Shown: positions 1 to 64,000 of the stretch, piece after piece
Layout of the letters: each line of letters begins with the position of its first letter
Position numbering within the stretch: the first letter of the stretch is position 1
Source: Echinarachnius parma
Lineage: Eukaryota > Echinodermata > Echinoidea > Clypeasteroida > Echinarachniidae
Assembly (NCBI GenBank): GCA_037951105.1
Contig: JBAMJV010003031.1
Span: 1 to 64,000 of the forward strand
DNA length: 64,000 nucleotides
Reading direction: 5' to 3'
Notes under the pieces: model-generated
What the model saw: the letters and a program-made list of their open reading frames with translations, nothing else
Databases searched by the model: none
What the model was told of the DNA's origin: nothing
Program-made: the position numbers and the translations under genes

Positions 1-889
1 GTACATTGGATACAGAACAGTTGTTGATAAAAATGCTCGGTCCATTTTGACTTCATTTCTGGTGTAAATTCACAAATTCAAGTTCAATCTCCTATTCCGG
101 AATATGGATTCAAATCTAATTTGTAAACCTGTTCAAGACTAATAACTGTTTTGGTATATCATGCAGTCTCTGTAGCCCATAGCCAGAGTATGTTAGAATC
201 ATATCTACTTTGTAAATGGTCATACAAAGGTATGACCATTTACACGCCTCACACGCAATGTCATTATAGCAAACGCTGTATACATAATGCATGGGTGCCA
301 ATTTTTTTAAATTGGCACTTGTGCATATTGTCAATGCAATGCAGAGCACACAGTACAGTATTGTAATGTCTGTATGTGTGGTCAGAACCAGTCCTGAACG
401 TTAAATACTATGAGTGATTAACAGTGTATTGAATGTTTGAACATGTAGATGATTTGAGAAACTTAAATGTTCCATAACATGCAAATACATGTACACGTTG
501 ACTTCTGTGTATCTGTATCAGTGTACACATCAAATATATTTTGACCAAAATATGTTTTGTATATTTTAATTTGTTTAAAGCAATTTTATATATTGCTATA
601 AAGTGGATATTTTTTGGAAGAGGTAGGGCTTACAGTAGCAAATGAGCAACAAAATTGCCAATTAAAAAAAAAATATACAAACAATATTTAGGTTCACAAA
701 TACTGATGTTCACTAATACAGAAATTAAAACAAAATCAAAATGTATTCGCATGTCATGGAACCTTTAATTATATTATCTCAACATTTTAGGGGTGAGAAG
801 TTCATACTTCGGAAAGTGTTTATTTGTGCTCATGGCAACTGTGGCTCATTCATGATGGAGTTATATTTAGAACGGCTACAAAACACAGC
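1..889. other. no gene seen; A/T-rich DNA
   Basis: Only short ORFs without coding features occur here. Scattered ACATGT-type words are present. I see nothing else to annotate. Confidence 0.6.
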
Positions 890-1353
890 GTGTTCACACA
901 CAAACATTTTCATCCTTAATCATTAATCATGACTAAAGAATCATGACTAAAGAATCATGATTAAACCAAATGTTCACACACACCAAGCCAATATTCCACA
1001 ACAACTGACTTCCAGGTGGCTTCCAGGTGCATTGAACACCAGGTCTCCCTAGGGCCCCCCTAGGGCCCTGTGTGTGCGAACGTTCACGTTAAGCCACGGC
1101 CAGTTAGTTACGAGTCGTATAGCTAACCATGATTAAGCGAGAAATCCTTGTTCACACAAGAAATGAGCGTGATTCTATAGTCAGCTCTCGTACGAAACGA
1201 CGATAAAACCTGTGTTTCGTTAGTCATGACTAACGATACGTCGTTTCGTTAGTAAGCGTTCAGACACACACATTTTTAATGAGCAGCTGATTCTATAGTC
1301 AGCTGCTGATTCTTTAGTCATGATTAAGGGATGAAAATTTTGTGTGTGAACAC
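890..1353. mobile_element. inverted-repeat element (MITE-like, about 464 bp)
   Basis: The left end GTGTTCACACACAAACATTT is mirrored at the right by ...AATTTTGTGTGTGAACAC. The arms continue inward for about 50 bases through a shared 'catccttaatcatgactaaagaatca' type stretch with a few differences. The interior holds more short inverted words (TAGTCATGACTA, ATTCTATAGTCAGCT). There is no coding capacity, so it is a non-autonomous DNA transposon. No clear target duplication was found. Confidence 0.75.
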
Positions 1354-1508
1354 AGGAACATTTGTGTTCATGTTATCTCATCGCATCAATGAGTAATTAT
1401 AAGCTTTGTCAGTTTTGATCACAAAGCGCTGACTAATTGAGCAAATTGTAGTATGATGAGATAGTATCACTGATATTTATCATAGTTCTGATGTCTATGA
1501 CTATGATT

Positions 1509-1760
1509 ACTATATGTGACCGGCTATAGCTCTTGTCAGTAATTCATGTTTTGAAGAAATGGGCATTTTATTAAGTTCACACAATGTGTGTAAAAGACCT
1601 ATAATTGTAAAATTGAAACAATCATATCTTCACCAATTATTGACCAATTAGTTAGAACAAGGGATCAAACGAAAGCTTGTGATGAGGCCTTTGTATGAAA
1701 ATCTACATTTAGATTTTTACCGACAAGTGCCAGGTTTTGCTATAGCCGGTCACATATAGT
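1509..1760. mobile_element. inverted-repeat element (about 250 bp)
   Basis: Perfect terminal inverted repeats of at least 20 bases, TATGTGACCGGCTATAGC at the left and its complement at the right, are bounded by 'ACTA/TAGT'. A TA-type target is compatible with a Tc1/mariner-like MITE, but no transposase is present. Confidence 0.8.
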
Positions 1761-2017
1761 TCCTGGTACAAGCTAGAGGGGAAATGTGGTATCAGATATA
1801 TATATTGTTGTGTGTGCCTTTTATGGTTTTAGAATGAATTGCTCCCAAGAGAGTTGAAGTGCACATCATGTGCTTATTGACAGTTTGTACATGTGTGACT
1901 GTGTTTGTCCATGATGACCAAGTTAATGCCATTGTTAAGAGCTTAGAGATGATTATGAACCAGTATTGTGTTTGATTTCAATCATAGGGAAACTGGCCAT
2001 GAGCAAAGAAAATGGGT

Positions 2018-2092
2018 TTCTCCGTGATTAAAACCCGAGACCTCTGGATTGCTAGACCGGTGCTCTACCGACTGAGCTATAGAAAACCCTTA
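2018..2092 (-). repeat. tRNA-related sequence (SINE head)
   Basis: Read on the minus strand it contains an intact A-box-like TAGCTCAGTCGGTAGAGCA and a degraded B-box region. It cannot fold as a proper tRNA: there are three extra bases before the D stem and no T-arm GTTCRA. A related diverged copy is at 36336-36395, which supports a dispersed tRNA-derived SINE rather than a tRNA gene. Confidence 0.6.
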
Positions 2093-2965
2093 CACTGTGT
2101 TTGCCCCTGAAACCCCTTTAGTATTCAATAGTATCATATTTTACCAAAATCTGTCTCCTCTGCAAAAAATATGGGAAAGATTCAACAGGGCAGTTTGGTT
2201 GTGGTTTAGAAGGAGCTACTCTATTTGATTGATTGATTTGTTTTCTTCAAAATTTTAAACAAATTATGAAACAAACAACTAACATTAAATTTTGAACATA
2301 ATTTCTGGTACATATTGGAGTAAATAATACGGTTCAATAGAGCACTATATATTTTTGATTAAGATAGAGAACAATGTAACGGCTTGAAAAACATCGTAAT
2401 AAATGAACTCATGAAAAAAAACCCATAAATTTGAAAAATGTCAGTAGAAAATAATTCTATATTTTATAATTCAGTTTCTATGAAAATGTGGATGAGCCAT
2501 AATTGTAGCAGACAGAGCTTTTTGGGTGAAAGGCCAGCCCATTTAATGGGTAATGATTAACATTATTAAAATAAAGTACTTTCTAATTCCTCTCTTCGAA
2601 TGAAAATCCGAATTTAAGGTCATCCTGCTCAGTTCACTACCCTGTCTGGCAAATATAATACATGTTTTGTGCAACATGCTGTCAACACTTTAACCCTGTG
2701 AGTGTTCAGTGTGCCCAAGATGACTCGACGTTCTCAAGGGAATGCCTATTTTGCCTAATTTATATTTGTATCCAACAAGTTAATACATTTCTCGAAAGAT
2801 AATAAACCTTCAGTTTTCAACACTTAACCATGACATTTCAGGAAATTCAGATTTTCTGTAACCTAGCGCAATTTTGACATTTTCTAGGGCCTCCCTTCTT
2901 TCACCTTACTGCAGGAAGTCCCTGTCTCATCATATCAGGAATCCTGGTACCTGTTGAACCCAAAT
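2093..2965. other. no gene seen
   Basis: A/T-rich sequence with no convincing ORF, repeat or splice-bounded exon. Confidence 0.5.
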
Positions 2966-3132
2966 TAGGGGGGCAGATCAAGCCCCGTCTAGGCGTCTAG
3001 ATGGTGATTCACAGAATAAACATTGTCACAGATTTTGTAAATTATTATCCTGAACAAAAAACAACCAGCTGAAGTCAAATTATTAGGGTGGCAGATGAAT
3101 CCGCTTCTAGATGTCTGCAGTGATTCATGACA
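2966..3132. repeat. two-copy degenerate tandem duplication (118 bp step)
   Basis: The phrase GGCAGAT..GCC/TCCGC..CTAG.TGTCT..GTGATTCA occurs from 2972 and again from 3090, in the same orientation. Confidence 0.6.
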
Positions 3133-3409
3133 TTAAAGGGATCCTAACTTTGTTGACATGCGTACAAACTGGCAAATGGTTGATAAAATGTGTATTGCAC
3201 TGACTCTGTACACAGTTATAATTATCCACTAGATAATTATATATCTGAACAGTTCAATCATTTATATCTTTATAACGGAAGAGAAATTTGGAAAACCGTA
3301 AGCTGTTCCGTTCTTTCTATTGGTGATATGAATACACTGAGGTATGTGAGAACAGCTAGAGTTCCAAGTAAGGTTTGAGGATTTTGACAATGTTACTAGA
3401 TCCCTTTAA
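3133..3409. mobile_element. TTAA-flanked MITE, family A
   Basis: It begins TTAAAGGGATCCTAACTTTG and ends GTTACTAGATCCCTTTAA: inverted ends flanked by TTAA. Related copies in this window are 12693-13100 (inverted), 13143-13546, 27394-27680, 33583-33690 (one end), 49328-49643 (inverted) and 50184-50450 (inverted). A TTAA target suggests a piggyBac-type source of transposase. Confidence 0.8.
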
Positions 3410-3424
3410 ATATTGCCAAAGTAG

Positions 3425-3715
3425 GAAGACATGTGGCATGTTGTAAAGGGAGGTGCTCCACTATGAAAGGATATAATAAAATGTTGACAGGGCCCAGGGG
3501 TTTGTTCATATTTTGACCAAACTCGTATCCTTTACAAGCTTTCGTCAGGGGGCCGGTAAACTGCCTTCTAGGAGATTCCTGGAACACATATATAGACCCA
3601 GAAGACTAGCATGTCATAAAGGGAGGTGCCCTGCTATGATAGGAGGGGATTTAACATGGAAAGGGAGTTCTTTCATATTTTGACCAAACTCTTATCCTTT
3701 ACAAACTTTGTTAAG
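3425..3715. repeat. two-copy degenerate tandem duplication (173 bp step)
   Basis: 'AAAGGGAGGTG' followed by 'CATATTTTGACCAAACTC', 'TATCCTTTACAA' and 'AGGGGGC' occurs twice, at 3445 and 3618. No coding content. Confidence 0.65.
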
Positions 3716-3910
3716 GGGGCACATGAACTGTCTGGGGTGATTAGTGGAATAAATGTGCGGGTAGTAACGAGGAGTACACACATGAACGGAGGTACTCTGT
3801 CTCTGGAGGTACTCTGTATCTGGAGGTATACTGACTTATCAGAGGAGCTACATGTAGGCACCTCTGAATGTACATGTACCTACTGATATAAATTGCTGTA
3901 CACTATAGTA

Positions 3911-4240
3911 GTGGATCATTACAATAATTTTTAAATGTTGTTGTCATCGTCGTTGCACCCTTTTAATGATTCTATGGATATACAGTGCTTTTCAAATACT
4001 GTGGATCATTATAATAGTTTTTTATATCATCGTCCTCGTCATCACTGTTGTCATCATCGTTGCACCCTTTTAATGTTCCTACTGATATGCTGTTCAAATA
4101 CTGTGGATCATTATAATAATTGTTGATATCATCGTCTTCGTTATCGCTGTCTTTGTTGCACCCTTTTGAATGTTCCTACTGATATGCAGTGCTGTGGATC
4201 CATTAGCATAATTGTTAATATCACCATCATCTACGTTTAC
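3911..4240. repeat. tandem repeat, about four units of 90-102 bp
   Basis: Each unit starts at GTGGATCATTA (3911, 4001, 4103; variant 4193) and carries a 'TATCATCGTC' box and 'GTTGCACCCTTTTAATG'. More diverged units may continue to about 4560 with the TTGAACCTTTGA word. Confidence 0.75.
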
Positions 4241-5065
4241 TTACAATTTTGAACCTATTTATCCACAGATGAAAGACACTATACAATGGCTATTGATAAT
4301 TATAATATTTTTAAATATCATCATCTGTTTGAACCTTTGACACATGAACGATACTATACGAAAGCTGCTGCTGATTTTCATCTATGTTCAGTATCATTGT
4401 CATCCTGTGCTCTAACCTTTTGAACTAAGAAAGACCCCGAAAGGCGCAAAATATAAAAGGAACAGATGAAAGGCACTAAACAAATGATGTTGATGATTAT
4501 CTACATTCTATATCAGTGTCATCATGTCCTCTAACCTTTGAACATATCCATAAATAAATTGTGCTATAAGTGCTGTGAATCCCTATCATCAGTCAGCATC
4601 ATTGCTTATTCACCTGCCTTTAGGGTGAAACATGCAATTCCTTCATCTGAGTCATCATCTAGTCAGCTTCTAAAAGCTTGACTCAACACCTCATGTCTTA
4701 AAGATACTGTCCTACATTTGAAAGCCAAGACATTTTGGTAAAAAGGATAATCATTCCCAATGATACACTCTTTGATAAAAGGGTAATCATTCCCAATGAT
4801 ACATACATTATACTCAGAATAGAAAGGAAATAGGCCAGAGAGTAAGACTAAGGAGCAATTTATTTATCTTGCATCATCTTAATCCTAACACTATGATCTA
4901 AAATTTCACCAACTAGATGTTCATGGTTTTCTTGTGGTCATTGGAATGTTTTACTGCGCTTGAAGGAGCGTGCAACAGGAGGGCGTTATCGTTACATTTT
5001 TGCAGGGAGCTTGACTGTAAGGTTTGCCCTTTGACAACCCTGAGGGAATGATAAGATCTTAAAGT
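4241..5065. other. no gene seen; diverged repeat remnants
   Basis: Weak continuation of the preceding array, plus a 43-base direct repeat around 4735-4803 (AAAAGG.TAATCATTCCCAAT twice). No exon found. Confidence 0.5.
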
Positions 5066-5930
5066 GTCTAGTTATCTCAGTGGCGTTGACATCAGCATTT
5101 AAGCAGCAAGTTCTGCTTCTGCTGATTGCAGCAATGAGTTACTAGCGTGCCAACTAGTATCTCCTTGATTGCAGAAACACTGCATATAATGATACTTGAT
5201 ACATCTCATACACAGAAAGCATGACACATTTAGACTTTGACAGTGGGGAAATTTATCCTCAAGGGTGAATTTAATCTGGAAACTATCTGATTATCTCTGT
5301 GGTGTTGACATCAGCATTAAATGCAGATTTGCCTTCGCTCATTGTGGTAACTCAGTTGGGAACTAAAGTTGTACAGTTTTTCCATCTCTTGGAACAGTAA
5401 CTTGAACAATTTAGACTTTAACTGTGGGGCTGTTTCCATGATGGAGTTCCCATACACGTATCTGGATAAAGTTTTTACTTTTATTTGTTAATTATGCTTT
5501 TAAGCATAACTGCTTTAGAATTTAGATGATAGTGGAAACTCTTCAAAGATACTTTACAAAAAAACTTTACAAAAAACTCTCTGCAATTGGTTGCACAACA
5601 ATTTTATCCCTTGGAACAGTAACTTGAACATTTAAAACTTTTGCAGTTTGGCTGTTGCCACAAAGGAATTCTCATACATGTTGCTTGATATCTCTATGTC
5701 ATTTTAATTCAGCATGAAAAAATGCTTAAAGTGATAGTGGAAACTCTGCAAAGAACTTTGGTTGTACAATACTTTCATAGATCTTGAAATTTTCAGACAT
5801 TGACAGTGGCTTCATTGAAGGAATGATCATACTTGAAAATTGCCTTGATATCTCTCTCCTGTTGACATTTGATATTATTTTAAACAGAATTGCCTTTTTG
5901 TGAAAACTTTGCAAACTTGTGAGAACCACT
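5066..5930. repeat. degenerate tandem repeat (about 217-222 bp units) before the putative first exon
   Basis: TATCTC.GTGG.GTTGACATCA recurs at about 5073 and 5289, and CTTGGAACAGTAACTTGAAC recurs at about 5390 and 5612. Further decayed versions of 'GATAGTGGAAACTCT.CAAAG' follow at about 5528 and 5732. At least four units end some 140 bases before the ATG at 6068. Confidence 0.65.
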
Positions 5931-6067
5931 TGTACATTATATTTGCTCCGGAATATCAGACAAAACCCCTGCTCTATTTATTGAACACTGTTGGACTTTC
6001 ATACACAGGATAACAGAGATAAGCAGTTAAAAGACTATTAATCAGTTTAAGTGAAAGATCGCTCAAG

Positions 6068-6148
6068 ATGTTTTGCTACGTGCAGTTGGATAGGAAACAT
6101 TCACCAAACGTTGTTGATTATGTGGAGCTGAAACAGCCACCAGTGAAG
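6068..6148 (+). CDS. possible alternative first coding exon
   Basis: An ATG at 6068 opens 27 codons (begins MFCYVQLDRKHS, ends KQPPVK) and then meets a GTAAAG donor in phase 0 at 6149. The next downstream exon that accepts phase 0 is 18468-18579, and 16371-16670 also ends in phase 0, so this could be an alternative start for the DENND2 gene from an upstream promoter. I do not recognise the peptide. The 900 bases before it are a degenerate tandem repeat. It could equally be a chance ORF: the frame stays open past the donor for some distance. Confidence 0.3.
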
Positions 6149-7833
6149 GTAAAGTTAAAGGTGTTGTCACATTTCACTGGATATCGTTAACGGATGCCCG
6201 ACGGATACACAATTTGCGAAATCACATTATCGCCTCCATAGCTTCATGCACAAAACATTCCGCCCGATGGAACAACGTACATCGCCTGACAATGAACGCA
6301 TTTGCCTAACAAGAAAGGGAAAAGAAACATAGACAAATGGATGTCAGTTAATGCTATCCAGTGATATGTGACAAGCAGGCATGTGAGACTTCCGGGTTTC
6401 CGCGGAATTCTGCGTTTTTGAAATAAAAAAAACGCGGAATTCCGCGTTTTTGTGGTTGTTTACTTTATTAAATGTATAGAGACAACATTTAAATGTAAGT
6501 CTGACCAAATCGTACCTAGTAATTATGCAAGAATTATGAAAAATAGGGTCGAGAATGCACCAGAGAGCATTTAATACTCATAAACTTCAAGGCCTGGACC
6601 CCAGCCGCAATGGACTTTGTGCGCGCAATGTGCACTTCCCGCACACTTGTGCAATTATGCCGCAACTTTCCTCTTTTTTTCTTCTTACTTCACTCACATG
6701 CCTGGACAAGGGCTTTAAACATAGATAATCAATTAGGGAAAGGGAACCACCACCTCCTAAACAAATTCTAGTATATGAAAGAGAATAGTTGTAGTAGTCC
6801 AACTCATCAAAAGTTCTGAAAAAAATAGGTTTCCATATATAAACAATAAATCATAACTTGAAAACTCATCATCATCATACTAAAATGATGTGCTTAAGGA
6901 TATGCAGAAGAATACTATATCTAATGTCTAAGGACTGAAGTTCCTATATATGCCAAAAGAAATAGTCTGTTGTTAATAAAGTTTATAAATGTGTCTTTGT
7001 TTAATTACTCATACATGTGTGTAATAAATCTGATTTTATTATCAGGCTTTATACGGTGATAAATCAATTAAATTTCTCTTCTCAGCAAGGTCAACTAAAA
7101 ACAGGGCAGTGATATTTTAGGAGCATACCTACTTCCTAACTTGACTTTCCCTCCTTGTAATACAAATTACAAACTGTGTCTGTGTTTGTGAGTGTGTGTG
7201 CATATGCGCACATGTAGGCCACCACAAATGAGCTCTGGGCCATCTAAAATTAGCTGTGGGCCACCAAACATTTGCGATATGCCTCTGAAAGGGAGATCTG
7301 GGCCACTAAAACTGTCATAGATACCAAATTTTACTTGTTCGAATTAGCAATCAAACGTAACAAAATGTTATGTTTTGCTTTGAATTTGGGGCCACCAGAT
7401 TTAGATTTGGTCCGATAACATTTGAATGATCTTGATCTTCTTTCCAACTGTGCCACAAGCAACAAAAATAAATAAATCTAGCACTGGTTTGTGTGATTTA
7501 TATCATAGTTGATATTGATGGTAAAGATAATCATGTATGGATAAACTTGATTGACAACTAAATGTCACTTTGAAAAGGGACTTATTGTCAGGATTTCCTG
7601 TAAACTCGTATTTATAAGTGATACAATGATAAGATGAGTTACTCAGATTAATTAACTATACAATTGCCAGGTCACTTTTGTGTTAAGCCCCTTTTGATTT
7701 TGCTCACTATGTCGTTATAGCCATGCATGTGTCGGAAACAATTCAGTTAAAAATAGCAACTTTGATACAAATATTAAGATGACCAGGCTGATCTACACTT
7801 TTCAGGAAAGGTCCCATAAGATTATTTTTCACT
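6149..7833. other. no gene seen; contains a 24-nt perfect palindrome
   Basis: Intronic or intergenic sequence. The palindrome at 6428-6451 (core ACGCGGAATTCCGCGT) is preceded by a direct copy of one arm at about 6400-6419. No supported ORF. Confidence 0.5.
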
Positions 7834-8528
7834 TAAAGTGATTCATTCACCTTTCGAATTCAACCAAAATCACTTGAAGCTTTCACACTTACCCTGTACC
7901 TTGTTGTTTAGCTTATGGTAACAGAAAAACAAAATGGGGTTTAATTTGTCAATGTCTCGCTAATTAGGGAGATATTTATGATATACGTGCGAATGTTCAG
8001 TAATAAATCTAACCGGTGAGTTATAGACCTAAAACTAATAAACCGTCATCCAACGTTTAATTGTGCATTATACGTGTATTCACCCGGTGAGAAAGTTCGC
8101 ACACAGATTCCACGGAGTACCACATTGATATGCGTGACCCCTACGTGACCCTCGCTAGCTACGTGACCCGCGCACAAATAACAACTGCATAAGCGAATAC
8201 AAAACAAAATAACCAAACCTCGCTTAAACTGACTACATGTAATTATATATTCTTCATTTTTGAGATCTTTTTACGTGACATACCTTTACAAATGTCGGCT
8301 TCTCAATACCGTTACAAGAATAAGCACAATATTGTTGTAATATTATGCTAAATCAGTTAAACTCCTTTATTGACCGATATATAGTTTGATGGAGGGACGC
8401 ATTGGTTTTTCATTCATAGAATCCAAATTACAGGGTTGTTCGATATGATTTTTTTTTGTGTGGGTTACATTCATCCCCATCCGTCAACTGGGAACTGTTC
8501 AGACGTTTTGTAAAAGAGGGCCTGTCCC
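7834..8528. mobile_element. non-autonomous element, family D (chimeric copy)
   Basis: The segment from about 8010 to 8528 is a close copy of 11117-11631: same CTACGTGACCC, GACCGATATATAGTTT and GACGTTTTGTAAAAG words in the same order. Its left part (7834-7990) instead matches family B ends, so the copy looks mosaic. Confidence 0.7.
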
Positions 8529-8570
8529 TTTAATATAAACTACATTGCATACACACCTACCTATTATTTA

Positions 8571-8640
8571 AGCGCAGTAGAGTATATATTTATAGTAGCT
8601 GCGCTATATAAATGTTCATATTATCATTATTATTATTAAT
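8571..8640 (+). repeat. SINE 3' end with (ATT)n tail
   Basis: AGCGCAGTAGAGTATATATT, then AGTAGCTGCGCTATATAAAT and 'GTTCATATTATCATTATTATT'. The same tail occurs at 18324-18386 and 53138-53205. Confidence 0.65.
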
Positions 8641-8965
8641 CTGCTCACTATTTGGTAGTATTTATACATTATGAGTATGTTATTGAGTGGCCGTAAAGAT
8701 AATACTGGTGGCTGTGTTACAAATCAATTTGCCCAAAACGGGTTAGGAACCATTGGCATCCTGGATATAGAAGGTGACCTTGCTAATGAATTTAGATCTA
8801 TCGGACAGTTTGAACTGGATAGAAAGTTCCTACATATTATGATCTGTCACATACTGTAGTCCCAGGTACCTAGCTTGCCGCTGGGTACTGCACATGGTCC
8901 ATCTGTCAACATCAGGCCTGGTATGACTAATTCCACTAATTAGTTAATCATAGCTTAGCTGAAAC

Positions 8966-9348
8966 TTAAAGGTGCACCTGTAAACTGTCAGATATTGCCC
9001 GAAATGACATTTGAGACTTCAATCCTATACCAAAATCATTGTAAGATACATGTATGTCCGAATGATGTGTGAAAGTTTCATTGAAAAAGAACACTGGTTT
9101 CCTGGTTAAAAAAGCGAAAATTTGCGTCAGCTTTTACAATGAATTACTGTAGACGTTTATGAGATTTATGACCGTTCATTAACGCTCTTGAGCTGAATGA
9201 TAGGTATCGTCATACTAAAGGGGCATTTGAAAAAATCTAACCCTATATTATTCTTCTCTTACCATAAACCAAACAACACGGTAGAAGAGAAATGTGGAAG
9301 CTCAAATTAATTTTTGTGGAGTTATACACTTTACATGTATCCCTTTAA
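8966..9348. mobile_element. TTAA-flanked MITE, family B (383 bp)
   Basis: TTAA at both ends (8966, 9345). It has the family words 'TTTGAGACTTCAATC.TATACCAAAATCATTG', 'GTGTGAAAGTTTCAT' and 'CTTACCATAA.CCAAACAACA'. Other copies: 19725-20098, 20520-20845, 22079-22260, 22675-22840 and 24337-24640. Confidence 0.7.
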
Positions 9349-9828
9349 GCTATACTCTATGTAGAAGAACACACTGACCCTATGTGTATATCTAAGTAAT
9401 AATTGATGTGCCAGTCAATCTTGTGTTGTTCAAATCCGTTAGGACTTCATATGAACATTTAAAGTTATTTAGAGAAGTTAAAAGGGTATTTATTAATTAA
9501 ATTCACTAATTAATTACTGGTACTCATCACTCAGCTAAGCAATGCTCTGTGTAGAAGAATATTGATATTTGTTATATCAATGAAAGATTAGTTTATTACC
9601 AATCATTCAAGATGATACTTTAGATATGATTTCATAAAAGTAAATCTTTCTTTAGTATTCTAATCTGCTATACTTATGTTTATAATTCTGTATACTGCTG
9701 TTTGAGAAAGACAAATCAACTTAAAGATGTAAAAGTACCAAGGTCAATAAAAAGTCCATTCCCTCTTGGATATACAAGTTCCCATTGAGTGAATACATAG
9801 TTACGTTCATGTAGACAATCGGTTCAGT

Positions 9829-10108
9829 CAAGCCTCCAAACTAACATTCTCTCTACTGGCCCGTTTGAGCAAGTAAAATCATCAATGTTCAAATTTTACT
9901 TGCCCAAACAGAAAATTTACTTGCCCACTCACTTCTAGATGAGACTTACACGTAAGGAATTACATTATACTCTAGTAGTTGGACAGAAATGTCAATTGCC
10001 TGATCGAGCAACCAAAGTACCAAACTAGACCATTTATGACATTTTACTTGCCCGACATCAATTTTGAATTGCCCGGGCAATCGGGCAAGTGCTAGTGTCT
10101 AGCCCTGG
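9829..10108. repeat. dispersed repeat with 'gcaagtgctagtgtctagccc' end
   Basis: It starts CAAGCCTCCA.ACTAAC and ends GGGCAAGTGCTAGTGTCTAG. The two ends form an imperfect inverted repeat. Copies: 10243-10680, 19240-19480 and a fragment at 22296-22325. Confidence 0.65.
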
Positions 10109-10242
10109 TTTAGTTTACCTCGTTGTTTGACAGGTGTCTGCCTATGCAAAAGACCATTTTATCTCGTTAGGCTTCATTAGTGCACTTCCCGTACGTAGAT
10201 CCTGCCTCCCAAGGCAACCGTGTCAATTCCTGATCTATAATA

Positions 10243-10680
10243 CAAGCCTCCACACTAATTGATTTGTTTTACTTGCCTGTTTGGGCAAGTAAAATCACAT
10301 ATTTTCAAATTTCACTCACCTTAACAAATGATTTACTTGCCCCCCCCCCCCCCAAATCCAAATATGAAACAAAACAACAATAATCATGGTATAGGTATAG
10401 CTTGATCTGCTTGGCAATTTCTTGCTACTTTCTTGGTGACATTTATACATTTATAAGTTAAAACTCCTAAGGAGCATTCAGGAGGATTAACCTACCAATT
10501 TAGTATTATGATGTATTATTATTATTATTAGTAGTACCAAGTGAGGAATTGTTAATTTTCTCTTGTAGTTGAAACAAATTATAGATGCCTGTTTGGGCAA
10601 CCAAACTAGACCATTTATGAAATTGTACTTGCCTGACATCAATTGTTACTTGCCCTGGGCATTTGGGCAAGTGCTAGCAG
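10243..10680. repeat. second copy of the same dispersed repeat, with poly-C tract
   Basis: Same left end (CAAGCCTCCACACTAAT) and same TTACTTGCC / TTGGGCAAGTGCTAG right end. A run of C at 10340-10353 and an (ATT)n run at about 10505 lie inside. Confidence 0.6.
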
Positions 10681-10991
10681 GCATACATTAAGGCATAACA
10701 ATCATTAATAGAACAGTGTGAAATTTAGTCTGTGTAAAACTTCATGTTTATCCTTCACAAGTGCTTCCCTTATGACAAGGATTTATGTCCATGTATTAAC
10801 CATACAGCATACTGGTTTAGTATGTAACCTGAACATTCTGCTGTTCACAACATCATTCCTGTCTATCAAATTTTGAGTTATGGTATTGACTTAGGGTAAC
10901 TTATGCTTTCAAGGCCATTCAAGTCTGAATGAATTTCTACTTCAGCTTAAAGTTTAATCCAGGTACAATGTTTTTGGCCAGGATTGTTGCT

Positions 10992-11631
10992 TTAAAGGCA
11001 GAGATCCACTTTTGCAAGCCAAAATTCAAAAGTTGCGAGGTTATTGTCTTATATGAAAGGAAATGTCATTTAATAGCATGCCTGAAAAAATTAGGGCTTG
11101 AAATCTCTTTTTCGTGGAGTTATAGACCTAAAACTGAATAAACTGAGGCACGTCGGTTAATTAGGTACATACGTATTTTCGGCCGGTGAGTAAGTTCGTA
11201 CATAGATTTCACGGAGTGCCAGATCGGTATGCATGACCCCTACGTGACCCGCGCTAGCTACGTGACCCGCGCATAAGTACTAATGTGTGAGCGTTTACCA
11301 AGCAAAATACCCAAACATCGCTTAAACTAACTACATGTAATTATATATTCTTTCTTTTTGAAATCTTTTTCCGTGACATACGTTAACAAATGTCGGCTTC
11401 ACAATACCTTTACGAGAATTAGTACTATATTGTTGTAATATTATGCTAAATCAGTTGAACTCCTTTATTGACCGATATATAGTTTAAATGGAGGGACGCA
11501 TTCGTTTTTCATTCGTAGAATCCAAATTAGAGGGCTGTTCGCTCTGATTTTTTTTTTGCGTGTTACATTGATCCCCATCCGTCAACTGAAAGCTGTTCAG
11601 ACGTTTTGTAAAAGTGGACCTGTCCCTTTAA
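10992..11631. mobile_element. TTAA-flanked MITE, family D (640 bp, complete)
   Basis: The left end TTAAAGGCAGAGATCCACTT mirrors the right end GTGGACCTGTCCCTTTAA, with TTAA at both borders and further inverted similarity (TTTTGCAA/TTGTAAAA). A second, mosaic copy is at 7834-8528. Confidence 0.8.
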
Positions 11632-12692
11632 GAAGGCCCCAGGTTGTGGTAGCTTCCATGTGACAGCTAAGCCTGCACAAACTTGAAGCCTCGTCAAAGG
11701 AATAATCATTTATCATTTCCTGCCAACAAAAATCTTCTCCCTGTAATTTGCCACTTGGTCTACACCCATTTTGTATAATATACATGTAGACATTTTAAAA
11801 ATTGTTCGTAAATCAGATGCGCGGTGCTATCTTGCAAACGCCCTGCACAGTGTGTGTGCTGCACAGTGTGTGTGCTACACAAGGGTTCAGTATGTCGTTA
11901 TCAGTATTTAGCTGTGTGAAAAAGAGGGCTTGCAGGTTGGATAGGACCTAATTTAGTATCGGCCAGAAGTGGGGAACAATCATAATAATAAGTATATAGC
12001 GCTAAATGCATAAATTATGTTCCATTCCATAGCCAAGACTTAACACATAATACCTAGTTTATATACAATGCAACATCATAGATGGCAATCGGCACGTTAA
12101 ACATGTTAGCTTATGTGGAGATTTTCACTCGAAGAACAGAAAGGGTTTAAAAGTATTAAGTGGACCCCATGATTCGATCGAGTCAACAGGATTTCTGTTC
12201 CCCAAGTCTGGCACGGTGACACGAGTTGAGTTAGTGCAGAGGTGTCTTGATTCTTTCTCTAATATAGCCCAACCCTCTCCGACATTTATTATTTAAAGGT
12301 AGTCTGGATTCTTAATTAAAATGTGCAGTGCCATCTTATGAACGTGTTGTGCAGGGTAGGAAATACAGTGTTACAAACTGGTTTTATATGGCAAACCGTA
12401 GTTTAGCATTTCAATAAAGAACCCTCTAGACCCTAGGCATGACAATGCAATGAATTGCGGTGGAAGATATTCGGCGCAACTCTTTAAAACGGTGGTCGTA
12501 ATTTGTGACTTACAGTTACAGCTATAATTTGTATCCAGCTGCAGTTTAAATCAGTGCCTCATCACAAAGCATGGTTTAGGTTAAGTTAAAGATGAATTCA
12601 TATTAATGAATTCCACTTGTATCCAAAATTGTGATAACTGTTTGAAGAAGTTGCTTATCATGAACTTGGACAAGTTCTTTGTGACAAAATGC
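11632..12692. other. no gene seen
   Basis: A short direct repeat GCACAGTGTGTGTGCT occurs at about 11846-11877. A 'tagcgctaaatgcat' SINE-like fragment sits near 11995. No exon recognised. Confidence 0.5.
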
Positions 12693-13100
12693 TTTAAAAG
12701 GATCTACTAACATTGTCCAAATCCACAAAACTTACTTAAAATTATAGTGGTTCTCACATACCTTTTTGTATAATTTGTATTATAAATAGAAGCATTGACC
12801 AGGTTTTGGTTTTTCAAATTTGTTTATACGATATAGGTACACATATCTATATTTTGTGAGAATTGTTTGAACTGAATTCACACTCTGTCCACTGGTCCAG
12901 TCATCTTTGAATACAGAGAACATATCATCTGGAAGGAATGCAGATAATTTGTGACTAAATTGTCTGGACAAGCTAGTATGTACGCAAATTGTGTGAATCT
13001 GTTTTCGTCTAGTGGCTTGAAATATAATAATGATCAGTGCCTCACTTTCTTGCTCATTTGAATATGCATATTTTGAGAGGCGAGCCAACTTTTTGATACA
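12693..13100. mobile_element. MITE family A, inverted diverged copy
   Basis: It starts TTAAAAGGATCTACTAACAT then TGTCCAAATCCACAAAACTT, the complement of the family A right end. The far end is eroded. Confidence 0.6.
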
Positions 13101-13142
13101 TTCTCACTAATAGAATGACACACACATGACCCTGGACTAGGT

Positions 13143-13546
13143 TTAAAGAATCTTGTAACTTTGTAGACATGTGCACAAACTGATGAAGGTTTGATAAAAT
13201 GTGCAATTCTGTGATCCATGTAATGTCTACTAGGTGATGTGTCACGAACATTCAAAATGAATCATTGAATGTCGTATCATATGACCAAGAAATGAATGAA
13301 AATGCAAGGTGATATTTGCTTACTTATCGCACTGACTTTGTACACAGTTATAGATATCGAGTGGATAATTAAAAATCCAAACACTTAAATCGTAAATATC
13401 TTTCTAACGAAAGGGAATTTTAGAAAACCAAAACCTGTTCCATGCTTCTATTGGTAATACAAATACAACAAGGTACATGTATGTGAGAACCGCTAGAGTT
13501 GCAAGTAACTTTTCTGGATTTTGACAATGTTACTAGATCCCTTTAA
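13143..13546. mobile_element. MITE family A, direct copy (404 bp)
   Basis: It starts TTAAAGAATCTTGTAACTTT and ends TTACTAGATCCCTTTAA. It is longer than the copy at 3133 because it retains the 'aatgaatgaaaatgcaaggtgatatt' middle. Confidence 0.75.
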
Positions 13547-13804
13547 AGTAAAGTGTGACTGTACTGTTCGATTATTGTGGTTTGAGGCTCTAACGTGGGA
13601 CGCATAAGGCCAACATTGCGAGCATAAATGTATCATTTACTTTAGAACTCTGCTATCAACTAACATGTACTGTACATGTATGAACAGTTTGGGCCTGACT
13701 GCTAAGGCAGGATGTTAAATGTGATTATTCATCTGTTCTGTTTGCTGTCAGCGAAATAACTTGTGTACATGCATGTGAAATGTATTCTGGTACGTCTAAA
13801 TTTA

Positions 13805-14900
13805 TTGATGGTCATCATCTGTAACTTCAGCTGCTTTTCCATGTGACTTAAAAATTATTTTGGGCGCATCAAATAGCTGTCTGCATAGTACTGATCGTGA
13901 AGAACAAGTTTATAGTGTTCATTGTAAAGCCATTTTATGCATACAAATTCTGCATCTGTGAAACTTCTTTTCCATGTGACATTAATTCATTATGGACAAA
14001 TAAAAGAGCTGTCTGCTTATTATGTGAACATATTTTAGCATTCATTCTGAAGAAGTGATTTGAGTTGAGTGAAACTTTTCTGTAATCAAGCTTTTCAAAG
14101 CTTATTGATTATAATAAACTATTTGTAACTTGTTCATCTGATGCTGCTATTTTGTTAATGAAAAATTCTTAATAGTTTTTGTGCTTGACTACAGGTGCAA
14201 AAGCTGATCTTGATTGATTGTTAGCAAACTATTGACTGCATATCCTTATAATAAGCTGTGAGATACCCTTGACTCTTCTTTTGTCACAATTAATGGTGAA
14301 TCTCTATTGTACTTGTTGGATACGATTTGGGAAACAGAAGAAGGTCATAATTATTTCATGAATATCTCAAAGTGCAAGGACTTATTGAAGGTCTGCAATT
14401 AACACAAGGCTATTTTGACATTTTTACAGAGTAAAGCTGCCGCCACTTGTCAGTACTTCTTAAGCTGTTCAAGTTGAAAAACCATTGTGAATTAATACGT
14501 TGAACCATTTCATTTTTAATAACATGTGAGAGTATTTGTAAAATAAATCTCTTAAAACTTGTAAAGCAATTGTGAAGAAATGTTTGGAAGCAGTTCAACT
14601 TGTAAGAGTCATTGTGAAGAAGGTTTTGAATCAGTTTGACATATGAGAGCAATTGTAAAGAAACCCTCCTATACTTTAAAGCAGTTTAACTTGAAATAGA
14701 AATCGTTAAAAAAAACTAGTGAAGCAGCATAACGTGAGAGGGTAATTGTAAATAAACTTCTAACTTAAAGCATTTTGACTTGTGAGAGCCATGATTCAGT
14801 TCAACTTGTTCTATTGTGGAGGAACCCTTTTACTAAAGCAATTTTATCAAGAGGGAGCAATTGTAAATGAACCTCTTTAAGCAGTTTAACCAATAACAAG
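13805..14900. repeat. degenerate tandem repeats (about 150 bp, then 65-75 bp units)
   Basis: 13805-14075 holds two copies of 'cttttccatgtgac..TTA.....AGCTGTCTGC'. 14440-14900 holds about seven weak units built on 'AAAGCAGTTTAACTTG..AGAG.AATTGTAAA.AA'. No coding signal. Confidence 0.55.
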
Positions 14901-14929
14901 CCAAGCCAATTGTGCTTTAAAGCGACAAG

Positions 14930-15065
14930 GAGTCGTTCGCCTTGACGGTCCCTCGTGAGAAGTAGGACGCTTTCGTTACGGCCAAAACCGGTTCTGCGCT
15001 CTGAGCTCGGTCGGAGGTTCGTTTATGGGAAACGACTAATCAAGCCCGTCACATGGCCAGGAGCT
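14930..15065 (+). promoter_or_regulatory. CpG-richer stretch, possible promoter of the 16371 transcript
   Basis: Local base composition changes from A/T-rich to CpG-containing (GTCGTTCGCC, GACGGTCCCTCG, CGGTCGGAGG, AACGACTAAT). This is 1.3 kb before the start codon with the good Kozak context. It is the only such stretch near the first coding exons. No TATA or initiator could be fixed, so this is a guess from composition. Confidence 0.3.
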
Positions 15066-15224
15066 GCTTACGTCTAACGGTTGTCAGTGGCCCAAGGATC
15101 TATTGTTTCTCATGCAGCTGACTTTAGCTAGCTATGCGTGCATGTTGACGACAGTCCAAGCTTCTTGTGCGTATTACAGTCTATTACTGTATCGTAGGCA
15201 AGAGGAAGGGTTCAGTGCGATTGT

Positions 15225-15620
15225 TCCTACGACGCAATATAATTTCCCTGTTGACTATAACACACTCTGTCTTGTGGATATTACAATCAAGTTCTTTTCA
15301 ATAGTAGTGTGTAATTGTTTCTACGTATAGAATTAATTTTTTGTGTTGACGACAAACATTGTCCTGTGAAGATTACAATCAAGTTCTGTTCAGTAGACAG
15401 AAGGAAAACTTGTGTGTAATTGTTTCTACAGTTTGTTTCTACAGTTTGTCTAGAAATACTTATTGTGTTGATTATGCACTTTGTCTTGTGAAGATTGCGA
15501 TCAATTATTCTCAGTACGGGAGGAAAGGAGAAATTAACAATTTAAATTCAGACGTTTACATCTGGAAATAATTTCCTCATTAAACAGACACTTTGTCTTG
15601 CGCACGGATCAAACTTTCTT
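15225..15620. repeat. degenerate tandem repeat (about 110-120 bp units) in the putative 5' leader
   Basis: Three to four units of 'TTGACTA...CACTTTGTCTTGTG.A.ATTACAATCAAGTTCT.TTCAGTA', with 'GTGTGTAATTGTTTCTAC' after it, at about 15250, 15345, 15465 and 15585. Confidence 0.6.
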
Positions 15621-16370
15621 ATTGTACGCAAAAGGAGAGTATTAATCTGGAGTTATATGGTCTCTTTCCAGAAGTTTCCAAAGACGTCATCTCAATCGTA
15701 GTGCATACAATACAGTTATTACTTACCTTGAAGTGTGAGGAAGCAGGTTTGCTATTCGACACACGGACACAAAGAACACTAGTAGTTTGGATCACTAGTT
15801 TCTTCTGAAAGTTGTTACGACGTGGTGGTTGATCTGCAGTTACTGCAATATGCATCTTGTGTTGTAAGCGATTTGCTATTTGTTGTATATACTTCTAGAA
15901 CACAAGATTGAAACACTAGGTGACTTCAGCATTGGAATCATACCTTCTTGGGAGTTTTGTATTATTCTTGATAATTTTTAATAAATCATAGTAGAGGAAG
16001 TATTTGGAATTATTTAAGTTATTGTATTTTATTCTGCTGATTGATTTAATACTTCATCCATCTGCGAGTTGACTTTGATGTTTTATTTTTTGCTGTTCAG
16101 ATATTGAGCAATTTTTAAAAGCAAGAAAACGATAATTTATTGATGTTTGTTCACAGAAGTCGTTAAGAGGAATATCCACCATAAACTCGTAACAAGAGGC
16201 TTGTGATTTTTGTTCTATTTGGTTTAAACAAAGTTTGTGCAAACACGTTGGAATATGAAGTTATCTGTGTTGGTTGAGCTCGTTTCCGTAAACCAATCTC
16301 CGTGAAACAGAAGCGTATTTACACCTGTAACTAATTTCATCATCAACGTTGGTTATTGATATTTTCCACC

Positions 16371-16670
16371 ATGTTGGATCACTTGGAAGGCATCCCCATC
16401 ATAGACATTGACTTCCACGCAGTGCCGGTCAGGGGTTACCTGTCCGCAAACACCTTGGTAACCAACGGCAACGAGGGCGAGTATAATGCGTACAACGACT
16501 ATGAAAACGTGATTAACATCCAGAGGGTCCAGAGGGCCCAGAGCGTACAGAGGGTTCAAAGGTTATCCTCGGGCAAGAGTCGGACGCGATGCACGTGCAA
16601 TATGAACTCGATGCCGAGGAGTGGCTACCTCGCGGCAAAGATGGTGACGCATACGGAATCCGATGGAACG
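16371..16670 (+). CDS. DENND2: DENND2 coding exon with start codon (residues 1-100)
   Basis: The ATG at 16371 sits in a strong context (TTCCACCATG). Exactly 100 codons follow to a GTATGT donor, phase 0, joining 18468. It encodes an acidic/polar N-terminal segment with no recognised domain. Two internal duplications are visible. One is a short VQR/AQS tripeptide array at residues 51-64, made of 9-base repeats at about 16520-16562. The other is a weaker pair of similar segments, PVRGYLSANTLVT (19-31) and PRSGYLAAKMVT (82-93). Vertebrate DENND2 N-termini are long, disordered and unconserved, so lack of similarity is expected. The start is chosen by Kozak context; no acceptor is convincing just upstream. 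Confidence 0.75.
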
Positions 16671-19600
16671 GTATGTAAATTGGTACTTGGCAGGCATTTT
16701 GTCCTTTAAATACTTGAGCGCTTGAATAAAGCTGCTCGGCCAAAGCCAAGGTAACAATGCTCCGAGTGCTTTAGAGTCTGAACTGTAATACAGCGCTATA
16801 TGTACAAAATTGACAATAATAATAATAATGAATTATTATTATTATTATTATTATTATGAGTGAAGCGCAAATGTTGTCTATGAATTTGCATTCCAATAAC
16901 TATGAATTTCACTTTTAAAGGAATAATATTTGCGTGATCAGTTCGGGAAGTTTTTTTTTCTTTTTTCAATTACATGTCAAAAATATGAATTTGTGCGATA
17001 AATTAGGGCAATATTGTACTTTTTGTTGTTTACAAACACTTATAATGTTTAATATTTTGTTGTTGATTCAGTGTTTGGATTAGTTCATCTTGAGTGGGGG
17101 GTTTTCCCTTTTGTAGTCATTATTACGTAGGTCCCTTCCCTTTCGTTATTTGACTTCTTCGTTAACGCAAGATTGTGCTGAGTGACGAGCTATCATATTA
17201 CCATGGGTGTCAGTACAGATGTATGTCTTTTTGTCTGGGGGACTAGACAATAGGTAACCCTTCAACCCCCTCTTTCCCCCCCCCCCCCCCCCCCCTCCCA
17301 AATGGATTAGTCCTTCAGGCATTGATGACTAGATGCATGTTGAATTTTCTTTCAAGTTCTCAGAGCTTTGCGAGCATTGCATATTTCCATATCCTTATCA
17401 TGTTTACATTTACCATTTATTAAAATGTTCGTATTACATGATACATGTATTTGACTTTCTATCTTGATGTTATTGTATTTGTATGATGTTTGTATTGGTA
17501 TGAAGTATGAACTTGTATATTACTTTTTATTTTATGATTTAAAGCTTTGGAAATCAAATGATTGAAATGAAATGATATGAAATGTTTAAACACTATTTAT
17601 GTGTTCATGTGCTTGTTGACATAACTATATCTTTTAGATTTCTGTATTGTATTATATTGTGTTGTATTTTGTTGTATTGTATTGTATTGTATTATGTTGT
17701 GTTGTATTATAATGTATTGTATTGTATTGTATTATATGTGTGTTGTGTTGTGTTGTATTGTATTGTATTATCCTGTAATATATTGTATTGTATTGAATTG
17801 TATTATATTGTATTGTATTGTATTGTATTGTGTTATGTTGTGTTATATTGATGTGTATTGTATTGCATTGTATTGTTCCTGTACACTGTTGTTATTTGTA
17901 GTGTGTTTAACCCCTTCACCACGTCTACCCCGTTTTCACATATTCAGAGATGGGAGCCGTGTTTCACCGGTTCCGAGGAAAACATATTTCATTTGCTTGA
18001 AAATTACATATTTTGAACTTCTTGTGCCATATAAATGGCTTATGTTGAAGGATTCTACCTTCCTCTATGATATGTCCCTCTAAAAGTGTGTACAAGAATT
18101 ATTATTTTTTGATCTCTACGGATTGCAGAATTGCAGAATCCACAATTGCTGCTCTCTACCCATGTGTGTAAATGGGTACCATGGTCCGGTGTTAATTAGC
18201 CTTAGAAGCGCCATCATCAGTGGCAGCACGGCTTGTATGCTCCCCGGGGAGTTGAGAAAGTATGCAATATCATTGTGTGGGTTTGAAATGTACCTCATGA
18301 CCATGGGTAATAATAATAAAATAAGCGCAGTAGAGTATATATTTGTAGTAGCTGCGCTATATAAATGTTCATATTATTATTATAAGTAAAAGAAGGATCA
18401 AGATTAAAGAATGCTTCATGTGTTGCCTGTTTTATCATGTTGCTCTCTTGCTCTCTTTTATTTGTAGATGCGACGGAAGATCAACGATGCCTTCCGCCGC
18501 AAGCACCACCACCAGAAGACGGAGGAGGACCGGATATCGGTCACCTCGGAAGGAAGTGATTCAGAGGTCAACGATCAAGGTCAGTTTTTATTCTATGTTT
18601 ATTTTGCTATTATTTGCTTTTGAAAAATCACTGCAGAAATTGTTATTCTTATCTTCGAAATGCTTTGTTGCAGTCCTGGTCCCCTATAACATGTTACAGT
18701 TACAGTCAGTGTGACCTCAGGAGGAAGTGATTCAAAGGTCAAGGTTAAGGTCATTCTTTATTTTGTTTTATATATCATATGGTAATTAGTACTAACAGAA
18801 TGTTCTGTATCTTTCCTTTATATGTAATCTTATAATTAAAGTCTATAATTTGTCATGATACAATTTAAATTCTAATAATTTCTCATAGTTTCAAACATGC
18901 ATAGCAAAAAAAAAACAACAACCTTAAAACTAATGTCTTTTACAAAAGTATGATCAATTTCAAGCAAAAAAGTACATGTATGTGTAATAACTTGAGTATC
19001 AGTGTATACTACAAAATCAGTGTCTGTGCCAAAATAAGCTCCATTAATGGGGAGTGCACTTGGTTTTAATTGCCTCAATGTTACTTTCCCATTCTAATTA
19101 CTGGAGTACTAATTGTGTTATCTCCTTATTAAAGTGGACATCCTTTGTTAAATAATTGTGAAAGTGTGCCGTCTTCCTTGTTCTCAGAACAATCAACAGT
19201 TTACAACCAGGAAATCAGGTTTCCCTGTATTATAGTTGCAAGCCTCCACACTAACTCTTTTCTTCACTGGCTCATTTGGGCAAGTGAAATCATAAATTGT
19301 AGGATTTTACTTGCCTGAACTGAAAATTGACTTGCCCGCTCCACTTCTTGATGAGATTTACAATGTACATGAAAGGAAATACATTTTCTTTTAAAGTTGA
19401 CCATTAATTGATTTGCCAGATCGAGTAACCAAACTAAGCCATTTACAAAATTTTACTTGCCCGACATCAATTTTTACTTGTACTCTCCTTACCAGAACTC
19501 AACTATCCCTTTAAGTGATCCATTAACTTCCATCTATGAAAGTGGCTTTAACTCAGAAATCAGAAATCCTATTTTTGGAGTGTAGATGTCATACTGCGTC

Positions 19601-22600
19601 GTTGGTTAGTAAGCACAGGAAATTTGATGCAAGTGGTGTTAAAGCATCTGAGTATAATGCTCTAGGTGAATTGAGTCTTTGCAAAAGGTTACATGTAGGA
19701 AATCTGAGTAGAAAGAGAAATGGGGTTAAAGCAATCCATCAACTTTGTAAGGTTTTTATCCGAAAGTGATATTTTGAGACTTCCATGTACCAAAATCATT
19801 GTCATATTAAAGGTTCTTCTGAATTATGTGCAAAAGTTTCGTAGAAAATAAAAACTGTTTACTTAGTGAAAACAAATTAGAACTGACATCAGATTTTATC
19901 ACCCACTGCCCATTGATTTTGGCTACATTTGAAAAGTGTTCAATGCAATCATAAATATCTCCATGATGTTGGAGACATTTGAAAGTCAAAACCCATTTAA
20001 TTTTTTTGTTACCATTTAAAGCCAAATAACAAAGTACAAGAGAAATCTGGAAGCTCTGAGTGATTTTGGTTGAATTTGACAAAGTTAAGAGATAATAAAG
20101 AAACAACATGAGAATGCAGAAGTAGGGCATTGAATGAATAATATAAGTTGACCATAATTGAGAAATACTATTTTTAAAGCAACGATTCCATATTGCGCTT
20201 TTGATTAGTGACAACAGGATATTTGACGCAATTTGTGGTCAATACAGTATGAGTATTAAAACCAAGTCTCTAAGGGTCTGTGGTTATATTTTGGACAGCC
20301 AAACCAAGATAGAAATGGTACTCGGTGATATTTTTAGGAACAAAATGGAAGACCATAGATGCAAATCTGTAAAATTGAGTGATGTTTTTTTTTCAAGAAA
20401 ATATAAACTAGGAGTTTTTTTTTCTTTGTTTGAATTCTGTGAGAATGTATTTTTATTTTGGGTTGAACTTTTTTCATTAGGCCCCCATTGCCCACATATA
20501 ATATTTGTATGATATTCATTTAAAATGATCCATCAACTTCATAAGGTTTTCTGTAAGTGATATTTGAGACTTATATCATTGTAAAATTCTTTTGAATAAT
20601 GTGTGATAGTTTCATAGAAAAAACATAGTTATCTAGTGAAAGTAATGTCAGATTTTGTCACTTACTGCCTATTAATTTGGACTACAATCAAAAAGGTTTC
20701 TGGAATGCTTTTCAATTTAATCATAGTAATTAGAGATAAATTTGACAAATCAAAACCCATTTCATTCTTCTGTTACCATAAGACAAACAACAAAGAGCAT
20801 GAGAAATGTATAAGCTGCAAGTGATTTTTGTTGAACTTATATTATGCTTAATTTATGCTTTAAAATGTTTTAAGGAGAGGGGTCGAATACAGTGGAGCGC
20901 ACAGTCACATGTTTGTTACTAAGCGGTCATGGTACTCTATCATGTGATGCCACAATCGGGTGCGCATTTATTGGCCAGGGAATTTCAGTCTGTCTCGTGT
21001 AGAACTACACAGTATGATTAGTGGTGTAGCCAGGAATTGGGCAAGGGGGAGGGTGACTTTCCAACCTACAGGGGCATAATTGTGAGCCGCTTCACGTATG
21101 GTCCAGGGGGCAGAGCCCCCGGAGGCGTTTGAATTTTATCTATACAAATCAAAACTATGGGCTAACAACATGTTATAACTTATCAACTTATAAAGCAAGA
21201 TAAAACAAAATTGGTGGGCCAGAAGGGGGGGGGGGGGGGGGGGGGCTCCAGCTCAGGTGCCTTCCTTGCTACTCCACTACTGTACGTGATAGCCCTTTCC
21301 TCTTGTGTGGTGTTGTAACTGCAGTGTGTCAAACACATGTTACTGATTTTTTTCAAGATTATGTGCTTTGTGCTCTAACATTTGCTCCATATTTCGGTAC
21401 CTGTAGGCAAGGCTAGACACTTTTTACTTGGTGGCTCTGTTGAGCAAAGCTTTTCATGTTTAGGGAGGGGGGGGGGGGGACGAAAAATGAGAACTGAGTG
21501 ACCCCTTTCCCCCCCCCCCAAAAAAAAATAAATAAAATAATGATTAAAAAAAAATTCAAGTGCCCCGTTGCAGAAAGATACAATCAATTGTAAGTTACGA
21601 TTGATTGTAAGTCAGAACATTTTCGTGTTTCAACCAATCAGATTTGGCCATTTAAAACACATGATCTGAGATACAATTAATTGTAACTTACAATTGATTG
21701 TATCTCTTTCTGCAACGGGGCCCATGTCTGTTAACTTTGGTTGTCCTGTCATGCAAGTAACATTTGGCTGTATCTAGGCAAATTGCACATATTGTAAAAC
21801 ACAGGCTTTTATGTTCACAGAAACCGAATGTAGAAAATTAAATTGGGTGCAAAATGTTTTGTGAATTGCAACTGCATGGAGCTCAAAACATTATATCAAA
21901 GTGGGGCCTAAATTGATTGCATTCTTTGTATTATAGTTAGGTGCCAAGTCTTTATGAATTGTACATTACCTACATATGCCTGTTATAATGTGTACCCTAA
22001 TGAACGAGACTTCCTGTTAATAATATTGTCTTGTGTAAGTTATAGAATTTTTGTTTGGCAAGGACTTAAACAAAAAGAGATTCATTAACTTTGTCGAATT
22101 TGACCAAAACTATGTGAAGTATTCACATATCTCTTGTACCTTGATGTTTGGCTTATGGTCACAAAAGAGAATGAAATGGGTTCTGATTTGTCTAATGTCG
22201 CCCCAATTATGGACATATTTATGATTGAATTGAAAAGTGTTGAGGACCCCTTTTGATTGTAGTCAAGTCAATATCAATGGGCAGTACATGTACATGTAGG
22301 TTGGCAAGTGCTAGTGTCGAGCCGTGATACTTCTACATGTACATTTACATGTACATTGTAGTTACAGTGTTAGCATAATTTATCTTTCCCTACATATCAG
22401 GATATCTAAACTTCTTGGCAACCGAGAAACGCTGCTATTTTGGACCCTAAATGTCAAGACCACATTTCCCCTCAAAAAGTTTGGGTTTTTGTCGCAAGAA
22501 CATCTGTAATTTTGTGGGGAAATAACAGGAAGTACTTTGAAATAAGTCTCCTTCTTTCCAACTTGTTTTTTCCTCTTCTGTACCGAAAAGCGGGGAAAGT

Positions 22601-25600
22601 TGAAATTTGCAGCTTCCGTGCTGGGGGAGGAAACCAAATTTCATGATGGAGCATTTTTGGCAAAGAACCAGCGTTTAAAGTGATCCATTAACTTTATATT
22701 TTTTCCCAAAAGTAATATTTGAGACTTCAATCATATACCAATGTCATTGTAAGATTCTTGAGAATGACATGTGAGAATTTGTGTACCTAGCGAAAACAGA
22801 GAAAATCAATGTCTGATTTTATCCTGATCGTTCGTGTGAAGTATTCGAATTTGGATACTATGGGCGATTGAGTAAATCTAAATCCGTAGTAAAATAAGTA
22901 CTTATACAAAAATCTGAAGTAATATCTGATGGCAGACATGATATTCCAGAGTTCTAAACTTCTAAGACAGGTCTAGTGTCTTTTTAAGATGTTAACACAC
23001 TCATGCCCATGTCAAGGGGCTCCCCCAAACTCCCCCAAACTCAAGTGCTTTCAATTACAGCCATTTGAATGACATCCGGCATAAGTATGTCACATGATTA
23101 GATCATGGTTGCTGTGCAACTATAGCTCATTTGGCGGCCATTTTGAGACTGTGCCTTCATATCACAGCCTGTATTTTGTTACGCAAGTGCTGAGCGTAGC
23201 GTTTTGGCTGCACACTAAACGTGCACGTGTCATTGGTTTAGAAAAAGAAGCCCTTGCCAAAAGTCACTTTTTGGTGTTGCAGAGATAATTTGTAACTTTG
23301 GGGTCTTGTAGAAACGTTATTTACCTCTCTTTTATTTTTCATGAATATTCCTGAAGTCAGATTTCGATTAGAAATAATTATTGAATTCAAACAGACAAAC
23401 TGACCAGAAGTATTTTGTAAATAAGTGGAAAAAAGGCAAATAAATTTGTCTTCCAGAGCAGCAAATTAATTATAATCTGAAAATTGGGCATCACATGGAG
23501 AAGGCACTAACCTAGAAGATGGTTTGCAGAACTAAATTCAGCCTCAAATTGCCTAAAAGCCCTTCTTACTCTATCCCAACGATCACGGTCATAGCGACTT
23601 ACGTAATACCTATTCATCAGGGGGGATGAATGAATAGATCACCACCCCCCCAGTTGAATGGGTATCAATGACATGTCTACGTCCGTGCCGACGATGCATG
23701 CTTGTGGATTTGAGAGGTAATCTAAAGTGTGTTATATTCTCATTTTAGTCAATATTTCTCAACCATGATATATTGAAGACTGCCATCAAGTGGGCTGTAA
23801 GAGCCAGGTACAGTTGAGGAAGCAATAAACACCAAATACAATTTTGTTTTCAGTATCAATGTCAGTATAAAATAAAATCTGAAAATTATAATGATAGTAA
23901 TTACTATAAATAATGTGCACTTTTATTGTGCACACAATACTTTATATTAATATATATACTGTATTGCACATTGCAGGTGTGAAAAGTCAAAATGTGAGAT
24001 TTTATGGCTCAGTAACTTTTTGCTAATTTTGTTTGATCATAAATGCCTGTTATTACTGACCTTCAATTGACTTTTGATTGTGAGAGTCAATGATTAATCA
24101 ATCAAACTGACCTAAGGAAATGTGGACAAATGACCCCCTTCTCTTCTAATAGTCTTTCCAAAACAGCTGCATTTACTTGACTTTTCTCTGTCAAATGGCG
24201 AGAAATGTCTGCAAGTCAGATGGAAGATATCACAGAGAGTTAATTACTCTGCATGTCAGCTTTGTCTGACCTACATTTGATTTAGGGATTATCTACTGAT
24301 TAATCCGCTAGTTACTTTTTTTTCATATTCCTGTTTAATAAGTGATCCATTAACTTTGTCAAATTTAATAAAAATCACTTGGAGCTTTCACACTTCTCTT
24401 GTACATTGTTGTTTGGCTTATGGTAACAGAAGAGTGAAATGGGAATTGATCTTTCAAATGTCTCTCTAATTATAGATATATTTATAATTGAACGTTCTGG
24501 AACTTAAAAAAAAGAGATTATATTCAACATCTGACATTGATTTTAACTTTTTCACGAGGTAAATGGTGTTCTTTTTCTTTGTCATATCATCCATTCATTG
24601 GTACAGTATATGATTGAAGTCTCAAATATCACATTCTATAAAAAAAAAAAAAACATATGGGCCATTCTTGGTCACGTGTGTGACCCAAAATAGGAAAAAT
24701 TCTGAAATAGGATGCTTATATTTTAGTAAGTATAGGAGGTATGGTGATGTGAACTTCATATATGACTTGCATATGTTGAAGTCTTTCATGTGTAACACAA
24801 AAGATTTTATTAGGATTATGTTGCCAAAGGACAGAGGTCAAATGGCATCGGTCACGTGTGTGACTTCGCATGGGAGCACTTTTGAAGAAAAAAAATTTAA
24901 CTCAATTTCATTTTGGAAATCCTGTGTAATATGAAAAGCTAAAATGTTTATATTAGTATCAGACAACTGATATATATCTATAAGTAAGAAAATGGTGAAA
25001 GATTAAAATTATCTTGCACGTTTGTTTTTAATGCACGTTATTATGTGGGGATGTCTGGGTCACGTGTGTGACATTTTGGGGTGGTCACATGTGTGACATG
25101 TACAATGTGAATGGAAATAGAAATTTTACAAATATTAGGTTTAGATAGTAAAATGAAGTTCAATTGTCACAAAATTGGTATCATCATGTACAGGAGAATA
25201 AACGGAATGGGCTAGCTTGATTATTTCCTGAGTTATGATTTTTATTTGAATATTGAAATATGAAAATTTATGAATTTTTCTAAGAAATTTTCTAAATTAA
25301 AAAAAAAATATATATTTCATGAAACCTTGGACACTGATCTTTCCAATAATGAAATAAAACTACTGAAAAAACAAACTTCATTTTTTCCAAAAAAGTTTCA
25401 CTTTTCAAAGAATGGCCCTAATATATGATGTTAATATACATTTATTGCTCAGTTTTAATTACATTAGTTAGTAGTCTTACATAATGGCACATCATTTATA
25501 AAGGAAATGTCTTACAAATATATATTCCCACTCTCTTTCCTTTCATACTAATCTATTAATTTATTTTTCCAACTTTTCCCTCCAAAGTTTTGTGTAGGGC

Positions 25601-28600
25601 TATGTATGACCTTCATTTGACTTTCATTCTAAATAGCAGCGCTAAATTTGAGCAGGGCATGAAGGAAATAACCCGTAATTGGACCTCTTCCCCCCTTTTC
25701 GTCCCCTCTTCCTTGATGCATGGCACATTTCAACACTCTGGTGTCCAAACTAGGTGTATGCTCTGACACGCACTCATGGCATACTTGACTCTCCGTAGCG
25801 AACAAGCTTTTATAGTACCGCACTAATTACATTTTGTCATATGTATATTATTTAACACTAGAGATTTTTGGTTATGTCTTAATTTTACATTATATTGTTA
25901 TATATTTGGTTAGATCAAAGCTCACTGAAATAAGACCCCATTCCCCATTAACCCTTTCTGGGGGGTGTTGCATAAAGAGTTGCGATTAATTGCAAAGTTA
26001 CGGTTAATCGCGCAAGTCAGAAAATGCCCCTTAAAGATGGACACAAGATGGCGCTACACAACGCGGGATACCGGGGTACAACGGTACCCCGGGGTACTGC
26101 GTGTGTCATCATATATTCTGACTTGTGATCGATTGCAACTTTGCTATTAATCACAACTCTTTATGCAACACCCCCCAGGACTGGTTGGTTTTGCTATAGA
26201 CCCTGCCCGAGTATTTTCTGGACCAGTCCTGAAGGGGTATAGGCCTATTTTCAACCCTCTTCCATGATGCATGCATTTCAACGCCTCATTGAATTGCATA
26301 CCAGATGGTGCATACATGGCATGCTATACATACTTGTATTTGACTTTCAGCAGTGAATTGTAACAAACTTTAATAGTGATTTGAAAATGAGCAAAGAAAA
26401 ATAGGCTTAAAGGGATAGTTGAGTTCTGGTAAAAGAGGGTACAGTTTTGGTCAAACTGAATTTTTAGTAAGCAAAACCAACACCATTACATTACAAACGA
26501 ATAGTTATAACTCCACCATGCTCGAAAGAAATAAAAAATTATAAAAGTAAACAAATTATTTTGTGTAGTGCCCTCTATACCAAAACTCAACTATCTCTTT
26601 AATAGTGTGCAACTATTAATATATTTGTTTACTTTTATAATAATAGTTGCAAACGAAGAAATTCCCCCAAAATACACCCCTTCTCCCCTTCCTGTTTGAT
26701 GCATGAATGTCAATACTCTGGAGTCCAAACTACGTGTGTGCTCTGACGTCCATACTTGGCATATTTGCCGTTTGACTCTCATATTTATGCCATTACCTAG
26801 TTTTCATGTTTTAAGTTTGATACTATACTTGTACAAGGGGGAAATTCCCTGTAATTTGATCTCCTTCCCCGTAATTCCCCCCTTTTTGGTAATGTATTTA
26901 GTTTATTACTTCTTTATTATACTCTGATGATGTGATCTTACTCTTGTACCCACCGGTTTCGATTTTCAATCCATATTAAATCATTACACACTTAATTATT
27001 GCAAATATTTAGCTATTCTTTACATGCATTATACATCTATTATTATTTTGGATGGAGCAGCCAACTGATTGGGGAGGGGGCACGCAATATCCATCAGATT
27101 GGAAAAGTAGCCCCCTAAAATAAAAAATTAATTCCTGCATTGGGGGCACGTAAGTAAGTTATTTATCTGTTTGAGGGAAAACGTTATACCACTGTACATG
27201 AACTACAAACTCTTTCTTATTCACTTTTGCAATAAAACGTTGGGGGTGCCCCAGTATCTAAAGTTATGATCTAATTATGACAAAGTCTGAATGCAAACTG
27301 GCAGATCTGGTTATGTAATATCAATGATTCAAGATGAGTTGATAGAAGTTATACACGTGCAAGCAATTGTGGTCGCGTTTCTTCAGGCTGGCTTTAAAGG
27401 GATTTAGTAACTTTGATGACATGTGCAAAGAGTGATGTGTATTAAATAAATTATAATAATATAGCGTCTAATATGATTGATAATCATCTCTAAGCGTATT
27501 GTTGTGATCTGATATGTCCCCTGAGTAATGTGTGAAAATATAATATATATGGCCATGGTATGAGCGAAAAATGTGATATTCGCTAATTCATTGTACTGAA
27601 TTTACACACAGTTATAACTTTCCAGTGGATAATTAAACATTTGAACACTTCAATCGTAAATATCTTTTTAAAAGATTGACTAGTCTAGTGATAACCATGC
27701 ACCCCACTTTGTTCATTTTAATTATTGATATCTATAGGCTATTTACTAAGAACTGATTGACATTTCATGACCAGAATGCAAATCATATCATTATAGTAAC
27801 ATTACTCTGACTTCAGTTTCTAATTTTTATTTGTAAAATATGTACAGAAAGTAAATGGGACATATACAATTAGATACAATTAAATTTGATGAAACATTTC
27901 TGTTCAATATATTTAACAAAATTGTATCAATGGTTTTCAAGATCAATTAATGACAATCATGTAAGTGTGTATTTAAATCTGTAGGAATGTTTGTAAAAAT
28001 ATGTCCCATTTTGTGAAACATTTTTTGTTCTGAATTTTGAACACTGCATTATTCCTCAATCGCTGGCACATGTGTCAATTTAAGCTACATGTATAACTAA
28101 TAATAATTATTGGAATTTTACTATTGATGTTAATAAAATTTGACATGTCACATTAATGTTGAAATATTAATTCTTGAAATGCTGAACAATCATTAATGTA
28201 ACTTATCAAATTGCTGACATGTATGTCATTCATGTTGTTTACCAGTGCTTAATTGAAGATTAGTTACTGACGTACATGTATGTTATATGTGTGTTTTCAT
28301 TTTTAGAAATTATGTCACATTTATGTTTACAACAAATTGACTCAATTATGAACATTCATTGTTCAATGTTCTTCATACATTGCTGACATGTTTTTATTGG
28401 TTTATGATTATGCAACTAATTAGATAGAATTTGACACATCACATGAATGGTATTTCCGGAAGACTCTTTTCAATCTCACTGCCTTTAACTTTTAACTCAC
28501 TTGAGTGTTTTTACAAAGATAACAATAACAAATAACTCTATTACAAATTATGGGGACAAGTTTGTATTATTTGTATTCATTAATTAATTTATTTGTGTTT

Positions 28601-31600
28601 CTATTTATTTATTTATTTGTTAAATCATTATCAGTAGTAGTACTTAGTAGTATTTTATTTAATTAATTTATTTTTGACATTTTTTTGGGACATTTTGGGG
28701 GGTTCTTTTTTATTTTTTGGCTGATCACCTGATCCTTTGTCAATTTTCTTTCACTGACACAGCAATGCACCAAAGTGGTAATGCTTTGTTTGTAATCAAT
28801 GAGATGCTATGTTACTACATGTACTATGTTTAAAGGACTTTTAGCAAATAAATAAATGTTGCTCATTTCCAATATTATTTGAATACCTCATGTTTTCACA
28901 TAAAAAGAATCACACAAAATTACTCAGCATCCCAATACCTTTCAAGCTGTACCAGTTTATTTCAGCAGTTGCTAGTTTAATTGTATTGGCATATCTACAT
29001 GTGCCACTTTAATATCTAATCAAGATAGTACATTGTATTGCGTTTAATTTTAGTTGCACTTTTTTGTGGGGGGAGGGTCAATTTCAAACCTTTTTTCTGC
29101 ACTAACTTGTTGCATTTAAAATGTTTATTTAATTACATTGTTGTGTAGTAATTATTTTATACAAATTACCTTTTCACCTATGTGGTCTAACTTTAGAAGA
29201 CCGTTTGAGAGATTTTGACCAGTCGAGTCCTAAATTTTCACATAAAATTGTTGACTATTTAGACTATTTCAGGACTAATTAAATTAAAAAAAACATATAA
29301 TTACATATCTACAAGTATATGAAAGGGGTCCTAAAGCTAGTCAGTTTCCTGACTAAGAGAGATCTGCTAAAGTGATTAGCAGTGGCAATGATATATCTCT
29401 AACAGGCAGCAATGATTGGCTCGTCTGCAATGTGAATGCACACCCATCCCAGACATCAAGACTCCACCATGAGGGAGGGAGCCTATAGTCTCTTCCAGGT
29501 CTTACTTAGTCTAGAAGCTGTAGTGTAGTTTGCCTTAGCTTGTTTTTGGTAGTCTATAATTCATGCAATATTTAGCATGGCTTGGTATTAAAACTGGCTA
29601 ATATTGGCCGGTGTGCACTAAAACTGTGTGTTGCCAATCAAATTTCATAAAGTAAACAAAATAAACAAACGCACATACTTGTAAACAAAAAAACGAACAT
29701 CCCAATCAAAATCTCTCAAAGTTCCAAACCCTCTACTAAAAGCCATAAGGAAAACAAAGAAACAAACAAATGAACAAACAAACAAACACAAAAACAAACA
29801 AACAAACAAACAAACAACCAAACAAAATAGATATGCATTGAATAGTAGATATGGAATTGAATATTAGGGTCTGAGGATAGAGACTATGAGCACATGAACA
29901 TGAGTTTGTACTTTAGAGGCCCTGTTTGGGATTAGCTTGCAACATTTGTGCAGTTTTCTCTGCGCCCCCGCATTCCCTCTGTTCTCCTTCCCCCCCTTCC
30001 CCGGACTAGAAGAAAGAAAAGTGATCCGGAAATGAAATTGATATCGCCATAAATGACAGGAAAACATTGAGGTGAAGATAAAAATCAGATAAAGAGGAGG
30101 GGGGGGGGGGGGGGGGGAGAGTAAAGTAGAGGAAGAAATAGGAGATGGAAGGATTAGAAAGAGAGAGTGTGGCAGAGAACAAAATATATGAGCCAGATCA
30201 TCTTCCCCATCCCTGATATGAAATAAGAAGAGAACAAAAATGTTCTGCGAATGAAATGGATATCGCCACAGATGACAGGAAAACATAGAGGTGAGAAGAA
30301 AACATGAGATAGAGAGAGAGAAGGAAAGAAATGAAGAGAGAGTGAGGGGGGAAGAGAAAGAAATTGGAGACTGAAAGATCATCTTTCCCCTTCCCTGATT
30401 AAAACAAAAAGCGGAAAAATTATCTAAAAATGAAATAGATCGTGCCATGAATGACAAGAAATATACAAAAATAAGAAGAAATTGAGAAAAAGAACAATCG
30501 GAACTCGGTGAGAATACTACAGAAGAGTGCCACAGAGAAAGAGAAGAAGCAAGAAATAATGAGAAATAAAAGGAAACGGATATTAAAAGAGAGAAGGAAA
30601 ATGAAGAGAGTGATAGAAATAAAAAATAAGATGTGAGAGATGAGAAACAACATGTACAGAAGTCAGAAGAGTGTTGCAAAGAAAGAGAAGAAGCAAGAAA
30701 GAAAAGGAAATGGAATAAGAGAGAAGGAAAACGAAGAGAGAGATGGAAATAGAATTAAGATGCGAGAGGATAAGAGAAAATGAGAGAGGGGGGAAGAAGT
30801 ATTAGAAAGATGCAAGAAATAATAAACTAATCACATAAACACAGAGATAACGGAGATCAAGAAAAGGAAGACAGGAAGGGAAGTGAAGAGGTAGAGGGGG
30901 TTTAAATACTTTTGCTTTGATCAATCTCGAACTGCCCTGAATTCGTCATTGCGGTAATAAGTGTAGCCCCCTCTCCCTATTCCCTATGATGCATGGGGGG
31001 TGTTTCACACAGATCCTAAGTTGAACTTAACTCTAAGTCGGACTTATCTATTATGGAAAACCATTTGTATCCTTGGAATAAAATATATTCAAAACCAAGA
31101 ATGCAAGTATGTTAGGCTGTCATAAATTTTACATCAAAAACATGGAATCTCCTTGATAATAAAAAAAAATTAATGATTTAAATAAACTTTTTATGAGTTT
31201 TAAAAAGGACTTTTAAAACATTTAAAAGAGAAACTAATGGCTTTCCATACTTATTAAGTCCAACTTAGAGATAAGTTCACTTTAGGATCTTTGTGAAACA
31301 CCCCCATGGTTATCCCGCTAATATCGTAGCCCCCTGTTCCCTATGGTAGAAGGCCTACAGATCTCCTGTCCTGTCTAGCTCTGCACATGTTGTGCCAGGT
31401 TTGAAGCGCATGATACATACAACCGTGGGCGTTTGACATTCCAAACTATCAAGTATACCTATGACACGACTGATTGATGCATACATGTGGTATTGTGATT
31501 CCTAGAGGTGTATATTGTATGTGATGGAGGATTTCAGACAGAGCTTAGGTTTAACCCTCTCTCTACCTGTTTTATGTATATACATATAGTTCAATGTTTA

Positions 31601-34600
31601 TGTGTATCACTTGTCAGTTCATCACCCCGAGGAATGCTCTGCTAGATCTGAAAGCTTGGCTATTTTGACTTACAGAGTTTAAATACGAAACACCATTAGG
31701 TCATTCCTGTTACAATACCTCAGACCGGACCGTTCTAAAAAGGATAAGTTGGATATTGTTGTGATGGTGTATTGTGTTATGCTGTTGGAATACAGAGTTT
31801 TGATCATACAAAAGACCATTCGGCATCCATTCATATTACTTCGGACCGTTGTTATGAAAAGTCCGATGTTGTTTTAATAGTGAAAGACCGTTCGGACATT
31901 AGTTTTATATTTGACCCATTATCAAAGGGATATAAAGTGGATAATACTATTGTTGGATCTATCACTTGGAAGATTTCGCATTCAAACTTTTAACTTTAAC
32001 TTTGTTTCTGTGAGTATTCCCCGTTGATTTTACTAATTTCAATCCACCACACATTTGATTTTAGCACAACATGCATTAAATATGCAGTCAAACCTGTGTA
32101 TAGCAACCACCAATGGGGAAACAAAGTGGCCACTGTAGACAGGTGACCTTTATAGACACTTTCTGTAACATCTTTTCTCAGCAGGGGATCACTTTTTGTG
32201 GCCACCATAGGCAGGATGACTAATACATTTAGGTGGCCACAAAAACATGGTTCTATTCGAATTTTTGAATGGGATGCTCTATTTTGTTGGATGCTGTTAA
32301 GTCCCGGTAGACAGGTGGGTTTATAATGTTGTTGTGAACATCTTTTTTTATTAATATTAATCTTTTGTTATGTCTGAATGTTGCCCTGGCAAATATTGCT
32401 ACTTCTTTGCCAAATAATATTGATGATTTCCTGTGAATGTTACAAGTGTTTCCTGGTAACAATGATCATGCAGCCAAAAGAAACTTTTTTAGGGTAGACT
32501 GGAAAAAACAACCAGTTAAATTTATACCGATCTTTTGCTTTTGTCTCTGCCGACGAAGATCAATCTACTTTCTTTCTATTGTAGTGCCAGGCGTCTTCTC
32601 CTATTTGGATATTATGCGGGAAAGGGAAAATGATTAATTAACGTGGGAGGTTACTAGATCAATGTACATACATGCATTAGATATTGTTGAGTGGTCTAAT
32701 ACCATTTTCTTCCAACTAATCTGTGACCAAGTTAGACAATTATATTTTGAAGGAAAATTATTCAAGCTCTCCATTTATTTTATTAGATGATGCACTTTGT
32801 TTTTTATTTTGAAATTGCTTCTTGATTTTCCTTCTAAACTGCTTCTAAAAGAGGATTACAAAACAAAATGTAATCAAAGTGCATAATTTGACCATTTTCT
32901 TTTACATGGGATAGGCTATAGATACACTGCCATTGTGGACTTCAGTTGCCAGATGGGTGTATTGTAGTTCAAGCAGCAATTCAAGCTACTGTAACGTTTT
33001 TATTTTCGCGCATTTATATTCGCGGGTTTTAATATTCGTGGACGCTGACTTCAGCGCAAAATCCGCGAAAATTAATGCACCGCGAACATTACCACGTTTA
33101 CAGTATTGTAGTTCAAGCGGCAATTCAAGATATCCCCCAGCTACACCATCACTGTACTGTCAGTGACACAGTACTAATAAATTAACCCCAATAGGAAACC
33201 ATTACAGCGACTTACTCATTGATTATAGAAGCACAGGTGTACTAGTACATGAGGTACATTAACTTGTAAACTATATCTTGTTTTTTTAAGTAGCATCCTC
33301 TCTGCCCCTCCCTCCACTTAACCCCTTAACCCTCCCAAATTAAATTTATTTCTAGTATCCATTTATCCATAGTCTTTTTGACAAGTTTACTACATGACTA
33401 GTTTTAATATCTCTAATAATCTACAATAATCTACAATTAATCAAAGGAAGAAAGGAAGTCTATTCAATTCATTCAACACTTATCTACTGTATACATTATT
33501 AAAGGAACAAATACAAATATCTGATTCTGTGAATATTGTGACAACAAGAATAGACCATTGCACCGAGAGGGTTCAAGGGATTATTAAAAGGGATCTAGTA
33601 ACTTTGTTGACATGTGCAAAAACTGGTGAATGGTTGATAAAATGTGTACTTCTATGATCTGATATATCCATGTTGAGTGATTTTTATATTATGACAATCA
33701 TTTATCATGAAGCCTGTTTTATTTGTTTTTTCTCTACACACATTCCACTTGTTCACGTTCAAATGTGAGTTTACCTCTCAGAAATGTTTATTAAAAATTT
33801 CCTATAATTTCCTGTTTTTCTCTGACTCTTCCCCCCCTCTTGGTAATCATCTAATCTGTTTTTTCTGCATGCTTGTTATATTAAAAAAAAATGGAGGAAT
33901 GAGTTTGGTTATAAGTTAGGAATTTAAGCATGAAATGAACATCATTCATTAATTTAGGTGACCTCAAATTGTAGTTCCAGATGTTTTGTGTTGGTGGTCA
34001 TTTTAGTTGTCAGTTTATTATCATTAGCTTAATAGATGAGGTGGTGACCATAAACATTATTGGTCTGTTTTTAGCTCATCCGGCCCGAAGGGCCCGATGA
34101 GCTTATGCCATGGCGTGGCGTCCGTCCGTCCGTCCGTCCTTCCGTCCTTCCATCCGTCCTTCCATCCTTCCGTCCGTCCGTCCACAGTTTTCAAAATGCT
34201 TCTTCTTCGTTATTTTTCAACCGATTTTGATTCTGATTGTTTCATATGATAGGGCTAGGAGGGGGATTTAAAACTTCTTCACAGAATCGTGAAATTCATT
34301 ATCTATGGTAATTTATGCAAATTTATTCAAAATCACAAAAAATGCTTCTTCTCCTTCATTTCTCGACCGATTTTGATTTGGTTTGCTTTATCTGGTAGAG
34401 CTAACTTTGGTACTCTAAACTTCTACACAGAATTTTGAAATTTTTCTCCATTAATTAATTATGGTAATTTATGCAAATTTATTCCAAAAATAACAAAAAT
34501 TGCTTCTTCTCCCTCATTTCTTGACCGATTTTCATTCTGTTTGGTTTATCTAATAGGGCTAGGAGGGGGATTTAAAACTTCTACACAGAATCATGAAATT

Positions 34601-37600
34601 CATTATCTATGGTAATTTATGCAAATTTATTTGAAATCACAAAAAATACTTCTTCTCCTTCATTTCTCGACCGATTTTGATTTGGTTTGCTTTATCTGGT
34701 AAAGCTAACTTTGGTACACTAAACTTGTACACAGAATTTTGAAATTTTTCTCCATTAATTAATGATGGTAATTTTTTATTATTATTATTATTATTTTTTA
34801 TTTTTTATTTTATTTTTTAAAATTTTTTTTTTTTAATTAATTAATTAATTAATTAATTAATTAATTAATTAATTTATTTATTTTTAAAAATTTTGTTGTT
34901 GTTGCTAATTTATTATTATTTTTTTGAAATTTATTTATTTATTTATTTTTATTTTTTGTAAAATCTTTTTTTTAATTTAATTTTTTTCTTTTTCTTTTAA
35001 AAAAATTTTTTCTTTAAAAAAAAATTTTGTTTCCCCATGTCCCTTCCGGGGCGTCAAATTTCAAATTTATATTTTTTTCACTCTAATTTTTTAATTTTTT
35101 ATTTTTATGTCCCTTCCAGGACATCAAATTTGCGATATTTGATGTTGCGAGATGCCGGATGAGCACTACGTCATTGACGTTCTGGTTTCACAGTATGATA
35201 CCATTAAACATAGTCTTGTGTAAGAATTTGCTGTGAAAGTGTATGTCATTAAATGATATTAATAGCTGACCTCAAACTTTAGTGTCCCCAAAGCGTCTAG
35301 GTGTATCATCATTTTAGTCGTAAAAAAATTGTCTTATGTCGATGAATGAATGGTTATAACCAAAATATTTACGGCCCCATTTCCCTCAGTTAAACCTTTG
35401 TATGTAGAGTTTCATTATTCTCATTCTCTCATGATTTTATTCTGCGTCTAACGTTCTTGTCGTACTTATGTCCATAAGGATCTGGTCTTCGGTGTACTGC
35501 ACAGAGCAGCTACGCTTTGCAGTACTCTAAACTCTGCGAGTATGCCATCGTATCGCTGTAGATAAAATTACAAAATCTTAATAAATATTATGTTTTTTTC
35601 CCCCTTGTTATTTTCCCTGCAGTTAAGAGGAAGCGTCTTACATACGTTCGCGCCATGAGGCTCCGGTCTTCGGTGTACTGCACGGTACAGCTGCGCTTTG
35701 CTATGCAGTACTAAAAAATCTAAGATTACGCCATTAACATATTTTGTAAATAAAGTTATAACAGCTTTAGAAATAATTTCCATGTTTTCTCTCTCTCTTT
35801 CATAAATTCTCCCTGCAGTTAAGAGGAAGAGGCTAACATACGTCCGTGCCATGAGGCTCCGGTCTTCTGTGTACTGCACGGTGCAGCCGCTCTTAGCTAT
35901 GCAGTACTCCAAACTCTACGAATATGCCGTCATCGTGTCGCTGCAGATGGACGAGGAGACGAGAAGATACGAGCCGTACGAGATCAGGAGATTCCCGCAT
36001 GAGGTAGGACCTTTTTTTGTGTTCGTTAGCACTGTGTGTACCCACTAGTTGCCTTGCTGGAATGCTCCCCAGGGAGTGGAAACTGTGCACTGTATGTGCT
36101 ATGCACCATTGTCTAAGTGCTGATGACTTTTTTTTTTTTTCCAAATGTTTTTTTGATCAAATTGTTGATTTCAAGGCCTATTTTTGTTCATCTCTTTACG
36201 TTAACAGATTCACATAGTCAATTATAAAATGGAAAAGTTTATATTTTGTATGTGTGGGGCGTTTCCCAATACTGCTTTATACCATGTAGCTTTAAATAAA
36301 TGAAAAATTAACAAAGAAAATGTATCTCTGCTTGGGATCGATTCCAAGACCTCTTGATTGCTAGAACGGTGCTTGCTCTTAGCAGAGGTACTTCCCCGAA
36401 ACTCTTTCCAGAGCTTGTTCTAGTAAGAATCTTTATTCTACATATATTGGGAGGGTAGGACAAGTTTCAGCCTATTATTAGAAACATGTACACGCACCAG
36501 GACATGACATACCCTTTGGATGTTGGAATGAACCATGAAATCTGTAGGCCATAGGTATTTTTCTACAAAATCCCCTCGTTATGCCCCAAGCTTTCTGCAG
36601 CTAGCTTGTAGGTGAAAGTATTTTCTCAACAAAGTTTGTGGTGGTTTCCCTCCGATCTCCCTCCTCCAGAATGGTGGATGTGATCTCACCACCAGTAGGG
36701 AAATGCCTCCTGAGCAGGAAAAGCAAAATTTGAAATATCTTTGTATGTTTTGTACGTTTTTTTGTTGGTTATTTTGTATTTGTATTATTGTTATTATTAT
36801 TATTATTATTATTATGATTATTATGATTATGATGATTATGATTATGATTTTGATTATTTTTATATTATCATTATTTATATTAGTATTAGTATTAGTACTA
36901 GTATTAGTATTAGTATTAGTATTAGTATTAGTATTAGTATTATTATTATCATAATTATTATGATTATTATTATTATTATGATTGTTTTTGTTAGTATTAA
37001 GCTAGTATCAAGCTCACCTGCCTGAAAAAAATACCATGTACGTAGCATTGATCTCTATTGCAAATTTATGGGGGCTCTTTTTGTCATTTTAGGGGCTGAA
37101 CCCTGAGTCCTCATGTATTTTTGTAATTTCTGCTGCTGCCAAGTGTTTCTTTGTGTGGGAGGAGATGGAAGAGTGATTGTGCCAAAACAGATGTAACTGT
37201 TAAAAAAGTTGTTGAATACTAAATGCCTGTTGTTTTTGTGTGCAATTTAAAGGATCCCTTCAATGATATCAATTTTAAAGTAATAGCAAATCTATAAATA
37301 TTAATTTTCTTGATCCTATAAATGATTCTTCTTTTACAAAGAAAAAAATTCAGTTTCTGCTGCTATTGTTTGAAAATAAAAAATATGTTTGAAATATTGA
37401 TTTTTTTTATTACGTACACAGGTGAGCGACAGCCAATCAGACAAGCTCCGAGCTATCCCACAATTCTGCTTTCCCGACGCCTTCAAGTGGGCGCCCGTGG
37501 ATAAGTACAACAGCGAAAGTTTCACCTTTGTACTAACCAGCTCCGATGGCTCGCGGCTCTACGGATACAACAGGAGGATACTTGTAAGTTGAATGAACCG

Positions 37601-40600
37601 TTTGAATATTATACTGTAGCAATAATTATTACAAGCGTTGTATAACCCTGTAGATATTTTAGAATTAAAAAATGAAAGTTTTTGCTTTGTACTAACCAGC
37701 TCTGATGGCTCATGGTTCTATGGTTACAACGGAAGGATACCTTAGCAACTCATTTGTATATTACGCTATAATCATTATTTCGATAATTATGTGTATTTAT
37801 ACAACCATTGTGTTACCCTGTGGATAAGTCTTTATAGCCAGGGTTTGACTGTACCAGTTTGAATATAACATTCAAATCAATATAAAATTTACATCATTGT
37901 TACAGTTTAAGTGCTGTACAAGTATTTTGGTTAGTAAAAATGGTATTAAGAATGGTATTCACATTTGTTTCCCCCTGAAATTTTGGTTTTCATCCAGAAC
38001 AGTCTGTAAAAAATGGTTAACCTTTTCACTCCCGCACTAATTACAATGCGGTGAGAGAGGGGAATTGAGTCAATCTTTAGCTAAATTAAATTTTATAAAA
38101 ATGTATTGTACAATGTAGGTCAGAGCATTCTCTATGTGATGCAAGCCTTTCCAATAATAATCATAATTTATAATTATGCGGAAATCTTTTCCCCCAAAAA
38201 TAAGAGCGATGAATTGGGTTTCTAAATTTTGCAAACCATCAGAGCATTCTAGATGTGATGCAAATTTGGGAATTTTTTTCAAAAAAAATAAGAGAGATAA
38301 AGTGGGTTTCTATATATGGCTCCTAAACTTTAAACATGATTATTTCTGAATTACAAAAAGTGACTCAGCGCCCTCTTCTTTCTCAACCGACGGACGATAC
38401 GTCACACATGCATGCCATGAAACATTCAAAGCTTTTGTTTTCTTTTGTTTTTGAATATATTGTATTCCCAGGCTACAAATGGCTTTCCATAATAGTAAGG
38501 TCTAACTTAGAGTTAAGTTCAACTTAGGATCTTTGTGAAACACCCCCTTGGAGGTTCAATTTTTACTGAGATGATCATGATTCACAGATGTCTGTGGGGT
38601 AATTCATGTGCAAGTGACTTTTAATATAATGTCCATTTTACTCTAACCCAATCATCATCATTTTGTATCATCGCACAACTTCCTGCCAATGGCAGGCAAA
38701 TCTGAGTGCTACCAGAGGTAGTGTGCGTGATGAGCCATTTAGGTTGCTACCCAATCTACAACCAACTATTATTATATGATGTTGAAAAATTTCCCTTTTT
38801 TCCAACATTACATTTTTTGATACCACATTTTAAATGTCTAATGTAAGAATGTTTTATTGTTTGTTTGTTTTTCTTTAGCCTCCTGGCCGAGGCCCCAGGT
38901 TACCAGAGGTAGTGTGCGTGATGCGCCATTTAGGTTGCTACCCAATCTACAACCAATTATTATATGATGTTGAAAAAGTTCCCTTTTTTCAACATTACAT
39001 TTGTTGATACCACATTTTAAATGTCTAATGTAAGAATGTTTTATTGTTTGTTTGTTTTTCTTTAGCCTCCTGGCCGAGGCCCTAGGTTACCAGAGGTTGT
39101 GTGTGTGATGAGCCCTAGATAGGTTGCTACCCAATCTACAACCAACTGTTGGATGAGATCGAAAACCGACTTAAGTTGTCCAATTCTTTTGACTTTCAAC
39201 TTACTTTTGCCTTTCCACCTCATTTAACTTCAATGTTTTGTTTTTTTATCCATTAGCCCCCTGGCAAAGGCCCTAGGTTGCCAGAGGTTGTGTGTGTGAT
39301 GAGCCCTATAGGCTGCTACCCAATCTACAACCAGCTGTTGGATGAGGTAGAGAACAGAAGAAAGACTTCAATCTCTGCCGTGGAGAACCTACTCAAACTA
39401 GCGTACGACTGTCCCTTCCCTAGACCGGTAAGCTTTCAATTTGTATTTTGACTTTTTAAAACAACACTATATTTTGTCACTCATAGATCTTGTTACGTCT
39501 TTGTTCTGTGATATTTGGTCTTAGTTTGTTAAAATTACACTGTCTTAGTTGCTATCCAGTCTAAATTTCATGTCATTTTACATTATTATATGCCATCAGT
39601 TTGCCCTCTGTTCTATGGAAGTTCACTAATTACACTTTACCACAGGTTTCCCACTTTTTAAATGTTTGTTTATTGTCATAATACAATTTCCATAAAGCAT
39701 CTTAGATCGACGACTAAAAAGTGAGGCCTGCAATCGTCAAATTTTTCCTGGACTGCTTTGTTTTTTCACCTGGAAAACTCTTTTGTCTTTAGCTCAATTA
39801 ATCTGCGAGAGGTCCTGGGTTCAACTCCCAGACAAGGCCCCATATGTTATGAATCACCGCCACAACATCTATCATACCATGGCCCCGTTGCAGAAAGAGA
39901 TAAAATTGATTGGCAGAAAATTTTCACATTTTAACCAATCAGATTGGCACATTTAGTCACATGATCTGACTTAAAATTAGTTGCAACTTTACAATCGATT
40001 GCATCTCTTTTCGCCATGGGGCCATGACAGCCTCTCAAAAAGACCCAAAACTAACTAAAAAAAAGGACAGTAGAGATGAAGATGTGCATGAACAGACATG
40101 TAATAAAGTCTCAACAAACAAAACAAGTCTTCATTCACACTAAAGCATAAAAACAAAACTAGTCTTCATTCAAACTACATGTATATCAATATTTTACCCA
40201 GGAGGGCAGAACAATTTGCCATAGAGGGTAAAAACTGTAAGGTGAGCCTAGACACCCCGACTAGGCAAGTGCAAGGTCTACCCTTGCCCTACCCCATTCT
40301 GGTACACATCCCGGTACATCGCAGGAAGCCACTACGTTTCCTAGCCAAGAGACGATTTACTGTTGCTCCCGTGTGTCCTGGGTACCTGAGTCATCCCGCT
40401 TTGTACATAAAGGCAGTCAGTGTGTTCTGTAAAATTCTGAATCAAACATTGGATAGTGTTGGACAAATTATACCAAATTGAAATTACTTAGAAGAAATCT
40501 GCTGTAATTCGATAGAAGCACCAACTGATGGCCACATTTGTTTTTTTCTGGGGGAAAATTCAAATTTCATGTTGGGGGGCAACTTTTCTATCTTGCCTTC

Positions 40601-41500
40601 ATCAAATTAACAATACCCCCTGACATGTAGTACACTCACGCCTGCAACCCGGAGCCTTCAGCCGGCAGACGCCAGCGATTCCCCACTCGTGATGACGAAC
40701 AGTCAACCAGTTTAAAATGTTGAGCCCCTCCCACCACCCATCCCCGTCCTCACCATAAGGCATACCTGGGCTGTAGATCTTTTTAGAACCACAAGCTCAA
40801 GAAAGAATAACAACAGACCTTTCCAGGACTACTATAGTCCTTTTTAGGACTACCCAAGAAAGAATACCAACAGTCCTTCTCAGGACTCTCCACTCCCTCC
40901 CTTCTCACATAGTGCAACCGCAAGCAGACTGTATAATAAAAATCTGTAAATTGTTTTATTCAGGATTCTATCAATTTTCTCCATTTCTATAATGTGTAAC
41001 AATACTTTATTGAATATATAAATGTCAACAAAGGAAAGCAAACAGTAGAAGAGGCCCAGGTCATACCTTTACAAAATGATATGCAGGACAGTGCTTAGAG
41101 ATGATGATCAATCCTAATAGGCGCTATATACATCATAATTATTATTATTATTATTATTATACCTGTCTACTGCAATTATTCCCCACTCAGATTCTCAATG
41201 TAAATCACTACTTCCAACAAATTAACTCTTTTCAGGGGAGCCACACAAAGGTAGTCACTCCGCCCACCAGCAGAAGGAAAAACCTAAACAGTATGGTGAC
41301 GGAACACAAACCACTCTTTCTTCAAAGACCTCAGGACCAACGGCTAGAACACGTGAGTAGATGATGATGATTATGATAGTGATGTGATGATGATGAGGGT
41401 GATAGGGTGATGAGGGTGATGAGGTTGATGAGGTTGATGATGATGATGGTGATGATGATGGTGATGATGATGAGGATGATGATGAGGATGAGGATGATGG

Positions 41501-41547
<47 letters not shown>

Positions 41548-41554
41548 GTGATGG

Positions 41555-41601
<47 letters not shown>

Positions 41602-41602
41602 C

Positions 41603-41634
<32 letters not shown>

Positions 41635-44600
41635 GGGGATGATGATGATGATGATGATGATGGTGATGTGATGAGGGTGATGGTGATGTTGATGTGATGG
41701 GGGTGATGAGGGTGATGATGATGGTGATGGTGATGCTGATGATGATGGTGATGGTGGTGATGATGATGATGATGATGATGATGATATTTGTGCTGCTTGT
41801 GTTCGATTTCGAGATAACCTTTTTTTGTGGGGAGAGGGGTAGTGTTACTGTTCATTTTTTCTTTACCAATATAAATGATCTGATTGTGTGTTATTCATGT
41901 GGTATATGTTCATAATTTCTGCCATGATATTAAACATTTATTTCATTGGTTCTGTGTTCACACAGGTTGACTTTGATACGCTCTTCAACTGTCTCAGTGC
42001 CACCAGGATCATACAGATCTTTGCTTCATTACTACTAGAAAGGAGGGTCATCATGTGCTCAGGGAAACTAAGGTTAGTGTGAACACCTTGTAGAGTTAGT
42101 CTGCCTAAGTGTGAACAGATTAGTCAAAGAGAGGGAAGTAATAATATCAATTCAATTCAATTTATTTATTTTCCACATTCAATAAAAAGCACATGAACAA
42201 TAATACAGATAATTCAGAGAACAAAGTATATTAAAATGTGATCAGGAAATTAAGTTTAGTGTGGACACCTTATTCACAGCAGATATACAATATAAAATAT
42301 GTTTGCCAAAGTGTGAATGGAATTTAATTCTGATTCAAATCAGTGTGAACAGGATAGAACATATCTTTTCTTCATTCAGATTCAGATTCAGATTCAGATT
42401 CAGTTTATTTGGCAAAATAAAACAATACAAAATCAACAATCAAATTTACATTTATAAATAATAGCCGGGACCTCGGAGAAGCAGCATGTGCTTGTATGTG
42501 AGGGCCCATTACAGAAAATTAAACATTACGACTAAATGATAATAAAAACAAATATATATATACACAAAATTACAAGATTATGTAAAGCAGTGATTTCCTA
42601 GACAGAGGGTAATCATGTGCTCAGGGAAACTAAGGTTAGTGTCAACGAGTTAGTCTGCCTAAGTGTGAACAGATTAGTCAAAGAGAGGGAAGTAATTATA
42701 TGATCAGGAAAATAAGTTTAGTGTGGACAACTTATTCGCAGCGCATATACAATAAGTTGCCAAAGTGTGAATGGAATTTAATTCTGATTCAAATCATTGT
42801 GAACAGGATAGAACATATCTTTGGTTCATTACTACTAGAACGTTACGTTACGTTACGTTGCTGACTCCAAGAAAGATTTCATGTCACGCAAAGGTCAAGC
42901 ATGGAGTGCATGTAATAAATTGCATCATATTTGGCAATCTCACATTTCAAGATCTACAAAAGTTACATTTTTCAGGGCCTGTGTAGAGAGCATCTTACTT
43001 TATGGTTCAGAGACATGGACCATGAAGAAGGCACTACAGGACCGGCTTGATGGGACATATACTGGCAAAAACACATTGATGGAATTGCATCGAAATCCAA
43101 CCAAATGCTCGGGCTTATCAATAGGAATCTACGACGCTCTTCCCAGAAGATCCGACAACAAGCCTTCTTCTCCCTAGTCAGACCTCGCTTGGAATATTGT
43201 GCAACAGTCTGGAATCCATCTACTAAGAAGAGCATCTCAAAGATTGAAGCTGTACAGAGGCGAGCAGCAAGATTCGTTCTTCAACAATACCGCCATTCTG
43301 AGAGTGTGTCTGCCATGATTCAACAACTTCAATGGAGTACACTGGAAAGACGCAGACACATCTCCTGCCTTAGCCTCCTCTACAAAATTCAGAATGGCAT
43401 GGTAGCAATTACACCTGACCAACTCCTCACACCAATGGCCCCAAGCATAACCAGACAATACCACCCAAATAAGCTCAAGCATATACATACTCGAACTCAG
43501 CTTTACCAGAACTCTTACTTCCCACAAACTGTAACAGCATGGAATGCGCTCCCCAATAATATCTTGGCTTCTACATCACTAGGAGCCTTTGCGGGAGCAG
43601 TTGCCTCAATCGGCAATTAATGGGACACCTCACCGGTTCCCCTCGACTCTACGTCCTGACTGATGGACCCTGTCGAGTACCCAAGTAGAAGTAGAAGTAG
43701 AAGTATACTAGGTTTCTCATGAGGGTACAAGATATTAGTTGGAGGGAACACAAAACAAAACCAGAGATCTATGGAAAAATACCACCCATCTCTACCACTG
43801 TTGCTCATCGCCGAATGAGATTCGCTGGTCACTGTTTTAGGGCCAAAGACCAAGTAATCTCGGATGTGATCTACATGACACTCCCATGTCCTAATAGAGG
43901 AAGGAGACCTATGAACTATATGGACTGCATTGCAAGAGACATCCAGTGTGAAACTGGGGACTTGCAGACATTGATAATGGATAAAGATTCATGGCGTTGC
44001 ATTGTGAACTCAGTCTCAGATGCGTCCGCTTAGTAGTAGTAGTAGTAGTAGTAGTAGAGGTAAATAATGTGCTCAGAGAAACTAAGGTTAGTGTAAACAC
44101 CTTGTACATTTTAGCTCATTATCTCAGCTACAACATACTTAATCCTGAACAAGTTTCAAGTAAAAGTGGCCAAGATACGGGCCAAAGAATAATGGAAAAC
44201 ATTAACAAAACTTTAAAAAGTTGGAACTTCCATTCATAAAACATGTGCATGTAAAAAGTATGATTTGATTTTGATTTGCCGTCTTCAGCCAAAATCAAAA
44301 TGAAAAATAAATGTAAATTTTCTTCTAGAGCATAATGTCAGCTACAACATATAGCCAAATAAAGCATTTATAAAGTTCCATGTATCTGGGTGCCCTATTT
44401 ATCATCTCTTCATACTCTTCTATTTTGTATTTCAAACGACAGTAAGCTATCAAGATGTTCTCAGGCCTTAGCGGGACTCCTCTACCCGTTTGCTTGGCAA
44501 CATGTCTACGTCCCGGTCCTGCCAGAGAAGCTGATCGATATGTGCTGCTCCCCGACACCCTACATCATGGGCATGCTGTCACTATGCATACCCAGGCTAG

Positions 44601-47600
44601 AGGAGCTGCCATTGGAAGAGGTGAGTTGAACTGGTTTGATCTGGATTAGAATAGTTTGAAGTGGATCGGAGTTGTTGGTACTAGTTTGGGGTGAATTGAT
44701 AATGATTGACACATGCTGCTCGCCGACACCCTACATCATGGGCATGCTGTCACTATGCATACCCAGGCTAGAGGAGCTGCCATTGGAAGAGGTGAGTTGA
44801 ACTGGTTTGATCTGGATTAGAATAGTTTGAAGTGGATCGGAGTTGTTTGTACTAGTTTGGGGTGAATTGATAATGATTGACACATGCTGCTCGCCGACAC
44901 CCTACATCATGGGCATGCTGTCACTATGCATACCCAGGCTAGAGGAGCTGGCATTGGAAGAGGTGAGTTGAACTGGTTTGATCTGGATTAGAATAGTTTG
45001 AAGTGGATTGGAGTTGTTTGTACTAGTTTGGGGTGAATTTTTAATGATTGACATGTGCTGCTCGCCGACACCCTACATCATGGGCATGCTGTCACTATGC
45101 ATACCCAGGCTAGAGGAGTTGCCATTGGAAGAGGTGAGTTGAACTGGTTTGATCTGGATTAGAATAGTTTGAAGTGGATTGGAGTTGTTTGTACTAGTTT
45201 GGGGTGAATTTTTAATGATTGACATGTGCTGCTCACTGACACCCTACATCATATGGGCATGCTGTCACTATGCATACCCAGGCTAGAGGAGTTGCCATTG
45301 GAAGAGGTGAGTTGAACTGGTTTGATCTGGATTAGAATAGTTTGAAGTGGATTGGAGTTGTTTGTACTAGTTTGGGGTGAATTTTTAATGATTGACATGT
45401 GCTGCTCACTGACACCCTACATCATATGGGCATGCTGTCACTATGCATACCCAGGCTAGAGGAGCTGCCATTGGAAGAGGTGAGTTGAACTGGTTTGATC
45501 TGGATTAGAATAGTTTGAAGTGGATCGGAGTTGTTTGTACTAGTTTGTGGTGAATTGATAATGATTGATATGTGCTGCTCGCCGACACCCTACATCATGG
45601 GCATGCTGTCACTATGCATACCCAGGCTAGAGGAGTTGCCATTGGAAGAGGTGAGTTGAACTGGTTTGATCTGGATTAGAATAGTTTGAAGTGGATTGGA
45701 GTTGTTTGTACTAGTTTGGAGTGAATTTTTAATGATTGACATGTGCTGCTCGCCGACACCCTACATCATGGGCATGCTGTCACTATGCATACCCAGGCTA
45801 GAGGAGTTGCCTCTAGAAGAAGTGAGTAGAACTGGTTTAAATCAGCATTAGAGTGGTTTAAAGTGGTCTAGAGTTGCAGAAACTGGTTTTGGGTGAATTT
45901 ACAGATTTCTGCCTTTTTCAATCTCAGCTAGTCGTCAACCTTGATGTGAGAGAATTCAACAAAGCTGTCAGCGTTTTTATTCCACAGCGCTATAGCTTGT
46001 ATAATAGAGAGTGATCAATGTCACAGTATTTATAAAGAGAAAATTTATTTAAAAGTGTAACTGAATAAATTATTGCTTCTTTATTATCAGGTCCTGGTCG
46101 TTGACCTCGATGCGAGGGACTTCTACACGGTGATCGGCGATGAGGAGACGATTCTTCCCAAGAAGCTCTCAGCGGCGTTAGAAAGGGCGCTCAAGGTCTG
46201 CAGTATGAGCAGCTGGGAAGGGGCGGACACTGATGATGAACTATCAGAAGGTAATAGTTATAATAATAGTAATAGACCAGTATTCATATTGCGCCACCAA
46301 TCTAGAAATTCTATTCCGAGGCACATTGTACTGTACAGTATAGAATTACCCTGGCTGTAGCCGAGCTGTCTTGCAGGCGCATCATACTGTACAGTATATT
46401 ATTACCCTGGCTGTAGCCGAGCTGCATTGCAGGTGCATCAAGCATTTCAAGGAATAAATTCATGCCAGGTACCAATTTACTACACCTGGGTTGAAAGTAG
46501 CAAGTGTGGATAAAGTGTAGAACACACGGGCCGCGGTACCCACTATTCAGATAACTAATTTGTGATGTGGCAAGATTGGCAGCGCACCCGCTTTACAATC
46601 AGTGGGACCCCATTAACAACAAACAATCAGGGAGCGTACTTGGAGTGTGAGTATGTTTGTAGCAATTGATCCATATAAGTCCATTTCTGTTTGTATATCA
46701 GACTGTTCACAATAATAGCGCTCCTCTTCACAAAAGTATACTATACACCCTATGCCTACAATATTTTGCTTTTCCCATAGAGTCGATACATGGTACACCA
46801 AATTCAGGTAGTGAATGGATAAATCTCAATTCAGTATCTGTTTTTGTCACTGCTTATATTGTCAATCACTCTGGAATTCTTGTATCTTATCAACAGACCA
46901 CATCACCATATCTAAAAGTTTCATGCGTTTCTACATTGAGACGGTTATCCACTTCATGCGGCAGTACAGCAAGTTACAGAAGTTATCATTTGTATTTCAA
47001 TATCTGATCTAAACATCATGAACTCTTCTCTTCACCTTCACTCAGACCACGAAGCAAAGAACAGCGCGATCTCGGAAGCATTCATCCGCAACTCTGTTGA
47101 GACGGTCGGCCACTATCTGTACCACTTCATGCAGCAGTACGATGAATCGCAGAAGTTGTCATTTGTATTTAAATATCTGAAAACTACATGTACCTGTTGC
47201 TAATGTATCCATTTTGTCTCTTCCTCACACAGACCACGAATCAAAGAACAGCGCCATCTCGGAAGCGTTCATCCGCTTCTTCGTCGAGACGGTCGGTCAC
47301 TACTCGAACCACTTCACCCAGCAGTACGACGGATCGCAGAAGTTCGACCGCGACGGATTCGTCAAGGCGCATTCTTCGAAGAGCACGCGGACGTTCCTGG
47401 AGGTGTTCAGCGAGACGCAGATGTTCTCGCTGTTCATCCAGGAGAAGGAAGCGGAGAGTGAAGGCATCTCTCAAGGTAAAGGAATCATTCAAACATCATT
47501 ATGCGTGGGTAATAATAATCATGTAATAATGTTTTAATTTATATAGCGCCTAATACGATTGATAATCATCTCTAAGCGCTTTACAATGATATAATTACCC

Positions 47601-50600
47601 TGGTCATCAGACTCACACCCACAATCAACCTGCACATGACGTGCACTTCCTACTCCCTTGGGAGCAATGCATTCTGGTAGCCACATGGCGCACTCAACGG
47701 TATACAAGTACAATTGCATACACGTCCCACTCCTACCGGGTCCCCATTTATACACCTGGGTAGAGAGCAGCAATAGTGGATTAATTGTCTTGCTGAAGGA
47801 CATTGCGATGAGCATACACAGGGTTCTTGATCTCTTGATTGGAAAGCGTGCGCTGTAACAATCTTGCCACACCACGTCCACATATGATTCACCACGGGTC
47901 ACCACTTTGGACTAGGCTAGGTTGTGCGCACTGCATAACACTGAGCCAGTGTGTATTACGCAACAGGTGCAAGGTGTTTGCAAGATGGCGCAGCGCATCT
48001 GATTTACGAATCCGAACTACCTTTTAATTTCTTAATTTATAAACGGTATGAACAAATATTTTAAACATACGATATCAAATATGTGCAATTTCTCGTTGGA
48101 ATAAAGTTTATTTTCAGTAAAATTTAATTTGAAAAATAAAACTGTTTTCACAATACATTTGAGTGAAATAGTATATTTTTAAAAAGATTTTTTCCTTGAA
48201 AATACTACCTTCCGTGAAAAATATTACCATGTTTGAATGCGCTATTCAGCAGTCAGACACAGTACAACTTCTAAAGATATTGGAAAAAGTAACAAATAAA
48301 AAGCTGATTGTGTAAAAATTATATTTTATTAGTTATACAAACTAAAGTTGTCTTATACCAAAGCTGATTTATCTTTTAATGGATAAGTTTGTTTATTTTC
48401 TTTTTAATTCATGTCTTTACAGGCCTGTTTGAGAGGAGAGTCAAGGAGTACGAAAACGAGACGAAAAGCAACTCGAAAAACATCAGTGCCAAAATGAAGA
48501 AGATCGGAAAGGCAGTGAAGGAAATCAAAGAGTCCGGTAAGATTACACCCCTCTGCCACCCCGACCCCCTCAAAGCCTACCCCCCCCCCCCCCCCCCCCC
48601 CCCCAGGTCAAGGCTTCTGATAAATTGGCTCTAACACAGTTACAGTATGTGTTCTTTTGTATAAGGGGGTATCATTTAAAGGGCTGCACCTGTTTTATTC
48701 CCATACTGGTTCCTTGTATACCTGTGACAAGGACTGTTTAGGTAGTTTTGCAGAGAAATTTTGGTTGGCATCACCATGACAACCGATGACATCACTAACA
48801 TCAGAACTAAATGTACACAAAAGTAAGAATTACACCCCTCTCCCACCACCCTGCCACCCGCACCACCCCCCCCCCCCCCCCAATAAGGCCCACCCCCACC
48901 TCTGCTCAAGGCTAATTATAAATTTGCTCTTTTCACAAATGGGCAATTCCACGAAAAAGTGGACATGAACTAAAAAAAACAATTGGCTCTATTTCAAATC
49001 CTATTGATTTTTTCTGGATTATTTTTCCATACAACATGATCCTATGATTATATCTTTCAGTTCACATGATTTTTTTTATTCTCGGGTGTCTCCTTATAGG
49101 AGAAACGGAAACCATACATGAAACTCCACACATGGGACTACCCTGTGCAAATGTTCTGAAACTTTTTTTGCATACTTAACCAGGCTATTGCTTTGTAATC
49201 AAAATAAAAGTTAGACATTAGGTAGAGGTATGAATTAGTAGTGACATTGGAAAGTCATGAAAATACTGTCTGTTTGTAATGTCCGTGATGCTGGAGTTGC
49301 CCAAATACAGTACATGGTCTTTGTATAAAGGGGTAACATTGTCCGAATCCACAAATTAACCTAGAACTCTAGTGGTTATCTCATACCTTGTTGTATTCAT
49401 ATTACCAATAGAAACATGGAACACGCTTCAATTTGTAGAATTTCCCTTTCCTTACGAAGTCAGTGCAACGAGTTAGCAAATATCACTTTGCGTTGTAACT
49501 CATTACTTGGCCATATAATATCCATTTAAAGTGATATTTTCACACATTACTCAGTGGACACATCAGATCACAACAATACACATTTTATTATTACCAATTA
49601 TCACTTTTCGCTCATGTCAACAAAGTTACTAGATCCCTTTAAAAGGCTGCACCCGTTTTATTCCCACACCGGTTCCCTGTATACATGTTCCGGATGTGAC
49701 AAGAACGTTACTGTTTAGGTGGTTTTGCGGGGAAATTTCTGTTGGCATCACCATGACGATCGATGACGTCGCTAACCCCAGAACACAATACATAATAAAG
49801 TGTCTGCAAGTCTTTTGAGACCGTGGGGATAGTGTTGGTATATATTTCTGGACGGCTGACTCACCGAGGGTGCCCCAAAAGTATTTACAGAGACTTGGCA
49901 AACCATCAAACCCAAATCCTGAATGTATTAACTCTTAAACGTGCCAGGGATTTTAATGCTCTATGGCATTTGTGTTTATTGTAACTCGCAAAAATGCGAA
50001 CTTGGCACGTTAGGAGTTAAAACTAAAGTGATTTTTTTGTAAAATGGTTGTTAGAGTTCATTTCCTCGCGTCTTCAATACTATTTGAAGAGTTTTTATTG
50101 TGGAAGACATTTGTTGATAATGATAAACCACAAATGACACATAATGGCTGGAATTCACAAAGGAGTTTCATGTAAACCATGGTTTAAAGGGATCTAGTAA
50201 CATTGTCCAAATCCACAAATCTTACTTCAAACTCTAGCAATACCTTATTGTATTTGTATTACTAATATAAGCATGAAACAGTTTTCGGTTTCCAAATTTC
50301 TCTTTTTTTATTAAGATATCTATGATTGATGTGTTTCGATTCATAATTATCTACAGGAGAATTGAAACTGTGTATAAAGTCAGTGCAATGAGTTAGCAAA
50401 TATCACTTTGCATTTTTGCTAATTTCTTGGTCATATGTCATTCCTTTACCAGATAAATGGTGATGAGTTTACAAATTACATAATTTGTCTTGAAACCTAT
50501 TTTCCTGAACTTGTTGGTGGAATGGACTACTAAAGCTATTCTTTCTTTTATAAGAATATTATTTTGGGGTGTCGGTTCCCTTTAAATTGTCTACATTTTC

Positions 50601-50952
50601 CCAAAAAGGGGTGCCTCCAGGGCCCTGTTGCAGAAAGAGATACAATCGATTGTAAGTTACGATTGATCGTAAGTCAGAAAATGTACGTGTTTCAACTAAT
50701 CAGTTTTGCGCATCTAGAGCACATGATCTGATTTACTTACGATTAATCGCAACTTACAATCGATTGTATCTCTTTCTGCAACGGGGCCCGAGTCACAAAT
50801 ACAATCACCATGATGTGATCACATTTCTAGTCCATGCGTCTTATATTTTCTCCTTTTTATTATTTTGTATTTTCTCAGCAGGTTTCAAACTGGCTGAATC
50901 TGCCAAGGGGGTACAGAAGCGCGTGAAGCAGAACCTGGACGATAAGATATGA
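16371..50952 (+). CDS. DENND2: DENN domain-containing protein 2-like Rab GEF (12 exons, whole coding span)
   Basis: Coding exons: 16371-16670, 18468-18579, 35819-36003, 37422-37583, 39257-39427, 41236-41352, 41966-42072, 44443-44620, 46091-46250, 47233-47475, 48423-48536, 50882-50952. All junctions are GT/AG, all phases match, and the sum is 1920 nt (639 residues plus stop). The uDENN part is about residues 168-253 (KLYEYAVIVS, AIPQFCFPDA), the core DENN about 254-444 (FASLLLERRVI, LLYPFAWQHVYVPVLP, LEELPLEEV) and dDENN about 445-600 (DEETILPKKL, AFIRFFVETVGHY, FLEVFSETQMF, GLFERRVKEY). These match the vertebrate DENND2A-D family from recall. Family members are exchange factors for Rab9 or Rab13 in membrane traffic; the substrate here is inferred only. 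Human members have about 470-1140 residues, so this is a compact form. The N-terminal 137 residues are not recognisable. One gene for the whole family is expected in an invertebrate, so A/B/C/D cannot be assigned. Confidence 0.93.
16671..17639. other. intron 1 of the coding gene, first part; no other gene seen
   Basis: It contains an (ATT)n run at 16828-16857 and a poly-C run at about 17276-17295. Otherwise unremarkable A/T-rich sequence. Confidence 0.55.
17640..17876. repeat. (TATTG)n pentanucleotide microsatellite
   Basis: About 47 imperfect pentamers of TATTG/TGTTG/TATTA. The ORFs through it are products of the repeat. Confidence 0.9.
18110..18386 (+). repeat. SINE, near-complete, (ATT)n tail
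   Basis: The body has CTCTACCCATGTGTGTAAAT, GGGTACCATGGTCCGGTGTT and a 3' end AGCGCAGTAGAGTATATATT then TAGCTGCGCTATATAAATG and (ATT)n. It ends 80 bases before the next exon's acceptor. Confidence 0.65.
18468..18579 (+). CDS. DENND2: DENND2 coding exon (residues 101-137)
   Basis: The acceptor TTTGTAG precedes 18468 and a GTCAGT donor follows 18579. The exon reads MRRKINDAFRRK, then a His/Gln run and an acidic/Ser patch (SEGSDSEVND), ending with one base of a split valine codon completed by 35819. It is basic at first and then acidic, typical of the linker before the uDENN part. The next intron is 17.2 kb. A decayed copy of its 3' half with donor lies 171 bp downstream. Confidence 0.8.
18708..18768 (+). 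pseudogene. echo of DENND2 exon 3 (3' half plus donor)
   Basis: GTGACCTCAGGAGGAAGTGA, then TTCAAAGGTCAAGGTTAAGG TC, repeats the end of exon 18468-18579 (GTCACCTCGGAAGGAAGTGA...) at a 171 bp step and carries into the intron ('TTTATTTTG'). No acceptor; not expected to be spliced. Confidence 0.8.
19240..19480. repeat. third copy of the 'aagcctccacactaac' dispersed repeat
   Basis: It has the left end GCAAGCCTCCACACTAACTC and the ACTTGCCCGACATCAATTTT word; the right end is missing. A solo MITE family C end (GAACTCAACTATCCCTTTAA) follows directly. Confidence 0.6.
19725..20098. mobile_element. MITE family B copy
   Basis: It starts TTAAAGCAATCCATCAACTT and carries 'GAGACTTCCATGTACCAAAATCATTG' and 'AAAGTACAAGAGAAATCTGG'. 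It ends near GACAAAGTTAAGAGATAATA. Confidence 0.65.
20520..20845. mobile_element. MITE family B copy
   Basis: It starts TTAAAATGATCCATCAACTT and has 'TGATATTTGAGACTT', 'GTGTGATAGTTTCATAGAAA' and 'GTTACCATAAGACAAACAAC'. Confidence 0.65.
21024..21285. mobile_element. inverted-repeat element with poly-G tract
   Basis: The left end AGTGGTGTAGCCAGGAATT mirrors the right end CCTTGCTACTCCACTACT. A G run of more than 20 lies at about 21221-21245. The end motif resembles the GCGTAGCTAGG ends at 60084 and 61240. Confidence 0.6.
21563..21720. mobile_element. foldback MITE, 'CCCCGTTGCAGAAAG' family (158 bp)
   Basis: Near-perfect arms of about 50 bases: left CCCCGTTGCAGAAAG and right CTTTCTGCAACGGGG, continuing inward through ATACAATCAATTGTAAGTTA. 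Sister copies: 50620-50789 and 39881-40023. A related element is at 25960-26177. Confidence 0.85.
22079..22260. mobile_element. MITE family B fragment
   Basis: It has 'TTCATTAACTTTGTCGAATT', 'GTACCTTGATGTTTGGCTTA' and 'TGGTCACAAAAGAGAATGAA'. The other end is lost. Confidence 0.55.
22675..22840. mobile_element. MITE family B fragment
   Basis: It starts TTAAAGTGATCCATTAACTT, then 'AATATTTGAGACTTCAATCA' and 'ATACCAATGTCATTG'. Confidence 0.55.
22841..24336. other. no gene seen
   Basis: Intron sequence with no supported ORF. Short direct repeats 'CTCCCCCAAACTC' occur near 23025. Confidence 0.5.
24337..24640. mobile_element. MITE family B copy (about 300 bp)
   Basis: 'AAGTGATCCATTAACTTTGT' at the left and the complement of the family words ('GATTGAAGTCTCAAATATCA') at the right, so both ends can be recognised. 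Confidence 0.7.
24659..25420. mobile_element. inverted-repeat element carrying GTCACGTGTGTGAC boxes (762 bp)
   Basis: The left end GGGCCATTCTT mirrors the right end AAGAATGGCCC. The 14-base box GTCACGTGTGTGAC lies at 24671, 24851 and 25059, with a one-base variant at 25084. No coding capacity is seen. Confidence 0.7.
25421..25959. other. no gene seen
   Basis: A/T-rich intron. A degenerate duplicate of about 25690-25800 occurs at about 26680-26780 ('TTTCAACACTCTGGTGTCCA' and 'GTGTATGCTCTGAC' words). Confidence 0.5.
25960..26177. mobile_element. foldback MITE, 'GGGGGGTGTTGCATAAAG' family
   Basis: The left end GGGGGGTGTTGCATAAAGAG mirrors the right end CTCTTTATGCAACACCCCCC. The arms continue through 'TTGCGATTAATTGCAA'. 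The middle holds GGTACCCC/GGGGTACC-like palindromes. Confidence 0.85.
26407..26602. mobile_element. TTAA-flanked MITE, family C (196 bp)
   Basis: The left end TTAAAGGGATAGTTGAGTTC mirrors the right end AAAACTCAACTATCTCTTTAA. A longer relative is at 57234-57770, and a solo end at about 19495-19515. Confidence 0.85.
26603..27393. other. no gene seen
   Basis: A/T-rich intron sequence; no supported feature besides the short duplicate noted for 25690. Confidence 0.45.
27394..27680. mobile_element. MITE family A copy, right end eroded
   Basis: TTAAAGGGATTTAGTAACTT at the left. 'ACACAGTTATAACTTTCCAG' and 'TCAATCGTAAATATCTTTT' follow in the family order. Confidence 0.6.
27681..29985. other. no gene seen; microsatellite near the end
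   Basis: Very A/T-rich intron. An (AAAC)n run lies at about 29755-29828. No ORF with coding character. Confidence 0.55.
29986..30900. repeat. purine tract of about 900 bases with tandem units and poly-G
   Basis: The plus strand is almost all A/G from about 30000 to 30900, with a G run at about 30099-30117. Three diverged units carry 'AATGAAAT.GATATCGCCA' and 'GATGACAGGAAAACAT' (about 30030, 30247, 30429). Two further units carry 'GAGAAAGAGAAGAAGCAAGA' (30533, 30681). The long minus-strand ORFs here are Ser/Phe-rich translations of this tract. Confidence 0.8.
30995..31306. mobile_element. inverted-repeat MITE, 'GGGGGTGTTTCACA' family (312 bp)
   Basis: The left end GGGGGGTGTTTCACACAGAT mirrors the right end ATCTTTGTGAAACACCCCC. 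The arms continue with CCTAAGTTGAACTTAACTCT. A solo right half is at 38474-38549. Confidence 0.85.
31307..32953. other. no gene seen
   Basis: Intron sequence with two weak direct repeats ('AAAGACCATTCGG' / 'AAAGACCGTTCGG' near 31812 and 31882; 'GACCTTTATAGACACTT'). No exon recognised. Confidence 0.5.
32954..33131. repeat. 148-bp tandem duplication holding a short inverted-repeat element
   Basis: GTATTGTAGTTCAAGC.GCAA occurs at about 32957 and 33103. Between them is a CpG-bearing foldback: TACTGTAACG at the left, CGTTTACAGTA at the right, with ATTTTCGCG/CGCGAAAAT inside. Confidence 0.6.
33583..33690. mobile_element. MITE family A, left end only
   Basis: It starts TTAAAAGGGATCTAGTAACT, then 'TTGTTGACATGTGCAAAAAC' and 'GGTTGATAAAATGTGTA'. 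Confidence 0.6.
34075..35175. mobile_element. dispersed element starting 'agctcatccggcccgaagggcc', with internal tandem units
   Basis: The left has GCTCATCCGGCCCGAAGGGC then CCGATGAGC, itself a hairpin. A (TCCG)n run follows at 34123-34190. Then come units with 'CTTCTTCTCCTTCATTTCTC', 'GACCGATTTTGATT' and 'TTTATGCAAATTTATT' at about 34200, 34340, 34500 and 34650. 34770-35030 is extremely A/T-rich, with a TTAA run. The right end GCCGGATGAGC (35153-35163) pairs with the left GCTCATCCGGC, giving terminal inverted repeats. Confidence 0.75.
35485..35562 (+). pseudogene. echo 1 of DENND2 exon 4 (no acceptor)
   Basis: TCTTCGGTGTACTGCACAGA through 'CAGTACTCTAAACTCTGCGA' and 'TATGCCATCGTATCGCTGTAG' matches the middle of exon 35819-36003. 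It has lost its 5' half and acceptor, and its frame ends in TAG. Confidence 0.85.
35624..35712 (+). pseudogene. echo 2 of DENND2 exon 4 (acceptor kept, in-frame TAA)
   Basis: The acceptor TTTCCCTGCAG is followed by TTAAGAGGAAGCGTCTTACA, then 'CGCCATGAGGCTCCGGTCTT' and 'TATGCAGTACTAA'. The frame is that of the real exon until a TAA replaces the TCC codon. Spacing to the real exon is 196 bp, and to echo 1 is 181 bp. If spliced in, it would end the protein before the DENN domain. Confidence 0.85.
35819..36003 (+). CDS. DENND2: DENND2 coding exon, start of uDENN (residues 138-199)
   Basis: The acceptor CTCCCTGCAG precedes 35819; the donor GTAGGA follows 36003. It encodes VKRKRLTYVRAM and then KLYEYAVIVSLQMDEETRRY and RRFPHE. 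The YEYAVIVSL strand matches the opening beta strand of uDENN in DENND2 (human FEYFVVVSL), and RRFP matches the QFP position. It is phase 1 at the start and phase 0 at the end. Two broken copies of this exon lie just upstream, at spacings of 196 and 181 bp. Confidence 0.92.
36336..36395 (-). repeat. tRNA-related SINE remnant
   Basis: Minus-strand relative of 2018-2092: 'CCAAGACCTCTTGATTGCTAG' and 'ACGGTGCTTGCTCTTAGCAG' in plus-strand reading. The B-box is nearer to consensus (GAATCGATCCC), while the A-box is broken. Confidence 0.5.
36786..36995. repeat. (ATT)n and (TTAGTA)n microsatellite
   Basis: Runs of TAT, GAT/TAT mixtures and nine or so copies of TAGTAT. The hydrophobic ORFs here are repeat translations. 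Confidence 0.9.
37422..37583 (+). CDS. DENND2: DENND2 coding exon, uDENN second half (residues 200-253)
   Basis: The acceptor TACACAG precedes 37422; the donor GTAAGT follows 37583. It encodes LRAIPQFCFPDAFKWAPV, SESFTFVLTSSDGSRLYGYN and RRIL. AIPQFCFPDA and SFTFVLTxxDGSRxxGYxRR are hallmarks of DENND2 proteins and give the clearest family assignment. Phase 0 at both ends. A degenerate copy of the last 60 bases lies 159 bp downstream. Confidence 0.95.
37672..37760 (+). pseudogene. echo of DENND2 exon 5 (3' third plus intron)
   Basis: TTTGTACTAACCAGCTCTGA then 'GGCTCATGGTTCTATGGTTA' and 'CAACGGAAGGATACCTTAG' repeats exon 37422-37583 at a 159 bp step. The following intron words (ACCCTGTGGATA versus ACCCTGTAGATA) are repeated too. 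The donor GTAAGT is changed to TTAGCA. Confidence 0.85.
37761..38689. other. intron 5; no other gene seen
   Basis: It contains the solo MITE end at 38474-38549 and a short tandem duplication at about 38130-38300 ('AGAGCATTCT.TATGTGATGCAA' twice). Confidence 0.5.
38474..38549. mobile_element. right half of the 'GGGGGTGTTTCACA' MITE
   Basis: 'AATGGCTTTCCATAATAGTAA', 'TTAGAGTTAAGTTCAACTTA' and 'GATCTTTGTGAAACACCCCC' match the end of 30995-31306. Confidence 0.7.
38690..39180 (+). pseudogene. three echoes of DENND2 exon 6 in tandem (187-191 bp steps)
   Basis: Copies start at about 38700 (acceptor lost), 38879 and 39066 (acceptor TTTCTTTAG kept in both). Each repeats CCTCCTGGCCGAGGCCC then 'AGAGGT.GTGTG.GTGATG' and 'GCTACCCAATCTACAACCAA'. 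The second copy stays open for over 40 codons, then runs into intron sequence. The third has a two-base insertion after the MSP codons, giving TAG. None has the exon's 3' half or a donor at the right place. Confidence 0.9.
39257..39427 (+). CDS. DENND2: DENND2 coding exon, start of core DENN (residues 254-310)
   Basis: The acceptor TCCATTAG precedes 39257; the donor GTAAGC follows 39427. It encodes PPGKGPRLPEVVCVMSPIGC, YNQLLDEVENRRK and CPFPRP. GKGPRLPEVYCV, GC and LDEVExRR are conserved across DENND2 proteins. Phase 0 at both ends. Three truncated copies of its first half lie upstream at about 190 bp steps. Confidence 0.95.
39785..39840 (+). repeat. tRNA-related fragment
   Basis: It has 'TTAGCTCAATTAATCTGCGAG' and a B-box-like GGTTCAACTCCCAG, but no complete cloverleaf. 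Read as a SINE or tRNA pseudogene piece. Confidence 0.45.
39881..40023. mobile_element. foldback MITE, 'CCCCGTTGCAGAAAG' family, diverged
   Basis: GGCCCCGTTGCAGAAAGAGA at the left, 'GCATCTCTTTTCGCCATGGG' at the right, and the shared 'AACCAATCAGAT' and 'ACATGATCTGA' middle. Confidence 0.75.
41236..41352 (+). CDS. DENND2: DENND2 coding exon, core DENN linker (residues 311-349)
   Basis: The acceptor CTTTTCAG precedes 41236; the donor GTGAGT follows 41352, directly against a (GAT)n array. It encodes GSHTKVVTPPTSRRKN, then FLQRPQDQRLEH. The end, RP.D.RLEH joined to VDFDTLF of the next exon, matches the invariant DENND2 RLEHVDF. The start aligns with the human GKT.KV. strand. The segment between is longer than in vertebrates, a basic loop insertion. 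No echo of this exon was found. Confidence 0.88.
41355..41783. repeat. (GAT)n trinucleotide array
   Basis: About 430 bases of GAT/GGT/GAG triplets beginning right at the donor of exon 41236-41352. ORFs in all frames (poly-Met, poly-Asp, poly-His, poly-Ile) are products of the repeat. Confidence 0.95.
41966..42072 (+). CDS. DENND2: DENND2 coding exon, core DENN helix (residues 350-384)
   Basis: The acceptor TTCACACAG precedes 41966; the donor GTTAGT follows 42072. It encodes VDFDTLFNCLSATR and IFASLLLERRVIMCSGKL. FASLLLERRVI is the most conserved stretch of the core DENN domain. It ends with two bases of a serine codon finished at 44443. The following intron carries broken copies of the exon's 3' end plus nested retrotransposons. 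Confidence 0.95.
42146..42235 (-). mobile_element. LINE 3' end fragment, minus strand
   Basis: (CAATT)n followed by 'ATTTATTTATTTTCCACATT' and an A-rich stretch: the mirror of a non-LTR 3' end with a short-repeat tail. It interrupts the duplicated exon-8 flank. Confidence 0.5.
42240..42365 (+). pseudogene. decayed echo of DENND2 exon 8 donor region
   Basis: 'GATCAGGAAATTAAGTTTAG' then 'TGTGGACACCTTATT' repeats the exon end and donor (CTCAGGGAAACTAAGGTTAG TGTGAACACCTTGT), 182 bases after the real one. A further related copy is at about 42700. Confidence 0.6.
42375..42596 (-). mobile_element. LINE 3' end fragment with (CTGAAT)n tail, minus strand
   Basis: Five copies of ATTCAG at 42375-42404, then TTTATTTGGCAAAATAAAAC and 'TAATAGCCGGGACCTCGGAG'. 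Read on the minus strand this is a non-LTR 3' UTR ending in a hexanucleotide tail. Confidence 0.6.
42597..42840 (+). pseudogene. exon-8 echo and intron duplicate, cut off by a retrotransposon
   Basis: 'AATCATGTGCTCAGGGAAAC', 'TAAGGTTAGTGT' and 'GTTAGTCTGCCTAAGTGTGA' repeat the end of exon 41966-42072 and its intron. The block ends with 'ATCTTTGGTTCATTACTACT AGAA', a copy of the exon middle, exactly where the retrotransposon begins. Confidence 0.8.
42841..44056 (+). mobile_element. non-LTR retrotransposon 3' fragment (host of a nested insertion)
   Basis: 42841-43063 encodes 'FRACVESILLYGSETWTMKK' and 'LDGTYT'. 43710-44036 continues 'RFLMRVQDISWREH', 'YGKIPPISTTVAHRRMRFAG' and 'HCFRAKD', ending in (TAG)n at 44033-44056. 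YGSETW...L..RLDG.YTR and ISW.(D/E)H.....YG.IPP.S are typical of the C-terminal part of non-LTR reverse transcriptases. It is 5'-truncated and split at 43063/43710 by another element. Confidence 0.85.
43064..43703 (+). mobile_element. second non-LTR retrotransposon, nested, 5'-truncated
   Basis: The ORF at 43105-43620 (171 codons) contains 'FFSLVRPRLEYCATVWNPST', 'IEAVQRRAARFVLQQYR', 'LQWSTLERRRHISCLSLLYK' and 'WNALPNNIL', the usual C-terminus of Jockey/CR1-like reverse transcriptases. It ends in (GTAGAA)n at 43684-43703. TATACT at 43058-43063 and again at 43704-43709 is a six-base target duplication. Removing the insert rejoins the host frame (GTYT/RFLMRV). Confidence 0.9.
44057..44115 (+). 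pseudogene. other half of the split exon-8 echo
   Basis: 'AATAATGTGCTCAGAGAAAC', 'TAAGGTTAGTGTAAACACCT' and 'TGTA' continue the exon-8 copy interrupted at 42840, so the retrotransposon landed inside a duplicated exon. Confidence 0.8.
44443..44620 (+). CDS. DENND2: DENND2 coding exon, core DENN end (residues 385-444)
   Basis: The acceptor AAACGACAG precedes 44443; the donor GTGAGT follows 44620. It encodes KLSRCSQALAGLLYPFAWQH, VYVPVLPEKLIDMCCSPTPY and PRLEELPLEE. LLYPF.WQH.YIPVLP and CSPTP are strict DENND2 signatures. The 3' half of the exon plus the donor and following intron is the first unit of an eight-copy tandem array (see 44541-45910). Only this first copy has the 5' half and an acceptor. 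Confidence 0.95.
44541..45910. repeat. eight-unit tandem array made of exon 9's 3' half plus intron
   Basis: The word GACACCCTACATCAT occurs at 44554, 44725, 44896, 45067, 45238, 45411, 45584 and 45755: steps 171,171,171,171,173,173,171. Each unit has about 78 exon bases, an intact GTGAGT donor and about 90 intron bases. Units are over 95% alike except the last. The first unit is the real exon; the rest lack an acceptor. The frame does not read through: TGA follows each donor. Confidence 0.95.
45926..45980 (+). pseudogene. echo of DENND2 exon 10 (acceptor kept)
   Basis: The acceptor AATCTCAG is followed by CTAGTCGTCAACCTTGATGT and 'GAGAGAATTCAACAAAGC', matching the start of exon 46091-46250 (CTGGTCGTTGACCTCGATGC...) at a 166 bp step. 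It decays after about 45 bases. Confidence 0.8.
46091..46250 (+). CDS. DENND2: DENND2 coding exon, start of dDENN (residues 445-497)
   Basis: The acceptor TATTATCAG precedes 46091; the donor GTAATA follows 46250. It encodes VLVVDLDARDFYTVIGDEET, ILPKKLSAALERALKVC and an acidic tail. VLVVDL and DEExxLPxKLxxALE match DENND2. It ends with one base of an Asp codon completed at 47233. A decayed copy of its start with acceptor lies 166 bp upstream. Confidence 0.94.
46251..46914. other. intron 10; SINE fragments only
   Basis: A 45-base direct repeat ('TACTGTACAGTATA', 'TTACCCTGGCTGTAGCCGAG') occurs at about 46328 and 46385. SINE-like 'CACCTGGGTTGAAAGTAGCA' lies near 46485. No exon. Confidence 0.5.
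46915..47007 (+). pseudogene. echo 1 of DENND2 exon 11
   Basis: 'TCATGCGTTTCTACATTGAG', 'ACGGTTATCCACTTCATGCG' and 'GCAGTACAGCAAG' match 47080-47150, with a 15-base deletion and no acceptor. The trailing 'TTATCATTTGTATTTCAATA' matches the tail of echo 2. Confidence 0.8.
47046..47203 (+). pseudogene. echo 2 of DENND2 exon 11: open frame, intact acceptor, own stop
   Basis: The acceptor CTTCACTCAG precedes 47046. The frame, phase as in the real exon, reads DHEAKNSAISEAFIR, NSVETVGHYLYHFM and QQYDESQKLSFV, then leaves homology and stops at TAA (47201-47203). No internal stop occurs. Compared with 47233-47475 it has both silent and changed codons (FF to NS). It could serve as an alternative last exon giving a protein cut inside dDENN, or be a decayed copy; I cannot tell. 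Confidence 0.75.
47233..47475 (+). CDS. DENND2: DENND2 coding exon, dDENN core (residues 498-578)
   Basis: The acceptor CTCACACAG precedes 47233; the donor GTAAAG follows 47475. It encodes SEAFIRFFVETVGHY, SSKSTRTFLEVFSETQMF and LFIQEKEAE. FIRFFVE.VGHY and RRFLEVFxETQMF are conserved in all DENND2 proteins. This is the longest conserved exon. Two truncated copies lie upstream (46915-47007 and 47046-47203), the nearer one with an open frame and intact acceptor. Confidence 0.95.
47505..47880 (-). repeat. SINE, minus strand
   Basis: Plus-strand reading: TTTATATAGCGCCTAATACG, 'CTCTAAGCGCTTTACAATGA', 'TACACCTGGGTAGAGAGCAG', 'TTGTCTTGCTGAAGGACATT' and a tRNA-like end near 47870. The order matches tRNA-derived SINEs common in marine invertebrates, in reverse orientation. 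Confidence 0.7.
47881..48422. other. intron 11, rest; no other gene seen
   Basis: A/T-rich; nothing supported. Confidence 0.55.
48423..48536 (+). CDS. DENND2: DENND2 coding exon, dDENN C-terminal end (residues 579-616)
   Basis: The acceptor CTTTACAG precedes 48423; the donor GTAAGA follows 48536. It encodes GLFERRVKEYENE and then a lysine-rich stretch ISAKMKKIGKAVKEIKES. GLFExRVxEY is the DENND2 signature after the GEF core. The basic helix resembles the 'LGNKMKFLHKK' tail of vertebrate members. The final glycine/alanine codon is split with the last exon. Confidence 0.92.
48942..49302. mobile_element. inverted-repeat element, GGGCAATTCCA ends
   Basis: The left GGGCAATTCCACG mirrors the right CTGGAGTTGCCC, about 360 bp. 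The ends resemble GGGCCATTCTT (24659) and GGGCTATTCCACGG (61876). Confidence 0.55.
49328..49643. mobile_element. MITE family A, inverted copy
   Basis: 'AAAGGGGTAACATTGTCCGA' at the left, 'GTTACTAGATCCCTTTAA' at the right, and the complement of the family middle between them. Confidence 0.75.
49929..50021. mobile_element. short TTAA foldback element (about 92 bp)
   Basis: The left TTAACTCTTAAACGTGCCAG mirrors the right TTGGCACGTTAGGAGTTAA. A related end is at 52132. Confidence 0.75.
50184..50450. mobile_element. MITE family A, inverted, one end lost
   Basis: TTAAAGGGATCTAGTAACAT then TGTCCAAATCCACAAATCTT. The middle matches 49400-49560. Confidence 0.65.
50620..50789. mobile_element. foldback MITE, 'CCCCGTTGCAGAAAG' family
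   Basis: GGGCCCTGTTGCAGAAAGAG at the left, 'CTCTTTCTGCAACGGGGCCC' at the right, with long arms through TACAATCGATTGTAAGTTAC. It ends only 90 bases before the terminal exon. Confidence 0.85.
50882..50952 (+). CDS. DENND2: DENND2 terminal coding exon with stop; tandem NAG acceptor
   Basis: It encodes FKLAESAKGVQKRVKQNLDD, KI and stop TGA at 50950-50952. The acceptor reads TCTCAGCAG, so splicing can use the AG at 50877-50878 or 50880-50881. The first adds three bases: Ala-Gly instead of Gly at residue 617, giving a 640-residue isoform. Both keep the frame. The last 42 bases and the adjoining 3' sequence are repeated five more times downstream. Confidence 0.85.
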
Positions 50953-51053
50953 CACCCATCATGCTGCAACCGGAAGCACACGTTAACGTTAACATAGGAC
51001 GCTGTGTGATCGGGAGTCATCAACATCTATAACGAGAGGAGGTGTATATCTTC

Positions 51054-51830
51054 CTAGGTGGTTCTGAAGCGCATTGAACAGAACCTAGATGACAAGATAT
51101 GACACACACCATGCCGCAACCGGAGGCACGCCCCCCTGCCCCTATTCGTGGAGTGGTAAAGGGCTGTAAGATGCTGTGTGATCGAGAATCGTCTACGTGT
51201 GTATAGAGAGAGGTCTGGAATATTTCAAGGTAGCTCTGAAGCATATGAAACAAGACCTAGGAGTCAGGATATGATGCATACCATGATACAACCAGAGGCA
51301 CACCAAGTCCCCACACCTATCCCTAGGGTGGGTAGAGGGCTGTAAGATGCTATGTGATCAAGAATCATCTACGTGTGTAAGGAGAGAGGTCTGGAATATG
51401 TCAAGGTAGTTTTGAAGAGTATGAAAGGAGACCTGGGTGATAAGATATGACGCACACCATGATACAAGCAAGGACAGACCTGAGCAGTCAGTCCCAGACC
51501 CAGACCATCGTTCTATATTGTTTGGGGATGGGGCTGGAGGACGCTGTGAGATTGAGAGTCATCTATAAGGGGAGGTGGTGTATGTCTACCAAGGTAGTTA
51601 TGAAGTGAATGAAAGATATAACAAACACACACCATGTTGCTACCAGAGGCTCAACTAAGGCAGAGGCAGTCCCTGCCCCTAACCCAGCAGTGGGTAGGAG
51701 TTCTTGTGTGACATTCATCTACAACAAGAGGTGTCTTTAATCAGCCAAGGTATGAAGCGAGGCCTGGATGACAAATATGACGCACACTATGCCGCAAGCC
51801 AGGCCCGGCCTGAACAGTCGGTCTCAGACC
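51054..51830 (+). pseudogene. five echoes of the DENND2 terminal exon and 3' UTR
   Basis: Copies of 'TGAAGCGCAT.GAACAGAACC' and 'GATGACAAGATATGA' start at about 51061, 51235, 51411, 51597 and 51750, against 50911 in the real exon: steps 150, 174, 176, 186, 153. Each is followed by 'CACACCATG..GCAACC.GAGGC' and 'CTGT.AGATGCTGTGTGATC.AGA'. The first copy keeps the coding frame and the stop; later ones decay. They lie in the 3' UTR if transcribed. Confidence 0.9.
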
Positions 51831-52042
51831 CCGTTCCATATGGTGTAGGGATGGGGGCTGTATGACGCATGTTCCTATCTCTAGGGGGAAAAAGAACGGA
51901 AGCCACACGGTTGCTTGGGTGTAACTGACTTGTCAAGGATCGGAGGAAGATCAAATGAAGTTGAAAAGGAAACGAGCAGGGAGAACATCAAGTGGGGCAT
52001 GAAACAGTGTTGCACAACTCATCCCGTCAGCATTTATGTTAA
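51831..52042. other. putative 3' UTR; no feature
   Basis: No ORF, no repeat recognised. Confidence 0.4.
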
Positions 52043-52135
52043 TTAACTCATTCAGGACTGGTCGTGAACAATACTCTGCCTGGGGTCTATGGAGAATACA
52101 TGTTATAGCAAATCAATCAGTCCTGAACGGGTTAA
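52043..52135. mobile_element. short TTAA foldback element (93 bp)
   Basis: The left TTAACTCATTCAGGACTGGT mirrors the right CAGTCCTGAACGGGTTAA. It shares its right TTAA with the next element. Confidence 0.75.
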
Positions 52136-52400
52136 CTCCTAACGTGCCACTGTGCAAAGAGCCCAATGTCACACTGCTAATTGCCATTTTGCCAGCCTTA
52201 ATTACATGAGTGGTTGTTATGTCGGGCAAACCCCGCACAGGCTTTTGGCTATGCGGGAACAATCTTTGTTAGAATGATAGGTATACAAGTCAGCTTTAAG
52301 AATCCTAGGAACAATCTTTGTTAACCGGTTGCTTACAGGAACCGGGTGGGCTCTGTACAAAGTACATGTGGAATTCAGAATCTCGAAGGGAATGGGTTAA
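52132..52400. mobile_element. possible adjacent TTAA element
   Basis: It starts TTAACTCCTAACGTGCCA, the same end as 49929, and ends AATGGGTTAA. The right end is weakly matched. Confidence 0.4.
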
Positions 52401-52892
52401 AAGGCATAAAATTGAAAGTTATGTTTAGCGAACCGACCTATTTCTAAAGATCTATGAAAATTGTGCATTTCTTGGCAGAGGAAGACGTCAAACTTCCTGC
52501 CTTGCAAAGAGAGGGCATTGTATGTGAGTGTATTTATGCATGTACGTATGTGTATGAGAGTGACTGTATTTCCAGATGTGCTTTCAAGTTGAATTATGTT
52601 AGATTGACAAAAAGAGAATCTGAAGTGGTTAAAAGACAACCCCTTTAATAGTCTGAGCTGTTTGGTTTTGGGCAGAGTGATGGGAGCGTAACTGCACCTT
52701 CCATGTATGCAGTGGTACTGTGATTGTTATAAAACTAAAGCTGTACTTGAATTGTCTTACTGTACATCGAGCAGATGATCAATGGCTGCAATTTTTTTAG
52801 GAGGTATTTCTGATGATAAAAACAGGCACTGATGTAAATTATATTATTTAGATTGTTTCTTGCTGCCGGCATATGCATGTTCAGGTAGAGCT
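52401..52892. other. no gene seen
   Basis: A/T-rich sequence, possibly 3' UTR. Nothing supported. Confidence 0.45.
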
Positions 52893-53314
52893 GGCCCTGT
52901 TTCATAAAACTTTTCCAATTGTTGTAAATGCCCAATTATTCTAAATGGTTGGTCAACAGCCAATCAGCATGGAGCATTGCAGGTCTTGCCATTGGGGGGT
53001 ATTTACACAAATTGGGCACTTACAACAATTGCAAAAGTTCCATATAACTTTTCCAATTGTTGTTAATGTCCAATTATTGTTAGTACTATTTTGTTTGTTT
53101 ACATGTATTTCGTTTATTAATAGGAGCTCTTTATAAGCGCAGTGTAGTATATATTTATAGTTGCTGCGCTATAGAAATGTTCATAGTATTAGTAGTATTA
53201 GTATTACTATGGCAACGGCTACAATATAATGCTTCATGCCGATTGGCTGTTGCTTTAGCAGTTACAATAATTGGATGAATGGACAGCAATTGGAAAGTGT
53301 AATGAAATGGGGCC
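52893..53314. mobile_element. inverted-repeat element with a SINE inserted inside
   Basis: The left GGCCCTGTTTCATAAAACTT (then TTCCAATTG) mirrors the right CAATTGGAAAGTGTAATGAA (then ATGGGGCC). An internal duplicated arm lies at about 53010-53085. A SINE tail with (ATT)n-like end sits at 53138-53205. Confidence 0.8.
53138..53205 (+). repeat. SINE 3' end
   Basis: AGCGCAGTGTAGTATATATT, 'GTTGCTGCGCTATAGAAATG', then (ATT/AGT)n. Same tail as at 8571 and 18324. Confidence 0.65.
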
Positions 53315-55397
53315 GAGATAAATGAAATAGTACATGTAAAGTTGAATGATATTATAATATATATAATATATATAATATTTTAACCATTTGCCTGCGGAGA
53401 ATTATCATTAAAATCATAAAAGTACTACAATCATTGTGTGATATACATTTATGCAAAATCATATACATCTATGTTTTAATATTAAGGGGGACACATACCC
53501 TACACTATTGTTAGTATATGTATTGATTACTATTGAAGAGATTAGGTTTCACAGTAATCAGTTCCATCAGTTTTTAGAAATGTTGTTTTATGAATGTAAA
53601 GACGTAAGTGTTATTAAAAATTAATTAATTGTCTGTGGAAACATACTTGGGGAAGGCGACAAAATTATCTAAAGCGGGATCCTTCAGTGGCACGTGCATG
53701 AACACTTTGCAATACGCAGTATGTCCGCTAGGGAATGATGCATCCTTGCGCGCGAGGGGAAAAAAAATCCCATTCACTGCGCACTATCTGAGTGGGAGGC
53801 CGCAGCTTTCCGCCTGGAACAATTTGTAACGATTCCAAAGCAAAACCGTTCCAAGCGATATCTGCTGTCTCCTGCTGTAGATAATTTTGACGCCTTCCTT
53901 TTATTATACACGTACCATTGTCCTTAGAACTTAAACACCCATATGATAGATACATAGCGGAACCTCGTTATAATAAGGACCTCAAGACCATGAAAATACT
54001 TATTATAAATAAAAGATTTTTATATCAGGGTAAAATAATAGAAATAGCTTAATAGACAAGCAAGATTGCCTTGTTCTGATATTACTTTAATACTTATTAC
54101 AATAGCACAGTCATGGTGTCCCACAAGCGTTCTCTTTCTCCATGGACATTGAAATTCTGATGACATGATTTTCTTGGTGCTGGAATTGATAACTACTAAA
54201 CGTAATCTCTTCAAATTCATGCATTAACATTATTTGAGGGTGTTGTCCCCATTTAGCACAAAGTAGAAGAATGCAATTTTTATGTTTGTTTATGTTCCAT
54301 ATATGTACAGAATGTTTTTACATTACCATTACTTTGTATTCCATCATGATTTGTACATAGATACTTGCTATTATGGTTAATATGTTTTGAGATGTGTATT
54401 GTTCTTCAAAAGTATATTATATGTAGCAATACAAAGCAAACATCCTGAGCTATTGGAGAAATGGATAAATTGTGTAAATTTGAATACTGATATTTGCAAA
54501 CCTTCTTAAATACTATATTATGGCAGTTTGCATATTGACCATACCATATGTGAATAACCTTTAATTATGTAATATTGCTGTATATATGGCATCACCATTT
54601 TGCATGTGTAGATTATAATTACGGTATATGATTACCTTTAAAATCAAAACAAAATAATAAAGCATTTGATATAATAATGTCATGAATACATATAAAATTC
54701 AATATAATAGACTTGGGACTATGTCGAATTATAGTGAATCATTAGCAAAAAATAATTGTGGGACAAATTGAATGTTTGTGAGCCTACTTTTTTTCTTTCA
54801 CATTTTTCAAATCTAGAAGGTTGAAGTACCATTTTTCTATGCAAAGAAAATCTCAGCATTTAATTTTTATATTCCCAACCAATTTTCAACATTAATTTGT
54901 TGTCAAAAAGTAAGTTGATTGTGTGAAAATAATATTATTTTTTTTAATTTGGAAACAAGTTGTGGGTTACTTATATTTCCATGTCTTTTCAATCTGGGAG
55001 CAATATCGTGGAAAATCTGCAGCTTAAATTATCTGCTTATGAAATTATTCTTTCATTTTTTGTTATGTATATTTGCTTGAATTGTTACTGAAGTGACAAT
55101 ACGATTTAATTTATTGAATATATTGTTAGACTTCAATTATTCTTTAATATACTTAGTGCAATTAGATTTGTATTTTCTCTTTCTTTCACGGGTTGTTTTA
55201 ATATTCTTTCACATGTTGTTTTAATATTCTTGTGTCAATTCTATTGTTTGGTGTCAATCTAGCAACAATTAATGCAGTAATTCTGCTTGGGAATTAATAA
55301 TTGTATGCGGGGAAATTACACTTTACCACCACAGGGCAGCCTCTGTGCGCTTGTTCCTCCATGCTCGCACAACCAAACACTAGCACACACTTTAAAC
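53315..55397. other. A/T-rich DNA, possible distal 3' UTR
   Basis: No exon seen. A polyadenylation-signal-like AATAAA lies at 54656-54661, but such hexamers are expected by chance in sequence this A/T-rich. Confidence 0.4.
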
Positions 55398-55805
55398 CAG
55401 TGCTTCTCAACCAGTGGACCTCTTTCAGGTGGGCCGCGAGATCGGCCAAAATGAAAAAAAAAAAATTTGATTCAAAAGGAAAATAAGATGTGTCTTATGA
55501 TAAATGACCACAGCTGAAATTTAGCTATATTCTGTTACATGTTACCACGATTTGACCTTCTTATTTCTCACAAGCAAGCTCAAGTGTCCCATTGAAGGTA
55601 TGTAGACAATTTTTCGGCATTGCAACTGACATATAGATACCACACAGTTTTCTATTTTCTTCTGTTTTATTGTAATTTTGTCATTTTTTCCAAATATGTT
55701 ATTGTAAGGTGGGCCTCGAAAAAATTTGTAGGAGCCAAAGTGGGCCTCAAACAAATTTGTAGGGGCCAAAGTGGGCCTCGGGTTAAAAAAGGTTGAGAAG
55801 CGCTG
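55398..55805. mobile_element. hAT-type non-autonomous element with 8-bp target duplication (408 bp)
   Basis: The left end CAGTGCTTCTCAACC mirrors the right end GGTTGAGAAGCGCTG with one mismatch. CTTTAAAC directly precedes (55390-55397) and directly follows (55806-55813): a perfect 8-base target duplication. End motifs of the CAGNGNTTCTCAACC type are known from hAT elements of the SPIN/Charlie kind. Internal GTGGGCC(T/G)CGA words are repeated near the right end. No transposase. Confidence 0.92.
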
Positions 55806-56119
55806 CTTTAAACCCTATCTAAAGCCACTGCCTGTGATGCTTATTTTAGCACGCTGAACTAGCAGGAGGAGAGTGGTCAAAATGTGACAAAAATTGCTGA
55901 TTATTGTTTTTTTTAGAGATTCAATTTCCTTCTTGATCTGAATTATATTGACTAATCATCAGGGGGGGGGGGGGGGGGGGGGAACACCCCCGAAACCCTG
56001 ATCTAAATTTTGAGGCAAAAGATCATCGGAAACTTGCAGAAAGTGAAAAAATCTGAGTGAAGCCGTAGTGGTAAAGTGTAATTCACACTTGTATACATAT
56101 GAGATGAGGGAATATTGAT
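55806..56119. other. no gene seen; poly-G tract
   Basis: A G run at about 55963-55982 followed by AACACCCCCG. Otherwise nothing. Confidence 0.5.
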
Positions 56120-56470
56120 TTTTGCACTTTCATTTAAACAAATATGGTGTATCTTACTTTCTGTTAAATAGTAGTTATGTTTTTATACAAGTAACTATGC
56201 CTTACTTTTGATAAATTATGATGTATGCAAATAACTATAATTGTGAACGTATAACATGTTTACTTTTGGTAAAATTATAATTGTTTCAAAAGCAATACAC
56301 TATGAATAACAAACATTTAACATATTTGTGCCTTACTTTTGGTAAATAAATGTATGCAAATAAAATATATTTTTAATATAACGGTTACTTTTGGTAGTAT
56401 GATAATTGTATTGTTAGCGAATAACTATGATAATGACCATTTAACATAGTTGTGGTGCCTGACTTTTGGT
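56120..56470. repeat. degenerate tandem repeat on 'TTACTTTTGGTAAA'
   Basis: Five or so units at about 56152, 56200, 56260, 56332, 56385 and 56460, each with TTACTTTTG.TA and 'GCAAATAACTAT' style words. Confidence 0.65.
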
Positions 56471-56508
56471 AAGATTATGATCATTTTTTTGGAAAAAACT
56501 TGTAACAA

Positions 56509-57012
56509 TGATTATACAGATTCAATAAGTATTTGAGAGAGTTTATTTGGTCTATTGCCTCATTTTTATTACAAAAATTAGCAATATTAATGTGCTTTCA
56601 AGAAAAGAATCACAAGCTTTCACTACTATAGTTATATGCAATTATTTCTATGTTTATCTTTATGATCATTTTGAAGATGCATTTTAAGAAACATTTTGTT
56701 TTCTTAAAGCGCATAGTTTATAGAGTTTCTTTTCTTTTGGAAGTGCTGCTATAACAAATGTTTATACTATGATTATACAGATTTAATTTGTATTTGAGAG
56801 TTTATTTGGTCTATTGCCTCAATTTTATTACAAAAATTAGTAATATTAATGTGCTTTCAAGAAAAGAATCACAAGCTTTCAATACTATAGTTATATGCAA
56901 TGATAGTTCTATGTTTATTTTTATGATCATTTTGAAGTTGCATTTAAAGATACTTTTTCTTCTAATATGCATATTTTATAGAGTTTCTTTTCTGTTGGAA
57001 GTACTGCTATGA
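56509..57012. repeat. two-copy tandem duplication (259 bp step)
   Basis: GATTATACAGATT at 56511 and 56770. The copies share 'TTTATTTGGTCTATTGCCTC', 'AATGTGCTTTCAAGAAAAGA' and 'ATAGAGTTTCTTTTCTTTTGG' and are about 90% alike. Confidence 0.9.
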
Positions 57013-57141
57013 ATATATTTTAAATATACATAATATCTATAAATATATAAACATGCTGAAAGTTGGATGACAAATTTCATTAAATATATACATGTATATG
57101 TTTGCAAAGATGACATAAATATTCTTGTTACCAAACTTTGC

Positions 57142-57147
57142 AATAAA
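57142..57147 (+). terminator. candidate polyadenylation signal
   Basis: AATAAAGTGTACACATCT, with G/T-rich 'GTGTGTGCTGTGCTTTCTTT' about 50 bases on. Only a candidate for the distal end of the DENND2 transcript, 6.2 kb after the stop. Confidence 0.25.
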
Positions 57148-57233
57148 GTGTACACATCTCAGCCATTTGCTGGTCATAGTAAAGAAAACTAAAGTGTGTG
57201 CTGTGCTTTCTTTGTGATCTCCCTTTGCGACCC

Positions 57234-57770
57234 TTAAAGGTCTGGTAGAGAGAGTACAGTTTTAGTCAAACTGAATTTTATTAACCAAAACCTGCACCAT
57301 TACATTACAAACTAATAGTTATAACTCCACCATGCTCAAAAGGAATTAAAAAAAAATACAAACAACTAAGTAAAAAGCCTGTTATCATTCAAAAAGAGCT
57401 ATTTAAACTAAAGAGGGCGCTTTCAAAAAACACATTTGTTTATACCATTTTAAATAAAATATTGTGCATGTGATGTTTTGTTGAAATAGTGATTAGATAA
57501 TCAACAACTATCTGAAAACCTCTTTTGATCATTTTTGAAAAGAGGAAGCATTTTAAAACAAATTTATCGATTATCGATTACTTGTGGGGCCCCACATTTA
57601 TTACAAATGGATATGTTTATGGATATTTCAGCCGTTTCTGAACCGATTTTGATCAAATTCTGCCATTAAAATTGTATGCTCTTTCAAATTTGACACTCTG
57701 TTTTTCATTATCTCACAAAAAAATGATTTTGTGTAGCGCCCTCTCCAACAACACTGAACTATCCCTTTAA
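57234..57770. mobile_element. MITE family C, long form (537 bp)
   Basis: TTAAAGGTCTGGTAGAGAGA at the left, 'ACACTGAACTATCCCTTTAA' at the right. The left half ('GTCAAACTGAATTTT', 'CACCATTACATTACAAACTA') and right end match 26407-26602, with about 340 extra bases between them. Confidence 0.8.
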
Positions 57771-58564
57771 TACGATTTAATATACTTGAAGTATTTCTGT
57801 AAATTTAGAAAAGCATTATAATTCAGACTTTTGGATGACCGCACATAAAGTTAAACCAAATGTAACATTTGTTTGACGAAATTGTTAAGAGATAAAATAT
57901 AATTAGATTCTAATGTGTAATTATATAATCATAATTCATGATTATCTAATTAGACATTACAATTGTCATCTGATATATCTATAAGTGTGTTTGTGAGTGT
58001 GTACTTGCATGTGTGCACGCAACAGTTGGACTGGGACTATGTTTTAATTTCATGGTATGGCATGCAGAGTTGCAGCTAGGATTGGGTTTAGGAACAACAT
58101 AGTTCAGGAATATAAACAAAATAATAGGGAAATCAATGTTTTATTTTACTGGAACATCCTCTATGCAAATGTATTAAGAAGACAAAACAAACAAACAAAC
58201 AAGCAACCACACGAACACAAACAAACAAACACCATTTGTTATGCACTGTTAGTGTTATATGCTATCTATATGCTGTTATAGTACTGGTAATAATACTTTG
58301 TAACCATGTGAAAGAATTTCTATGAATTTGGACAATAAAAAAAAATCAAATCAATCGATCAATCAAAAATTGAAACAAACACACGGGCCATCATTGCTAG
58401 ATGAATCCCTTGATCACACCATTAAATACAAATCCGATATGCATTTGGTTCTCTGGAATCTGCTTCTAGTTTGCTATGAGTGATATAAACAGAATTCTAC
58501 AAAAGAATGTCCTTCGAAGAATAACTGAGGCGAGATTGGGAACCATTTTAGGGATGATTCAATT
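57771..58564. other. no gene seen; (AAAC)n microsatellite
   Basis: (AAAC)n at about 58183-58230. The 74-codon ORF at 58057 lacks coding character. Confidence 0.5.
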
Positions 58565-58775
58565 TTAACACGTAACGTGCATGCGATGATGCATGTTTAG
58601 TAGCGTAGACTAGCTAGTATAAGCGCTGTGCGCAACAACTGCGCAGTGCGCGAGGGTCTGTATGCGCGATGCGCGAGGGTCGCGTCGGTTTCATCGATGC
58701 GATTGGCTCATATTTTGTATGCGCGCGCAAATGCGCTCGATCGTGCGCACGACTTAGCAGCTGTTTTGCGTGTTA
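58565..58775 (+). promoter_or_regulatory. CpG-rich stretch, possible promoter
   Basis: The densest CpG cluster of the window: GCGCAACAACTGCGCAGTGC, 'GCGCGATGCGCGAGGGTCGC', 'ATGCGCGCGCAAATGCGCTC'. A TATA-like 'AGTATAAGCGC' lies at its start. It is followed 130 bases later by a short ATG exon candidate. Confidence 0.3.
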
Positions 58776-58900
58776 CGCAATGATATGAAACAGCTGTTTT
58801 TATACACTGCGTTTAGAATGAATGGAACACAGGGAAATTTGCGGTTTTTCGACTTAAAATACTTGTAATTTTTCTGTATTCTGAATTATATTCGTCGTTC

Positions 58901-58922
58901 ATGGCTGGAAGAGAAAATCAGG
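58901..58922 (+). CDS. possible tiny first coding exon of another gene
   Basis: ATG at 58901 encodes MAGRENQ plus one base, then a GTAAGA donor. It lies just after the CpG-rich stretch. It is too short to recognise, and no matching second exon is visible before the window ends. Confidence 0.2.
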
Positions 58923-59079
58923 GTAAGATTTAACATTTTCCTGCTTTTAATTTTATGATAACATGAGGACGAAGATGAATTTGTCAAAGAAGTGAAAAAA
59001 GAGCCTGAACGTTTTTGAATAAATAAAAGTTTAATTTTGAAACTAAAACTGACAGGTTGTGATACGAAGTTGATAAAAG

Positions 59080-59421
59080 TGATCATGATGGTGATGATAC
59101 AATCCTGAGGATGATAAATATGATGTTTTATTATGATGATGACGACGACGATGATGATGATAATGATGAATCATGATGGCGATTATAATGATGAGGATGA
59201 TGATGTTATTACGGTAAATATGATGATTATGTTATTATCTCTAATAATAAAGGATGATGGTGATGATGATGATGATGATGATGTCTGATGATGATGATGA
59301 TGATGACCGATGATGGTAATTACAGCGCCAGAGGTCTAAATGTATTTTCTTTGTGATATCAAAATAAAAAGTAAAATTTAGGATACAGACATAAAAGATT
59401 ATGGTAGTGATGGCGGTGGTG

Positions 59422-59469
<48 letters not shown>

Positions 59470-59790
59470 ATGATGGTTATGATGATTATTATGATTACGA
59501 TGCTACTAATTAGGATGATGATGATGATGATGATGGCAGCAATAATATTGACGATGATGATGTGGTGATGATATGCTGAATTGCCTATAAATGAGGGGAA
59601 TTATGGTATGGTATTGCATGGTGGTGGTGATTGTGGACATAATGCTAATGGTAGCAAAAATGATATTGATAATGAAGAGGAGGATAACGACGACGGATGA
59701 TGATGATGATGATTATGCTGATGGTGGTGGATTGATGCTGCTGCTGCTGCTGCTGATGATAATGATTATGAAGAGGAGGAGGACGACCAT
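59080..59790. repeat. (GAT)n/(CTG)n-rich block, copy 1
   Basis: Runs of GATGATGAT, a (CTG)n run at 59426-59460, and unique words 'TTACAGCGCCAG', 'TTTCTTTGTGATATCA', 'TGCTGAATTGCCTATAAATG' and 'GATATTGATAATGAAGAGGA' shared with 61440-61870. Confidence 0.85.
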
Positions 59791-59796
59791 AGGCAT

Positions 59797-61443
59797 ACCC
59801 GGTGTGTGTGGGGGGGGGGGGGGGGGGGGGGGGGTCAACCCCCCCCCCCCCTTTTGATAAAAAAATGACCCAACTGACCATTTGTAAAAGGTCTCGGGTC
59901 CCGAAGATGGTCTCGATCTCGAACATTTTTGACGGATTTCCAGTCTCGTCTTCAAAAATTGTCTATGGACCCCCCCCCCCCCCCCCCCCCCCACACACAC
60001 ACATCTCGGTCTCGGATCTCGGATCTCGGATCTCGGTCTCGGTTTCAACAAATTATTGACGGACACATCCCCCCCCCCCCCCCAGCGGCGTAGCTAGGAT
60101 TTTTTTTAGCGGGGGGGGGGGGGGGGGGGGCACAATATATAATTTTACTGTTCAACTGTTGGAGGTACACGTAGCTGAAATAGAGGCAACATTATAGACT
60201 ATCGTCAAGTATTCGCCTGTGTGTAATTTGTTATGATTCATGTAAATAGAAAAATCGATACACTGAAAAAAACAACACAAATTAGGGTTGCCAACTTTGA
60301 GCCAGAGTTGAGAGTGAGGCATTGCGAGGGAGCGAAGTGACTGAGCGGGAGGAGGGTGTGGGAGGGGGTGTCCCCCCTCCAACGGTAGGGAGCTTTTGCA
60401 TTTTTGGACTTGAAATTGTGCAATCTGGTGCATACCTTTATAGGAAATTCGGGCTTAAGATTGACTGTACCTGGGAAAGCGTGTTATGATTTGATCGACC
60501 AGAAAGTTTTAATATATTTTTCACGAAGAAAACAAATAATTGACTCACTAAAAAATATGCACCCCAACACACACACACACACACTAATATTATTGTTCCA
60601 ACATAAACAATATACAACATTATGTATTATCCAACAACCAACAGCCAAGAATGAGTCCCGAGGGAGCGAAGCGACCGAGGCTGGGGGCAGAGAGGGAGGA
60701 GAAGGGTTTGGGAGGGGGTATCCCCCTCCCACGGTAAGGAAGATTTTCCATTTATGGACTTGAAATTGTGCAATCTGGTGCATACCTAGATATGAAATTC
60801 TGGCGTAAGATGCACCCCAACACACACACAAATATTGTATTTAGTGTCATACACAGTTCCAACATATACCAAATGCCACATTATGTATGATCCAACAACA
60901 TAGCCTACAGCCAAGAATGAGTCCCGAGGGAGCGAAGCGACCAAGGGCCGGGGCAGAGCCAGAGGGGGAGGGGGAGGCCTTGGGTTGGTGGGGGGTAATT
61001 GACTTACGGTAACGGACGTTTGTGAAGTAAAGTGTGTAAACTATTGCGGTATCGGTATCTAATCTAGATCATGATGCCGCGCATCTTCGAACCAGAGATG
61101 TGGTTCTTTCTTTGTATTATATTGTTCTAACGGCATTGTTTTTAATTCATTTTTTTTTTTAAATCAAGCATGAATTTTCAGTGGGGGTACCTGGGGGTGG
61201 GGGGGGGGGGCACGTGCCCCCCCCCCCCCCCCACCCGTAGCTATGCCGGTCCCCCCTCGAAAAATGTTGACTGACATCCCCCCCTCGAAAATTCTTGACG
61301 GATACCCCCCTTCAAATTTGTTTTGACCGACACCCCCCGCCCCTCGAAAATTTTGACAGACACCCCCCCTAAAAAAAATTTGGTCCACGAAATAACCCCT
61401 CCCCCCCCCCCCCCCCCCGAAAAAATCCTGGGTATGCCAGTGA
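59797..61443. mobile_element. poly-C/poly-G element complex with nested inverted-repeat ends
   Basis: The outer ends ATAGGCATACCCGG (about 59789) and CTGGGTATGCCAG (about 61428) mirror each other. The inner ends AGCGGCGTAGCTAGGAT (60084) and CCCGTAGCTATGCCGG (61237) do too. The complex has C or G runs of 10-25 at many points and three copies of 'GTCCCGAGGGAGCGAAGCGA'-like words (60320, 60655, 60920). Long homopolymers make assembly here uncertain. Confidence 0.55.
61255..61390. repeat. minisatellite, four units of about 27-30 bp
   Basis: Unit: CTCGAAAATTTTGACGGACA followed by a C run, with variable C length. It occurs four times. Confidence 0.85.
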
Positions 61444-61870
61444 GGACGACGACGGGTGGTGTTGGTGATGATGATGACGATGACGATGATGACAATGATG
61501 ATGATGATCGTAATTACAGCGCCAGCAGTGTTTTAAAATAATAATTACTCTAAATTGTCTTTTCTTTGTGATCAGACATTAGATACAGACATGAAAGATA
61601 ATGGAATTTATGGCGGTGGTGACGATGGTAGTGGTGGTGATGATGATGATGATGATGATGATGATGGCAACAATATTGACGATGATGATGTGGTGATGAT
61701 ATGCTGAATTGCCTATAAATTAGGGGAATTATGGTGATGTATAGTGGTGGTGGTGGTGGACATAATGATAGCAAAATGATATTGATAATGAAGAGGAGGA
61801 AAACGACGACGGATGATGATGATTATGATGATGATAATTATAATGGTGCATGTGATGATGACGATGATGA
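61440..61870. repeat. (GAT)n-rich block, copy 2
   Basis: A second copy of 59080-59790 in the same orientation, offset about 2.19 kb, sharing the unique words listed there. The (CTG)n run is absent. Confidence 0.85.
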
Positions 61871-61875
61871 TGATG

Positions 61876-62960
61876 GGCTATTCCACGGAGGTATGGCCAA
61901 AAAGATGAAATTTCAAATTTGCCTTTGGGACTTTTCGTTATTGTTACTTCAACATATAAAACCTGAAGTGTTAAAATCCAAAATATTGTGGTGTTTTGAT
62001 CATTAAAATGGCGCCACTTTTGTTGGTCAAATTTGTTGTTCATTAAATTTCTGAAAAATATCATTGCCACCTAATCAAGGGCATATTATTTATTTAATTC
62101 CGAGAAAATCTTAGTAATTCTGACTTTATTTGTTTGAAAATGTGTCTAACTTTCTGAATGATAGTAATTTGTAGGCTTATCAGATGAATTGTTTGGACAA
62201 TATATTCCAGTACACAGGACATGTGGAAATGTAACGTGAGTGACGAAAAAGTACAATTTTCTCTCTATTTCTTTTGTTTAATGTGAGTGAATGGGGCTAA
62301 ACTAAATTTTCCTCCTACTACTAGGCCTAGATGTCCTGCAAAAAATGTAACGTGAGTGACAATATTGCCAATGCAAATTAATATTGCTAGTTATCAAAAT
62401 AAAATAAATTATGAATAATTATACTCAAAAGTAGTGAATTCCTCTAAAGATCATTAATTTAGGCTTTTAACAGGATTGTTATTTTGCAAAAAAAAATTAA
62501 AATTTGAATGTAATGTCACAAAACCCCATTGCTATAACATGCATTATCATTTTGTAACGTGAGTGACGATATAGCCAATGTACATTAATATTGCTAGTTA
62601 TCCAAAAATAAAAATTTGGCCAAATAATTATATACCTGAAAGTTGTGAATTCCTCTAAAGATCATTAATGTAGGCTTTTAACACAATTCTTTGCAAAAGA
62701 ATTAATATTCGCATGTAATGTTACAAAATCCCATCTTATAGCTATGCACTTTCATTTTGTAACGTGAGTGACGTAACGTGAGTGACGGTCCATTTTTTGT
62801 TAACTGTCCGTAAAAAAAAATGCATGATAGAAGCTAACTTTAAACAGTATTAATATCACCACCATAATTTGCTCTGAAGTGTTATAGTTTTAGCTTGCGT
62901 TTCATTCAAAGTTCATTGAAAATGTACAGGGGTAAACATGCGTAACGTGAGTGACGCTCA
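61876..62960. repeat. block with six GTAACGTGAGTGAC boxes and a 206-bp tandem duplication
   Basis: The exact 14-base box lies at 62231, 62347, 62554, 62759, 62773 and 62942. Units 62347-62553 and 62554-62758 (207 and 205 bp) share 'TTAATATTGCTAGTTATC', 'GAATTCCTCTAAAGATCATT' and 'TAGGCTTTTAACA'. The left edge GGGCTATTCCACGG resembles the ends of 48942 and 24659 elements. Confidence 0.85.
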
Positions 62961-63090
62961 TTTAAACCTCCTCTAACAATTTAAAACAAAGAGATGAATC
63001 CTATTCTTTTCAGTGCTAATGTGTTTGCCCTAGTGGTATGTCATGGGAAAAAGATCTAATTGACAGCTTCTTTTTTTTAAAGAAAGAGAG

Positions 63091-63252
63091 TATACAACTA
63101 ACGAATGGGCTTCTTGTGATAGTCAAATCTATTACCGAGGTGGGCTCAAAATGATTATTACCCGAAGCGTAGCTGAGGGTAATAGTCATTTTGAGCCCAC
63201 CGAGGTAATAGATTGCCTATCACAATCAAGCACATTCGTTAGTTGTTTTATA
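63091..63252. repeat. long inverted repeat (about 73-base arms, 13-base loop)
   Basis: The left arm runs from TATACAACTAACGAATG to TGATTATTACCC; the right arm from GGGTAATAGTCATTTTGAGC to CATTCGTTAGTTGTTTTATA. About 90% pairing, loop GAAGCGTAGCTGA. It ends directly against the LINE tail. Confidence 0.9.
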
Positions 63253-64000
63253 TCACTCATCTTCTTCTTCTTTCTTCTTCTTCTATAATCTTCAAAGGGC
63301 TATAATGCAGCCTATCTCGAAGATGAACTTAACTTGTGTACACGATATAAGGAGGAGTGTGGGCCTAATCAAGATGTGTTGATTCATAGTGGTTTGTTAC
63401 AAGATCTTTGAATTGATCAAGTGAGACTGCATTAACCACTGTGCTAGGAAGTTTATTCCATTCTAGTATAGTCCGTTGAGCGAATGCAAATTTGTCGATA
63501 TTGCCCCTTGGACGGTATGTTTGGAAGCACATATTGTGATTTTTCCTAGTTTTAGATGAGTTTATAGTGAAAAATGTATCTGGAGGAATTGCAACGAGGT
63601 TATTCATGATTCTATAAACCATGGTGAGTCTGCTCACAGCGCGCCTTGAAGATAGGCTGGGCCATTTTAGCTTGCTGATCATAACGGACACGCTGCTTGT
63701 TCTTCGATAATCAGCCGTGACATAACGAGCAGCTTGTCTTTGTATCCTCTCTAGTGTCTGGATTTCTGAGATTGTATGGGGATCCCAAACACTGCAACAA
63801 TATTCTAAGTGAGGACGCACAAGAGACTTGTAAGCCGCCTCTCTGAAGGATTGTGGGAGGAACCTTGTATTTCGGCGGATGAAACCAAGCTGTTGGGAGG
63901 CTTTCTTAGAGATTGCCGAGATATGTGATGACCATTTGAAATCATTGGACAAGGTGACTCCAAGGTATTTTCCAGACTCACAGATTTGAAGAAGGGAGTT
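63253..64000 (-). mobile_element. non-LTR retrotransposon 3' part (Jockey/CR1-like), runs off the window
   Basis: The minus-strand frame from 64000 to the stop at 63365 reads 'KYLGVTLSNDFKW', 'SLVRPHLEYCCSVWDPHT', 'RIQRQAARYVTADYR', 'LKWPSLSSRRAVSRLTMVYR' and 'WNKLPSTVVNAV', typical of the C-terminal reverse transcriptase domain and tail. It is open through the window edge, so the start is outside. The 3' UTR ends in (GAA)n at about 63262-63280. It is closely similar in layout to the nested element at 43064-43703 but not the same family member. Confidence 0.9.

Follow-up and report, generated by a model that had tools for sequence, protein, structure and literature searches.

Decayed partial copies lie beside most coding exons of an echinoid DENND2-type gene and probably arose through small tandem duplications

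The DENND2-type gene and the echoes of its exons

The window, by which we mean the whole stretch of 64,000 nucleotides of Echinarachnius parma that was analysed (contig JBAMJV010003031.1, positions 1 to 64,000), contains a gene with 12 coding exons and a predicted open reading frame of 639 amino acids, and all 11 introns of the gene model have GT...AG borders. Pfam found uDENN, DENN and dDENN domains in the predicted protein, and the best relatives were Diadema and Lytechinus proteins named DENND2 (87% identity across 84% of the query). With the three domains in one protein and best relatives of that name, the gene is classified as an echinoid DENND2-type gene, an assignment made by domains and best relatives. 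Its coding exons are numbered 2 to 13, after the scheme of an earlier reading of this DNA from its letters (the sequence-only reading). The first 100 residues, encoded by exon 2, were unmatched by the Diadema and Lytechinus proteins; this exon is supported by an open reading frame and a donor, and it is perhaps an alternative first coding exon. If it is left out, the exon denominator becomes 11. No second gene that could serve as a control within the window was seen by Pfam among 15 of the 134 listed open reading frames.

The sequence-only reading had claimed that partial copies spanning a splice site lie near most of these exons. The exons and their copies, which we call echoes, are listed below with unit lengths and offsets in bp. 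Exons 4 to 11 and 13 are supported by the gene model and by tblastn with orthologues, and exons 9 and 11 also by Pfam.

16371..16670, + strand: coding exon 2; echo not found
18468..18579, + strand: coding exon 3 (gene model; tblastn, 92-95% identity to Diadema/Lytechinus)
18711..18824, + strand: exon 3 echo, downstream (3' part and donor side; unit 171)
35388..35563, + strand: echo 4b, older than and upstream of 4a (offset 181)
35557..35751, + strand: echo 4a, upstream of exon 4 (acceptor and 5' part; offset 196)
35819..36003, + strand: coding exon 4
37422..37583, + strand: coding exon 5
37661..37826, + strand: exon 5 echo, downstream (3' part and donor side; unit 160)
38615..39187, + strand: three exon 6 echoes, upstream (acceptor side and 5' part; units 187-191)
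39257..39427, + strand: coding exon 6
41236..41352, + strand: coding exon 7; echo not found
41966..42072, + strand: coding exon 8
42236..42842, + strand: exon 8 echoes, set off from the exon by intervening sequence
42236-42273, + strand: further piece of the exon 8 echoes
42591-42703, + strand: exon 8 echo piece (3' part and donor side)
42772-42842, + strand: weak, exon-only piece of the exon 8 echoes
44041..44114, + strand: additional exon 8 echo, including the donor side
44443..44620, + strand: coding exon 9 (DENN domain)
44703..45899, + strand: exon 9 echoes, seven tandem units of 171-173 (3' half of exon 9, donor and intron; two units with a 2-bp insertion in the exon part)
45878..45975, + strand: probable weak exon 10 echo, upstream (acceptor side and 5' part; offset 163-166)
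46091..46250, + strand: coding exon 10
46889..46984, + strand: echo 11b, older and weak, aligned part exon-only (offset to 11a 168)
47001..47157, + strand: echo 11a, upstream of exon 11 (acceptor side and 5' part; offset 187)
47233..47475, + strand: coding exon 11 (dDENN)
48423..48536, + strand: coding exon 12 (gene model); its sole local copy is intron sequence
48823..48930, + strand: C-rich, exon-free copy of the first part of intron 12, beginning at the donor GT
50882..50952, + strand: coding exon 13 with the stop codon
51041..51872, + strand: about five decayed units of the coding end of exon 13 and its 3' flank, downstream (150-178; the last two weak)

Clear local direct copies were found for 8 of the 12 exons (3, 4, 5, 6, 8, 9, 11 and 13), which bears out the claim of splice-site-spanning copies near most exons. 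Each exon with 120 bp on either side was compared by blast with the surrounding 3.5 kb on either side and with 30 distant-region controls, matches overlapping the exon by less than 10 bp being dropped. The copies of seven exons (4, 5, 6, 8, 9, 11 and 13) outscored all 30 controls, while exons 2 and 7 gave nothing above them. Exon 3 was likewise not above the controls in this comparison (score 93; control median 90, maximum 120); its echo was found in the self-blast of the window (81% over 63 bp, E=3e-7) and by directed alignment (score 228 against a maximum of 153 among 200 shuffles). An echo had also been claimed for exon 10. It is probably real, judging from a directed alignment whose score of 154 exceeded that of the best shuffle, 130 (at stiffer gap costs the alignment scored 128, without shuffles), although blastn against the surrounding 3.5 kb on either side gave no match. 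The donor-side copy that had been reported for exon 12 does exist, but it starts exactly at the donor GT and carries no exon sequence, and we rejected exon 12 as a case of exon copying.

Weaker second copies also exceeded their shuffles, namely 8b (159 against 130) and 11b (158 against 147, with tblastn matches that were also weak), as did the weak copy 13d (137 against 115). The local scans, unlike the directed alignments, were run with 4157 bases of simple repeats masked. In tblastn searches, the echoes of exons 4, 6, 9 and 11 were matched by Diadema, Lytechinus and Patiria proteins alike, and the exon 8 echo showed a weak match with the Diadema and Lytechinus proteins only (E 0.16 and 0.11). 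As the sequence-only reading had noted, the number of copies runs from one to seven, the latter being the extra units of exon 9, and divergence is wide, with the identity of the intron parts falling from 99% to 65% across the echoes.

Geometry and unit length of the echoes

All of the echoes are partial; each covers at most one exon end, and no alignment takes in an entire exon with its two splice sites. At random, 83.5% of placements would cross one boundary and no more, and the lack of whole-exon and within-exon duplications is not significant. The observation that copies lie upstream of some exons and downstream of others resolves into a rule: donor echoes lie downstream and acceptor echoes upstream, the side that tandem duplication dictates, in 9/9 exons with the weak exon 10 counted. 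The echoes of all nine exons are in direct orientation. Inverted or dispersed capture is disfavoured, as none of 26 inverted local pairs, most of them palindromes, touched an exon. The copies abut at exons 4, 5, 6, 9, 11 and 13 and nearly so at exons 3 and 10, while those of exon 8 do not abut their exon. The exon portion in the alignments ranges from 36 to 129 bp, and the breakpoints therefore keep no constant phase to the exon.

Unit lengths fell within 150-196 bp for 9/9 exons, the value for exon 8 coming from a 38-bp match. Among the non-exon loci, 4/12 fell within this range when any abutting offset was accepted (Fisher P=0.005), and 2/12 did so when one unit, mostly the shortest, was taken per locus (Fisher P=0.0002). 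The spread of the measured offsets also differed between exon and non-exon units (Levene P=0.011). In the list of units, the value 175 comes from the local scan and not from directed alignment, and 152 is the midpoint of 146-158. Such a difference between exon and non-exon units is not predicted by a uniform process.

Decay of the echoes

The echoes are decaying, and the decay is one-sided. Where the amino acids of echo and exon differ, the orthologue sided with the exon at 105 positions and with the echo at 9, and 10 were undecided; the count covers 20 exon-echo pairs that are not independent. Six in-frame stops are spread over five of these 20 pairs, and the exon part was closer than the intron part in 14 of the 17 pairs that have both. 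Coding selection on the copies was thus not found, with some doubt left by the differences between echoes and exons, which are twice as common at third codon positions as at others. Such a bias would be about the upper limit that neutral echoes allow.

Local duplications in the window and their excess at exons

Local duplications are common throughout the window. There were 74 local direct pairs (several per array) within 2 kb at a score of at least 130, whereas a control at a distance of 20 kb, run chunk by chunk, gave 4 non-overlapping loci. At a score of at least 150, 61 pairs lay within 4 kb and 11 pairs at 8-12 kb, this second control being less lopsided because dispersed repeats are present. 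Both comparisons speak against an origin of the echoes from dispersed repeats. Random non-exon segments of the same length had a local copy in 28-39% of cases inside the gene (n=600) and 28-41% outside it (n=500), at scores of at least 200 and at least 130, respectively; segments less than 150 bp from an exon or more than 20% masked were dropped. Under the same criterion, 7/12 exons had a local copy.

Of 31 local duplication loci, 24 touched no exon and 7 did. Among the 24 are dispersed repeats and matches with no more than 54-55% identity, and excluding these would raise the exon excess. A planted-duplication test revealed that exon-spanning duplications are 1.4-fold easier, or longer, detectable through their conserved functional copy. 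After this correction, 2.3 of the 31 loci were expected to touch exons (P=0.007); at a bias ratio of 2.8, P was 0.13. Abutting loci touched exons in 6/18 cases (P=0.0014), and between 35.3 and 52 kb all 6 abutting loci with a score of at least 150 did so (P about 1e-4 at a ratio of 1.4). In the class at least 80% alike, in which loss counts for less, 5/16 loci touched exons (P=0.005 at 1.4, 0.06 at 2.8), but identity is there measured over the whole matched piece, so that exon conservation favours exon events. In a uniform blast, 24% of exon bases had a local copy of at least 80% identity, against 6.5% of bases elsewhere outside the echo clusters.

By bases and by loci, exons thus remain over-hit. 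The sequence-only reading had offered either a special proneness of exon DNA or duplications that occur throughout but can be recognised at exons alone. The first half of the second alternative agrees with the 24 exon-free loci; its second half does not, since duplications are recognised away from exons and the advantage at exons is only 1.4-fold. Duplications thus seem more frequent at exons than easier recognition explains, in an excess that comes from a single locus picked up because it was striking. Much of what remains could reflect unequal rates of loss through deletion. GC-richness was rejected as a cause, the 12 non-exon sources having a mean GC of 0.32 against 0.37 for the window.

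Origin of the echoes

Small tandem duplications followed by one-sided decay are very likely the explanation of the echoes. Duplications with units of about 150-196 bp here would arise repeatedly in this echinoid genome; one breakpoint would lie within an exon and its partner in the adjoining intron (at the last exon, in the 3' flank). The product would be an intact exon next to a fragment with a portion of that exon and an extra splice site, and position would fix which copy is intact: the upstream one if the donor side was duplicated, the downstream one if the acceptor side was. Purifying selection would retain the intact copy while the fragment decays as intron, and some units (exons 6, 9 and 13) would have been amplified further. 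The observations behind this explanation are the gene model, the geometry and direct orientation of the echoes, the six abutting exons, the one-sided decay and the local duplications across the window. We infer that the echoes are not spliced in and that the duplication process is ongoing. Slower loss of events that have one selected copy probably supplies part of the exon excess. What fits this explanation less well is the exon excess left after the 1.4-fold correction, the size range of the exon units, the detached exon 8 echoes and the third-position bias.

It is also conceivable, though unlikely, that tandem duplication in this lineage has a true hot spot in exon DNA and that chromatin sets the unit, at roughly the length of a nucleosome or of a single lagging-strand fragment. 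The persistence of the exon excess beyond the measured detection bias would fit such a hot spot, as would the exon contacts of all six abutting loci in the 35.3-52 kb region and the unit lengths that separate exons from non-exon loci. However, these come from one gene noticed as striking, and both the sub-region and the size range were picked with the data already in view. In addition, the breakpoints do not keep a fixed phase relative to the exon, duplication shows no preference for GC-rich sequence in itself, and a total bias of 2.8 leaves neither the main test nor the class at least 80% alike significant. The more specific proposal, that exons of this echinoid lineage are preferred for duplication of roughly nucleosome length (150-196 bp), most exons of a gene thereby gaining a series of dated partial copies, with place and size set by exon chromatin or transcription-linked replication stress, is no more probable. 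Still less likely is proximal capture during break repair, in which copies are pasted nearby and not adjacently. The separate position of the exon 8 echoes is in keeping with it, and human proximal repair duplications (PMC2671141) have a mean of 162 bp with 4/824 donors being partial exon/intron. Yet this process allows either side and either orientation, while all nine exons show the tandem side and direct copies, six of them abutting.

We consider it highly improbable that the echoes serve as alternative exons, mutually exclusive ones for instance, or as functional splice-site decoys. The exon 9 units do carry GTGAGT donors, the exon 6 echoes have AG acceptors, and the third-position bias points the same way; but an echo has at most one splice site, stops occur in 5/20 pairs, decay is one-sided, two exon 9 units are frame-shifted, and reading beyond the exon 9 donor leads to an in-frame TGA. 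An assembly artefact in which haplotypes were joined in tandem is just as hard to credit: the exon 9 units are 95% alike, in a possible range for divergent haplotypes, but intron parts 65-84% alike (exons 8 and 9 aside) together with one-sided decay are too old for haplotypes.

Under small tandem duplication with one-sided decay, partial duplicates at conserved exons amount to a built-in clock: selection holds one copy, and its partner keeps a record of neutral decay. Should this density prove typical of the genome, introns near echinoid exons would allow short tandem duplications to be followed over long times for their rate, their size spectrum and their loss, and would make mutational hot spots at exons testable; if it is confined to the DENND2 gene, the gene is an instructive outlier. 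In such genomes, false partial exons are to be expected from gene predictors and in probe designs.

Comparison with known systems

A literature search, mainly of titles and the openings of abstracts, found no report of an exon-echo pattern in sea urchins. The Exonize paper (PMC12343006) treats both 'inter-boundary' and 'intronic' matches as classes, with degenerate exons among them; these occur in more genes than full-exon duplications. As in tandem exon duplication (Exonize; Ivanov and Pervouchine 2022), exon sequence has been duplicated inside its own gene at DENND2, but no whole-exon copy was found there. The density at DENND2, where 24% of exon bases have a local copy by uniform blast at 80% identity or more and 35% by directed alignments (exon-base counts entered by hand), is far higher than the values of about 2% for human, 0.08% for fly and 0.06% for worm (PMC9013439), which are genome-wide averages by another method and serve as a rough yardstick.

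The echoes resemble the small tandem duplications that arise at breaks or by replication slippage in being adjacent, direct and short, but they have longer units (150-196 bp at exons), some of which were amplified. They also resemble the repair duplications of Pace et al. 2009 (PMC2671141), which are local, have a mean of 162 bp and in a few cases include partial exon/intron sequence. That survey excluded copies at most 50 bp apart as tandem. In contrast, most DENND2 copies lie next to their exon, in direct orientation and on the side expected for tandem duplication. Six of nine exons have abutting copies, while the survey's class consists of non-tandem copies no more than 5 kb away from their source; of the nine, only exon 8 would belong there. 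Finally, satellite units are described in PMC8122249 as 'either of nucleosomal length or 5-10 bp long'. The echoes are similar to nucleosome-length satellites in unit length but differ from them in forming short arrays at unique exons and no satellite blocks.

Structure of the gene and distribution of exon echoes

The DENND2-type gene lies on the plus strand of the window, where 12 coding exons (numbered 2 to 13) separated by GT-AG introns give a frame of 639 amino acids, and uDENN, DENN and dDENN were found in the protein with Pfam. The best of its relatives were sea-urchin proteins from Diadema antillarum and Lytechinus variegatus. Residues 101-639 are identical to these at 471/539 and 469/539 positions, respectively, and the two proteins share 480/539 residues over the same region, which puts the source, an echinoid, at roughly the same distance from each. 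Exon 2 (16371-16670), which encodes the 100 N-terminal residues, had no match in the Diadema or Lytechinus proteins and is perhaps an alternative first exon.

Echoes, the decayed partial local copies of an exon together with its adjoining intron or 3' flank, were sought by self-comparison, by exon-wise searches, in which every exon was set against 30 distant-region controls, and by directed alignments with 200 shuffles. The sequence-only reading had claimed them for nine or ten exons, which requires a small correction: clear local copies were found for 8 of the 12 (exons 3, 4, 5, 6, 8, 9, 11 and 13), a weak copy of exon 10 went undetected by blast, and the copy neighbouring exon 12 consists of intron only, beginning at the donor GT. 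The copy of exon 3 did not exceed the controls in the exon-wise search, and its support comes from self-comparison and directed alignment. Exons 2 and 7 showed no echo in the exon-wise search with distant-region controls. Orthologous proteins directly match the echoes of exons 4, 6, 9 and 11, and weakly that of exon 8. About 7 bases past the exon 7 donor starts a GAT-type trinucleotide array of 426 bp (41360-41785).

Geometry and decay of the echoes

When a tandem duplication crosses a donor, the remnant should lie downstream of the functional copy; when it crosses an acceptor, the remnant should lie upstream. Echoes lie downstream of exons 3, 5, 8 and 9 (donor side) and 13 (3' side) and upstream of exons 4, 6, 10 and 11 (acceptor side), which is the predicted side for 9/9 exons, exon 10 included. 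All are in direct orientation, and none of the 26 local inverted pairs, most of which are palindromes, touched an exon. The copies abut at six exon loci; the exon 8 echoes are separated from their exon. Side, direct orientation and abutment fit adjacent tandem duplication and speak against copy-and-paste capture as the source of the echoes. The lack of whole-exon events does not by itself point to selection, because 83.5% of random 174-bp placements touching an exon cross exactly one exon end.

Among 20 exon-echo comparisons, which are not independent because some exons have several echoes, the exon carried the Diadema or Lytechinus residue at 105 differing codons and the echo did so at 9; another 10 were undecided. 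Six in-frame stops occurred in 5 of the 20. Of the 17 comparisons that include both exon and intron, 14 showed the greater similarity in the exon part of the alignment; the other three were two copies of exon 8 and the exon 9 unit closest to its exon. Therefore, the echo decays while the exon is kept. Third positions differed about twice as often (137/503) as first and second positions (138/1007); by our reasoning, a bias of this size is roughly the most that fully neutral echoes would show, and it should not be over-read.

Frequency of duplication in exons and elsewhere

Two explanations had been offered for the abundance of echoes: that such duplications are common everywhere and recognisable only at exons, or that exon DNA is specially prone to them. 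Duplication is indeed common, since 24 of the 31 local duplication loci in the 64 kb contain no exon, although these 24 include some dispersed repeats and very weak matches. It is also recognisable away from exons: at scores of >=200 and >=130, local copies were found for 28-39% of random exon-length non-exon segments in the gene (n=600) and 28-41% outside it (n=500), compared with 7/12 exons. At >=300, the values were 19% and 6/12. This comparison understates the exon excess, because a segment may be source or copy and an exon is source only. Local copies at >=80% identity covered 24% of exon bases vs. 6.5% of non-exon bases when echo clusters were left out and 9.8% when they were counted.

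Detection bias was measured with duplications of set ages planted in real sequence (60 trials per age, score 150). Exon-spanning duplications remained detectable 1.4 times longer (integrals 0.264 vs. 0.189), and an abstract simulation gave 1.1-1.6. The P values below are nominal because the gene was selected for looking striking.

Exon-touching loci after correction for detection bias
All 31 loci: 7 seen, 2.3 expected, P=0.007; with an assumed further twofold bias from unequal deletion, P=0.13
18 abutting loci: 6 seen, 1.3 expected, P=0.0014; with the further bias, P=0.03
16 loci still >=80% alike: 5 seen (exons 5, 6, 8, 9, 11), P=0.005 at ratio 1.4; P=0.06 at ratio 2.8

We conclude that ordinary duplication and retention together explain the form of the pattern and much of its frequency. 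Across tests and assumed biases, exon loci were 1.6- to 4.5-fold more numerous than expected; a residual exon preference for duplication is therefore possible but unproven.

Unit length and other repeats

Offset from exon to nearest echo
Exon 3: 171 bp
Exon 4: 196 bp
Exon 5: 160 bp
Exon 6: 190 bp
Exon 8: 182 bp (from a 38-bp match; main echo 554-563 bp away)
Exon 9: 171 bp
Exon 10: 166 bp
Exon 11: 187 bp
Exon 13: 150 bp

Abutting non-exon loci, in contrast, had units of 94-259 bp, with 2/12 within 150-196 when one unit, mostly the shortest, was taken from each, and 4/12 when any offset was counted. The DNA of one nucleosome is about 170 bp. This contrast in unit length, spotted after the fact, is a lead. 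A 56-bp tandem duplication (91%; 46329-46440) in the intron after exon 10 is shorter than the exon units. A non-exon tandem array at 34119-34774 comprises a CGTC microsatellite and then a minisatellite with 146/158-bp units and a 304-bp dimer (92% matches).

Palindromic elements, which we take to resemble short inverted-repeat transposons
21562-21721 and 50620-50789 (84% alike)
30996-31305
39877-40023
63094-63246

Dispersed repeat family, both orientations, from self-comparison
3194-3410
13278-13547
27547-27671
49333-49643
50183-50437

Between the exon 8 echoes, 42850-44040 holds a 189-aa open frame that by eye looks like retroelement coding sequence; it had no Pfam match at E 0.01.

Comparison with known duplications

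One survey gives a mean of 162 bp for local repair duplications in human, although its design leaves out tandem copies (PMC2671141). According to another, about 2% of exonic nucleotides in human and 0.08% in fly have a homologue in the same gene at >=80% identity (PMC9013439), compared with 24-35% of exon bases here, depending on the method, in a comparison that sets one picked gene against genome averages obtained by different methods. Thus, partial exon duplicates are of a kind already known, and their density in this gene is unusual.
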